From Acanthochromis polyacanthus (taxonomy: Eukaryota > Chordata > Actinopteri > Pomacentridae): a stretch of DNA of 64,000 nt. The notes under the pieces are model-generated. The model saw nothing but the letters and a program-made list of their open reading frames with translations. It made no database searches and was not told the DNA's origin. A program made the position numbers and the translations under genes. The stretch spans positions 39,447,936-39,511,935 of the forward strand of contig NC_067127.1 of assembly GCF_021347895.1 (NCBI RefSeq), written 5' to 3'. Below, in pieces: positions 1-64,000 of the stretch (position 1 is the stretch's first letter; every line of letters starts with the position of its first letter).

Positions 1-96
1 CTCTCCCTCTCTCTCTCTCTCCCTCTCTCCCTCTCTCCCTCTCTCTCTCCCTCTCTCTCTCTCTCTCTCCCTCTCCCCCCCCCCCCCCCCCCCCCC
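1..96. repeat. CT-rich microsatellite ending in a 22-base C run
   Basis: The window opens with an imperfect CT/CCT dinucleotide tract that passes into an uninterrupted run of C from about 75 to 96. This is low-complexity DNA. It is followed by TACAG, so it could act as a polypyrimidine tract before an AG, but no exon can be defined after it. Confidence 0.95.
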
Positions 97-1992
97 TACA
101 GGTGAGTGTGGTGCTGATGAGGAGTCCAGGTGTTTGTCATCAGTAATCAGTGGATCGTTGCTAATCAGTCACTCCAGCGTTCCTTACAGACAGCCTTCAG
201 TGGTGTTCTGATGCAGGACCGTCTTAGTGCCTCCATGCTGACTTCTGCCTGCTTGTGCTTTCCTCATTCCTCCGGTCCGTTGCTCTGTTTCCTGGTCCTC
301 TGTTCCTCTGTGGGTTCTGCTGGATCCAGAGGATTCTACCGTACTTCCCATGGTTGTGTCCACATGTTGGAATGAGAGGTTCCCTGTGTAGAACCAAGAG
401 GAGTCTCCTTCCCCGTGTGGACGTTCCCCCTCCTACAGTCAGTAAGGTTCTCCAGCCATAGTGACACCAGACGGAGGTTCTGCTTTTCCATTCTATGACC
501 TGTTCCATCAGCTCCCTACCTTCAGGCTTTAATAGCTTAGAGTTTTTGGTTTCTGTGCAGTTACTGGTTGATCAGGTTTCTGCTTAGTTTAGGTTTCACT
601 AGTTCTGTAGTTTTCCTGCCTTGGTCTTTCCAACAGCAGGTTAACTGTAGTTCTGAGTTTAGTCTTGGTTCTTCCTCCTCTTGCCTCTAGAGGCTCCAAG
701 GTTCACTTTTCTTGAGGATTAGCCCGGTTCAGATAGTTGGTTCTGGTTCCAGTTCTTGTATTTTCCCTGAGTTGTGAATCAAAGCTTTCTAAATGGTAAT
801 TCTTTCTCCTCTGATTTCCTGCTATTGAGCCTCCAGCATCCGCTGTAACAGAAATATTCTGTTCTGTGAAGTAATATTGATCCATGAGGAGCAGCTGGAC
901 CAGAGACTTTCTGTCTGACCTCTGCACGCCTTCATTGATACCATTTACTGCCTTCATTTGGTGTCTTAATTAGTGTAACTGTAATCTTTCACAGTGTTTA
1001 AATGAGCAGAAAATGTTGGTGTTTTAGGAATGTCCATTTACCTTCTAGCAGGTCAAAATAGTTCATTTTAAAATGATTTAGTAAAAACCCCAGCAGCGTC
1101 TCCAGGTCAAATCCAGCATTTAAAGGCTTTAATCCTGATCATTAATGGATGTTTAGTGGTGAAAGTGGAGGAATAAAATCATAGAGAATCTTTTTCTTAG
1201 AGGAAAGTTAAAAATCTCTTCTTGTAGCGTTTTCCTTCCTGGAACATTCAGTCTTTAAGGAGCTCTGTGGAACTTTTTCAACATAAATACTTTAGTTCTA
1301 AATGTGCTGCAAAAACACTGAAACAGAAGAAACACAAACCTTCAGTAAGTTCACTCTGATGTTCTGTAAACTAATGAAACTCCATCCAACCATCAAAGGG
1401 GTCCTGCTGATCAGACCTTCAGCTTTTTACTTCCAAGTATCGTCTGTTCAGGCCTTAACTTTCCAATCTCATTGTGGTTGAAATGAATGAATGAACGCTG
1501 AAACCTTGTCAGAAGGCGTCTTATTGTCTTTGTTCCAGTGCTCAGTCCTTGAGGTGACCGTCTAAACTCTTTAGTTTGGTATCTTGGTGTTCTCTGATCC
1601 TCTCTTTGGGACCATTCCAGGTTCATTACTGTTCACTATCATGGATTTGGACCAACAGCTGCACTATGGACCCACGCCATTTTTACTGTGGATTCTATCA
1701 CATCTAGAAGCTCAGAGCCATCAGAGCTGCTTCACTCATTCATGACCTGAGACTGTTAATGATGTACAGATGCTTTATTGCTGAGAGCTGCTCTTATTTC
1801 AGGCCTTGAACATTGGACTGTTTTATCACAGGGTTCTGTCACCAACACAAGATCACAGGTTGAGGTTTTACAATCAACCATAAACCTCTAAAAGTGAACT
1901 CAGAATGTGAGTTTACAAGGTTCCTATTGGCTGAATCCTTCCAGACAGTCTCTGTCTGATCCATGCTGCTCTTCTTTAGAATAAACTTATTA
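97..1992. other. No gene or repeat recognised
   Basis: Moderately AT-rich, non-repetitive looking sequence. Open frames are short (under 100 codons), occur on both strands, and show no recognisable domain. It reads as intron or intergenic DNA. An exon of a flanking gene that is too short to recognise cannot be excluded. Confidence 0.5.
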
Positions 1993-2885
1993 TTCAATTC
2001 AATTTTATTTCTATAGCGTCAATTACAGTCAAATTGTCTGAAGACGCTTTACAGAACCCAAATGCCTGACCCCCAGAGCAGCCCAAAGGAGACAGTGGCA
2101 AGAAAACACCCTTTTAACAGGGAAGAAACCTCGAGCAGAACCCGGCTCTATATAGGGGGGACCCATCTGCCTGCTGGCCGGGGGGGTTGAGAGGGACAGA
2201 GGAGGGCAAGGGGGAGGGATGGGAGAAGAGGGAGGGGTGGGAAAGCAAGGAAAACACAACACACATTTGGATACATGTATGACAGGATATGTGACACAGA
2301 CAAAGTATAACCTAACATTGAAAACTGACTCATAGTTTACTCTGATGATGTACGGCTCTGACATTAAACATACTCCATATATAGCTAGCAGTAAAATTCA
2401 AACAGTATGTAAGTTAGCATAACAGTATAGTGAAGGCAATGCAGAGTTGACTGGTGGAAAAGGGGAGTTAGAAGCAGAGGGCTGGAGGAAGGTCAGCAGC
2501 AGCATCCCACAGTGGACATGGTGGAGACTGGACCAGCTGGTGGAACATCGACCACAGATCTGAAGCATCCAGCTCTGGGACCAGGGACACTCGGAGAAAT
2601 AGCACAGGGGGAAACAGAGTGAATGTACTGCAATAACGGTATACATATTAAATGTAAAGGTAGATAGAGAAGGGCTCAGTGCATCAAGAGAAGTCCCCCA
2701 GCAGCCTATAGGCCTATAGCAGCATGACTAGAGGCAGAACGAAGGGACGTCCAAGAGGGAGTCAGCTGTGCAATGAAGACACAAGCCGAACCCCTGTGGG
2801 TCACCCAGTCAGCCCCAACTATAAGATTTGTCAAAAAGGAACGTTTTAAGCCTGGTCTTAAAAATAGAGAGGGTGAAGTGAGTCA
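1993..2885 (+). mobile_element. Teleost interspersed repeat, family name not assigned
   Basis: The segment starts with the TTCAATTCAATTTTATTT tract, then a CTATAGCG stretch, a part reading GAAGAAACCTCGAGCAGAAC, an in-line CTCTATATAGGGGGG, and G/A-rich DNA around 2185-2250. It continues to a segment ending near TTTTAAGCCTGGTCTTAAAA at about 2845-2870. From memory this order of phrases is typical of a very common interspersed repeat of percomorph fish. I cannot name its family or say whether it is full length. No coding capacity is seen. The right end is approximate. Confidence 0.7.
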
Positions 2886-3457
2886 GTGTCAGCGGACGTT
2901 TCTTCTTCACCTGCACATCATGGATGTCTGACAAACTAAATATTCTACACAACTTGATAAACGAGCCAAATCCAATCAGATTCAGTCTCTAAAAGCAGCT
3001 GCTGATAACATCTGGACATTATTAATGTTCCACAATCACCAGAAACATGATGAGCACTTCGATCTGTTCCAACAAAACATCTGTGAGATGTGGAACAACA
3101 ACTTTATTACTGATAAACAATCCTTCAGAGGATGGAAAACAATGAAATATCAGATCAGGAGCTGTAGTTTGATCAGCAGGAGCCAGCTGATGGTTGGACA
3201 GAGTGTCATTTTTCTACACAGCATCAGAGTGAAGTTGTTGGATTTTCTTCCCAATAAAAGTGGTTGAGATGATGATGTGATCAGCTCCTTCATCAACATG
3301 TGAATGTGTAGAAATAAAGGCCAGAGTGAGGCTGTGGTCAGAGAGGAGGAGCTTTCTTAGTCCTCAGCTGTTTCCAGGAAGCTGCTGCAGCTTCATCATG
3401 TCTCATATTAACGTCATCTAAAGGTGCAGCAGCTGATCTTTGCTCTTTGTGTCTCAG
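2886..3457. other. No gene recognised; upstream flank of candidate exon
   Basis: Single-copy looking AT-rich DNA. The last part (about 3360-3457) runs into a pyrimidine-rich tract ending TTTGTGTCTCAG, which is a plausible splice acceptor for the segment that follows. Confidence 0.4.
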
Positions 3458-3540
3458 AGTGACGGCAGCCTGCAGACACAGAGGAGGATTTTCTCTCAGA
3501 CCTGGTCCACACAGCAGAGAGCTGCAGAGGAAGAAGCTGA
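3458..3540 (+). other. Candidate exon, copy 1 of a duplicated pair
   Basis: An 83-bp segment beginning AGTGACGGCAGCCTGCAGAC is preceded by an AG acceptor with a T-rich tract and followed directly by a GTGAGTGG donor. A paralogous segment at 7417-7529 starts with the same 20 bases, shares the internal GGATTTTCTCT and the end GAAGAAGCTGA, and again has an AG acceptor and a GTAAGT donor. The lengths differ by 30 bp. One frame is open through each copy, but the internal match is out of phase between them, so these may be 5' untranslated exons rather than coding ones. The gene is not known. Confidence 0.45.
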
Positions 3541-3960
3541 GTGAGTGGAACTTTGCTTCTCTTTGATTCAGACACAAAAGACAGAATAGAAATCAGCTGA
3601 TCACAAGAGTCCGTCTGAAAGGACAGAAACAGACTGAAAACACTGATAAAGAGTCAAAGAGCAGAAAGAAATCCAAGAGAACAGCTTTGATTACTGTCAG
3701 GAGAAATGTGGGGAGAAGAATCCTCACAGAAGTTTGAGTTTGGTTGAAAAGTTGAAGAATGAAACGTATGTGGAGTCCATGAGAGACATTTAGTGCAGTA
3801 ATGATGTGTTTAGTAGCAGTCAGTGTTTGGTCTGGACTCTGAACAGGCTCAGTATAAAACTATAAACCTGATATGAGGCTCTGATCCTTTATAAGATAGA
3901 AAATCATTAACCTGAAGGACATTCTGATACAGAGTACATGTATCCTACTACACACACAGT
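3541..3960. other. No gene recognised; candidate intron
   Basis: Purine-rich DNA follows the GTGAGT donor-like site. It contains no recognisable coding sequence and runs up to the left end of the hAT-like element. Confidence 0.4.
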
Positions 3961-5180
3961 CAGGGCTGTACAGTGGGAGCGTTTCACTCGCATATGCGCC
4001 TAAAAATAGATCGGTGCGAGTAGAAAAATAAAAAGGGAGCACACGTGCGAGTACATATGTCAACCCTATCATTCGCATTTTCTCCTAAAATAAATCCACA
4101 CAAAGTGGATCAAAGTAAAAGTCACAGCCTACACCTTCTTCTTCAACAACTTTTTTTCCACATCGGCGCTAAAACACGACATGGTCAGAAAAACCGTGAG
4201 CTCCTCTGACTCTCAGACCGTCTCCCCCATAGATCTATACAAACATGTATATATCTCTGGTCTCCCCCCCCACAGTACCGAGCATCACACAGACCGACGC
4301 ACTTTCTTAAAGCGACAGGCTCCTATTTTTGTCTTTAGCTTTTATGAACACATTAACTTGAAATAACCAGATACTGTGTCTGTCTAAATTATAATAATGC
4401 AAATTACACTAAATTAAGCATGTAAAACAGTTTAAATACCATAAAGTAAAAACTGAACTAAAATTGTCATCAGTTAACACAATCTATGCATTCTGCCCCT
4501 ATAATCAGACTCCCCTAAGAATGCAAGATATGGCATCAAAATATGTCTGGTATTTATGTATAAAGTCTTTATAAGTATAGTTCTTAAGTATAAAGTCATT
4601 TGTAATTGTTGTTATTTTTATTGGGCCAGTTAACAATATAATAGAATTTAAATTCTTTATCCCACACCTGGGAAATTATTTGCTACAACAGCTAAAACAC
4701 CAAATCACAAGTCTAAAAAATAAACCTAGTAAATTACAGTCTGTAAGAACAGAATAATAAAATAAGGGGCTAAATGATCACAGTATGGCAGATTAAGAAC
4801 AGAGAGACTATTTCAAAACTAGGACTTTAACAGAAATATGCAGGTTGAGTTAACTGTGCAGATTGTATGAGATGAAATAAAATCTGGAGTCAGAATTTAT
4901 TGGGCCACTTAACAAAATATGACTCTCTACTATTTTGGAATGCAAGAAGTGGAAACCTCCAAACTTTCTCAGCTACATCTGCTCCTCTGCTGCTGCTGTA
5001 TAAGGTCTTGTGTACATGGTGGCTTCCACCGAGTTTTTTGATTGGAAATTGGAAAAATGTAACACAATGCCATCTGAGTGATGATGGAAAATATGACAAA
5101 AGAAAGAAGTCAGTAGACCAATCAGACTCCAAATGAAAGGAAGCCATATTGGTGAAAGTTTGTTTTCTTTGGTGAGAAAA

Positions 5181-5300
5181 AAATCAATAATTCTTTACAA
5201 ACTAATTACAAAATACACATACATATGTACACCGCCTTTTATGAGAACAAAATCAAACATAATTCTTTGCAAACTATTTACAAAATACACACACACACAC
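5181..5300. repeat. Two-copy ~69-bp tandem repeat ending in CA microsatellite
   Basis: AAATCAATAATTCTTTACAA and AAATCAAACATAATTCTTTG begin two adjacent copies, at about 5181 and 5250. Each copy runs into TTACAAAATACACA, and the second expands to a short (CA)n. It lies inside the hAT-like element. Confidence 0.7.
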
Positions 5301-5502
5301 TCTAAACATGGGCTTTGGTGTTTCCTTGTGACGGATGTAGTATAGATGTCCATCTGTAAAAATACATTGGTTTATTAGTTCACAAAGTCCTGAGGACCAG
5401 TGAAGCTGATGTATGTGACACTGGTGAGGGATGATCATCTATTTAGTGGGAGAAGCTTTGTTTGTGCAATGTCACTGTTAGAACTGCATCCATTTATTTG
5501 AC

Positions 5503-5617
5503 CACCACTGAAGACCTCATGAGGATCAGCTTGGAGGGGCCATGTCTGGAGGACTTTGATCCAAGTCCTGCTGTGGACCGCTGGATGAACTCAGCCAAGC
5601 GTGCCAGGACGACTTGA
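5503..5617 (+). pseudogene. hAT transposase C-terminal remnant
   Basis: The plus-strand frame reads TTTEDLMRISLEGP, then CLEDFDPSPAVDRWMNSAKR and ART(T), before a TGA at 5615-5617. The phrase EDLMRISLEGP...FDP..AV..W is the usual C-terminal end of one group of vertebrate hAT transposases and their domesticated relatives. The same frame has no long open stretch upstream, so the rest of the gene is deleted. Its position about 180 bp before the right inverted repeat fits the parent element at 3961-5798. Confidence 0.65.
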
Positions 5618-5804
5618 ATACAAAAAGATGTGAGACAGGGATGTTCTCTGTGTTAAATAACTGAGCCTACTGCTTGGCTTGTTGTGTGAATATTAATAAT
5701 AAAACTGTGCGACTCATAGTAAAAATTCATAGTGCTCCTAAATGTTTTTCACTAGGAGCACCTGTGCTCCTAGTGAAAAAGCTAAGCGTACAGCCCTGAG
5801 TGGT

Positions 5805-6665
5805 AATGTAGGAATGCTGGGAAGTCTGGACCACCTCTGCATCGTACAATGAAGGCTGCATGCCGACCCGTCATGGAGGAGCCCCGTCCATCGTCACTGA
5901 AACAAGCTTTTCTAACGTTTTTATCCATGAAGAAACTTTTCACCACGCTGTAGATGTCAGTTCCCCTTGTTGTTGTCTGCAGGGGCAAAGGTGTCAGGAG
6001 TTCTTCTTTAGAGGAGAAACCATCAAACACCATTCAGATGAACATCATCAGCTGAGCTGTACTGCTGCTGTCCACAGACTCGTCCCACAGAATGCTAAAC
6101 CTCCTGCACTGAGCCAGATCCCATCCAGCTGCTCTGTCAAGTTTTCAGATACAGCCGACATTCTTCTAACCATCGTACCCCCAGTTGGAGAGAGTGGAGA
6201 TGGCATCTGGACCGTTCTTCTCGTCTTTGAACACAGTGTTTGCAACCATCATCACTGCTTCTTTCAACACCTCCCCGTCCCAAAAGACTTTCTTGTTCTT
6301 TATCAAAAAATCTGCAGCTCTCAATAAAGCCTCAGTTGCTTTTTGTGATTTTATTGCTGTCCTTTTTCACCCAAAGCTGCCTTTAAGTCCCGGGCTTTTT
6401 CTGTCCGTAGTGCTACCAGGTGGGTAGTTAGCATGGAAGCTTTAGTGACGGGTCCAGTAGAGTCTCTACACATTGTGTCGCTTTGCCGTCACAATAAAAT
6501 GAGACACACACATTTATCTGTCACTGTCGTAAAAAAGAACTCTTCTTCCTTGAAAATAATGTTTTTCTTTGGCTTCTCTGCCATGTTTTGGGGTAAAAAC
6601 CACATCAGCTTCCTAAAGTGTCTGCGTCTGCTTCAGCAAAGAGTGACCTGGTGGTTTGACATGAG
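5805..6665 (-). pseudogene. hAT transposase pseudogene (ZBED/SCAND-like group)
   Basis: Read on the minus strand from high to low coordinates, blocks of a hAT transposase appear in order: an N-terminal part with KCVCLIL (about 6500-6520), a long open stretch with LLRAADFLIKNKK and EAVMMVANTVFKDEK (about 6200-6350), VRRMSAVSENLTEQL (about 6120-6180), a segment in another frame (about 6050-6120), then FSSKEELLTPLPLQT and SSMTGRHAAF (about 5840-6020). The order and spacing follow the N-terminal half of transposases related to ZBED5 and SCAND3. At least two frameshifts and several stops break it. It ends abruptly near 5805, next to the inverted repeat of the other hAT element, so the C-terminal catalytic half is missing. 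Confidence 0.75.
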
Positions 6666-6680
6666 CAGTGAGCTTTGACT

Positions 6681-7416
6681 TCAGACAAGCTCAAAGTTCA
6701 TTTACACCTTTTTAAAAAATTATATTCAATATTTTCATTTAAAATCTGCATTAATGTAGGTATTTTTGGTTCAAAAAGAACAGTGACTGTATATATTATA
6801 GAAGGAATATCATGGTGACTAGTGTTTTTTTTAGAACATGTAGCAGGAAACTCACATGGTCCCTGAGGGAAACCAGGCACCGTGTTGGCTAGCTCTGCTT
6901 TAACGTGTTTTCTAGCTGTTAGTTTAGTTCCAGCAGCAGAAATGTGGTTCCACAGCTCCGTGTTCGCTCCTTCATGGGTCTAAAAAGTTGTTCTAAGTCG
7001 TCGTTGAAAACCACAAACTGCCACATTTAGCTAACAGAGGCTGCTGCTAAACCAAGTGTTAGCTTGTTAGCTTGTTAGCTCATCTCTGTCAGGAAGCCAT
7101 AGACAGCTCTGTGTTAGTGAGAATTAATTCTAGTGAGGACATGAATTAAACTGAAGAGGACGATAGAAGCATGTCCACATGAGCTGTGTGTGTCTAAAAA
7201 GTGAACTATGTCCAGTTTATCAGATTTATCAGAGCCGATATTTTATTCTGGCAGCATTAATGTTCATATTCCAAAAGAGAAAACATTGACAGACCAGGAG
7301 ATTTCTCAGTTTTTCATTCTTTCTAAGGGAGTGGAAGCCAGAAGGAGCTGCAGGTGAATGATTTGTGATAATCAGGTCCAATAAAGGAGCTTTCTGATGT
7401 GTTTGAGGTGTTTCAG
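6681..7416. other. No gene recognised
   Basis: AT-rich DNA, possibly including the 5' non-coding flank of the hAT copy on the left. A short run of GTTAGCTT repeats sits at about 7060-7080. The end of the stretch (GAGGTGTTTCAG) forms the acceptor-like border of the second candidate exon. Confidence 0.4.
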
Positions 7417-7529
7417 AGTGACGGCAGCCTGCAGACTCAGAGGACCGGTGACGGAGAAGCAGCCCAGGATTTTCTCTGTTTCTGCTCAAACCCAGACAGC
7501 AGAGATCTGGACTGGTGGGAAGAAGCTGA
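7417..7529 (+). other. Candidate exon, copy 2 of a duplicated pair
   Basis: A 113-bp paralogue of 3458-3540 with the same first 20 bases. It is bordered by TTTCAG on the left and a consensus GTAAGT donor on the right. It carries about 30 bp more in the middle (around 7441-7466). The flanks resemble each other weakly after the donor (GTAAGTAGAACTTTG against GTGAGTGGAACTTTG). Keeping both splice signals in two copies argues that the segment is, or was, a real exon of a duplicated gene. Confidence 0.45.
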
Positions 7530-7789
7530 GTAAGTAGAACTTTGATTGATTGCAGTCTCTGAGGTTCCTCCTTCATCACCAACAAACACAAACATGAGGC
7601 TCAGAGTCTTTGAAAGCAAGTGTGCAGACAGAGAGAAGTTTTCTTCCAGAGGACACAGACATCCCATCAGACTGAGGACTGGACATTTCATCTGATCCTG
7701 TTTTATCCTCAACACCAAACTGGTGACTGAAATGTGCTGTTTAGTGAGACTCAGGTTGTTGTTTGGACTCAGTGGCGTCATCAGAGCCG

Positions 7790-7910
7790 GACATCCCCAG
7801 CTGTAGCCCCCAGTGTTTATGAAGAGCCCCGGATCTGGTTCATGGATCATTCCACTCATTAAAGTCCCCAGAATAAGAGCAGAGCACTGATCCAGCTGGA
7901 GCTGATGTTG
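7790..7910 (+). pseudogene. Possible relic of a fish NLRC3-like N-terminal exon
   Basis: The stretch holds phrases (CCCCAGCTGT, TTTATGAAGAG, TCATGGATCATTCCACTCAT, AGAGCAGAGCACTGATCCAG) that I recall from the short exon of teleost NLRC3-like genes encoding a peptide of the form VSMKSD-SM-HP--FK. Here the frame is broken: stops appear and the peptide reads MKSPGSGSWIIP in one frame only. If right, it is a dead exon of an NLR family member, and the exon-like copy at 7417-7529 could be a leader exon of the same locus. This rests on memory of the family, not on a search. Confidence 0.35.
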
Positions 7911-9259
7911 TGTGTCATGTGTTTGTGTTGTTTTCTTGCTCTTGTTAGAAAACTGCTTGATCTGCTTTAGCTGGCAGGGTGTCTGCTTTTGGATCCTTCA
8001 GCCAATCAGAGAGTGAGAGCAAATCTCAGGTGTGTTCATGATGCTGATGTGCTTGTAGAGGTGTGTTTAGTCCCTGCTTTGTGTTTCCAGTCATTTACAT
8101 GTTTGTCTTGTTGTTCTGGGCGTTGTCTGGACAGCTTGGCTGCTAGTTCCCTCTGTGAAGTGCTGTTGTCAGATCAGGAACAAATCTGTTTCCCGCTTGG
8201 TTGCCCTGACAACAGTGATGTCACAGCCCTACCTGATCTTCAGGTTTGTTCCGTCGTTTACTGGAGCTGTATTGTGTGTGATGTGGGTCAAGTCTTCAGG
8301 TGGACAGAAACTGTTTCAGAAGCTAACAGCTAAAATAAAAAACGCCTGGCTACTGACACATATAACAGCCTGTAACATGGACTCACAAAGCTCCACAAAT
8401 GTTGTAAAATAGTTTGAATTAGATTTTTTCAATCTCAGAAATGTTCAATCTGCACTTTTCAAGAATTTATAAAAAGAAAGTTGAAGAAAATTCAGTTCCG
8501 TTGTTGTCCTTTTCTGCTTCTAACTCACAGTTTTTGGTATTTAATTCCATAAGAACGGTAAATACTTGACAGATTTTGAAAGTTCTACTTCTCCTGGAAA
8601 AAGGGTGTAAATTTTTCACACATAGGGGCATTTTTTGACACAATTATTGACAAAAATAGACAAACAAGACCAGGCGTGTTCATAAATATATCTATTATTG
8701 TAGTGCTAAAAGTTATTCTGTTGTGTTGTTGTTGTTCCAGCATCTGTAAAAAACAGGGTTCCTGCTTGGTTGCCCTGACAACAGTGACAGGTGTTTGAAA
8801 GATGAAGGATAAGAAGGCAAGAATTAAAAAGAGGAAATGTGGAAACAGAAGCAGACAAATGTGCTGAAAATGGAAACTATTTCTGTGAAACGAGCTCACG
8901 GTTAGAAACAAATGAGGACGATGGAAAAGATACAGAAAGATGCTGAACTGTTCTTCAGAACACCGTTCACTTTAATTCATTATCAAGTCAGTGAATTGTG
9001 TGTGGTTGTGGCGTAAAACATCACGTTATAGAATGTAAATAATAGTCTGATGCTGGTAAACTTTGTCTTGGAGCTCCTCAGAGTCAGAAGAAAGATCCAG
9101 AACCAACATCAGCCATGAGCCACAAGTCCAGAGAGAATCTTATCAGAATGAATCTAATGAAGAGTCTGGTGTAGAGCTGCTCTGTAGGAGAAGATGATTC
9201 ACATCTACATGAATGAAACTGAGCTGAACTGATCAGAAGGTCTGGAAAAAGGACAGATC
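7911..9259. other. No gene recognised; contains a 27-bp duplicated motif
   Basis: Intron-like DNA. The phrase GCTTGGTTGCCCTGACAACA occurs twice within a 27-bp match (8192-8218 and 8761-8787, one mismatch). The core GTTGCC-CT-GACAAC is close to an RFX/X-box inverted repeat. Nothing else is supported. Confidence 0.4.
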
Positions 9260-9360
9260 CAGTCCTGGTCCACATTATCGGCACCGCTGGAATGTTTCCA
9301 GAAAATCCACCGTTTCTCCCAGAAGTTGTTGCAGCTACAAATGTTTCTGGTTTTACACGT
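9260..9360 (+). repeat. Left terminal inverted repeat of the Tc1-like element
   Basis: Begins CAGTCCTGGTCCACATTATC and ends GGTTTTACACGT. The reverse complement is found at 9829-9929 with a few substitutions (for example CGGCACC against TGGCACC). Confidence 0.8.
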
Positions 9361-9521
9361 CTTTATTTCCTTCCTGTGCATTAAAATAACACAAAAATCA
9401 GAAGAAAAAAGCCAAAATTGAGCTAATTTTGCAGAAAACTCAGAAAATGGGCCGGACATCTTTGTTGGCACCTGAACTCAGTGTTTGGTTTCCACCCTTT
9501 GGAGGAAAAAACTGAAAGCAG

Positions 9522-9818
9522 TCACTTCCTAGAACCATCAACAAGCTTCTTCCTCCTCTCAGATGGAGTTGTGGACCACTGTTCTTCTGCAAACTGCTCC
9601 AGGTCTCTCAGGTTTGAAGGGTTCCTTCTAGAAACAGCAGTTCTGAGATCTCTCCACAGGTGTTCAGTGGGATTTAGATCTGGACTCACTGCTGCCACTT
9701 CAGAACTCTCCAGAACTTTGTCTCCAACCATTTCTTGGTGCTATCTGAGCTACATTTCAGCTCATTGTCCTGCTGGAACACCCATGATCTCTGACACAGA
9801 CCCAGCTTTGTGACACTA
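9522..9818 (-). pseudogene. Tc1-like transposase C-terminal fragment
   Basis: On the minus strand the frame first reads SWVFQQDNELK (second catalytic aspartate of the DDE triad in QQDN), then STKKWLETKFWRVLKW, and after a frameshift SPDLNPTEHLWRDLRTAV, which holds the third acidic residue (E of NPTE). It continues NPSNLRDLEQFAEEQW to the end of the protein. The order is exactly that of Tc1-family transposases. The frameshift near 9686-9731 and the missing N-terminal two thirds make it non-functional. Confidence 0.85.
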
Positions 9819-9828
9819 GAAAACGAAC

Positions 9829-9929
9829 ACGTGGAAAACCAGAAACATTTGTAACTGCAACAGCTTCTGGGAGAAACGGTGGATTTTCTGGAAACATTCC
9901 AGCGGTGCCAATAATGTGGAGCAGGACTG
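9829..9929 (-). repeat. Right terminal inverted repeat of the Tc1-like element
   Basis: Begins ACGTGGAAAACCAGAAACAT and ends AATAATGTGGAGCAGGACTG. It is the partner of 9260-9360. Substitutions rather than gaps separate the two arms, pointing to an old but structurally intact pair of ends. Confidence 0.8.
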
Positions 9930-10689
9930 TTTGTGCTGAGAACTGTGAGCATTTTAGAATGTGATTTAGAGTCAGAAGCAGATCCAGGAGTGATGAGAGG
10001 ATTATTCCTGTCTGTAAAGGAACAGAGAGAACAAACAAGCATTAGTTCACTAGAACCACTTTCTATGCTCAAACCATAACAGTGACCCGTTCTGTTTTGA
10101 TCATTAAAAGTAACACAGCTGAAAGGGAAGAAGATGAAAGTCATCTGAAATAAACCTGCATGTTTTAAAGCAACCCTTACTTGTTCTGAATTGTAAATAT
10201 TGTATAAAATACAGTGACTAGAGGTTTTCCAGAACAGTGTTCTATAGCAGACTGAACATGTGAGGTTCTAATGACATGATTTTAATCAGAACGGGTTCTG
10301 ATCTAAAGTGGGCTGGTCTGAGGCCTCAAACTCCAGGACTGAAAATGAATCCCACTGCTCAAACTAAGTGGATTTGACTGTGATCTCTGCCTGTTTCCCT
10401 GTCAGTACCATCAGTGATGAAAGCGTTAAAAAGCCTCAATCTCCTCCAGTCTGTTGACTTTAATCATCAGGTTGATCAGAGAACAGACAGCTGCCTCACT
10501 GGAACGTTAGTAGCTGTGACTTGTAGAGGACTGGGATGTTTCTTTCCACTTTCTACAGTCTGCTGCCTGAACTGAGCTCAGAAACACACTATGTTGATGT
10601 GAGCCACTAGTTTTATTAGTGTCTGCATGGAACCAACAGCTGATGGTCAAGTCAGAGAGATTCAGTACGGTCACAAACATTCACACAGC
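9930..10689. other. No gene recognised
   Basis: Single-copy looking AT-rich DNA without recognisable coding or repeat structure. It runs into the T-rich repeat on the right. Confidence 0.4.
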
Positions 10690-11475
10690 ATTTATTAAAT
10701 GATAACTTTGGATGGAGTTTCAGTCTGGATGAGGTTATTTCACATCATTTGTTGTTATTTGAATGTTTTTGTGGTAATTTGGTGACTTTTCATGTTGATT
10801 TTGCAACTTTTTGTGGTGACTTCAGTCTTTATGAGGTTATTTCATGTCATTTGTTGCGTTTTCAGTGTTTTATGATAATTTAGTTACTTAACTATTTTTT
10901 TATACATTTTTTAAAGTGATTTTGAGCCATTTTGTGGTAATTTTTGCATTTTTTTTGGTGTTATTTCAAGTCTTTTTGAGGTTATTTCACATCATTTGTT
11001 GTTATTCAATGTTTTGTGGTAATTTGGTGACTTTTTATGTTGATTTTGCAACTTTTTGTGGTGACTTCAGTCTTTGAGGTTATTTCACAAAATTTGTTTT
11101 TTGAATGTTTTTATGGTAATTTAGTGATTTTTTTTTTTTAATGTCAGTTTTACATTTTTAAAACTGATTTTGCACATTTTTGTGGTGATTTTCCACCTAT
11201 TTGTGGTGATTTTTGTCATTTATGTCATGACATTTGTTGCTATTTTGTGTATTTTTTTTATGGTATTTTTGTGTCTTTGTGATTTTTACACATTTTTAAA
11301 ACTGATTTTGCACATTTTGTGTTAATTTCAGTCTTTATGAGATTATTTCACATGATTTTTTGCTGTTTTGAATGCTTTTATGGTAATTTACTATCTTTTC
11401 ATGTTGATTTTGACTTTTGTAATGTGATTTTTGTACCTTTTTGTGATGATTTTTGCATTTTTTGGGGTAATTTCA
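10690..11475. repeat. T-rich degenerate tandem repeat
   Basis: Phrases of the form GAGGTTATTTCACATCATTT, TGGTAATTTGGTGACTTTT, CATGTTGATTTTGCAACTTT and TTTTGTGGTGA recur in the same order at about 10730, 10830, 10980, 11075 and 11340. Together they form larger units of roughly 100-300 bp made of 20-30-bp diverged pieces. It is strongly T-rich on the plus strand and has no coding potential. It looks like an old minisatellite. Confidence 0.7.
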
Positions 11476-11644
11476 CGTTGTGACTGTGAGTGTGTACATG
11501 AATTTAAACCAAACCTTCAGACATGTTGGGGTGTTTCCAACCAGCAGGAGTTCTCAAACTGATGCTGAAATCAATGTTTTATCAGTAAACATCATTTGTG
11601 TTTGTCAGACAGTTCTAAACATGAGTTGTTCTTATTATCTGTCA

Positions 11645-11744
11645 NNNNNNNNNNNNNNNNNNNNNNNNNNNNNNNNNNNNNNNNNNNNNNNNNNNNNNNN
11701 NNNNNNNNNNNNNNNNNNNNNNNNNNNNNNNNNNNNNNNNNNNN
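11645..11744. other. Assembly gap (100 N)
   Basis: Exactly 100 N characters, a length often used for a gap of unknown size. Single-copy DNA lies on the left and satellite on the right, so the true distance and even the adjacency are not established. Confidence 0.98.
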
Positions 11745-14700
11745 AGTGAGATTGGCATAGGGAGGATAGCAGTGAGTCAGATACGGAGTATAGCTCGGTG
11801 GGTGAGTGAGATAGGGAGTATAGGAGTGAGTGAGAAAGGCCAAGGAGTATAGCTCAGTGGGTAGAGCGACTGGCTGGCACCCGGGAGGCTGGGGATCGAT
11901 TCCAGGTGTGAGTGAGTGAGATTGGCATAGGGAGGACAGCAGTGAGTGAGATAGGCTTAGGGAGTATCGGAGTGAGTGAGATAGGCGTAGGGAGTATAGC
12001 TCAGTGGGTGGGTGAGATAGGCATAGGGAGTATAGTTCAGTCGGTGAGTGAGAAAGTAATAGGGAGTATAGCTCAGTGGGAAGAGTGGCTGGCTGGCACC
12101 CGGGAGGCCGGGGTTCGATTCCAGGTGGGAGTGAGTGAGATAGGCATAGGGAGTATAGCTCAGTGGGAAGAGTGGCTGGCTGGCACCCGGGAGGCCGGGG
12201 TTCGATTCCAGGTGTGAGTGAGATAGGCATAGGGAGTATAGGAGTGACTGAGTGAGTGAGATAGGCAGAGGGAGGATTGCAGCCAGTCAGTGAGATAGGG
12301 AGCATAGCTCACTGGGTGAGTGAGATAGGCATAGGCAGTATAGCTCAGTGGGTAGAAGGCTGGCTGTCACCCGGGAGACCGGGGATCGATTCCAGGTGTG
12401 AGTGAGTGAGAGTGGCATAGGGAGGATAGCAGTGAGTGAGTGAGTGACATAGGCATAGGGAGTATATCTCAGTGGGAAGAGTGGCTGGCTGGCACCCGGG
12501 AGGCCGGGGTTCGATTCCAGGTGTGAGTGAGTGAGATTGGCATAGGGAGGATAGCAGTGAGTGAGATAGGGAGTATAGCTCAGGGGTGAATGAGATAGGG
12601 AGTATAGGAGTGAGTGAGAAAGGCCAAGGAGTATAGCTCAGTGGGTAGAGTGACTGGCTGGCACCCGGGAGGCTGGGGATCGATTCCAGTGAGTGAGTGA
12701 GATTGGCATAGGGAGGATAGCTCAGTGAGTGAGAGATTGGCATAGGGAGGATAGCAGTGAGTGAGATAGGGAGTATAGCTCAGTGGGTGAGTGTGAGAGG
12801 GAGTATAGGAGTGAGTGAGAAAGGCCAAGGAGTATAGCTCAGGGGTAGAGTGACTGGCTGGCACCTGGGAGGCTGGGGATCGATTCCAGTGTGTGAGTGA
12901 GTGAGATTGGCATCGGGAGGATAGCAGTGAGTGAGATAGGGAGTATCGCTCAGTGGGTGAGTGAGATAGGGAGTATAAGAGTGAGTAAGAAAGGCCAAGG
13001 AGTTTTGCTCAGTGGGTAGAGTGACTGGCTGGCACCCGGAGGCTGGGGATCGATTCCAGGTGTGAGTGAGTGAGATTGGCATAGGGAGGATAGCAGTGAG
13101 TGAGATAGGGAGTATAGCTCAGTGGGTGAGTGTGAGAGGAGTATCGGAGTGAGAGAAAGGCCAAGGAGTATAGCTCAGTGGGTAGAGTGACTGGCTGGCA
13201 CCCGGGAGGCTGGGGATCGATTCAAGTTGTGAGTGAGATTGGCATAGGGAGGATAGCAGTGAGTGAGATAGGGAGTATAGCTCAGTGGGTGAGTGAGATA
13301 GGGAGTATAGGAGTGAGTGAGAAAGGCCAAGGAGTATAGCTCAGTGGGTAGAGTGACTGGCTGGCACCCGGGAGGTTGGGTATCGATTAAAGGTGTGAGT
13401 GAGAAAGATTGGCATAGGGAGGATAGCAGTGAGTGAGATAGGGAGTATAGCTCAGTGGTGAGTAGATAGGGAGTATAGCTCAGTGGTGAGTGTGATAGGG
13501 AGTATAGGAGTTAGTGAGAAAGGCCAAGGAGTATAGCTCAGGGGGTAGAGTGTCTGGCTGGCACCCGGGAGGCTGGGGATCGATTCCAGGTGTGAGTGAG
13601 ATTGGCATCGGGAGGATAGCAGTGAGTGAGATAGGGAGTATCGCTCAGTGGGTGAGTGAGATAGGGAGTATAGGAGTGAGTGAGAAAGGCCAAGTATAGC
13701 TCAGTGGGTGAGTGTGATAGGGAGTATAGGAGTGAGAAAGGCCAAGGAGTATAGCTCAGTGGGTAGAGTGACTGGCTGGCACCTGGGAGGCTGGGGATCG
13801 ATTCCAGTGTGGAGTGAGTGAGATTGGCATAGGGAGGATAGCCAAAATCAGTGAGATAGGGAGTATAGCAGTGGGTAGTGTGATAGGGAGTATAGCTCAG
13901 TGGTGAGTGTGATAGGGAGTATAGGAGTGAGTGAGAAAGGCAAGGAGTATAGCTCAGTGGGTAGAGTGACTGGCTGGCACCCGGAGGCTGGGGATCGATT
14001 TCCAGTGTGAGTGAGTGAGATTGGCATAGGGAGGATAGCAGTGAGTGAGTGAATAGGGAGTATAGCTCAGTGGTGAGTGAGATAGGGAGTATTAACGAGT
14101 GAGTGAGAATGGCCAAGGAGTATAGCTCAGTGGGTAGAGTGGCTGGCTGGCACCCTGGGAGGCTGGGATCGATTCCAGGTGTGAGTGAGTGAGATTGGCA
14201 TAGGGAGGATAGCAGTGAGTCAGATAGGAGTATAGCTCAGTGGGTGAGTGAGATAGGGAATATAGGAGTGAGTGAGAAAGGCCAAGGAGTATAGCTCAGT
14301 GGGTAGAGTGACTGGCTGGCACCCGGGAGGCTGGGGATCGATTCCAGGTGTGAGTGAGTGAGATTGGCATAGGGAGGACAGCAGTGAGAGAGTGAGATAC
14401 GCTTAGGGAGTATCGGAGTGAGTGAGATAGGCGTAGGGAGTATAGCTCAGTGGGTGGGTGAGATAGGCATAGGGAGTATAGTTCAGTCGGTGAGTGAGAA
14501 AGTAATAGGGAGTATAGCTCAGTGGGAAGAGTGGCTGGCTGGCACCCGGGAGGCCGGGGTTCGATTCCAGGTGGGAGTGAGTGAGATAGGCATAGGGAGT
14601 ATAGCTCAGTGGGAAGAGTGGCTGGCTGGCACCCGGGAGGCCGGGGTTCGATTCCAGGTGTGAGTGAGATAGGCATAGGGAGTATAGGAGTGACTGAGTG

Positions 14701-17700
14701 AGTGAGATAGGCAGAGGGAGGATTGCAGCCAGTCAGTGAGATAGGGAGCATAGCTCACTGGGTGAGTGAGATAGGCATTGGCAGTATAGCTCAGTGGGTT
14801 AGAGAGGCTGGTTGTCACCCGGGAGACCGGGATCGATTCCAGGTGTGAGTGAGTGAGAGTGGCATAGGGAGGATAGCAGTGAGTGAGTGAGTGAGATAGG
14901 CATAGGGAGTATATCTCAGTGGGAAGAGTGGCTGGCTGGCACCCGGGAGGCCGGGGTTCGATTCCAGGTGTGAGTGAGTGAGATTGGCATAGGGAGGATA
15001 GCAGTGAGTGAGATAGGGAGTATAGCTCAGTGGGTGAGTGTGAGAGGGAGTATAGGAGTGAGTGAGAAAGGCCAAGGAGTATAGCTCAGTGGGTAGAGTG
15101 ACTGGCTGGCACCCGGAGGCTGGGGATCGATTCCAGGAGCGAGTGAGATTGGCATAGGGAGGATAGCAGTGAGTGAGATAGGGAGTATAGCTCAGTGGGT
15201 GAGTGAGATAGGGAGTATAGGAGTGAGTGAGAAAGGCCAAGGAGTATAGCTCAGTGGGTGAGTGTGATAGGGAGTATAGGAGTGAGTGAGAAAGGCCAAG
15301 GAGTATAGCTCAGTGGGTAGAGTGACTGGCTGGCACCCGGGAGGATGGGATCGATTCCAGTTGTGAGTGAGTGAGATTGGCATAGGGAGGATAGCAGTGA
15401 GTGAGATAGGGAGTATAGCTCAGTGGGTGAGTGAGATAGGGAGTATAGGAGTGAGTGAGAAAGGCCAAGGAGTATAGCTCAGTGGGTGAGTGTGATAGGG
15501 AGTATCGGAGTGAGTGAGAAAGGCCAAGGAGTATAGCTCAGTGGGTAGAGTGACTGGCTGGCACCCGGGAGGCTGGGGATCGGTTCCAGGTGTGAGTGAG
15601 TGAGATTGGCATAGGGAGGATAGCTCAGTAGGTGAGTGTGATAGGGAGTATAGGAGTGAGTGAGAAAGGCCAAGGAGTATAGCTCAGTGGGTGAGTGTGA
15701 TAGGGAGTATAGGAGTGAGTGAGAAAGGCCAAGGAGTATAGCTCAGTGGGTAGAGTGACTGGCTGGCACCCGGGAGGCTGGGGATCGATTCCAGGTGTGA
15801 GTGAGTGAGATTGGCATAGGGAGGATAGCAGTGAGTGAGTGAGATAGGGAGTATAGCTCAGTGGGTGAGTGAGATAGGGAGTATACAAGTGAGTGAGAAA
15901 GGCCAAGGAGTATAGCTCAGTGGGTAGAGTGACTGGCTGGCACCTGGGAGGCTGGGGATCGATTCCAGGTGTGAGCGAGTGAGATTGGCATATGGAGGAC
16001 GTGATTGAGTGAGTGAGTGAGTGAGATAGGCTTAGGGAGTATCGGAGTGAGTGAGATAGGCGTAGGGAGTATAGCTCAGTGGGTGGGTGAGATAGGCATA
16101 GGGAGTATAGTTCAGTGGGTGGGTGAGATAGGCATAGGGAGTATAGTTCAGTTGGTGAGTGAGAAAGTAATAGGGAGTATAGCTCAGTGGGAAGAGTGGC
16201 TGGCTGGCACCCGGGAGGCCGGGGTTCGATTCCAGGTGGGAGTGAGTGAGATAGGCATCGGGAGTATAGCTCAGTGGGAAGAGTGGCTGGCTGGCACCCG
16301 GAGGCCGGGGTTCGATTCCAGGTGTGAGTGAGATAGGCATAGGGAGTATAGGAGTGACTGTGTGAGTGAGATAGGCAGAGGGAGGATTGCAGCCAGTCAG
16401 TGAGATAGGGAGCATAGCTCACTGGTGAGTGAGATAGGCATAGGCAGTATAGCTCAGTGTGGTAGAGAGGCTGGCTGTCACCCGGGAGACCGGGGATCGA
16501 TCCAGTGTGAGTGAGTGAGAGTGGCATAGGAGGATAGCAGTGGTGGTGAGTGAGATAGCATAGGGAGTATATCTCAGTGGGAAGAGTGGCTGGCTGGCAC
16601 CCGGGAGGCCGGGGTTCGATTCCAGGTGGGAGTGAGTGAGATAGGCATAGGGAGTATAGCTCAGTGGGAAGAGTGGCTGGCTGGCACCCGGAGGCGGTGT
16701 TCGATTCCAGGTGTGAGTGAGTGAGATTGGCATTAGGGAGGATTAGCAGTGATGAGATAGGGAGTATAGCTCAGTGGGTGAATGAGATAGGGAGTATGTG
16801 AGTGAGAAAGGCCAAGGAGTATAGCTCAGTGGGTAGAGTGACTGGCTGGCACCCGGGAGGCTGGGGATCGATTCCAGGTGTGAGTGAGTGAGATTGGCAT
16901 AGGGAGGATAGCTCAGTGGGTGAGTGAGATAGGGGGTAGAGCTCAGTGGGTGAGTGTGACAGGGAGTATAGGAGTGAGTGAGAAAGGCCAAGGAGTATCG
17001 CTCAGTGGGTAGAGTGACTGGCTGGCACCCGGGAGGCTGGGGATCGATTCCAGGTGTGAGTGAGTGAGATTGGCATAGGGAGGATAGCTCAGTGGGTGAG
17101 TGAGATAGGGGGTAGAGCTCAGTGGGTGAGTGAGATAGGGAGTACAGCTCAGTGGGTGAGTGTGATAGGGAGTATAGGAGTGAGTGAGAAAGGCCAAGGA
17201 GTATAGGTCAGTGGGTAGACTGACTGGCTGGCACCCGGGAGGCTGGGGATCGATTCCAGGTGTGAGTGATTGAGATTGGCATAGGGAGGATAGCAGTGAG
17301 TGAGATAGGGAGTATAGCTCAGTGGGTGAGTGTGAGAGGGAGTATCGGAGTGAGTGAGAAAGGCCAAGGAGCACAGCTCAGTGGGTGAGTGTGATAGGGA
17401 GTATAGGAGTGAGTGAGAAAGGCCAAGGAGTGTAGCTCAGTGGGTAGAGTGAGTGACTGGCTGGCACCCGGGAGGCTGGGGATCGATTCCAGGTGTGAGT
17501 GAGTGAGATTGGCAAAGGGAGGATAGCAGTGAGTGAGATTGGGAGTATAGCTCAGTGGGTGAGTGAGATAGGGAGTATAGCTCAGTGGGTGAGTGTGATA
17601 GGGAGTATAGGAGTGAGTGAGAAAAGCCAAGGAGTATAGCTCAGTGGGTAGAGTGACTGGCTGGCACCCGGGAGGCTGGGGATCGATTCCAGGAGTGAGT

Positions 17701-18633
17701 GAGATTGGCATAGGGAGGATAGCAGTGAGTGAGATAGGGAGTATCGCTCAATGGGTGAGTGTGATAGGGAGTACAGCTCAGTGGGTGAGTGAGATAGGGA
17801 GTATAGGAGTGAGTGAGAAAGGCCAAGGAGTATAGCTCAGTGGGTGAGTGTGATAGGGAGTATAGGAGTGAGTGAGAAAGGCCAAGGAGTATAGCTCAGT
17901 GGGTAGAGTGACTGGCTGGCACCCGGGAGGCTGGGGATCGATTCCAGTTGTGAGTGAGTGAGATTGGCATAGGGAGGATAGCAGTGAGTGAGATAGGGAG
18001 TATAGCTCAGTGGGTGAGTGTGATAGGGAGTATAGGAGTGAGTGAGAAAGGCCAAGGAGTATAGCTCAGTGGGTAGAGTGACTGGCTGGCACCCGGGAGG
18101 CTGGGGATCGATTCCAAGTGTGAGTGAGTGAGATTGGCATAGGGAGGATAGCTCAGTGGGTGAGTGAGACAGGGAGTATAGCTCAGTGGGTGAGTGAGAT
18201 AAGCATAGAGATTATAGGAGTGAGTGAGTGTGGTTGGCCAAGGAGTATAGCTCAGTGGGTAGAGTGGCTGGCTAGCACCTGGGAGGCTGGGGATCGATTC
18301 CAGGTGTGAGTGAGTGAGATTGGCATAGGGAGGATAGCAGTGAGTGAGATAGGGAGTATAGCTCAGTGGGTGAGTGAGATAGGGAATATAGGAGTGAGTG
18401 AGAAAGGCCAAGGAGTATAGCTCAGTGGGTAGAGTGACTGGCTGGCACCCGGGAGGCTGGGGATCGATTCCAGGTGTGAGTGAGTGAGATTGGCATAGGG
18501 AGGACAGCAGTGAGTGAGTGAGATACGCTTAGGGAGTATCGGAGTGAGTGAGATAGGCGTAGGGAGTATAGCTCAGTGGGTGGGTGAGATAGGCATAGGG
18601 AGTATAGTTCAGTCGGTGAGTGAGAAAGTAATA

Positions 18634-18697
18634 GGGAGTATAGCTCAGTGGGAAGAGTGGCTGGCTGGCACCCGGGAGGCCGGGGTTCGATTCCAGG
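18634..18697 (+). repeat. Example tRNA-like unit with intact A- and B-boxes
   Basis: In tRNA numbering this copy reads GGGAGTA (1-7), TA, GCTC/GAGT D-stem with an AGTGGGAA loop, G26, anticodon stem GCTGG/CCGGG (four of five pairs), loop CTGGCAC with anticodon-position GGC (18667-18669), variable AGGC-type loop, and a T-arm with TTCGATT. The T-stem pairs poorly. The sequence after it (TGTGAGT) cannot pair with the acceptor 5' strand, so this is a tRNA-derived module like the head of a SINE, not a working tRNA gene. The 5' half resembles tRNA-Cys by eye, but the anticodon position would decode alanine. The parent tRNA is unresolved. Confidence 0.7.
18641..18694 (+). promoter_or_regulatory. Pol III type-2 internal promoter boxes (example copy)
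   Basis: TAGCTCAGTGGG at 18641-18652 matches the A-box consensus TRGCNNAGYNGG at every position. GGTTCGATTCC at 18684-18694 matches the B-box consensus GGTTCGANTCC at every position. Their starts are 43 bp apart, as in a real tRNA gene. The same exact pair recurs in the marker blocks along the array, while the commoner monomer has GGATCGATTCC instead. Whether transcription factor IIIC binds is unknown. Confidence 0.65.
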
Positions 18698-21600
18698 TGG
18701 GAGTGAGTGAGATAGGCATAGGGAGTATAGCTCAGTGGGAAGAGTGGCTGGCTGGCACCCGGGAGGCCGGGGTTCGATTCCAGGTGTGAGTGAGATAGGC
18801 ATAGGGAGTATAGGAGTGACTGAGTGAGTGAGATAGGCAGAGGGAGGATTGCAGCCAGTCAGTGAGATAGGGAGCATAGCTCACTGGGTGAGTGAGATAG
18901 GCATAGGCAGTATAGCTCAGTGGGTAGAGAGGCTGGTTGTCACCCGGGAGACCGGGGATCGATTCCAGGTGTGAGTGAGTGAGAGTGGCATAGGGAGGAT
19001 AGCAGTGAGTGAGTGAGTGAGATAGGCATAGGGAGTATATCTCAGTGGGAAGAGTGGCTGGCTGGCACCCGGGAGGCCGGGGTTCGATTCCAGGTGTGAG
19101 TGAGTGAGATTGGCATAGGGAGGATAGCAGTGAGTGAGATTGGGAGTATAGCTCAGTGGGTGAATGAGAGAGGGAGTATAGGAGTGAGTGAGAAAGGCCA
19201 AGGAGTATAGCTCAGTGGGTAGAGTGACTGGCTGGCACCCGGGAGGCTGGGGATCGATTCCAGGAGTGAGTGAGATTGGCATAGGGAGGATAGCAGTGAG
19301 TGAGATGGGGAGTATACCCACTGAGTATAGCTCAGTGGGTGAGTGTGATAGGGAGTATAGCTCAGTGGGTGAGTGAGATAGGGAGTATAGGAGTGAGTGA
19401 GAAAGGCCAAGGAGTATAGCTCAGTGGGTGAGTGTGATAGGGAGTATAGGAGTGAGTGAGAAAGGCCAAGGAGTATAGCTCAGTGGGTAGAGTGACTGGC
19501 TGGCACCCGGGAGGTTGGGTATCGATTAAAGGTGTGAGTGAGAAAGATTGGCATAGGGAGGATAGCAGTGAGTGAGATAGGGAGTATAGCTCAGTGGGTG
19601 AGTAAGATAGGGAGTATAGCTCAGTGGGTGAGTGTGATAGGGAGTATAGGAGTTAGTGAGAAAGGCCAAGCAGTATAGCTCAGGGGGTAGAGTGTCTGGC
19701 TGGCACCCGGGAGGCTGGGGATCGATTCCAGGTGTGAGTGAGATTGGCATCGGGAGGATAGCAGTGAGTGAGATAGGGAGTATCGCTCAGTGGGTGAGTG
19801 AGATAGGGAGTATAAGAGTGAGTAAGAAAGGCCAAGGAGTATAGCTCAGTGGGTAGAGTGACTGGCTGGCACCCGGGAGGCTGGGGATCGATTCCAGGTG
19901 TGAGTGAGTGAGATTGGCATAGGGAGGATAGCAGTGAGTGAGATAGGGAGTATAGCTCAGTGGGTGAGTGTGAGAGGGAGTATAGGAGTGAGTGAGAAAG
20001 GCCAAGGAGTATAGCTCAGTGGGTAGAGTGACTGGCTGGCACCCGGGAGGCTGGGGATCGATTGCAGGAGCGAGTGAGATTGGCATAGGGAGGATAGCAG
20101 TGAGTGAGATAGGGAGTATAGCTCAGTGGGTGAGTGAGATAGGGAGTATAGGAGTGAGTGAGAAAGGCCAAGGAGTATAGCTCAGTGGGTGAGTGAGATA
20201 GGGAGTATAGGAGTGAGTAAGAAAGGCCAAGGAGTATAGCTCAGTGGGTAGAGTGACCGGCTGGCACCCGGGAGGTTGGGTATCGATTAAAGGTGTGAGT
20301 GAGAAAGATTGGCATAGGGAGGATAGCAGTGAGTGAGATAGGTAGTATAGCTCAGTGGGTGAGTGAGATAGGGAGTATAGGAGTGAGTGAGAAAGGCCAA
20401 GGAGTATAGCTCAGTGGGTAGAGTGACTGGCTGGCACCTGGGAGGCTGGGGATCGATTCCAGGTGTGAGTGAGTGCGTGAGATTGGCATAGGGAGGATCG
20501 CAGTGAGTGAGATAGGGAGTATCGCTCAGTGGTTGAGTGAGATAGGGAGTATAGGAGTGAGTAAGAAAGGCCAAGGAGTATAGCTCAGTGGGTAGAGTGA
20601 CTGGCTCGCACCCGGGAGGCTGGGGATCGATTCCAGTTGTGAGTGAGTGAGATTGGCATAGGGAGGATAGCAGTGAGTGAGATAGGGAGTCTAGCTCAGT
20701 GGGTGAGTGAGATAGGGAGTATAGGAGTGAGTGAGAAAGGCCAAGGAGTATAGCTCAGTGGGTGAGTGTGATAGGGAGTATAGGAGTGAGAAAGGCCAAG
20801 GAGTATAGCTCAGTGGGTAGAGTGACTGGCTGGCACCTGGGAGGCTGGGGATCGATTCCAGGTGTGAGTGAGTGAGATTGGCATAGGGAGGATAGCAGTC
20901 AGTGAGATAGGGAGTATAGCTCAGTGGGTGAGTGTGATAGGGAGTATAGCTCAGTGGGTGAGTGTGATAGGGAGTATAGGAGTGAGTGAGAAAGGCCAAG
21001 GAGTATAGCTCAGTGGGTAGAGTGACTGGCTGGCACCCGGGAGGCTGGGGATCGATTCCAGGTGTGAGTGAGTGAGATTGGCATAGGGAGGATAGCAGTG
21101 AGTGAGTGAGATAGGGAGTATAGGTCAGTGGGTGAGTGAGATAGGGAGTATACGAGTGAGTGAGAATGGCCAAGGAGTATAGCTCAGTGGGTAGAGTGGC
21201 TGGCTGGCACCTGGGAGGCTGGGGATCGATTCCAGGTGTGAGTGAGTGAGATTGGCATAGGGAGGATAGCAGTGAGTGAGATAGGGAGTATAGCTCAGTG
21301 GGTGAGTGAGATAGGGAATATAGGAGTGAGTGAGAAAGGCCAAGGAGTATAGCTCAGTGGGTTGAGTGACTGGCTGGCACCCGGGAGGCTGGGGATCGAT
21401 TCCAGGTGTGAGTGAGTGAGATTGGCATAGGGAGGACAGCAGTGAGAGAGTGAGATACGCTTAGGGAGTATCGGAGTGAGTGAGATAGGCGTAGGGAGTA
21501 TAGCTCAGTGGGTGGGTGAGATAGGCATAGGGAGTATAGTTCAGTCGGTGAGTGAGAAAGTAATAGGGAGTATAGCTCAGTGGGAAGAGTGGCTGGCTGG

Positions 21601-23775
21601 CACCCGGGAGGCCGGGGTTCGATTCCAGGTGGGAGTGAGTGAGATAGGCATAGGGAGTATAGCTCAGTGGGAAGAGTGGCTGGCTGGCACCCGGGAGGCC
21701 GGGGTTCGATTCCAGGTGTGAGTGAGATAGGCATAGGGAGTATAGGAGTGACTGAGTGAGTGAGATAGGCAGAGGGAGGATTGCAGCCAGTCAGTGAGAT
21801 AGGGAGCATAGCTCACTGGGTGAGTGAGATAGGCATTGGCAGTATAGCTCAGTGGGTAGAGAGGCTGGTTGTCACCCGGGAGACCGGGGATCGATTCCAG
21901 GTGTGAGTGAGTGAGAGTGGCATAGGGAGGATAGCAGTGAGTGAGTGAGTGAGATAGGCATAGGGAGTATATCTCAGTGGGAAGAGTGGCTGGCTGGCAC
22001 CCGGGAGGCCGGGGTTCGATTCCAGGTGTGAGTGAGTGAGATTGGCATAGGGAGGATAGCAGTGAGTGAGATAGGGAGTATAGCTCAGTGGGTGAGTGTG
22101 AGAGGGAGTATAGGAGTGAGTGAGAAAGGCCAAGGAGTATAGCTCAGTGGGTAGAGTGACTGGCTGGCACCCGGGAGGCTGGGGATCGATTCCAGGAGCG
22201 AGTGAGATTGGCATAGGGAGGATAGCAGTGAGTGAGATAGGGAGTATAGCTCAGTGGGTGAGTGAGATAGGGAGTATAGGAGTGAGTGAGAAAGGCCAAG
22301 GAGTATAGCTCAGTGGGTGAGTGTGATAGGGAGTATAGGAGTGAGTGAGAAAGGCCAAGGAGTATAGCTCAGTGGGTAGAGTGACTGGCTGGCACCCGGG
22401 AGGATGGGGATCGATTCCAGTTGTGAGTGAGTGAGATTGGCATAGGGAGGATAGCTCAGTAGGTGAGTGTGATAGGGAGTATAGGAGTGAGTGAGAAAGG
22501 CCAAGGAGTATAGCTCAGTGGGTGAGTGTGATAGGGAGTATAGGAGTGAGTGAGAAAGGCCAAGGAGTATAGCTCAGTGGGTAGAGTGACTGGCTGGCAC
22601 CCGGGAGGCTGGGGATCGATTCCAGGTGTGAGTGAGTGAGGTTGGCATAGGGAGGATAGCAGTGAGTGAGTGAGATAGGGAGTATAGCTCAGTGGGTGAG
22701 TGAGATAGGGAGTATACAAGTGAGTGAGAAAGGCCAAGGAGTATAGCTCAGTGGGTAGAGTGACTGGCTGGCACCTGGGAGGCTGGGGATCGATTCCAGG
22801 TGTGAGCGAGTGAGATTGGCATATGGAGGACGTGATTGAGTGAGTGAGTGAGTGAGATAGGCTTAGGGAGTATCGGAGTGAGTGAGATAGGCGTAGGGAG
22901 TATAGCTCAGTGGGTGGGTGAGATAGGCATAGGGAGTATAGTTCAGTGGGTGGGTGAGATAGGCATAGGGAGTATAGTTCAGTTGGTGAGTGAGAAAGTA
23001 ATAGGGAGTATAGCTCAGTGGGAAGAGTGGCTGGCTGGCACCCGGGAGGCCGGGGTTCGATTCCAGGTGGGAGTGAGTGAGATAGGCATCGGGAGTATAG
23101 CTCAGTGGGAAGAGTGGCTGGCTGGCACCCGGGAGGCCGGGGTTCGATTCCAGGTGTGAGTGAGATAGGCATAGGGAGTATAGGAGTGACTGTGTGAGTG
23201 AGATAGGCAGAGGGAGGATTGCAGCCAGTCAGTGAGATAGGGAGCATAGCTCACTGGGTGAGTGAGATAGGCATAGGCAGTATAGCTCAGTGGGTAGAGA
23301 GGCTGGCTGTCACCCGGGAGACCGGGGATCGATTCCAGGTGTGAGTGAGTGAGAGTGGCATAGGGAGGATAGCAGTGAGTGAGATAGGGAGTATAGCTCA
23401 GTGGGTGAATGAGATAGGGAGTATGTGAGTGAGAAAGGCCAAGGAGTATAGCTCAGTGGGTAGAGTGACTGGCTGGCACCCGGGAGGCTGGGGATCGATT
23501 CCAGGTGTGAGTGAGTGAGATTGGCATAGGGAGGATAGCTCAGTGGGTGAGTGAGATAGGGGGTAGAGCTCAGTGGGTGAGTGTGACAGGGAGTATAGGA
23601 GTGAGTGAGAAAGGCCAAGGAGTATCGCTCAGTGGGTAGAGTGACTGGCTGGCACCCGGGAGGCTGGGGATCGATTCCAGGTGTGAGTGAGTGAGATTGG
23701 CATAGGGAGGATAGCTCAGTGGGTGAGTGAGATAGGGGGTAGAGCTCAGTGGGTGAGTGAGATAGGGAGTACAGC

Positions 23776-26700
23776 TCAGTGGGTGAGTGTGATAGGGAGT
23801 ATAGGAGTGAGTGAGAAAGGCCAAGGAGTATAGGTCAGTGGGTAGACTGACTGGCTGGCACCCGGGAGGCTGGGGATCGATTCCAGGTGTGAGTGATTGA
23901 GATTGGCATAGGGAGGATAGCAGTGAGTGAGATAGGGAGTATAGCTCAGTGGGTGAGTGTGAGAGGGAGTATCGGAGTGAGTGAGAAAGGCCAAGGAGTA
24001 TAGCTCAGTGGGTAGAGTGACTGGCTGGAACCCGGGAGGCTGGGGATCGATTCCAGGTGTGAGTGAGTGAGATTGGCATAGGGAGGATAGCAGTGAGTGA
24101 GATAGGGAGTATAGCTCAGTGGGTGAGTGTGAGAGGGAGTATCGGAGTGAGTGAGAAAGGCCAAGGAGTATAGCTCAGTGGGTAGAGTGACTGGCTGGAA
24201 CCCGGGAGGCTGGGGATCGATTCCAGGTGTGAGTGAGTGAGATTGGCATAGGGAGGATAGCAGTGAGTGAGATAGGGAGGATCGCTCAGTGGGTGAGTGT
24301 GATAGGGAGTATAGCTCAGTGGGTGAGTGAGATAGGGAGTATAGGAGTGAGTGAGAAAGGCCAAGGAGCACAGCTCAGTGGGTGAGTGTGATAGGGAGTA
24401 TAGGAGTGAGTGAGAAAGGCCAAGGAGTATAGCTCAGTGGGTAGAGTGACTGGCTGGCACCCGGGAGGCTGGGGATCGATTCCAGGTGTGAGTGAGTGAG
24501 ATTGGCAAAGGGAGGATAGCAGTGAGTGAGATTGGGAGTATAGCTCAGTGGGTGAGTGAGATAGGGAGTATAGCTCAGTGGGTGAGTGTGATAGGGAGTA
24601 TAGGAGTGAGTGAGAAAAGCCAAGGAGTATAGCTCAGTGGGTAGAGTGACTGGCTGGCACCCGGGAGGCTGGGGATCGATTCCAGGAGTGAGTGAGATTG
24701 GCATAGGGAGGATAGCAGTGAGTGAGATAGGGAGTATAGCTCAGTGGGTGAGTGTGATAGGGAGTATAGGAGTGAGTGAGAAAGGCCAAGGAGTATAGCT
24801 CAGTGGGTAGAGTGACTGGCTGGCACCCGGGAGGCTGGGGATCGATTCCAGGTGTGAGTGAAAGAGATTGGCATAGGGAGGATAGCAGTGAGTGAGATAG
24901 GGAGTATCGCTCAATGGGTGAGTGTGATAGGGAGTACAGCTCAGTGGGTGAGTGAGATAGGGAGTATAGGAGTGAGTGAGAAAGGCCAAGGAGTATAGCT
25001 CAGTGGGTGAGTGTGATAGGGAGTATAGGAGTGAGTGAGAAAGGCCAAGGAGTATAGCTCAGTGGGTAGAGTGACTGGCTGGCACCCGGGAGGCTGGGGA
25101 TCGATTCCAGTTGTGAGTGAGTGAGATTGGCATAGGGAGGATAGCAGTGAGTGAGATAGGGAGTATAGCTCAGTGGGTGAGTGTGATAGGGAGTATAGGA
25201 GTGAGTGAGAAAGGCCAAGGAGTATAGCTCAGTGGGTAGAGTGACTGGCTGGCACCCGGGAGGCTGGGGATCGATTCCAAGTGTGAGTGAGTGAGATTGG
25301 CATAGGGAGGATAGCTCAGTGGGTGAGTGAGACAGGGAGTATAGCTCAGTGGGTGAGTGAGATAAGCATAGAGATTATAGGAGTGAGTGAGTGTGGTTGG
25401 CCAAGGAGTATAGCTCAGTGGGTAGAGTGGCTGGCTAGCACCTGGGAGGCTGGGGATCGATTCCAGGTGTGAGTGAGTGAGATTGGCATAGGGAGGATAG
25501 CAGTGAGTGAGATAGGGAGTATAGCTCAGTGGGTGAGTGAGATAGGGAATATAGGAGTGAGTGAGAAAGGCCAAGGAGTATAGCTCAGTGGGTAGAGTGA
25601 CTGGCTGGCACCCGGGAGGCTGGGGATCGATTCCAGGTGTGAGTGAGTGAGATTGGCATAGGGAGGACAGCAGTGAGTGAGTGAGATACGCTTAGGGAGT
25701 ATCGGAGTGAGTGAGATAGGCGTAGGGAGTATAGCTCAGTGGGTGGGTGAGATAGGCATAGGGAGTATAGTTCAGTCGGTGAGTGAGAAAGTAATAGGGA
25801 GTATAGCTCAGTGGGAAGAGTGGCTGGCTGGCACCCGGGAGGCCGGGGTTCGATTCCAGGTGGGAGTGAGATAGGCATAGGGAGTATAGGAGTGACTGAG
25901 TGAGTGAGATAGGCAGAGGGAGGATTGCAGCCAGTCAGTGAGATAGGGAGCATAGCTCACTGGGTGAGTGAGATAGGCATAGGCAGTATAGCTCAGTGGG
26001 TAGAGAGGCTGGTTGTCACCCGGGAGACCGGGGATCGATTCCAGGTGTGAGTGAGTGAGAGTGGCATAGGGAGGATAGCAGTGAGTGAGTGAGTGAGATA
26101 GGCATAGGGAGTATATCTCAGTGGGAAGAGTGGCTGGCTGGCACCCGGGAGGCCGGGGTTCGATTCCAGGTGTGAGTGAGTGAGATTGGCATAGGGAGGA
26201 TAGCAGTGAGTGAGATTGGGAGTATAGCTCAGTGGGTGAATGAGAGAGGGAGTATAGGAGTGAGTGAGAAAGGCCAAGGAGTATAGCTCAGTGGGTAGAG
26301 TGACTGGCTGGCACCCGGGAGGCTGGGGATCGATTCCAGGAGTGAGTGAGATTGGCATAGGGAGGATAGCAGTGAGTGAGATGGGGAGTATACCCACTGA
26401 GTATAGCTCAGTGGGTGAGTGTGATAGGGAGTATAGCTCAGTGGGTGAGTGAGATAGGGAGTATAGGAGTGAGTGAGAAAGGCCAAGGAGTATAGCTCAG
26501 TGGGTGAGTGTGATAGGGAGTATAGGAGTGAGTGAGAAAGGCCAAGGAGTATAGCTCAGTGGGTAGAGTGACTGGCTGGCACCCGGGAGGTTGGGTATCG
26601 ATTAAAGGTGTGAGTGAGAAAGATTGGCATAGGGAGGATAGCAGTGAGTGAGATAGGGAGTATAGCTCAGTGGGTGAGTAAGATAGGGAGTATAGCTCAG

Positions 26701-29700
26701 TGGGTGAGTGTGATAGGGAATATAGGAGTTAGTGAGAAAGGCCAAGCAGTATAGCTCAGGGGGTAGAGTGTCTGGCTGGCACCCGGGAGGCTGGGGATCG
26801 ATTCCAGGTGTGAGTGAGATTGGCATCGGGAGGATAGCAGTGAGTGAGATAGGGAGTATCGCTCAGTGGGTGAGTGAGATAGGGAGTATAAGAGTGAGTA
26901 AGAAAGGCCAAGGAGTATAGCTCAGTGGGTAGAGTGACTGGCTGGCACCCGGGAGGCTGGGGATCGATTCCAGGTGTGAGTGAGTGAGATTGGCATAGGG
27001 AGGATAGCAGTGAGTGAGATAGGGAGTATAGCTCAGTGGGTGAGTGTGAGAGGGAGTATAGGAGTGAGTGAGAAAGGCCAAGGAGTATAGCTCAGTGGGT
27101 AGAGTGACTGGCTGGCACCCGGGAGGCTGGGGATCGATTGCAGGAGCGAGTGAGATTGGCATAGGGAGGATAGCAGTGAGTGAGATAGGGAGTATAGCTC
27201 AGTGGGTGAGTGAGATAGGGAGTATAGGAGTGAGTGAGAAAGGCCAAGGAGTATAGCTCAGTGGGTGAGTGAGATAGGGAGTATAGGAGTGAGTAAGAAA
27301 GGCCAAGGAGTATAGCTCAGTGGGTAGAGTGACCGGCTGGCACCCGGGAGGTTGGGTATCGATTAAAGGTGTGAGTGAGAAAGATTGGCATAGGGAGGAT
27401 AGCAGTGAGTGAGATAGGTAGTATAGCTCAGTGGGTGAGTGAGATAGGGAGTATAGGAGTGAGTGAGAAAGGCCAAGGAGTATAGCTCAGTGGGTAGAGT
27501 GACTGGCTGGCACCTGGGAGGCTGGGGATCGATTCCAGGTGTGAGTGAGTGCGTGAGATTGGCATAGGGAGGATCGCAGTGAGTGAGATAGGGAGTATCG
27601 CTCAGTGGTTGAGTGAGATAGGGAGTATAGGAGTGAGTAAGAAAGGCCAAGGAGTATAGCTCAGTGGGTAGAGTGACTGGCTCGCACCCGGGAGGCTGGG
27701 GATCGATTCCAGTTGTGAGTGAGTGAGATTGGCATAGGGAGGATAGCAGTGAGTGAGATAGGGAGTCTTGCTCAGTGGGTGAGTGAGATAGGGAGTATAG
27801 GAGTGAGTGAGAAAGGCCAAGGAGTATAGCTCAGTGGGTGAGTGTGATAGGGAGTATAGGAGTGAGAAAGGCCAAGGAGTATAGCTCAGTGGGTAGAGTG
27901 ACTGGCTGGCACCTGGGAGGCTGGGGATCGATTCCAGGTGTGAGTGAGTGAGATTGGCATAGGGAGGATAGCAGTCAGTGAGATAGGGAGTATAGCTCAG
28001 TGGGTGAGTGTGATAGGGAGTATAGCTCAGTGGGTGAGTGTGATAGGGAGTATAGGAGTGAGTGAGAAAGGCCAAGGAGTATAGCTCAGTGGGTAGAGTG
28101 ACTGGCTGGCACCCGGGAGGCTGGGGATCGATTCCAGGTGTGAGTGAGTGAGATTGGCATAGGGAGGATAGCAGTGAGTGAGTGAGATAGGGAGTATAGG
28201 TCAGTGGGTGAGTGAGATAGGGAGTATACGAGTGAGTGAGAATGGCCAAGGAGTATAGCTCAGTGGGTAGAGTGGCTGGCTGGCACCTGGGAGGCTGGGG
28301 ATCGATTCCAGGTGTGAGTGAGTGAGATTGGCATAGGGAGGATAGCAGTGAGTGAGATAGGGAGTATAGCTCAGTGGGTGAGTGAGATAGGGAATATAGG
28401 AGTGAGTGAGAAAGGCCAAGGAGTATAGCTCAGTGGGTTGAGTGACTGGCTGGCACCCGGGAGGCTGGGGATCGATTCCAGGTGTGAGTGAGTGAGATTG
28501 GCATAGGGAGGACAGCAGTGAGAGAGTGAGATACGCTTAGGGAGTATCGGAGTGAGTGAGATAGGCGTAGGGAGTATAGCTCAGTGGGTGGGTGAGATAG
28601 GCATAGGGAGTATAGTTCAGTCGGTGAGTGAGAAAGTAATAGGGAGTATAGCTCAGTGGGAAGAGTGGCTGGCTGGCACCCGGGAGGCCGGGGTTCGATT
28701 CCAGGTGGGAGTGAGTGAGATAGGCATAGGGAGTATAGCTCAGTGGGAAGAGTGGCTGGCTGGCACCCGGGAGGCCGGGGTTCGATTCCAGGTGTGAGTG
28801 AGATAGGCATAGGGAGTATAGGAGTGACTGAGTGAGTGAGATAGGCAGAGGGAGGATTGCAGCCAGTCAGTGAGATAGGGAGCATAGCTCACTGGGTGAG
28901 TGAGATAGGCATTGGCAGTATAGCTCAGTGGGTAGAGAGGCTGGTTGTCACCCGGGAGACCGGGGATCGATTCCAGGTGTGAGTGAGTGAGAGTGGCATA
29001 GGGAGGATAGCAGTGAGTGAGTGAGTGAGATAGGCATAGGTAGTATATCTCAGTGGGAAGAGTGGCTGGCTGGCACCCGGGAGGCCGGGGTTCGATTCCA
29101 GGTGTGAGTGAGTGAGATTGGCATAGGGAGGATAGCAGTGAGTGAGATAGGGAGTATAGCTCAGTGGGTGAGTGTGAGAGGGAGTATAGGAGTGAGTGAG
29201 AAAGGCCAAGGAGTATAGCTCAGTGGGTAGAGTGACTGGCTGGCACCCGGGAGGCTGGGGATCGATTCCAGGAGCGAGTGAGATTGGCATAGGGAGGATA
29301 GCAGTGAGTGAGATAGGGAGTATAGCTCAGTGGGTGAGTGAGATAGGGAGTATAGGAGTGAGTGAGAAAGGCCAAGGAGTATAGCTCAGTGGGTGAGTGT
29401 GATAGGGAGTATAGGAGTGAGTGAGAAAGGCCAAGGAGTATAGCTCAGTGGGTAGAGTGACTGGCTGGCACCCGGGAGGATGGGGATCGATTCCAGTTGT
29501 GAGTGAGTGAGATTGGCATAGGGAGGATAGCAGTGAGTGAGATAGGGAGTATAGCTCAGTGGGTGAGTGTGATAGGGAGTATCGGAGTGAGTGAGAAAGG
29601 CCAAGGAGTATAGCTCAGTGGGTAGAGTGACTGGCTGGCACCCGGGAGGCTGGGGATCGGTTCCAGGTGTGAGTGAGTGAGATTGGCATAGGGAGGATAG

Positions 29701-30545
29701 CTCAGTAGGTGAGTGTGATAGGGAGTATAGGAGTGAGTGAGAAAGGCCAAGGAGTATAGCTCAGTGGGTGAGTGTGATAGGGAGTATAGGAGTGAGTGAG
29801 AAAGGCCAAGGAGTATAGCTCAGTGGGTAGAGTGACTGGCTGGCACCCGGGAGGCTGGGGATCGATTCCAGGTGTGAGTGAGTGAGATTGGCATAGGGAG
29901 GATAGCAGTGAGTGAGTGAGATAGGGAGTATAGCTCAGTGGGTGAGTGAGATAGGGAGTATACAAGTGAGTGAGAAAGGCCAAGGAGTATAGCTCAGTGG
30001 GTAGAGTGACTGGCTGGCACCTGGGAGGCTGGGGATCGATTCCAGGTGTGAGCGAGTGAGATTGGCATATGGAGGACGTGATTGAGTGAGTGAGTGAGTG
30101 AGATAGGCTTAGGGAGTATCGGAGTGAGTGAGATAGGCGTAGGGAGTATAGCTCAGTGGGTGGGTGAGATAGGCATAGGGAGTATAGTTCAGTGGGTGGG
30201 TGAGATAGGCATAGGGAGTATAGTTCAGTTGGTGAGTGAGAAAGTAATAGGGAGTATAGCTCAGTGGGAAGAGTGGCTGGCTGGCACCCGGGAGGCCGGG
30301 GTTCGATTCCAGGTGGGAGTGAGTGAGATAGGCATCGGGAGTATAGCTCAGTGGGAAGAGTGGCTGGCTGGCACCCGGGAGGCCGGGGTTCGATTCCAGG
30401 TGTGAGTGAGATAGGCATAGGGAGTATAGGAGTGACTGAGTGAGTGAGTGAGTGAGTGAGTGAGATAGGCAGAGGGAGGATTGCAGCCAGTCAGTGAGAT
30501 AGGGAGCATAGCTCACTGGGTGAGTGAGATAGGCATAGGCAGTAT
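23776..30545 (+). repeat. Higher-order repeat, copy B (partner of 17.15-23.3 kb)
   Basis: Second copy of the large duplication. It differs from copy A by whole-unit gains and losses (87 and 170 bp) and a few substitutions, the pattern expected from unequal exchange. A part of it (about 24.1-26.4 kb) has a third copy at about 34.4-36.8 kb, with an offset of 10321-10437 bp. Confidence 0.7.
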
Positions 30546-31160
30546 AGCTCAGTGGGTAGAAAGGCTGGCTGTCACCCGGGAGACCGGGGATCGATTCCAG
30601 GTGTGAGTGAGTGAGAGTGGCATAGGGAGGATAGCAGTGAGTGAGTGAGTGAGATAGGCATAGGGAGTATATCTCAGTGGGAAGAGTGGCTGGCTGGCAC
30701 CCGGGAGGCCGGGGTTCGATTCCAGGTGTGAGTGAGTGAGATTGGCATAGGGAGGATAGCAGTGAGTGAGATAGGGAGTATAGCTCAGTGGGTGAATGAG
30801 ATAGGGAGTATAGGAGTGAGTGAGAAAGGCCAAGGAGTATAGCTCAGTGGGTAGAGTGACTGGCTGGCACCCGGGAGGCTGGGGATCGATTCCAGGTGTG
30901 AGTGAGTGAGATTGGCATAGGGAGTATAGCTCAGTGGGTGAGTGAGATTGGCATAGGGAGGATAGCAGTGAGTGAGATAGGGAGTATAGCTCAGTGGGTG
31001 AGTGTGAGAGGGAGTATAGGAGTGAGTGAGAAAGGCCAAGGAGTATAGCTCAGTGGGTAGAATGACTGGCTGGCACCCGGGAGGTTGGGTATCGATTAAA
31101 GGTGTGAGTGAGCAAGATTGGCATAGGGAGAATAGCAGTGAGTGAGATAGGGAGTATAGC

Positions 31161-34080
31161 TCAGTGGGTGAGTGAGATAGGGAGTATACGAGTGAGTGAG
31201 AAAGGCCAAGGAGTATAGCTCAGTGGGTAGAGTGACTGGCTGGCACCCGGGAGGCTGGGGATCGATTCCAAGTGTGAGTGAGTGAGATTGGCATAGGGAG
31301 GATAGCTCAGTGGGTGAGTGAGATAGGGAGTATAGCTCAGTGGGTGAGTGAGATAAGCATAGAGATTATAGGAGTGAGTGAGTGTGGTAGGCCAAGGAGT
31401 ATAGCTCAGTGGGTAGAGTGGCTGGCTGGCACCTGGGAGGCTGGGGATCGATTCCAGGTGTGAGTGAGTGAGATTGGCATAGGGAGGATAGCAGTGAGTG
31501 AGATAGGGAGTATAGCTCAGTGGGTGAGTGAGATAGGGAATATAGGAGTGAGTGAGAAAGGCCAAGGAGTATAGCTCAGTGGGTTGAGTGACTGGCTGGC
31601 ACCCGGGAGGCTGGGGATCGATTCCAGGTGTGAGTGAGTGAGATTGGCATAGGGAGGACAGCAGTGAGTGAGTGAGATACGCTTAGGGAGTATCGGAGTG
31701 AGTGAGATAGGCGTAGGGAGTATAGCTCAGTGGGTGGGTGAGATAGGCATAGGGAGTATAGTTCAGTCGGTGAGTGAGAAAGTAATAGGGAGTATAGCTC
31801 AGTGGGAAGAGTGGCTGGCTGGCACCCGGGAGGCCGGGGTTCGATTCCAGGTGGGAGTGAGTGAGATAGGCATAGGGAGTATAGCTCAGTGGGAAGAGTG
31901 GCTGGCTGGCACCCGGGAGGCCGGGGTTCGATTCCAGGTGTGAGTGAGATAGGCATAGGGAGTATAGGAGTGACTGAGTGAGTGAGATAGGCAGAGGGAG
32001 GATTGCAGCCAGTCAGTGAGATAGGGAGCATAGCTCACTGGGTGAGTGAGATAGGCATAGGCAGTATAGCTCAGTGGGTAGAGAGGCTGGTTGTCACCCG
32101 GGAGACCGGGGATCGATTCCAGGTGTGAGTGAGTGAGAGTGGCATAGGGAGGATAGCAGTGAGTGAGTGAGTGAGATAGGCATAGGGAGTATATCTCAGT
32201 GGGAAGAGTGGCTGGCTGGCACCCGGGAGGCCGGGGTTCGATTCCAGGTGTGAGTGAGTGAGATTGGCATAGGGAGGATAGCAGTGAGTGAGATAGGGAG
32301 TATAGCTCAGTGGGTGAGTGTGAGAGGGAGTATAGGAGTGAGTGAGAAAGGCCAAGGAGTATAGCTCAGTGGGTAGAGTGACTGGCTGGCACCCGGGAGG
32401 CTGGGGATCGATTCCAGGAGCGAGTGAGATTGGCATAGGGAGGATAGCAGTGAGTGAGATAGGGAGTATAGCTCAGTGGGTGAGTGTGATAGGGAGTATA
32501 GGAGTGAGTGAGAAAGGCCAAGGAGTATAGCTCAGTGGGTAGAGTGACTGGCTGGCACCCGGGAGGCTGGGGATCGATTCCAGTTGTGAGTGAGTGAGAT
32601 TGGCATAGGGAGGATAGCAGTGAGTGAGATAGGGAGTATAGCTCAGTGGGTGAGTGAGATAGGGAGTATAGGAGTGAGTGAGAAAGGCCAAGGAGTATAG
32701 CTCAGTGGGTGAGTGTGATAGGGAGTATCGGAGTGAGTGAGAAAGGCCAAGGAGTATAGCTCAGTGGGTAGAGTGACTGGCTTGCACCCGGGAGGCTGGG
32801 GATCGGTTCCAGGTGTGAGTGAGTGAGATTGGCATAGGGAGGATAGCTCAGTGGGTGAGTGTGATAGGGAGTATAGGAGTGAGTGAGAAAGGCCAAGGAG
32901 TATAGCTCAGTGGGTGAGTGTGATAGGGAGTATAGGAGTGAGTGAGAAAGGCCAAGGAGTATAGCTCAGTGGGTAGAGTGACTGGCTGGCACCCGGGAGG
33001 CTGGGGATCGATTCCAGGTGTGAGTGAGTGAGATTGGCATAGGGAGGATAGCAGTGAGTGAGTGAGATAGGGAGTATAGCTCAGTGGGTGAGTGAGATAG
33101 GGAGTATACAAGTGAGTGAGAAAGGCCAAGGAGTATAGCTCAGTGGGTAGAGTGACTGGCTGGCACCCGGGAGGTTGGGGATCGATTCCAAGTGTGAGTG
33201 AGTGAGATTGGCATAGGGAGGATAGCAGTGAGTCAGATAGGGAGTATAGCTCAGTGGGTGAGTGAGATAGGGAGTATAGCTCAGTGGGTGAGTGAGATAA
33301 GCATAGAGATTATAGGAGTGAGTGAGTGTGGTAGGCCAAGGAGTACAGCTCAGTGGGTAGAGTGGCTGGCTGGCACCTGGGAGGCTGGGGATCGATTCCA
33401 GGTGTGAGCGAGTGAGATTGGCATAGGGAGGACGTGATTGAGTGAGTGAGTGAGTGAGATAGGCTTAGGGAGTATCGGAGTGAGTGAGATAGGCGTAGGG
33501 AGTATAGCTCAGTGGGTGGGTGAGATAGGCATAGGGAGTATAGTTCAGTTGGTGAGTGAGAAAGTAATAGGGAGTATAGCTCAGTGGGAAGAGTGGCTGG
33601 CTGGCACCCGGGAGGCCGGGGTTCGATTCCAGGTGTGAGTGAGATAGGCATCGGGAGTATAGCTCAGTGGGAAGAGTGGCTGGCTGGCACCCGGGAGGCC
33701 GGGGTTCGATTCCAGGTGTGAGTGAGATAGGCATAGGGAGTATAGGAGTGACTGTGTGAGTGAGATAGGCAGAGGGAGGATTGCAGCCAGTCAGTGAGAT
33801 AGGGAGCATAGCTCACTGGGTGAGTGAGATAGGCATAGGCAGTATAGCTCAGTGGGTAGAGAGGCTGGCTGTCACCCGGGAGACCGGGGATCGATTCCAG
33901 GTGTGAGTGAGTGAGAGTGGCATAGGGAGGATAGCAGTGAGTGAGTGAGTGAGATAGGCATAGGGAGTATATCTCAGTGGGAAGAGTGGCTGGCTGGCAC
34001 CCGGGAGGCCGGGGTTCGATTCCAGGTGTGAGTGAGTGAGATTGGCATAGGGAGGATAGCAGTGAGTGAGATAGGGAGTA
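31161..34080 (+). repeat. Higher-order repeat with 4359-bp offset, copy 1
   Basis: The order of variants here is repeated at 35520-38438: 31161 to 35520, 31576 to 35935, 32071 to 36430 (each 4359 bp) and 33779 to 38137 (4358 bp). The single-base change in offset falls near 37400, where the second copy reads GGCATAGGAGG instead of GGCATAGGGAGG. Confidence 0.75.
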
Positions 34081-35519
34081 TAGCTCAGTGGGTGAATGAG
34101 ATAGGGAGTATAGGAGTGAGTGAGAAAGGCCAAGGAGTATAGCTCAGTGGGTAGAGTGACTGGCTGGCACCCGGGAGGCTGGGGATCGATTCCAGGTGTG
34201 AGTGAGTGAGATTGGCATAGGGAGGATAGCTCAGTGGGTGAGTGAGATAGGGGGTAGAGCTCAGTGGGTGAGTGTGACAGGGAGTATAGGAGTGAGTGAG
34301 AAAGGCCAAGGAGTATAGCTCAGTGGGTAGAGTGACTGGCTGGCACCCGGGAGGCTGGGGATCGATTCCAGGTGTGAGTGAGTGAGATTGGCATAGGGAG
34401 GATAGCTCAGTGGGTGAGTGAGATAGGGGGTAGAGCTCAGTGGGTGAGTGTGAGAGGGAGTATCGGAGTGAGTGAGAAAGGCCAAGGAGTATAGCTCAGT
34501 GGGTAGAGTGACTGGCTGGAACCCGGGAGGCTGGGGATCGATTCCAGGTGTGAGTGAGTGAGATTGGCATAGGGAGGATAGCAGTGAGTGAGATAGGGAG
34601 GATCGCTCAGTGGGTGAGTGTGATAGGGAGTATAGCTCAGTGGGTGAGTGAGATAGGGAGTATAGGAGTGAGTGAGAAAGGCCAAGGAGCACAGCTCAGT
34701 GGGTGAGTGTGATAGGGAGTATAGGAGTGAGTGAGAAAGGCCAAGGAGTATAGCTCAGTGGGTAGAGTGACTGGCTGGCACCCGGGAGGCTGGGGATAGA
34801 TTCCAGGTGTGAGTGAGTGAGATTGGCAAAGGGAGGATAGCAGTGAGTGAGATTGGGAGTATAGCTCAGTGGTGAGTGAGATAGGGAGTATAGCTCAGTG
34901 GGTGAGTGTGATAGGGAGTATAGCTCAGTGGGTGAGTGTGATAGGGAGTATAGGAGTGAGTGAGAAAAGCCAAGGAGTATAGCTCAGTGGGTAGAGTGAC
35001 TGGCTGGCACCCGGGAGGCTGGGGATCGATTCCAGGAGTGAGTGAGATTGGCATAGGGAGGATAGCAGTGAGTGAGATAGGGAGTATAGCTCAGTGGGTG
35101 AGTGTGATAGGGAGTATAGGAGTGAGTGAGAAAGGCCAAGGAGTATAGCTCAGTGGGTAGAGTGACTGGCTGGCACCCGGGAGGCTGGGGATCGATTCCA
35201 GGTGTGAGTGAAAGAGATTGGCATAGGGAGGATAGCAGTGAGTGAGATAGGGAGTATCGCTCAATGGGTGAGTGTGATAGGGAGTACAGCTCAGTGGGTG
35301 AGTGAGATAGGGAGTATAGGAGTGAGTGAGAAAGGCCAAGGAGTATAGCTCAGTGGGTGAGTGTGATAGGGAGTATAGGAGTGAGTGAGAAAGGCCAAGG
35401 AGTATAGCTCAGTGGGTAGAGTGACTGGCTGGCACGCGGGAGGCTGGGGATCGATTCCAGTTGTGAGTGAGTGAGATTGGCATAGGGAGGATAGCAGTGA
35501 GTGAGATAGGGAGTATAGC

Positions 35520-38438
35520 TCAGTGGGTGAGTGTGATAGGGAGTATAGGAGTGAGTGAGAAAGGCCAAGGAGTATAGCTCAGTGGGTAGAGTGACTGGCT
35601 GGCACCCGGGAGGCTGGGGATCGATTCCAAGTGTGAGTGAGTGAGATTGGCATAGGGAGGATAGCTCAGTGGGTGAGTGAGACAGGGAGTATAGCTCAGT
35701 GGGTGAGTGAGATAAGCATAGAGATTATAGGAGTGAGTGAGTGTGGTTGGCCAAGGAGTATAGCTCAGTGGGTAGAGTGGCTGGCTGGCACCTGGGAGGC
35801 TGGGGATCGATTCCAGGTGTGAGTGAGTGAGATTGGCATAGGGAGGATAGCAGTGAGTGAGATAGGGAGTATAGCTCAGTGGGTGAGTGAGATAGGGAAT
35901 ATAGGAGTGAGTGAGAAAGGCCAAGGAGTATAGCTCAGTGGGTAGAGTGACTGGCTGGCACCCGGGAGGCTGGGGATCGATTCCAGGTGTGAGTGAGTGA
36001 GATTGGCATAGGGAGGACAGCAGTGAGTGAGTGAGATACGCTTAGGGAGTATCGGAGTGAGTGAGATAGGCGTAGGGAGTATAGCTCAGTGGGTGGGTGA
36101 GATAGGCATAGGGAGTATAGTTCAGTCGGTGAGTGAGAAAGTAATAGGGAGTATAGCTCAGTGGGAAGAGTGGCTGGCTGGCACCCGGGAGGCCGGGGTT
36201 CGATTCCAGGTGGGAGTGAGTGAGATAGGCATAGGGAGTATAGCTCAGTGGGAAGAGTGGCTGGCTGGCACCCGGGAGGCCGGGGTTCGATTCCAGGTGT
36301 GAGTGAGATAGGCATAGGGAGTATAGGAGTGACTGAGTGAGTGAGATAGGCAGAGGGAGGATTGCAGCCAGTCAGTGAGATAGGGAGCATAGCTCACTGG
36401 GTGAGTGAGATAGGCATAGGCAGTATAGCTCAGTGGGTAGAGAGGCTGGTTGTCACCCGGGAGACCGGGGATCGATTCCAGGTGTGAGTGAGTGAGAGTG
36501 GCATAGGGAGGATAGCAGTGAGTGAGTGAGTGAGATAGGCATAGGGAGTATATCTCAGTGGGAAGAGTGGCTGGCTGGCACCCGGGAGGCCGGGGTTCGA
36601 TTCCAGGTGTGAGTGAGTGAGATTGGCATAGGGAGGATAGCAGTGAGTGAGATAGGGAGTATAGCTCAGTGGGTGAGTGTGAGAGGGAGTATAGGAGTGA
36701 GTGAGAAAGGCCAAGGAGTATAGCTCAGTGGGTAGAGTGACTGGCTGGCACCCGGGAGGCTGGGGATCGATTCCAGGAGCGAGTGAGATTGGCATAGGGA
36801 GGATAGCAGTGAGTGAGATAGGGAGTATAGCTCAGTGGGTGAGTGTGATAGGGAGTATAGGAGTGAGTGAGAAAGGCCAAGGAGTATAGCTCAGTGGGTA
36901 GAGTGACTGGCTGGCACCCGGGAGGCTGGGGATCGATTCCAGTTGTGAGTGAGTGAGATTGGCATAGGGAGGATAGCAGTGAGTGAGATAGGGAGTATAG
37001 CTCAGTGGGTGAGTGAGATAGGGAGTATAGGAGTGAGTGAGAAAGGCCAAGGAGTATAGCTCAGTGGGTGAGTGTGATAGGGAGTATCGGAGTGAGTGAG
37101 AAAGGCCAAGGAGTATAGCTCAGTGGGTAGAGTGACTGGCTTGCACCCGGGAGGCTGGGGATCGGTTCCAGGTGTGAGTGAGTGAGATTGGCATAGGGAG
37201 GATAGCTCAGTGGGTGAGTGTGATAGGGAGTATAGGAGTGAGTGAGAAAGGCCAAGGAGTATAGCTCAGTGGGTGAGTGTGATAGGGAGTATAGGAGTGA
37301 GTGAGAAAGGCCAAGGAGTATAGCTCAGTGGGTAGAGTGACTGGCTGGCACCCGGGAGGCTGGGGATCGATTCCAGGTGTGAGTGAGTGAGATTGGCATA
37401 GGAGGATAGCAGTGAGTGAGTGAGATAGGGAGTATAGCTCAGTGGGTGAGTGAGATAGGGAGTATACAAGTGAGTGAGAAAGGCCAAGGAGTATAGCTCA
37501 GTGGGTAGAGTGACTGGCTGGCACCCGGGAGGTTGGGGATCGATTCCAAGTGTGAGTGAGTGAGATTGGCATAGGGAGGATAGCAGTGAGTCAGATAGGG
37601 AGTATAGCTCAGTGGGTGAGTGAGATAGGGAGTATAGCTCAGTGGGTGAGTGAGATAAGCATAGAGATTATAGGAGTGAGTGAGTGTGGTAGGCCAAGGA
37701 GTACAGCTCAGTGGGTAGAGTGGCTGGCTGGCACCCGGGAGGCTGGGGATCGATTCCAGGTGTGAGCGAGTGAGATTGGCATAGGGAGGACGTGATTGAG
37801 TGAGTGAGTGAGTGAGATAGGCTTAGGGAGTATCGGAGTGAGTGAGATAGGCGTAGGGAGTATAGCTCAGTGGGTGGGTGAGATAGGCATAGGGAGTATA
37901 GTTCAGTTGGTGAGTGAGAAAGTAATAGGGAGTATAGCTCAGTGGGAAGAGTGGCTGGCTGGCACCCGGGAGGCCGGGGTTCGATTCCAGGTGTGAGTGA
38001 GATAGGCATCGGGAGTATAGCTCAGTGGGAAGAGTGGCTGGCTGGCACCCGGGAGGCCGGGGTTCGATTCCAGGTGTGAGTGAGATAGGCATAGGGAGTA
38101 TAGGAGTGACTGTGTGAGTGAGATAGGCAGAGGGAGGATTGCAGCCAGTCAGTGAGATAGGGAGCATAGCTCACTGGGTGAGTGAGATAGGCATAGGCAG
38201 TATAGCTCAGTGGGTAGAGAGGCTGGCTGTCACCCGGGAGACCGGGGATCGATTCCAGGTGTGAGTGAGTGAGAGTGGCATAGGGAGGATAGCAGTGAGT
38301 GAGTGAGTGAGATAGGCATAGGGAGTATATCTCAGTGGGAAGAGTGGCTGGCTGGCACCCGGGAGGCCGGGGTTCGATTCCAGGTGTGAGTGAGTGAGAT
38401 TGGCATAGGGAGGATAGCAGTGAGTGAGATAGGAGTAT
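35520..38438 (+). repeat. Higher-order repeat with 4359-bp offset, copy 2
   Basis: Near-identical second copy of 31161-34080. Its close match implies a recent duplication, or homogenisation by the same process as the 7076-bp pair. The last few hundred bases before the gap become indel-rich. Confidence 0.75.
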
Positions 38439-38837
38439 AGCTCAGTGGGTGAATGAGATAGGGAGTATAGGAGTGAGTGAGAAAGGCCAAGGAGTAATAG
38501 CTCAGTGGGTAGAGTGACTGCTGCACCCGGGAGGCTGGGATCGATTCCAGGTGTGAGTGAGTGAGATTGGCATAGGGAGGATAGCTCAGTGGGTGAGTGA
38601 GATAGGGGGTAGAGCTCAGTGGGTGAGTGTGACAGGGAGTATAGGAGTGAGTGAGAAAGGCCAAGGAGTATAGCTCAGTGGGTAGAGTGACTGGCTGGCA
38701 CCCGGGAGGCTGGGGATCGATTCCAGGTGTGAGTGAGTGAGATTGGCATAGGGAGGATAGCTCAGTGGGTGAGTGAGATAGGGGGTAGAGCTCAGTGGGT
38801 GAGTGAGATAGGGTACAGCTCAGTGGGTGAGTGTGAT

Positions 38838-38937
38838 NNNNNNNNNNNNNNNNNNNNNNNNNNNNNNNNNNNNNNNNNNNNNNNNNNNNNNNNNNNNNNN
38901 NNNNNNNNNNNNNNNNNNNNNNNNNNNNNNNNNNNNN
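38838..38937. other. Assembly gap (100 N)
   Basis: Exactly 100 N. The tRNA-derived satellite stops on the left and the 2.33-kb family begins on the right in mid-unit, so the real junction is not seen. Confidence 0.98.
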
Positions 38938-39028
38938 ACTTTTTCATATCATTCTGAAAATTGGTCAGCTGATTCTTCACCCCCAGACAATACCACAGTG
39001 TGAAGATTTTGATATTTGATGAAATGCT

Positions 39029-39042
39029 GTTGCCGTGGCAAC
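39029..39042. promoter_or_regulatory. RFX/X-box-like inverted repeat (one per unit)
   Basis: GTTGCCGTGGCAAC is two perfect X-box half sites with a 2-base spacer, matching GTNRCC-N(0-3)-RGYAAC. Copies start at 39029, 41360, 43901, 46233, 48566, 51001, 53318, 55642, 58269, 60769 and 63204, with no change in the 14 bases in any of them. It lies in sub-block 3. Confidence 0.55.
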
Positions 39043-40072
39043 GCGTTGTTTTTGTGACAAACAAAGTACTTTTTGACAGGCTTAGAATGTTCAACAGCTC
39101 ACCAAAATTTACACACACATCACAGTCGTCTCAAGGAATAACACTGTATGCATCTCTGCAGGGCATGTGCTATAGCGCCCCCTGCAGTATGTTTAATAAA
39201 CAGCCCCGGCAGCATGTTTCACCTACATCCACAAAATTTGGGAGGCCTATAGAGCACACCAGGACACACAAAAAAGCCTCTTGGAGCCATCCCCTAAACT
39301 CAACAGGAAGTCCGCCATTTTGAATTAAGTGGATAAAATTTCTGTATTTTTTTCATTTTTGAGAGCGAACTCCTCCTCGGGGTTAAGGTCTAGAGAGCTG
39401 AAATTTTGCCAGGATATACAACACGATGTTCTGATCAAAAGTTATCAAAGGATTCTTGCAGAGTCAAAGGGTGTGGACATGGCGACCTCCAGAATTTGAT
39501 GGTTGCCATGAAACATCAAGTGCTACTATCCTCTGCATGCTCCAATCTACCTCAGACCTCACATGATTAAACACAGTCCTGTCCTGATCACATTTATTGG
39601 CCAAAATACATTCACAGCATGTTCCGTAGCGCCCCCTACAGCATTTAAAATAGCCTCCACAGAGACTTTCACCTATGACTATGAAATTTGGCATGCATAT
39701 GTAGCACTTCAGTGCAAACAAAAAAGTCTCTTGGAGTCATTCTCTAAACCCAACAGGAAAGTCCCTATTTTGAATTAAATGTCAGATTTTTGGTGTTTTT
39801 GATCATTTTCAACAATTGATTTCTCACAGGCAATAGCTCCAAAACACCTGAATTGGGACAATATATACTACACGCCTTCAGGTTGAGTATTTGTGAAAAT
39901 TGTTCACAAAACTCAAAGGGCGTGGCCATGGCGGCCAACTGAACTAATGTTACGCCATGAAGCAGGACGTCTATGTAAATCCCCTGTAATGCTGCAATGC
40001 CTCAAACTTTACATGTTTGATCAGAGTCCAGTCCTTATGAGTTTCATAGACCAATATACAGTCACAGAGATA

Positions 40073-40086
40073 GCGCCACCTGGTGG
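40073..40086 (-). promoter_or_regulatory. CTCF-core-like motif, CTGGTGG type
   Basis: GCGCCACCTGGTGG; its reverse complement CCACCAGGTGGCGC fits CCASYAGRKGGCRS at all 14 positions. Equivalent sites with GCGCC or GTGCC (both allowed by the consensus) lie at 42416, 44961, 47294, 49625, 52056, 56701, 59324 and 61828. The copy at 54378 has CTTGTGG (one mismatch). All mark the border of sub-blocks 5 and 6 and point the same way. Confidence 0.5.
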
Positions 40087-40292
40087 ATGGACAGAAAGTG
40101 CTGCATAAATAGCCTGTACATGCTCCATCTGCTGAAGATTTGATCCTGTGTCTAACAATCCAGCCCTTGTTCGTATTCAATGGGGCCTAAATACACTCTC
40201 AGTCGCAGCAGTTGCTCGGTGGACATGCTGTGGGTCGGCCGACCAGCAAGGTGCGAGGACCCGTTCAACGTGCTCGCTGTGCAGCTTTAATT

Positions 40293-42626
40293 ATTATTAT
40301 TATTATTATTATTATTTATTATTGTATCTCGTCAGAACAACTGCATTTTTGAGGGCTAAACATGCTCGAAAGTCTGGAAAATTTGCCAACATAGAATGGC
40401 GAAAATTTCATATTTTTTAGGCATGTGGGGTGTGTGGCAAAATGGCTCCATAAGGGCACCCCTACAGCAATTTTAAAAGTGGTATTAGGCCAACTCGGAG
40501 GGGATTTGCGCCGAGACCTTCAAAATTGCGGGAGGCATATGCAGCACATCAGCGCGAACACAAAAAGTCAATCACAGCCATGCTCTAAACACCCAACAGG
40601 AAGTGCGCCATCATGCGTTAACTGTACAAAATCTATGATGAACTCCTCCTAGGGGAAAGTCTGAGCGATCTGAAATTTTGCCAGTACATACAGCAGACCT
40701 TCCTGAGAAAAAGTTATCAAAATCTTCCCTCCATAGTTAAAGGGGTGTGGTCGTGGCGGCCTGTCGAAATTTGATCCTTCGCCATGAAACAGGAAATGCT
40801 GTCTAACTCTCCTGAACATGCTCCGATCTGAATGAAACTTTACATGTATGATCACAGACCTGCCACGATGACATTCAAATAGCAAGATTCATTCACAGTC
40901 ACAGCGCCACCTTGTGGTATCAAGAATTTTACATTTTTTACACTTTCATGTTCTATTCTTAGCCTGTTGCTCAGATTCACCTCAGATGTTGTGACATAAG
41001 CCTGAACACATTGATGATGAAGCACAGAAAAAATGGTGACGTGTGATGAAAGGCGTGTCTGTGGCGGGACGGCAAAGTTTGATGTTTCGCCATGAAAATT
41101 GAAGTGTTCATATCTCAGCTGCAAAGGATCCTATCTGCCCCAAACTTCATGTGCTGGACACCAGAACCAGTTTGAGGACATCCACACTGAAAAATTTAGA
41201 AAAGTCATAGCGCCACCTCTTGGTAACAAGCAGATTAGAAATTACATTTGCACACATCATTGCTCCAAACTTTGTCATATCATTCTGAAAATTGGTCAGC
41301 TAATTCTTCACCCCCAGACAATACCACAGTGTGAAGATTTTGATATTTGATGAAATGCTGTTGCCGTGGCAACGCGTTGTTTTGTGACAAACAAAGTACT
41401 TTTTGACAGGCTTAGAATGTTCAACAGCTCACCAAAATTTACACACACATCACAGTCGTCTCAAGGAATACCACTGTATGCATCTCTGCAGGGCATGTGC
41501 TATAGCGCCCCCTGCAGTATGTTTAATAAACAGCCCCGCAGCATGTTTCACCTACATCCACAAAATTTGGGAGGCCTATAGAGCACACCAGGACACACCA
41601 AAAAGCCTCTTGGAGCCATCCCTAAACTCAACAGGAAGTCCGCCATTTTGAATTAAGTGGAAAAAATTTCTGTATTTTTTCATTTTTGAGAGCGAACTCC
41701 TCCTCGGGGTTAAGGTCGAGAGAGCTGAAATTTTGCCAGGATATACAACACGATGTTATGATCAAAAGTTATTAAAAGATTCTTGCAGAGTCAAAGGGTG
41801 TGGACATGGCGACCTCCAGAATTTTGATGGTTCGCCATGAAACATCAAGTGCTACCTAACTATCCTCTGCATGCTCCAATCTACCTCAGACCTCACATGA
41901 TTAAACACAGTCCTGTCCTGATCACATTTACAGGCCAAAATACATCCACAGTATGTGTCATAGCGCCCCCTAAAAGAATTTAAAAAATAGCCTCCACACA
42001 GACTTTCACCTATGACTATGAAATTTGGCATGCATATGTAGCACATCAGTGCAAGCAAAAAAGTCTCTTGGAGTCATTCTCTAAACACAACAGAAAGTCA
42101 GCCATTTTGAATTAAATGTCAGATTTTTGGTGTTTTTGGTCATTTTCAAAAATTCATTTGTCACTGGCAACAACTCCAAAACACCTGAATTGGGAAAATA
42201 CATAAGAAACGCCTTCAGGTTGCATATTTGCGAAAATTGTTCACAAAACTCAAAGGGCATGGCCATGGCGGCCAACTGAACTTTAATGTTACGCCATGAA
42301 GCAGGACGTCTTGTGTAAATCCCCTGTACATGCTGTAATCTACCTCAAACTTTACATGTTTGATCAGAGTCCAGTCCTGATGAGTTTCATAGACCACTAT
42401 ACAGTCACAGACATAGTGCCACCTGGTGGATGGACACAAAGTGCTGCAAAAATAGTCTGTACATGCTCCAATCTGTCTGAAATTTGGCCTGAGTGCTCAG
42501 AATCCAGTCCTCGTTACATCCATGAGCCTAAATACACTTTGTCGCATCATTGCCTGGTGGACATGCTTGGGGTCGCCGACCAGCAAGGATGCGAGGACCC
42601 GTTCAATGCTGCTCGCAGCTTTAATT
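40293..42626 (+). repeat. 2.33-kb array, unit 2
   Basis: Complete unit with all six sub-blocks. It has more single-base changes than the next units, including a missing T in TTGTTTTGTGAC near 41381 that breaks the open frame seen in other copies. It is followed directly by two hairpin modules. Confidence 0.85.
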
Positions 42627-42722
42627 AGGGTCCGAGCACCGAGGTGCCGAGGACAGGCGGTGCAAGGGCACCGGCTGTCCAAGGCACCAACGGTGCCGTA
42701 GGACCCTATTGAAACCCTACGG
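42627..42722 (+). repeat. 96-bp hairpin module at unit junction
   Basis: Begins AGGGTCCGAGCACCGAGG and ends GGACCCTATT...CCCTACGG. The outer arms GGGTCCGAGCACCG and CGGTGCCGTAGGACCC can fold on each other with a 2-base bulge. Inner short repeats (CGGTGC, GCACCG) can add stems. It sits between CTTTAATT of unit 2 and a short TTATTATT. A second copy follows at once. Confidence 0.8.
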
Positions 42723-42731
42723 TTTATTATT

Positions 42732-42827
42732 AGGGTCCGAGCACCGAGGTGCTGAGGACAGGCGGTGCAAGGGCACCGGCTGTCCAAGGCACCAACGGTG
42801 CCGTAGGACCCTATTGGAACCCTACGG
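42732..42827 (+). repeat. 96-bp hairpin module, tandem second copy
   Basis: The same module 105 bp downstream, with GGTGCTGAGG for GGTGCCGAGG and TATTGGAACC for TATTGAAACC. It is followed by a long (TTA)n. Confidence 0.8.
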
Positions 42828-42863
<36 letters not shown>

Positions 42864-45171
42864 TGTCTCTCAGAACAACTGCATTTTTGAGGGCCTAAAC
42901 ATGCTCAAAAACTCATGAAAATTTGTACACACACCAGAACTGGTGAAAAATCTTATATTCTAAAGGAATTGTGGTGGTGTGTGGCAAAATGGCACCATAG
43001 CGCCCCCTACAAAATTTTAAAAAGTGGTATTAGGCCAACTCGGATGGAATTTGGCCGAGAGCTAAAAAATTTGGGAGGCATATGCAGCACATCAGGAAAC
43101 ACAAAAAAGTCAATCACAGCCATGCTCTACACCCAACAGGAAGTGCGCCATCATGCGTTAACTGTACAAAATCTATGATGAACTCCTCCTAGGGGAAAAG
43201 TCTGAGCGATCTGAAATTTTGCCAGTACATACAGCAGACCTTCCTGAGAAAAAGTTATCAAAATCTTCCTCCATAGTTAAAGGGTGTGGTCGTGGCGGCC
43301 TGTCGAAATTTGATCCTTCGCCATGAAACAGGAAATGCTGTCTAACTCTCCTGAACATGCTCCGATCTGAATGAAACTTTACATGTATGATCACAGACCT
43401 GCCTCGATGACATCCATACAGCAAGATTCATTCACAGTCACAGCGCCACCTTGTGGTATCAAGAATTTGACATTTTTTAGACTTTCATCTACTATTCTTA
43501 GCCTGTTGCTCAGATTCACCTCAGATGTTGTGACATAAGCCTGAACACATTGATGATGAAGCACAGAAAAAATGGTGACGTGTGATGAAAAGGCGTGTCT
43601 GTGACGGGACGGCAAAGTTTGATGTTTCGCCATGAAAATTGAAGTGTTCATATCTCAGCTGCAAAGGATCCTATCTGCCCCAAACTTCATGTGCTGGACA
43701 CCAGAACCAGTTTGAGGACATCCACACTGAAAAATTTAGAAAAAGTCATAGCGCCACCTCTTGGTAACAAGCAGTTTAGAAATTACATTTGCACACACCA
43801 TTGCTCCAAACTTTGTCATATCATTCTGAAAATTGGTCAGCTAATTCTTCACCCCCAGACAATACCACAGTGTGAAGATTTTGATATTTGATGAAATGCT
43901 GTTGCCGTGGCAACGCGTTGTTTTTGTGACAAACAAAGTACTTTTTGACAGGCTTAGAATGTTCAACAGCTCACCAAAATTTACACACACATCACAGTCG
44001 TCTCAAGGAATAACACTGTATGCATCTCTGCAGGGCATGTGCTATAGCGCCCCCTGCAGTATGTTTAATAAACAGCCCCGGCAGCATGTTTCACCTGCAT
44101 CCACAAAATTTGGGAGGCCTATAGAGCACACCAGGACACACAAAAAAGCCTCTTGGAGCCATCCCCTAAACTCAACAGGAAGTCCGCCATTTTGAATTAA
44201 GTGGATAAAATTTCTCTATTTTTTTCATTTTTGAGAGCGAACTCCTCCTCGGGGTTAAGGTCTAGAGAGCTGAAATTTTGCCAGGATATACAACACGATG
44301 TTATGATCAAAAGTTATTAAAAGATTCTTGCAGAGTCAAAGGGTGTGGACATGGCGACCTCCAGAATTTTGATGGTTCGCCATGAAACATCAAGTGCTAC
44401 CTAACTATCCTCTGCATGCTCCAATCTACCTCAGACCTCACATGATTAAACACAGTCCTGTCCTGATCACATTTATTGGCCAAAATACATTCACAGCATC
44501 TACCATAGCGCCCCCTAAAAGAATTTAAAAATAGCCTCCAAACAGACTTTCACCTATGACTATGAAATTTGGCATGCATATGTAGCACATCAGTGCAAGC
44601 AAAAAAGTCTCTTGGAGTCATTCTCTAAACACAACAGAAAGTCAGCCATTTTGAATTAAATGTCAGATTTTTGGTGTTTTTGGTCATTTTCAACAATTCA
44701 TTTGTCACTGGCAATAACTCCAAAACACCTGAATTTGGGAAAATATATAAGAAACGCCTTCAGGTTGCATATTTGCGAAAATTGTTCACAAAACTCAAAG
44801 GGCATGGCCATGGCGGCCAACTGAACTTTAATGTTACGCCATGAAGCAGGACGTCTTGTGTATATCCCCTGTACATGCTGTAATCGACCTCAAACTTTAC
44901 ATGTTTGATCAGAGTCCAGGCCTGATGAGTTTCATAGACCACTATACAGTCACAGACATAGTGCCACCTGGTGGATGGACAGAAAGTGCTGCATAAATAG
45001 CCTGTACATGCTCCGATCTGCCTGAAATTTGACCTGAGTGCTCAGAATCCAGTCCTCGTTACATCCATGAGCCTAAATACACTTTGTCGCAGCATTGCCT
45101 GGTGGACATGCCTGGGGTCGCCGACCAGCAAGGATGCGAGGACCCGTCCAACGCTGCTCGCAGCTTTAATT
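42828..45171 (+). repeat. 2.33-kb array, unit 3
   Basis: Begins with (TTA)n after the paired hairpin modules. It belongs to the subtype with AAAAGTGGTATTAGGCCAAC after the first AGCGCCCCCTAC. It ends in CTCGCAGCTTTAATT. Confidence 0.85.
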
Positions 45172-47504
45172 ATTATTATTATTATTATTATTATTTGTCT
45201 CTCAGAACAACTGCATTTTTGAGGGCCTAAACATGCTCAAAAACTCATGAAAATTTGTACACACACCTGAACTGGTGAAAAATTTTATATTCTAAAGGAA
45301 TTGTGGTAGTGTATGACAAAATGGCTCCATAGCGCCCCCTACAAAATTTTAAAACGTGGTATTAGGCCAACTCGGAGGGAATTTGGCCGAGAGCTAAAAA
45401 ATTTGGGAGGCATATGCAGCACATCAGGAAACACAAAAAAGTCAATCACAGCCATGCTCTACACCCAACAGGAAGTGCACCATCATGCGTTAACTGTACA
45501 AAATCTATGATGAACTCCTCCTAGGGGAAAAGTCTGAGCGATCTGAAATTTTGCCAGTACATACAGCAGACCTTCCTGAGAAAAAGTTATCAAAATCTTC
45601 CTCCATAGTTAAAGGGTGTGGTCGTGGCGGCCTGTCGAAATTTGATCCTTCGCCATGAAACAGGAAATGCTGTCTAACTCTCCTGAACATGCTCCGATCT
45701 GAATGAAACTTTACATGTATGATCACAGACCTGCCTCGATGACATCCATACAGCAAGATTCATTCACAGTCACAGCGCCACCTTGTGGTATCAAGAATTT
45801 GACATTTTTTAGACTTTCATGTACTATTCTTAGCCTGTTGCTCAGATTCACCTCAGATGTTGTGACATAAGCCTGAACACATTGATGATGAAGCACAGAA
45901 AAAATGGTGACGTGTGATGAAAAGGCGTGTCTGTGGCGGGACGGCAAAGTTTGATGTTTCGCCATGAAAATTGAAGTGTTCATATCTCAGCTGCAAAGGA
46001 TCCTATCTGCCCCAAACTTCATGTGCTGGACACCAGAACCAGTTTGAGGACATCCACACTGAAAAATTTAGAAAAAGTCATAGCGCCACCTCTTGGTAAC
46101 AAGCAGTTTAGAAATTACATTTGCACACACCATTGCTCCAAACTTTGTCATATCATTCTGAAAATTGGTCAGCTAATTCTTCACCCCCAGACAATACCAC
46201 AGTGTGAAGATTTTGATATTTGATGAAATGCTGTTGCCGTGGCAACGCGTTGTTTTTGTGACAAACAAAGTACTTTTTGACAGGCTTAAAATGTTCAACA
46301 GCTCACCAAAATTTACACACACATCACAGTCATCTCAAGGAATAACACTGTATGCATCTCTGCAGGGCATGTGCTGTAGCGCCCCCTGCAGGATGCTTAA
46401 TAAACAGCCCCGGCAGCATGTTTCACCTCCATCCACAAAATTTGGGAGGCCTATAGAGCACACCAGGACACACAAAAAAGCCTCTTGGAGCCATCCCCTA
46501 AACTCAACAGGAAGTCCGCCATTTTGAATTAAGTGGATAAAATTTCTGTATTTTTTTCATTTTTGAGAGCGAACTCCTCCTCGGGGTTAAGGTCTGGAGA
46601 GCTGAAATTTTGCCAGGATATACAACACGATGTTATGATCAAAAGTTATTAAAAGATTCTTGCAGAGTCAAAGGGTGTGGACATGGCGACCTCCAGAATT
46701 TTGATGGTTCGCCATGAAACATCAAGTGCTACCTAACTATCCTCTGCATGCTCCAATCTACCTCAGACCTCACATGATTAAACACAGTCCTGTCCTGATC
46801 ACATTTATTGGCCAAAATACATTCACAGCATCTACCATAGCGCCCCCTAAAAGAAATTAAAAAATAGCCTCCACACAGACTTTCACCTATGACTATGAAA
46901 TTTGGCATGCATATGTAGCACATCAGTGCAAGCAAAAAAGTCTCTTGGAGTCATTCTCTAAACACAACAGAAAGTCAGCCATTTTGAATTAAATGTCAGA
47001 TTTTTGGTGTTTTTGGTCATTTTCAACAATTCATTTGTCACTGGCAATAACTCCAAAACACCTGAATTTGGGAAAATATATAAGAAACGCCTTCAGGTTG
47101 CATATTTGCGAAAATTGTTCACAAAACTCAAAGGGCATGGCCATGGCGGCCAACTGAACTTTAATGTTACGCCATGAAGCAGGACGTCTTGTGTAAATCC
47201 CCTGTACATGCTGTAATCGACCTCAAACTTTACATGTTTGATCAGAGTCCAGGCCTGATGAGTTTCATAGACCACTATACAGTCACAGACATAGTGCCAC
47301 CTGGTGGATGGACACAAAGTGCTGCAAAAATAGTCTGTACATGCTCCAATCTGTCTGAAATTTGACCTGAGTGCTCAGAATCCAGTCCTTGTTACATCCA
47401 TGAGCCTAAATACACTTTGTCGCAGCATTGCCTGGTGGACATGCCTGGGGTCGCCGACCAGCAAGGATGCGAGGACCCGTCCAACGCTGCTCGCAGCTTT
47501 AATT
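45172..47504 (+). repeat. 2.33-kb array, unit 4
   Basis: 2333 bp, no hairpin module. It is nearly the same as units 3 and 5, and together these three form the most homogeneous part of the array. Confidence 0.85.
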
Positions 47505-49835
47505 ATTATTATTATTATTATTATTATTTGTCTCTCAGAACAACTGCATTTTTGAGGGCCTAAACATGCTCAAAAACTCATGAAAATTTGTACACACACC
47601 AGAACTGGTGAAAAATTTTATATTCTAAAGGAATTGTGGTAGTGTATGACAAAATGGCTCCATAGCGCCCCCTACAAAATTTTAAAAAGTGGTATTAGGC
47701 CAACTCGGAGGGAATTTGGCCGAGAGCTAAAAAATTTGGGAGACATATGCAGCACATCAGGAAACACAAAAAAGTCAATCACAGCCATGCTCTACACCCA
47801 ACAGGAAGTGCGCCATCATGCGTTAACTGTACAAAATCTATGATGAACTCCTCCTAGGGGAAAAGTCTGAGCGATCTGAAATTTTGCCAGTACATACAGC
47901 AGACCTTCCTGAGAAAAAGTTATCAAAATCTTCCTCCATAGTTAAAGGGTGTGGTCGTGGCGGCCTGTCGAAATTTGATCCTTCGCCATGAAACAGGAAA
48001 TGCTGTCTAACTCTCCTGAACATGCTCCGATCTGAATGAAACTTTACATGTATGATCACAGACCTGCCTCGATGACATCCATACAGCAAGATTCATTCAC
48101 AGTCACAGCGCCACCTTGTGGTATCAAGAATTTGACATTTTTTACACTTTCATGTACTATTCTTAGCCTGTTGCTCAGATTCACCTCAGATGTTGTGACA
48201 TAAGCCTGAACACATTGATGATGAAGCACAGAAAAAATGGTGACGTGTGATGAAAAGGCGTGTCTGTGGCGGGACGGCAAAGTTTGATGTTTCGCCATGA
48301 AAATTGAAGTGTTCATATCTCAGCTGCAAAGGATCCTATCTGCCCCAAACTTCATGTGCTGGACACCAGAACCAGTTTGAGGACATCCACACTGAAAAAT
48401 TTAGAAAAAGTCATAGCGCCACCTCTTGGTAACAAGCAGTTTAGAAATTACATTTGCACACACCATTGCTCCAAACTTTGTCATATCATTCTGAAAATTG
48501 GTCAGCTAATTCTTCACCCCCAGACAATACCACAGTGTGAAGATTTTGATTTTTGATGAAATGCTGTTGCCGTGGCAACGCGTTGTTTTTGTGACAAACA
48601 AAGTACTTTTTGACAGGCTTAGAATGTTCAACAGCTCACCAAAATTTACACACACATCACAGTCGTCTCAAGGAATAACACTGTATGCATCTCTGCAGGG
48701 CATGTGCTATAGCGCCCCCTGCAGTATGTTTAATAAACAGCCCCGGCAGCATGTTTCACCTGCATCCACAAAATTTGGGAGGCCCATAGAGCACACCAGG
48801 ACACACAAAAAAGCCTCTTGGAGCCATCCCCTAAACTCAACAGGAAGTCCGCCATTTTGAATTAAGTGGATAAAATTTCTGTATTTTTTTCATTTTTGAG
48901 AGCGAACTCCTCCTCGGGGTTAAGGTCTAGAGAGCTGAAATTTTGCCAGGATATACAACACGATGTTATGATCAAAAGTTATCAAAGGCTTCTTGCAGAG
49001 TCAAAGGGTGTGGACATGGCGACCTCCAGAATTTTGATGGTTCGCCATGAAACATCAAGTGCTACCTAACTATCCTCTGCATGCTCCAATCTACCTCAGA
49101 CCTCACATGATTAAACACAGTCCTGTCCTGATCACATTTACAGGCCAAAATACATCCACAGTATGTGTCATAGCGCCCCCTACAGAATTTTAAAAATAGC
49201 CTCCACACAGACTTTCACCGAGGACTATGAAATTTGGCATGCATATGTAACACGTCAGTGCAAACAAAAAAGTCTCTTGGAGTCATTCTCTAAACCCAAC
49301 AGGAAGTCCGCTATTTTGAATTAAATGTCAGATTTTTGGTGTTTTTGATCATTTTCAACAATTCATTTCTCACAGGCAATAGCTCCAAAACATCTGAATT
49401 GGGACAATATATAAGAAACGCCTTCAGGTTGCATATTTGGGAAAATTGTGCACAAAACTCAAAGGGCATGGCCATGGCGGCCAACTGAACTTTAATGTTA
49501 CGCCATGAAGCAGGACGTCTTGTGTAAATCCCCTGTACATGCTGTAATCTACCTCAAACTTTACATGTTTGATCAGAGTCCAGTCCTGATGAGTTTCATA
49601 GACCACTATACAGTCACAGACATAGTGCCACCTGGTGGATGGACACAAAGTGCTGCAAAAATAGTCTGTACATGCTCCAATCTGTCTGAAATTTGACCTG
49701 AGTGCTCAGAATCCAGTCCTCGTTACATCCATGAGCCTAAATACACTTTGTCGCAGCATTGCCTGGTGGACATGCTTGGGGACGCCGACCAGCAAGGATG
49801 CGAGGACCCGTTCAATGCTGCTCGCAGCTTTAATT
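47505..49835 (+). repeat. 2.33-kb array, unit 5
   Basis: 2331 bp. Its last sub-blocks have CACAGGCAATAGCTCC, shared with units 1, 6, 7 and 8, where units 3 and 4 have CACTGGCAATAACTCC. This hints at exchange between neighbouring unit types. Confidence 0.8.
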
Positions 49836-52268
49836 ATTAGGGTCCGAGCACCGAGGTGCCGAGGACAGGCGGTGCAAGGGCACCGGCTGTCCAAGGCACC
49901 AACGGTGCCGTAGGACCCTATTGGAACCCTACGGTTTATTATTATTATTATTATTATTATTATTTGTCTCTCAGAACAACTGCATTTTTGAGGGCCTAAA
50001 CATGCTCAAAAAGTCATGAAAATTTGCACACACATCAAAACTGGCGAAAATTTTCATATTTTGTAGGGCATGTGGAGGTGTGTGCAAAAAGGACTCCATA
50101 GCGCCCCCTACAAAATTTTAAAAAGTGGTATTAGGCCAACTCAGAGGGAATTTGGTCGAGAGCTACAAAATTTGGGAGGCATATGCAGCACATCAGGAAA
50201 CACAAAAAAGTCAATCACAGCCATGCTCTAAACCCAACAGGAAGTGTGCCATCATGCGTTAACTGTACAAAATCTATGATGAACTCCTCCTCGGGGGAAA
50301 GTCTGAGCGATCCGAAATTTGGCCAGTACATACAGCCGGCCTTCCTGAGAAAAAGTTATCAAAATCTTCCTCCATAGTTAAAGGGTGTGGTCGTGGCGGC
50401 CTGTCGAAATTTGATCCTTCGCCATGAAACAGGAAATGCTGTCTAACTCTCCTGAACATGCTCCAATCTGAATGAAACTTTACATGTATGATCACAGACC
50501 TGCCTCGATGACATTCATATAGCAAAATGATTTACAGTCACAGCGCCACCTTGTGGAATCAAGAATTTGACATTTTTTAGACTTTTATGTACTATTCTTA
50601 GCCTGTTGCTCAGATTCACCTCAGATGTTGTGACATAACCCTGAACACATTGATGATGAATCACAGAAAAAATGGTGACGTGTCATGAAAAGGCGTGTCT
50701 GTGGCGGGACGGCAAAGTTTGATGTTTCCCCATGAAAATTGAAGTGTTCATATCTCAGCTGCAAAGGATCCTATCTGCCCCAAACTTCATGTGCTGGACA
50801 CCAGAACCAGTTTGAGGACATCCACACTGAAAAATTTAGAAAAAGTCATAGCGCCACCTCTTGGTAACAAGCAGTTTAGAAATTACATTTGCACACATCA
50901 TTGCTCCAAACTTTGTCATATCATTCTGAAAATTGGTCAGCTGATTCTTCACCCCCAGACAATACCACAGTGTGAAGATTTTGATATTTGATGAAATGCT
51001 GTTGCCGTGGCAACGCGTTGTTTTTGTGACAAACAAAGTACTTTTTGACAGGCTTAGAATGTTCAACAGCTCACCAAAATTTACACACACATCACAGTCG
51101 TCTCAAGGAATAACACTGTATGCATCTCCACAGGGCATGTGCTATAGCGCCCCCTGCAGTATATTTAATAAACAGCCCCGGCATCACGTTTCACCTACAT
51201 CCACAAAATTTGGGAGGCCTATAGAGCACACCAGGACACACAAAAAAGCCTCTTGGAGCCATCCCCTAAACCCAACAGGAAGTCCGCCATTTTGAATTAA
51301 GTGGACAAATTTCTCTATTTTTTGAATTTTGAGAGCGAACTCCTCCGAGGGTTAAGCTCTAGAGAACTGAAATTTTGCCAGGATATACAACACGATGTTA
51401 TGATCAAAAGTTATTAAAAGATTCTTCCAGAGTCAAAGAGTGTGGACATGGCGACCTCCAGAATTTTGATGGTTCGCCATGAAACATCAAGTGCTACCTA
51501 ACTATCCTCTGCATGCTCCAATCTACCTCAGACCTCACATGATTAAACAGAGTCCTGTCCTGATCACATTTATTGGCCAAAATACATTCACAGCATGTAC
51601 CATAGCGCCCCCTACAGCATTTAAATAATAGCCTCCACACAGACTTTCACCTATATCTATGAAATTTGACATGCATATGTAGCACGTCAGTGCAAACAAA
51701 AAGGTCTCTTGGAGTCATTCTCTAAACCCAACAGGAAGACCGCTATTTTGAATTCATGTCATATTTTTGGTGTTTTTAGTCATTTTCAACAATTGATTTC
51801 TCACAGGCAATAGCTCCAAAACACCTGAAATTGGGACAATATATACTACACGCCTTTGGGTTGAGTATTTGTGAAAATTGTTCACAAAACTCAAAGGGCG
51901 TTGCCATGGCGGCCAACTGAATTTTAATGTTACACCATGAAGCAGGACGTCTTGTGTAAATCCCCTATACATGCTGCAATCTGCCTCAAACTTTACATGT
52001 TTGATCAGAGTCCAGTCCTGATGAGTTTCATCGACCAATTACAGTCACAGAGATAGCGCCACCTGGTGGATGGACAGAAAGTGCTGCATTAATAGCCTGT
52101 ACATGCTCCAATCTGTCTGAAATTTGACCTGTGTGCTCAGAATCCAAACTTTGTGACATTCATGGGCCTAAATACACTCTCAGTCACAGCGTTGCCTGGT
52201 GGAAATGCTTGGGGTCGGCGACCAGCAAGGATGCGAGGACCCGTTCAACGCTGCTTGCAGCTTTAATT
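49836..52268 (+). repeat. 2.33-kb array, unit 6 (with hairpin module)
   Basis: Longer than its neighbours because a 96-bp hairpin module (49839-49934) sits at its start. It shows changes such as CTCCACAGGGCATG and GCATCACGTTTCACC, not seen in units 3-5. Confidence 0.8.
49839..49934 (+). repeat. 96-bp hairpin module
   Basis: Copy between the end of unit 5 (TTTAATTATT) and the TTA tract of unit 6. Confidence 0.8.
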
Positions 52269-54590
52269 ATTATTATTATTTGTCTCTCAGAACAATTGCA
52301 TTTTTGAGGGCCTAAACATGCTCAAAAACTCATGAAAATTTGTACACACATCAGGACTGGTGAAAAATTTCATATTTTAAAGGAATTGTAGAGGTGTGTG
52401 GCAAAATGGCTCCATAGCGCCCCCTACACTTTCCCACGCCCATCATGTTTCACCTACAGCTACCAAATTTGGTACACATATGCAGCACATCAGACTGAAC
52501 AAAAAAGTCAGTGACAGCCATATTCCAAACCCAACAGGAAGTGAGCTATTTTAAGTTGAATGTGAGATTTTGCCCATTTTTCATTTTTTTCCAGAGCGAA
52601 CTCCTCCCAGGGGGAAACTCCAATTCGCCTCAAATTCAACCAGTACATACAGGAGGCCTTAATGAGCAAAAGTTATCAAAATCTTTTTCAAAAGTCAAAG
52701 GGCGTGTCCGTGGCGGTCTGTGGAATTTTGATCCTTCGCCATGAAATTTCAAGTTGTGTGTAAATGCCCTGAACATGCTCCAATCTGCCTGAAACTTTAT
52801 ATGTATGATCAGATTCCTGCCCTGATCACATCCATATGATGAAATCCATTCACAGTCAGAGCGCCACCTGCTGGCAACAGAAAATGTCATTTTTTACACT
52901 TTGATGTATTATTCTTTGTCTCTTGCTCAGATTCACCTCAAATGTGGTGAAATAAACCTTAACATGTTGATGATTATTCACAGTGAAAATGGTGACGTGT
53001 CATAAAAAGGTGTGTCTGTGGCGGCGCGGCGAATTTAGATGTCTCGCCATGACGACTAAAATGTTTATATCTCAGCAAATCCTAATCGTATCTGCCCCAA
53101 ACTTCATGTGCTGGACACCATTCCCAGTGTGAGGTCATCCACGGTGAAAATTTTGGAAAAAATCATAGCGCCACCTATTGGTAACAAGAAGTTTAGAAAT
53201 TACATTTGCACACACCATTGCTCCAAACTTTTTCATATCATTCTGAAAATTGGTCAGCTGATTCTTCACCCCCAGACAATACCACAGTGTGAAGATTTTG
53301 ATATTTGATGAAATGCTGTTGCCGTGGCAACGCGTTGTTTTTGTGACAAACAAAGTACTTTTTGACAGGCTTAGAATGTTCAACAGCTCACCAAAATTTA
53401 CACACACATCACAGTCGTCTCAAGGAATAACACTGTATGCATCTCTGCAGGGCATGTGCTATAGCGCCCCCTGCAGTATGTTTAATAAACAGCCCCGGCA
53501 GCATGTTTCACCTACATCCACAAAATTTGGGAGGCCTATAGAGCACACCAGGACACACAAAAAAGCCTCTTGGAGCCATCCCCTAAACTCAACAGGAAGT
53601 CCGCCATTTTGAATTAAGTGGATAAAATTTCTGTATTTTTTTCATTTTTGAGAGCGAACTCCTCCTCGGGGTTAAGGTCTAGAGAGCTGAAATTTTGCCA
53701 GGATATACAACACGATGTTCTGATCAAAAGTTATCAAAGGATTCTTGCAGAGTCAAACGGTGTGGACATGGCGACCTCCTCAATGTTGATGGTTTGCCAT
53801 GAAACATCAAGTGCTACCTAACTATCCTCTGCATGCTCCAATCTACCTCAGACCTCACATGATTAAACACAGTCCTGTCCTGATCACATTTATTGGCCAA
53901 AATACATTCACAGCATGTTCCGTAGCGCCCCCTACAGCATTTTTAAGAATAGCCTCCACAGAGACTTTCACCTATGACTATGAAATTTGGCATGCATATG
54001 TAGCACTTCATTGCAAACAAAAAAGTCTCTTGGAGTCATTCTCTAAACTCAATAGGAAGTCCGCTATTTTGAATTAAATGTCAGATTTTTGGTGTTTTTG
54101 ATCATTTTCAACAATTGATTTCTCACAGGCAATAGCTCCAAAACACCTGAAATTGGGACAATATATACTACACGCCTTCAGGTTGAGTATTTGTGAAAAT
54201 TGTTCACAAAACTCAAAGGGCGTGGCCATGGCAGCCAACTGAACTACAATGTTACGCCATGAAGCAGGACATCTTATGTAAATCCCCTGTAAATGCTGCA
54301 ATTGCCTCAAACTTTACATGTTTGATCAGAGACCGGTCCTTATGAGTTTCATAGACCACTATACAGTCACAGAGATAGCGCCACCTTGTGGATGGACAGA
54401 AAGTGCAGCATAAATAGCCTGTACATGCTCCAATCTGCCTGAAATTTGACCTGTGTGCTCAGAATCCAGCCTTTGTGACATTCATGGGCCTAAATACACT
54501 CTCAGTCGTAGCATTGCCTGGTGGAAATGCTTGGGGTCGCCGACCAGCAAGGATGCGAGGACCCGTTCAACGCTGCTCGCAGCTTTAATT
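52269..54590 (+). repeat. 2.33-kb array, unit 7 (second subtype)
   Basis: The first sub-block has CACTTTCCCACGCCCATCAT in place of AAAATTTTAAAAAGTGG and carries the CTGCTGG version of the border motif. The first 1.3 kb is almost identical to unit 8, with a 2325-bp offset. Confidence 0.85.
52861..52874 (-). promoter_or_regulatory. CTCF-core-like motif, CTGCTGG type
   Basis: GCGCCACCTGCTGG; its reverse complement CCAGCAGGTGGCGC fits the CTCF core consensus CCASYAGRKGGCRS at all 14 positions. The same 14-mer occurs at 55186-55199 and 62747-62760, always at the border of sub-blocks 1 and 2 in the second unit subtype. The match was made by eye. Binding is not shown. Confidence 0.5.
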
Positions 54591-56913
54591 ATTATTATTA
54601 TTATTTGTCTCTCAGAACAATTGCATTTTTGAGGGCCTAAACATGCTCAAAAACTCATGAAAATTTGTACACACATCAGGACTGGTGAAAAATTTCATAT
54701 TTTAAAGGAATTGTAGAGGTGTGTGGCAAAATGGCTCCATAGCGCCCCCTACACTTTCCCACGCCCATCATGTTTCACCTACAGCTACCAAATTTGGTAC
54801 ACATATGCAGCACATCAGACTGAACAAAAAAGTCAGTGACAGCCATATTCCAAACCCAACAGGAAGTGAGCTATTTTAAGTTGAATGTGAGATTTTGCCC
54901 ATTTTTCATTTTTTTCCAGAGCGAACTCCTCCCAGGGGGAAACTCCAATTCGCCTCAAATTCAACCAGTACATACAGGAGGCCTTAATGAGCAAAAGTTA
55001 TCAAAATCTTTTTCAAAAGTCAAAGGGCGTGTCCGTGGCGGTCTGTGGAATTTTGATCCTTCGCCATGAAATTTCAAGTTGTGTGTAAATGCCCTGAACA
55101 TGCTCCAATCTGCCTGAAACTTTATATGTATGATCAGATTCCTGCCCTGATCACATCCATATGATGAAATCCATTCACAGTCAGAGCGCCACCTGCTGGC
55201 AACAGAAAATGTCATTTTTTACACTTTGATGTATTATTCTTTGTCTCTTGCTCAGATTCACCTCAAATGTGGTGAAATAAACCTTAACATGTTGATGATT
55301 ATTCACAGTGAAAATGGTGACGTGTCATAAAAAGGTGTGTCTGTGGCGGCGCGGCGAATTTAGATGTCTCGCCATGACGACTAAAATGTTTATATCTCAG
55401 CAAATCCTAATCGTATCTGCCCCAAACTTCATGTGCTGGACACCATTCCCAGTGTGAGGTCATCCACGGTGAAAATTTTGGAAAAATCATAGCGCCACCT
55501 ATTGGTAACAAGAAGTTTAGAAATTACATTTGCACACACCATTGCTCCAAACTTTTTCATATCATTCTGAAAATTGGTCAGCTGATTCTTCACCCCCAGA
55601 CAATACCACAGTGTGAAGATTTTGATATTTGATGAAATGCTGTTGCCGTGGCAACGCGTTGTTTTTGTGACAAACAAAGTACTTTTTGACAGGCTTAGAA
55701 TGCTCAACAGCTCACCAAAATTTACACACACATCACAGTCGTCTCAAGGAATAAGAATGTATGCATCTCTGCAGGGCATGTGCTATTGCGCCCCCTACAG
55801 TATGTTTAATAAACAGCCCCGGCAGCACGTTTCACCTCCATCCTCAAAATTTGGGAGACATATAGAGCACATCAGAACGCACAAAAAAGCCTCTTGGAGT
55901 CATCCCCTAAACCCAACAGGAAGTCCGCCATTTTGAATTAAGTGGACAAATTTTCTCTATTTTTTTAATTTTGAGAGCGAACTCCTCCTAGGGTTTCACT
56001 GCTAGAGACCTGAAATTTTGCCAGGATATACAACACAATGTTATGATCAAAAGTTATTAAAAGATTCTTCCAGAGTTAAAGGGTCTGGACATGGCAACCT
56101 CCAGAATTTTGATGGTTTGCCATGAAACATCAAGTGCTATCTAACTATCCTCTGCATTCTCCAGTCTACCTCAGACCTCACATGATTGAACACAGTCCTG
56201 TCCTGATCACATTTATAGGCCAAAATACATCCACAGTATGTGTCATAGCGCCCCCTACAGAATTTTCAAAATAGCCTCCACACAGACTTTCACCTATGAC
56301 TATGAAATTTGGCATGCATATGTAACATGTCAGTGCAAACAAAAAAGTCTCTTGGAGTCATTCTGTAAACCCAACAGGAAGTCCGCTATTTTGAATTAAA
56401 TGTCAGATTTTTGGTGTTTTTGATCATTTTCAACAATTCATTTCTCACAGGCAATAGCTCCAAAACATCTGAAATTGGGACAATATATACTACACGCCTT
56501 CAGGTTGAGTATTTGTGAAAATTGTTCACAAAACTCAAAGGGCATGGCCATGGCGGCCAACTGAACTTTAATGTTACGCCATGAAGCAGGACGTCTTATG
56601 TAAATCCCCTGTACATGCTGCAATCTGCCTCAAACTTAACATGTTTGATCAGAGTCCAGTCCTGATGAGTTTCATAGACCAATATACAGTAACACAGATA
56701 GCGCCACCTGGTGGATGGACAGAAAGTGCTGTATAAATAGCCTGTACATAATCCAATCTGCCTGAAATTTGACCTGTGTGCTCAGAATCCAGCCTTTGTG
56801 ACATCCGTGGGCCTAAATATACTCTCAGTCGTAGCATTGCCTGGTGGACATGCTTGGGGTCGCCGACCAGCAAGGATGCGAGGACCCGTTCAACGCTGCT
56901 CGCAGCTTTAATT
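54591..56913 (+). repeat. 2.33-kb array, unit 8 (second subtype)
   Basis: Near copy of unit 7 in sub-blocks 1-3, then more diverged in sub-blocks 4-6 (for example GTTTCACCTCCATCCTCAAA). The similarity changes within the unit, as expected after gene conversion or unequal exchange. Confidence 0.8.
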
Positions 56914-57009
56914 AGGGTCCGAGCACCGAGGTGCCGAGGACAGGCGGTGCAAGGGCACCGGCTGTCCAAGGCACCAACGGTGCCGTAGGACCCTATTGAA
57001 ACCCTACGG
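56914..57009 (+). repeat. 96-bp hairpin module
   Basis: Copy directly after TTTAATT of unit 8. It precedes the truncated terminal fragment at 57042-57217. Confidence 0.8.
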
Positions 57010-57041
57010 TTTATTATTATTATTATTATTATTATTATTTG

Positions 57042-57217
57042 TAGCCTGTACATGCTCCAATCTGCCTGAAATTTGACCTGTGTGCTCAGAATCAAGCTTT
57101 TGTGACATTCATGGGCCTAAATACGCTCTCGGTCATAGCATTGCCTGGTGGAGATGCTTGAGGTTGCCGACCAGCAAGTATGCGAGGACCCGTTCAACGC
57201 TGCTCGCAGCTTTAATT
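57042..57217 (+). repeat. Truncated extra copy of the unit end
   Basis: After a hairpin module and (TTA)n, only the last 176 bp of a unit appear (from TAGCCTGTACATGCTCCAAT to GCAGCTTTAATT). This is followed by another (TTA)n and a new unit. It is a duplicated terminal fragment between two TTA tracts. Confidence 0.8.
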
Positions 57218-59535
57218 ATTATTATTATTATTATCCTGCCAAAAGAACTGCATTTTTCATGGCCTGAACATGCTCGAAAAGTCATGAAAATTTGCACACA
57301 TATCAGAACTGGCGAAAAATTTTATATTTTTTAGGACATGTGGAGGTGTGTGGCAAAATGGCTCCATAGCGCCCCCTACGCAATTTTACAAAGTGGTATT
57401 AGGCCAACTCAGAGGAAATTTGGTCTGGAGCTACAAAATTTGGGAGGCATATGCAGCACATCAGGAAACACAAAAAAGTCAATCACAGCCATGCTCTACA
57501 CCCAACAGGAAGTGCGCCATCATGCGTTAACTGTACAAAATCTATGATGAACTCCTCCTAGGGGAAAGTCTGAGCGATCTGAAATTTGGCCAGTACATAC
57601 AGCCGGCCTTCCTGAGAAAAAGTTATCAAAATCTTCCTCCATAGTTAAAGGGTGTGGTCGTGGCGGCCTGTCGAAATTTGATCCTTCGCCATGAAACAGG
57701 AAATGCTGTCTAACTCTCCTGAACATGCTCCGATCTGAATGAAACTTTACATGTATGATCACAGACCTGCCTCGATGACATCCATACAGCAAGATTCATT
57801 CACAGTCACAGCGCCACCTTGTGGTATCAAGAATTTGACATTTTTTACACTTTCATGTACTATTCTTAGCCTGTTGCTCAGATTCACCTCAGATGTTGTG
57901 ACATAAGCCTGAACACATTGATGATGAAGCACAGAAAAAATGGTGACGTGTGATGAAAAGGCGTGTCTGTGGCGGGACGGCAAAGTTTGATGTTTCGCCA
58001 TGAAAATTGAAGTGTTCATATCTCAGCTGCAAAGGATCCTATCTGCCCCAAACTTCATGTGCTGGACACCAGAACCAGTTTGAGGACATCCACACTGAAA
58101 AATTTAGAAAAAGTCATAGCGCCACCTCTTGGTAACAAGCAGTTTAGAAATTACATTTGCACACATCATTGCTCCAAACTTTGTCATATCATTCTGAAAA
58201 TTGGTCAGCTGATTCTTCACCCCCAGACAATACCACAGTGTGAAGATTTTGATATTTGATGAAATGCTGTTGCCGTGGCAACGCGTTGTTTTTGTGACAA
58301 ACAAAGTACTTTTTGACAGGCTTAGAATGTTCAACAGCTCACCAAAATTTACACACACATCACAGTCGTCTCAAGGAATAACACTGTATGCATCTCTGCA
58401 GGGCATGTGCTATAGCGCCCCCTGCAGTATGTTTAATAAACAGCCCCGGCAGCATGTTTCACCGACATCCACAAAATTTGGGAGGCCTATAGAGCACACC
58501 AGGACACACAAAAAAGCCTCTTGGAGCCATCCCCTAAACTCAACAGGAAGTCCGCCATTTTGAATTACGTGGAAAAATTTTCTCTATTTTTTAATTTTTG
58601 AGAGCGAACTCCTCCTAGGGTTAACTCCTAGAGACCTCAAATTTTGCCAGGGTATACAACACGATGTTATGATCAAAAGTTATTAAAGATTCTTGCAGAG
58701 TCAAAGGGTGTGGACATGGCGACCTCCAGAATTTTGATGGTTCGCCATGAAACATCAAGTGCTACCTAACTATCCTCTGCATGCTCCAATCTACCTCAGA
58801 CCTCACATGATTAAACACAGTCCTGTCCTGATCACATTTACAGGCCAAAATACATTCACAGCATGTGCCATAGCGCCCCCTAAAGCATTTAAAAAATAGC
58901 CTCCACACAGACTTTCACCGATGACTATGAAATTTGGCATGCATATGTAGCACGTCAGTGCAAACAAAAAAGTCTCTTGGAGTCATTCTCTAAACCAACA
59001 GGAAGTCCGCCATTTGAATTAAATGTCAGATTTTTGGTGTTTTTGGTCATTTTCAACAATTCATTTGTCACAGGCAATAACTCCAAAACACCTGAATTTG
59101 GGACAATATATAAAACACGCCTTCAGGTTGCATATTTGTGAAAATTGTTCACAAAACTCAAAGGGCGTGGCCATGGCGGCCAACTGAACTTTAATGTTAC
59201 GCCATGAAGCAGGACGTCTTGTGTAAATCCCCTGTACATGCTGCAATCTGCCTCAAACTTTACATGTTTGATCAGAGTCCAGTCCTGATGAGTTTCATAG
59301 ACCAACATACAGTCACAGAGATAGCGCCACCTGGTGGATGGACACAAAGTGCTGCAATAATAGCCTTACATGCTCCAATCTGCCTGAAATTTGACCTGTG
59401 TGCTCAGAATCCAGCCTTTGTGACATTCATGGGCCTAAATACACTCTCAGTCGTCGCTTTGCCTGGTGGAGATGCTTGGGGTCGCCGACCAGGAAGTATG
59501 CGAGGACCCGTTCAACGCTGCTCGCAGCTTTAATT
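57218..59535 (+). repeat. 2.33-kb array, unit 9
   Basis: Starts with (TTA)n and CCTGCCAAAAGAACTGCATT in place of the usual TGTCTCTCAGAACAACTGC, so its 5' end is from a different lineage. It then joins the first subtype. Confidence 0.8.
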
Positions 59536-59538
59536 ATT

Positions 59539-59588
59539 AGGGTCCGAGCACCAACGGTGCCGAAGGACCCTATTGGAACCTTAGGGTT
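59539..59588 (+). repeat. Short hairpin module with the centre deleted
   Basis: Reads AGGGTCCGAGCACCAACGG then TGCCGAAGGACCCTATTGG. The 46-bp centre present in other copies is absent. The two arms are joined at GCACC, which occurs on both sides of the missing part, so slippage or recombination between short direct repeats explains it. What remains is a compact stem-loop. Confidence 0.75.
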
Positions 59589-59595
59589 TTTTATT

Positions 59596-59691
59596 AGGGT
59601 CCGAGCACCGAGGTGCCGAGGACAGGCGGTGCAAGGGCACCGGCTGTCCAAGGCACCAACGGTGCCGTAGGACCCTATTGGAACCCTACGG
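59596..59691 (+). repeat. 96-bp hairpin module
   Basis: Full copy directly after the short one, separated by TTTTTTATT, and followed by a roughly 40-bp (TTA)n. Confidence 0.8.
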
Positions 59692-59733
<42 letters not shown>

Positions 59734-62038
59734 TGTCTCTCAGAACAACTGCATTTTTGAGGGCCTAAACATGGTCAAAAACTCATGAAAATTTGTACAC
59801 ACACCAGAACTGGTGAAAATTTTATATTCTAAAGGAATTGTGGTAGTGTATGACAAAATGGCTCCATAGCGCCCCCTACAAAATTTTAAAAAGTGGTATT
59901 AGGCCAACTCGGAGGGAATTTGGCCGAGAGCTAAAAAATTTGGGAGGCATATGCAGCACATCAGGAAACACAAAAAAGTCAATCACAGCCATGCTCTACA
60001 CCCAACAGGAAGTGCGCCATCATGCGTTAACTGTACAAAATCTATGATGAACTCCTCCTAGGGGAAAAGTCTGAGCGATCTGAAATTTTGCCAGTACATA
60101 CAGCAGACCTTCCTGAGAAAAAGTTATCAAAATCTTCCTCCATAGTTAAAGGGTGTGGTCGTGGCGGCCTGTCGAAATTTGATCCTTCGCCATGAAACAG
60201 GAAATGCTGTCTAACTCTCCTGAACATGCTCCGATCTGAATGAAACTTTACATGTATGATCACAGACCTGCCTCGATGACATCCATACAGCAAGATTCAT
60301 TCACAGTCACAGCGCCACCTTGTGGTATCAAGAATTTGACATTTTTTAGACTTTCATGTACTATTCTTAGCCTGTTGCTCAGATTCACCTCAGATGTTGT
60401 GACATAAGCCTGAACACATTGATGATGAAGCACAGAAAAAATGGTGACGTGTGATGAAAAGGCGTGTCTGTGGCGGGACGGCAAAGTTTGATGTTTCGCC
60501 ATGAAAATTGAAGTGTTCATATCTCAGCTGCAAAGGATCCTATCTGCCCCAAACTTCATGTGCTGGACACCAGAACCAGTTTGAGGACATCCACACTGAA
60601 AATTTAGAAAAAGTCATAGCGCCACCTCTTGGTAACAAGCAGTTTAGAAATTACATTTGCACACACCATTGCTCCAAACTTTGTCATATCATTCTGAAAA
60701 TTGGTCAGCTAATTCTTCACCCCCAGACAATACCACAGTGTGAAGATTTTGATATTTGATGAAATGCTGTTGCCGTGGCAACGCGTTGTTTTTGTGACAA
60801 ACAAAGTACTTTTTGACAGGCTTAGAATGTTCAACAGCTCACCAAAATTTACACACACATCACAGTCGTCTCAAGGAATAACACTGTATGCATCTCTGCA
60901 GGGCATGTGCTATAGCGCCCCCTGCAGTATGTTTAATAAACAGCCCCGCAGCATGTTTCACCTACATCCACAAAATGTGGGAGGCCTATAGAGCACACCA
61001 GGACACACAAAAAAGCCTCTTGGAGCCATCCCCTAAACTCAACAGGAAGTCCGCCATTTTCAATTAAGTGGATAAAATTTCTGTATTTTTTTCATTTTTG
61101 AAAGCGATCTCCTCCTCGGGGTTAAGGTCTGGAGAGCTGAAATTTTGCCAGGATATACAACACGATGTTATGATCAAAAGTTATTAAAAGATTGTTGCAG
61201 AGTCAAAGGGTGTGGACATGGCGACCTCCAGAATTTTGATGGTTCGCCATGAAACATCAAGTGCTACCTAACTATCCTCTGCATGCTCCAATCTACCTCA
61301 GACCTCACATGATTAAACACAGTCCTGTCCTGATCACATTTACAGGCCAAAATACATCCACAGTATGTGTCATAGCGCCCCCTAAAGAATTTAAAAAATA
61401 GCCTCCACACAGACTTTCACCTATGACTATGAAATTTGGCATGCATATGTAGCACATCAGTGCAAGCAAAAAAGTCTCTTGGAGTCATTCTCTAAACACA
61501 ACAGAAAGTCAGCCATTTTGAATTAAATGTCAGATTTTTGGTGTTTTTGGTCATTTTCAACAATTCATTTGTCACTGGCAATAACTCCAAAACACCTGAA
61601 TTTGGGAAAATATATAAGAAACGCCTTCAGGTTGCATATTTGCGAAAATTGTTCACAAAACTCTAAGGGCATGGCCATGGCGGCCAACTGAACTTTAATG
61701 TTACGCCATGAAGCAGGACGTCTTGTGTAAATCCCCTGTACATGCTGTAATCTACCTCAAACTTTACATGTTTGATCAGAGTCCAGTCCTGATGAGTTTC
61801 ATAGACCACTATACAGTCACAGACATAGTGCCACCTGGTGGATGGACACAAAGTGCTGCAAAAATAGTCTGTACATGCTCCAATCTGTCTGAAATTTGAC
61901 CTGAGTGCTCAGAATCCAGTCCTCGTTACATCCATGAGCCGAAATACACTTTGTCGCAGCATTGCCTGGTGGACATGCTTGGGGTCGCCGACCAGCAAGG
62001 ATGCGAGGACCCGTTCAATGCTGCTCGCAGCTTTAATT
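59692..62038 (+). repeat. 2.33-kb array, unit 10
   Basis: Follows a short and a full hairpin module and the longest TTA tract of the array (about 40 bp). It is otherwise close to units 3-5, although some 16 kb away from them. Confidence 0.8.
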
Positions 62039-62053
62039 ATTATTATTATTATT

Positions 62054-62149
62054 AGGGTCCGAGCACCGAGGTGCCGAGGACAGGCGGTGCAAGGGCACCG
62101 GCTGTCCAAGGCACCAACGGTGCCGTAGGACCCTATTGGAACCCTACGG
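62054..62149 (+). repeat. 96-bp hairpin module
   Basis: Here the module has TTA repeats on both sides (TTATTATTATT before it, TTTATTATTATT after it), showing that it sits inside the TTA tract. Confidence 0.8.
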
Positions 62150-64000
62150 TTTATTATTATTATTATTTGTCTCTCAGAACAATTGCATTTTTGAGGGCCT
62201 AAACATGCTCAAAAACTCATGAAAATTTGTACACACATCAGGACTGGTGAAAAATTTCATATTTTAAAGGAATTGTGGAGGTGTGTGGCAAAATGGCTCC
62301 ATAGCGCCCCCTACACTTTCCCACGCCCATCATGTTTCACCTACAGCTACCAAATTTGGTACACATATGCAGCACATCAGACTGAACAAAAAAGTCAGTG
62401 ACAGCCATATTCCAAACCCAACAGGAAGTGAGCTATTTTGCGTTGAATGTCAGATTATGCCCATTTTTCATTTTTTCCAGAGCGAACTCCTCCTCGGGGG
62501 AAACTCCAATTCGCCTGAAATTCGACCGGTACGTACAGGAGGCCTTAATGAGCAAAAGTTATTAAAATCTTTTTCCAAAGTCAAAGGGCGTGTCCATGGC
62601 GGTCTGTGGAATTTTGATCCTTCGCCATGAAATTTCAAATGCAGTGTAAATGCCCTGAACATGCTCCAATCTGCCTGAAACTTTATATGTATGATCAGAG
62701 TCCTGCCCTGATCACATCCATATGATGAAATCCATTCATAGTCAGAGCGCCACCTGCTGGCAACAGAAAATGTCATTTTTTACACTTTGATGTATTATTC
62801 TTTGCCTCCTGCTCAGATTCACCTCAAATGTGGTGACATAAACCTGAACATGTTGATGATGATTCACAGTGAAAATGGTGATGTGTCATCAAAAGGCGTG
62901 TCTGTGGCGGCACGGCGAATTTTGATGTCTCGCCATGACGACTAAAATGTTCATATCTCAGCAAATCCTCATCCTATCTTCCCCAAACTTCATGTGCTGG
63001 ACACCAGGCCCACTCTGAGGACATCCACACTCAAAAATTTAGGAAAAGTCGTAGCGCCACCTATTGATAGCAAGCAGTTTAGAAATTACATTTGCGTGCA
63101 TCATTGCTCCAAAGTTTGTCATATCATTCTGAAAATTGGTCAGCGGATTCTTCACCCCCAGACAATACCACAGTGTGAAGATTTTGATATTTGATAAAAT
63201 GCTGTTGCCGTGGCAACTCGTTGTTTTTGTGACAAACAAAGTACTTTTTGACAGGCTTAGAATGCTCAACAGCTCACCAAAATTTACTCACACATCACTG
63301 TTGTCTCAAGGAATAAGACTGTATGCATCTCTGCAGGGCATGTGCTATAGCGCCCCCTACAGTATGTTTAACAAACAGCCCCGGCAGCACGTTTCACCGA
63401 CATCCACAAAATTTGGGAGGCCTGTAGAGCACACAAGGACACACAAAAAAGCCTCTTGGAGCCATCCCCTAAACTCCACAGGAAGTCCGCCATTTTGAAT
63501 TAAGTGGACAAATTTTCTCTATTTTTTTAATTTTTGAGAGCGAACTCCTCCTCGGGTTTAACTGCTAGAGACCTGAAATTTTTCCAGGATATACAACACA
63601 ATGTTATGATCAAAAGTTATTAAAAGATTCTTCCAGAGTTAAAGGGTGTGGACATGGCGACCTCCAGAATTTTGATGGTTTGCCATGAAACATCAAGTGC
63701 TACCTAACTATCCTCTGCATGCTCCAATCTACCTCAGACCTCACATGATTGAACACAGTCCTGTCCTGATCACATTTATAGGCCAAAATACATCCACAGT
63801 ATGTGTCATAGCGCCCCCTACAGAATTTTTAAAAATAGCCTCCACACAGACTTTCACCTATGACTATGAAATTTGGCATGCAAATGTAGCACGTCAGTGC
63901 AAACAAAAAAGTCTCTTGGAGTCATTCTCTAAACCCAACAGGAAGTCCGCTATTTTGAATTAAATGTCAGATTTTTGGTGTTTTTGATCATTTTCAACAA
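62150..64000 (+). repeat. 2.33-kb array, unit 11 (cut by window end)
   Basis: Second subtype, like units 7 and 8, with its own changes (GATAGCAAGCAGTTTAG, GGCAACTCGTTG). The window ends in sub-block 5. Confidence 0.85.

What the first reader, a model, noticed from the sequence alone, without database searches (positions are those of the whole stretch)
11745..38837. 27-kb satellite built from a tRNA-derived module that still has consensus Pol III promoter boxes
The A-box (TAGCTCAGTGGG) matches consensus fully in most monomers. The B-box matches fully in one subtype (GGTTCGATTCC) and nearly in the others (GGATCGATTCC). A-to-B spacing is 43 bp, as in tRNA genes, and the D- and anticodon arms can still fold. 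The acceptor stem cannot, so these are not tRNA genes. About 130 such modules in the same orientation make a very dense field of potential TFIIIC sites. A satellite that came from a tRNA or SINE head and kept its promoter boxes is unusual. It may be transcribed, or serve as a TFIIIC-bound chromatin element.
Basis: partly seen in the sequence, partly recalled or inferred. Interest (0 to 1): 0.8.

Follow-up and report, generated by a model that had tools for sequence, protein, structure and literature searches.

The report
tRNA-derived satellite DNA array
This stretch is a tandem repeat array built from a broken tRNA-like sequence that still carries tRNA-gene promoter boxes, a kind of satellite DNA already described in amphibians and reptiles, with no clear sign here that the boxes are kept by selection.

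Summary
The array is real. It fills one whole contig (11745-38837, 27,093 bp) between two 100-bp scaffold gaps, so neither array end is visible. It holds 150 modules in one orientation, about 180 bp apart. The A-box is exact in 126 of 150; the B-box is GGTTCGATTCC in 37 and GGATCGATTCC in 96.

The tRNA origin is well supported (5' half nearest recalled tRNA-Cys/Ala, 3' half nearest tRNA-Gly/Asp). The modules are not tRNA genes: ARAGORN finds none and the best Rfam score (21.9 bits) is below the cut-off (29).

About half the bases lie in short units, mostly 24-38 bp, that look like cut-down modules: 183 of 441 keep an A-box, and most have neither box.

The functional claim is weak. Between recent duplicates the B-box does not change detectably more slowly than spacer, and a triple-mutant B-box has been copied onward. 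The A-box varies somewhat less, a modest hint. The + strand has one TTTT in 27 kb, so ordinary short Pol III transcripts are not expected.

tRNA/SINE-derived satellites are known (Xenopus OAX, newt PolIII/TAN, squamate sSats). This is a new member of that kind.

The parts
11745..38837 (+). Whole contig of tRNA-derived satellite: 150 modules plus short units (mostly 24-38 bp), one orientation
11645..11744 (.). 100-bp N scaffold gap at the left edge of the array contig
38838..38937 (.). 100-bp N scaffold gap at the right edge of the array contig
11848..11908 (+). Example module, B-box GGATCGATTCC; Rfam tRNA 21.7 bits
12067..12127 (+). Example module of the GGTTCGATTCC subtype; Rfam tRNA 21.9 bits
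12154..12214 (+). Second copy of the GGTTCGATTCC subtype, 87 bp downstream
13429..13507 (+). Example run of short units with an A-box-like sequence but no B-box (TRF period 28)
18703..22455 (+). Long recent duplicate, copy 1 (99.81% to copy 2, offset 7076)
25779..29531 (+). Long recent duplicate, copy 2
30917..34450 (+). Second long duplicate, copy 1 (98.93% to copy 2, offset 4360)
35277..38805 (+). Second long duplicate, copy 2
19519..19529 (+). One of six triple-mutant B-boxes (GTATCGATTAA); also at 13380, 20280, 26595, 27356 and 31089
13003..13006 (+). The only TTTT on the + strand of the array

Best explanation
A satellite that grew from a tRNA-related sequence (a SINE head or a tRNA pseudogene). 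Its full unit is 83-87 bp: a tRNA-like module of about 65 bp plus a roughly 20-bp GTGAGTGAG-type linker. Internal deletions probably gave the short units, which keep only the tRNA 5' part (direction inferred). Unequal exchange then mixed these and copied blocks of several kilobases (the blocks are shown, the mechanism is inferred). The promoter boxes persist mainly because the array is young and homogenised (inferred), not because each box is selected. TFIIIC may be able to bind the modules, but if so this is probably incidental (inferred).
For: tRNA similarity well above shuffles and sub-threshold Rfam tRNA hits. Unit lengths 83/87 and 24/29/30/36 with shared sequence. Duplicates of 3.5-3.8 kb at 98.93-99.81%. 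B-box changes between seven partly overlapping duplicate pairs 12/935 against 104/12,017 for spacer plus mid-module, p=0.20; nine of the 12 are one triple-mutant allele met three times, and counting each meeting once gives 6/935, p=0.58. In the two non-overlapping pairs 3/451, or 1/451 collapsed, against 23/5717, p=0.43 and 1.0. B-box columns alone not less variable, P=0.116 on non-consensus frequency, 0.644 on alleles per site (69 unique rows of 150). The triple-mutant B-box is in 6 of 150 modules, and two of its sites (19519, 20280) have broken partners in the 7076-bp duplicate. Known precedents.
Against: Module A-boxes change less: 2/1019, p=0.017 over seven overlapping pairs (0/492, p=0.25, in the two independent pairs); column test P=0.004 on non-consensus frequency but 0.143 on alleles per site, and A plus B pooled P=0.007 (unique rows) and 0.016 (all rows) on non-consensus frequency, 0.282 on alleles. 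The B-box CpG is intact in 149 of 150 modules, the module's other CpG in 129. One triple-mutant B-box (31089) has an intact partner in its duplicate. The independent-pair tests have little power. No SINE parent was found because the host genome could not be searched.
Confidence: 0.76

Rival explanations
1. A functional TFIIIC (or Pol III) platform: about one module per 180 bp, close to nucleosome spacing (recalled), recruits TFIIIC as a chromatin boundary or clustering element, with little productive transcription.
For: 110 of 150 modules have both boxes intact at mean spacing 180 bp, median 175, range 83-267. A-boxes in modules vary less than the rest; B-box CpG intact in 149 of 150. TFIIIC binding to SINEs distal to promoters is published (PMC3744447, abstract).
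Against: The B-box, usually held to dominate TFIIIC binding (recalled), is not detectably slower than spacer. A triple-mutant B-box is in 6 of 150 modules and has been carried along in a block duplication. A-boxes of other units also vary no more than background (9/1301, p=0.63). No binding or RNA data.
Confidence: 0.13
2. Active Pol III transcription of the array gives long G-rich read-through RNA, because the + strand lacks terminators.
For: One TTTT in 27 kb of + strand against 14.5 per kb in the flanks; + strand G 11,513 against C 3,018.
Against: Rarity of T-runs follows largely from unit composition (first-order Markov expectation for TTTT is 2.27). No RNA evidence.
Confidence: 0.05
3. 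An ordinary satellite whose resemblance to tRNA is chance.
For: ARAGORN finds no tRNA; Rfam scores are below the cut-off of 29; the fold is no better than shuffles.
Against: Panel alignment 27-29 against shuffled maxima of 16-19; both boxes in register at tRNA-like spacing.
Confidence: 0.03
4. The array contig is wrongly placed in this scaffold, or its internal block duplications are partly assembly errors (not exclusive with the others).
For: The contig is satellite from end to end and joined on both sides by 100-bp N runs; near-identical blocks of 3.5-3.8 kb.
Against: The repeat itself is coherent over 150 modules; placement does not change what it is.
Confidence: 0.15

Closest known systems
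OAX / satellite I of Xenopus
   Same: Tandem repeat with a tRNA-derived central segment (PMC10702118 Background; Pol III transcription recalled)
   Different: PMC10702118 calls its unit too long for a proper satellite; here units are mostly 24-87 bp and the tRNA-like part makes up most of each full unit
PolIII/TAN (Hirt) of the newt Cynops pyrrhogaster
   Same: tRNA-like sequence in a tandem repeat, capable of in vitro transcription
   Different: About 360-nt unit; the original paper was not held
SINE-derived satellites (sSats) of squamates
   Same: Short tandem units cut from tRNA-related SINEs; the snake unit is 67 nt and includes box B
   Different: There the SINE parents are known; here none could be sought. 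Here most units lack box B
Hy/polIII of Hydromantes and Rana/polIII
   Same: Tandem families with Pol III-like or tRNA-like parts; Hy/polIII lacks box B, like the short units here
   Different: Units about 200 and 250 nt
EEEb3 of the hagfish Eptatretus burgeri
   Same: Tandem family that includes a SINE2-like region (passages)
PcH-sat of the limpet Patella caerulea
   Same: Satellite sharing a 118-bp segment with a SINE (abstract)
   Different: 179-bp AT-rich unit; I did not check whether the shared part is a tRNA head

Membership tests
Functional tRNA gene | Recognised by tRNA finders / Rfam gathering score | tested here: not met
   ARAGORN 0 genes in the window; Rfam gathering 0 matches in the window; best 21.9 against 29 bits in 11745-13500
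Functional tRNA gene | Complementary acceptor stem | tested here: not met
   The best Rfam alignments cover model 6-65 of 71 only, outer stem not matched; two of five T-stem pairs broken
tRNA-/SINE-derived satellite | Head-to-tail tandem array | tested here: met
tRNA-/SINE-derived satellite | Unit contains a tRNA-related region with boxes | tested here: met
tRNA-/SINE-derived satellite | Matches an interspersed SINE in the same genome | not tested
   The genome search did not complete; within the window no further A-box with at most 1 mismatch lies outside the array
tRNA-/SINE-derived satellite | Heterochromatic or subtelomeric location | not testable with these tools
   Species and chromosome position unknown
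SINE | Head, body, LINE-derived region and simple-repeat tail | tested here: inconclusive
   Units show a tRNA-like part and a roughly 20-bp linker; no SINE library was compared
Pol III-transcribed gene | T-run terminator downstream | tested here: not met
   One TTTT on the + strand in 27,093 bp
TFIIIC-bound (ETC-like) element | TFIIIC occupancy | not testable with these tools
   No ChIP data

The most novel reading that the evidence does not exclude
The array is a dense TFIIIC-loading field: about one promoter-box module per nucleosome, almost without Pol III terminators, acting as a chromatin element or giving long G-rich Pol III transcripts.
Probability: 0.1. Interest if true: 0.65.

Novelty: new member of a known kind. 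Interest (0 to 1): 0.3.

Why it matters
It adds a resolved example of a satellite grown from a tRNA-like sequence, with full and cut-down units side by side, so the path from module to satellite can be read. If TFIIIC bound it, it would be a natural test of what many clustered TFIIIC sites do to chromatin. As it stands, selection on the promoter is not needed to explain it.

Tried and rejected
Chance resemblance to tRNA: rejected on panel and Rfam scores. Real tRNA genes: rejected. Protein-coding reading of the long minus-strand ORFs in the array (up to 300 aa): a search with one 151-aa ORF gave 1405 word-sharing candidates, none at E<=0.001; I take the ORFs as the satellite read backwards. 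G-quadruplex array: 0 matches to a four-run G3 pattern with loops of 1-7 on the + strand. Absence of T-runs as a selected feature: weak, since the first-order Markov expectation for TTTT is 2.27, though TTT is 3 against 32. A 41-base pattern in viral contigs: 0 hits. Pfam on seven flank ORFs: 0 families at E<=1. Contrast of A-boxes with and without a B-box: weakened on recheck, because 14 of the 134 30-bp units have no A-box; with those left out the 30-bp A-boxes vary less than linker too (0.044 against 0.075), while the 36-bp ones do not (0.083 against 0.079). Literature: nine answered searches. I saw no tRNA-derived teleost satellite in the titles and abstract starts listed, but I opened none of the teleost papers, and most subscription journals are not held.

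Limits of the counts: the column tests used 90 of 110 consensus columns (edges dropped); the unit comparison used units of exactly 30, 36, 83 and 87 bp, 304 of 594; the seven pairs overlap, so the two non-overlapping pairs are given apart; the permissive Rfam run covered 11745-13500 only, 10 of 150 modules; the minus-strand core check allowed up to 4 mismatches and no gaps.

Recalled, from no call: letters of the human tRNAs, the tRNA-Met A54 example, dominance of the B-box in TFIIIC binding, usual nucleosome spacing, TTTT as the Pol III stop, OAX transcription by Pol III.

Full report
What is there. The window holds a 27,093-bp contig made of satellite from end to end, between two 100-bp N gaps at 11645-11744 and 38838-38937. 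The reported start and end are therefore contig ends. The array's true length, its borders and even its placement in this scaffold are unknown. Base composition changes sharply there, with strong G over C skew on the + strand.

Counts. TAGCTCAGTGGG occurs 256 times exactly in the array and never elsewhere in the window or on the minus strand; with at most 2 mismatches there are 351 in the array, of which 207 have no B-box within 65 bp. Anchoring on the anticodon-arm core, so as not to select on the boxes, gives 150 modules, none found on the other strand at up to 4 mismatches. The A-box is exact in 126 of 150, GGTTCGATTCC in 37, GGATCGATTCC in 96, and both boxes are intact in 110. Of the 144 B-boxes found by pattern, 133 start 43 bp after an A-box. 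Modules lie on average 180 bp apart, median 175, range 83-267.

Anatomy. Cutting at the tRNA-like 5' start gives 594 units: 441 short (60 bp or less, 415 of them 24-38 bp) and 153 long, with 13,584 and 13,407 bases. The commonest lengths are 30 (134), 29 (108), 87 (99), 24 (70), 36 (42) and 83 (29). A-boxes with at most 2 mismatches are in 183 of 441 short units and 150 of 153 long ones. The short units share the start and the GTGAGTGAG linker with the long ones and lack the anticodon-to-B-box part, so they look like internal deletions of an 83-87 bp unit; that direction is inferred. Blocks of 3.5-3.8 kb are duplicated at 99.81% (offset 7076) and 98.93% (offset 4360), which shows recent segmental amplification, if not assembly error.

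Is it tRNA-derived? Very probably. In 11745-13500, which holds 10 modules, Rfam's tRNA model gives five hits at E<=10: 21.9, 21.9, 21.7, 18.1 and 16.7 bits; the cut-off is 29, and the best E-value of 0.15 is for all 4227 families. The 5' half is nearest tRNA-Cys and Ala (16-20 for these two, shuffled maximum 13-15), the 3' half nearest tRNA-Gly(GCC) or Asp(GTC) (20-26, shuffled maximum 14-15). This hints at a mixed origin, but 16 human genes are a small panel. They are not tRNA genes. In the three best Rfam alignments the D stem pairs, the anticodon stem has four of five pairs and the T stem three of five. The free fold of two modules is not a cloverleaf and is no stabler than shuffles.

Are the boxes under selection? 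Three tests. (a) Columns over 69 unique rows: A-box non-consensus 0.016 against 0.072, P=0.004, but alleles per site P=0.143; B-box 0.040 against 0.072, P=0.116, alleles P=0.644; A and B pooled 0.027 against 0.072, P=0.007, alleles P=0.282. (b) Unit types, unique rows: in 87- and 83-bp units the A-box varies less than the linker (0.015 against 0.031; 0.019 against 0.067); in 36-bp units it varies as much (0.083 against 0.079); in 30-bp units 0.087 against 0.112 over all, and 0.044 against 0.075 once the 14 units without an A-box are left out. The contrast between units with and without a B-box is thus weak. (c) Changes between long duplicates, seven overlapping pairs: module A-boxes 2/1019, B-boxes 12/935, A-boxes of other units 9/1301, spacer plus mid-module 104/12,017; Fisher p 0.017 for A, 0.203 for B, 0.633 for other A-boxes. 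In the two non-overlapping pairs: A 0/492 (p=0.25), B 3/451 (p=0.43), background 23/5717. Nine of the 12 B changes are one triple-mutant allele met in three comparisons; counted once each, B is 6/935 (p=0.58), and 1/451 (p=1.0) in the independent pairs. The triple-mutant B-box sits in 6 of 150 modules; two of its sites (19519, 20280) are broken in both copies of the 7076-bp duplicate, while 31089 has an intact partner. The A-box hint is modest and open to other causes. The B-box CpG is intact in 149 of 150 modules; the other has become TG in 16 (10 distinct rows). I cannot explain that.

Mechanism. Shown: tandem array, short units, near-identical blocks, intact boxes in most modules, one TTTT on the + strand in 27 kb (flanks 14.5 per kb). 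Inferred: growth by unequal exchange, homogenisation keeping boxes without selection, and no discrete short Pol III product. TFIIIC binding is possible and untested.

Comparison. PMC10702118 (Background read) lists tandem families with tRNA-like parts: Xenopus OAX, newt PolIII/TAN (transcribed in vitro), Rana/polIII, and Hy/polIII without box B; it adds squamate satellites cut from SINEs, such as a 67-nt snake unit with box B. A hagfish tandem family includes a SINE2-like region (PMC9734144, passages). The present array resembles these in build. Whether it is SINE-derived in the strict sense was not tested, since the host genome search did not complete.

Verdict. A true, ordinary-in-kind tRNA-derived satellite with an instructive unit structure; the regulatory reading stays possible but unsupported.

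Noticed in passing
window 38938-64000: A second tandem repeat of about 2.33 kb takes up much of the right flank (e.g. 42837-47508 against 45169-49839, 98.2%, offset 2332); a 107-aa GTG-start ORF recurs at 39000, 43872, 46204, 48537, 50972, 53289, 55613 and 58240, with no Pfam match for the one copy tested.
   Followed up: partly
window 42624-42837: Two 98% copies of a 105-bp unit, next to an ATT/TTA run; such runs recur through the right flank.
   Followed up: no
window 10704-11481: T-rich degenerate short repeats (some in 21-bp steps) just left of the array gap.
   Followed up: no
window 9260-9371 and 9818-9929: 112-nt inverted repeat, 92% complementary, 446 nt apart; possibly a transposon remnant.
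   Followed up: no
window 11745-38837: The CpG in the B-box is intact in 149 of 150 modules, while the other module CpG has become TG in 16 (10 distinct rows).
   Followed up: partly
window 11745-38837: Three main module subtypes coexist (87, 37 and 13 of 150 by six sites); a member of the 13-copy subtype is closest to tRNA-Asp(GTC) in its 3' half.
   Followed up: partly
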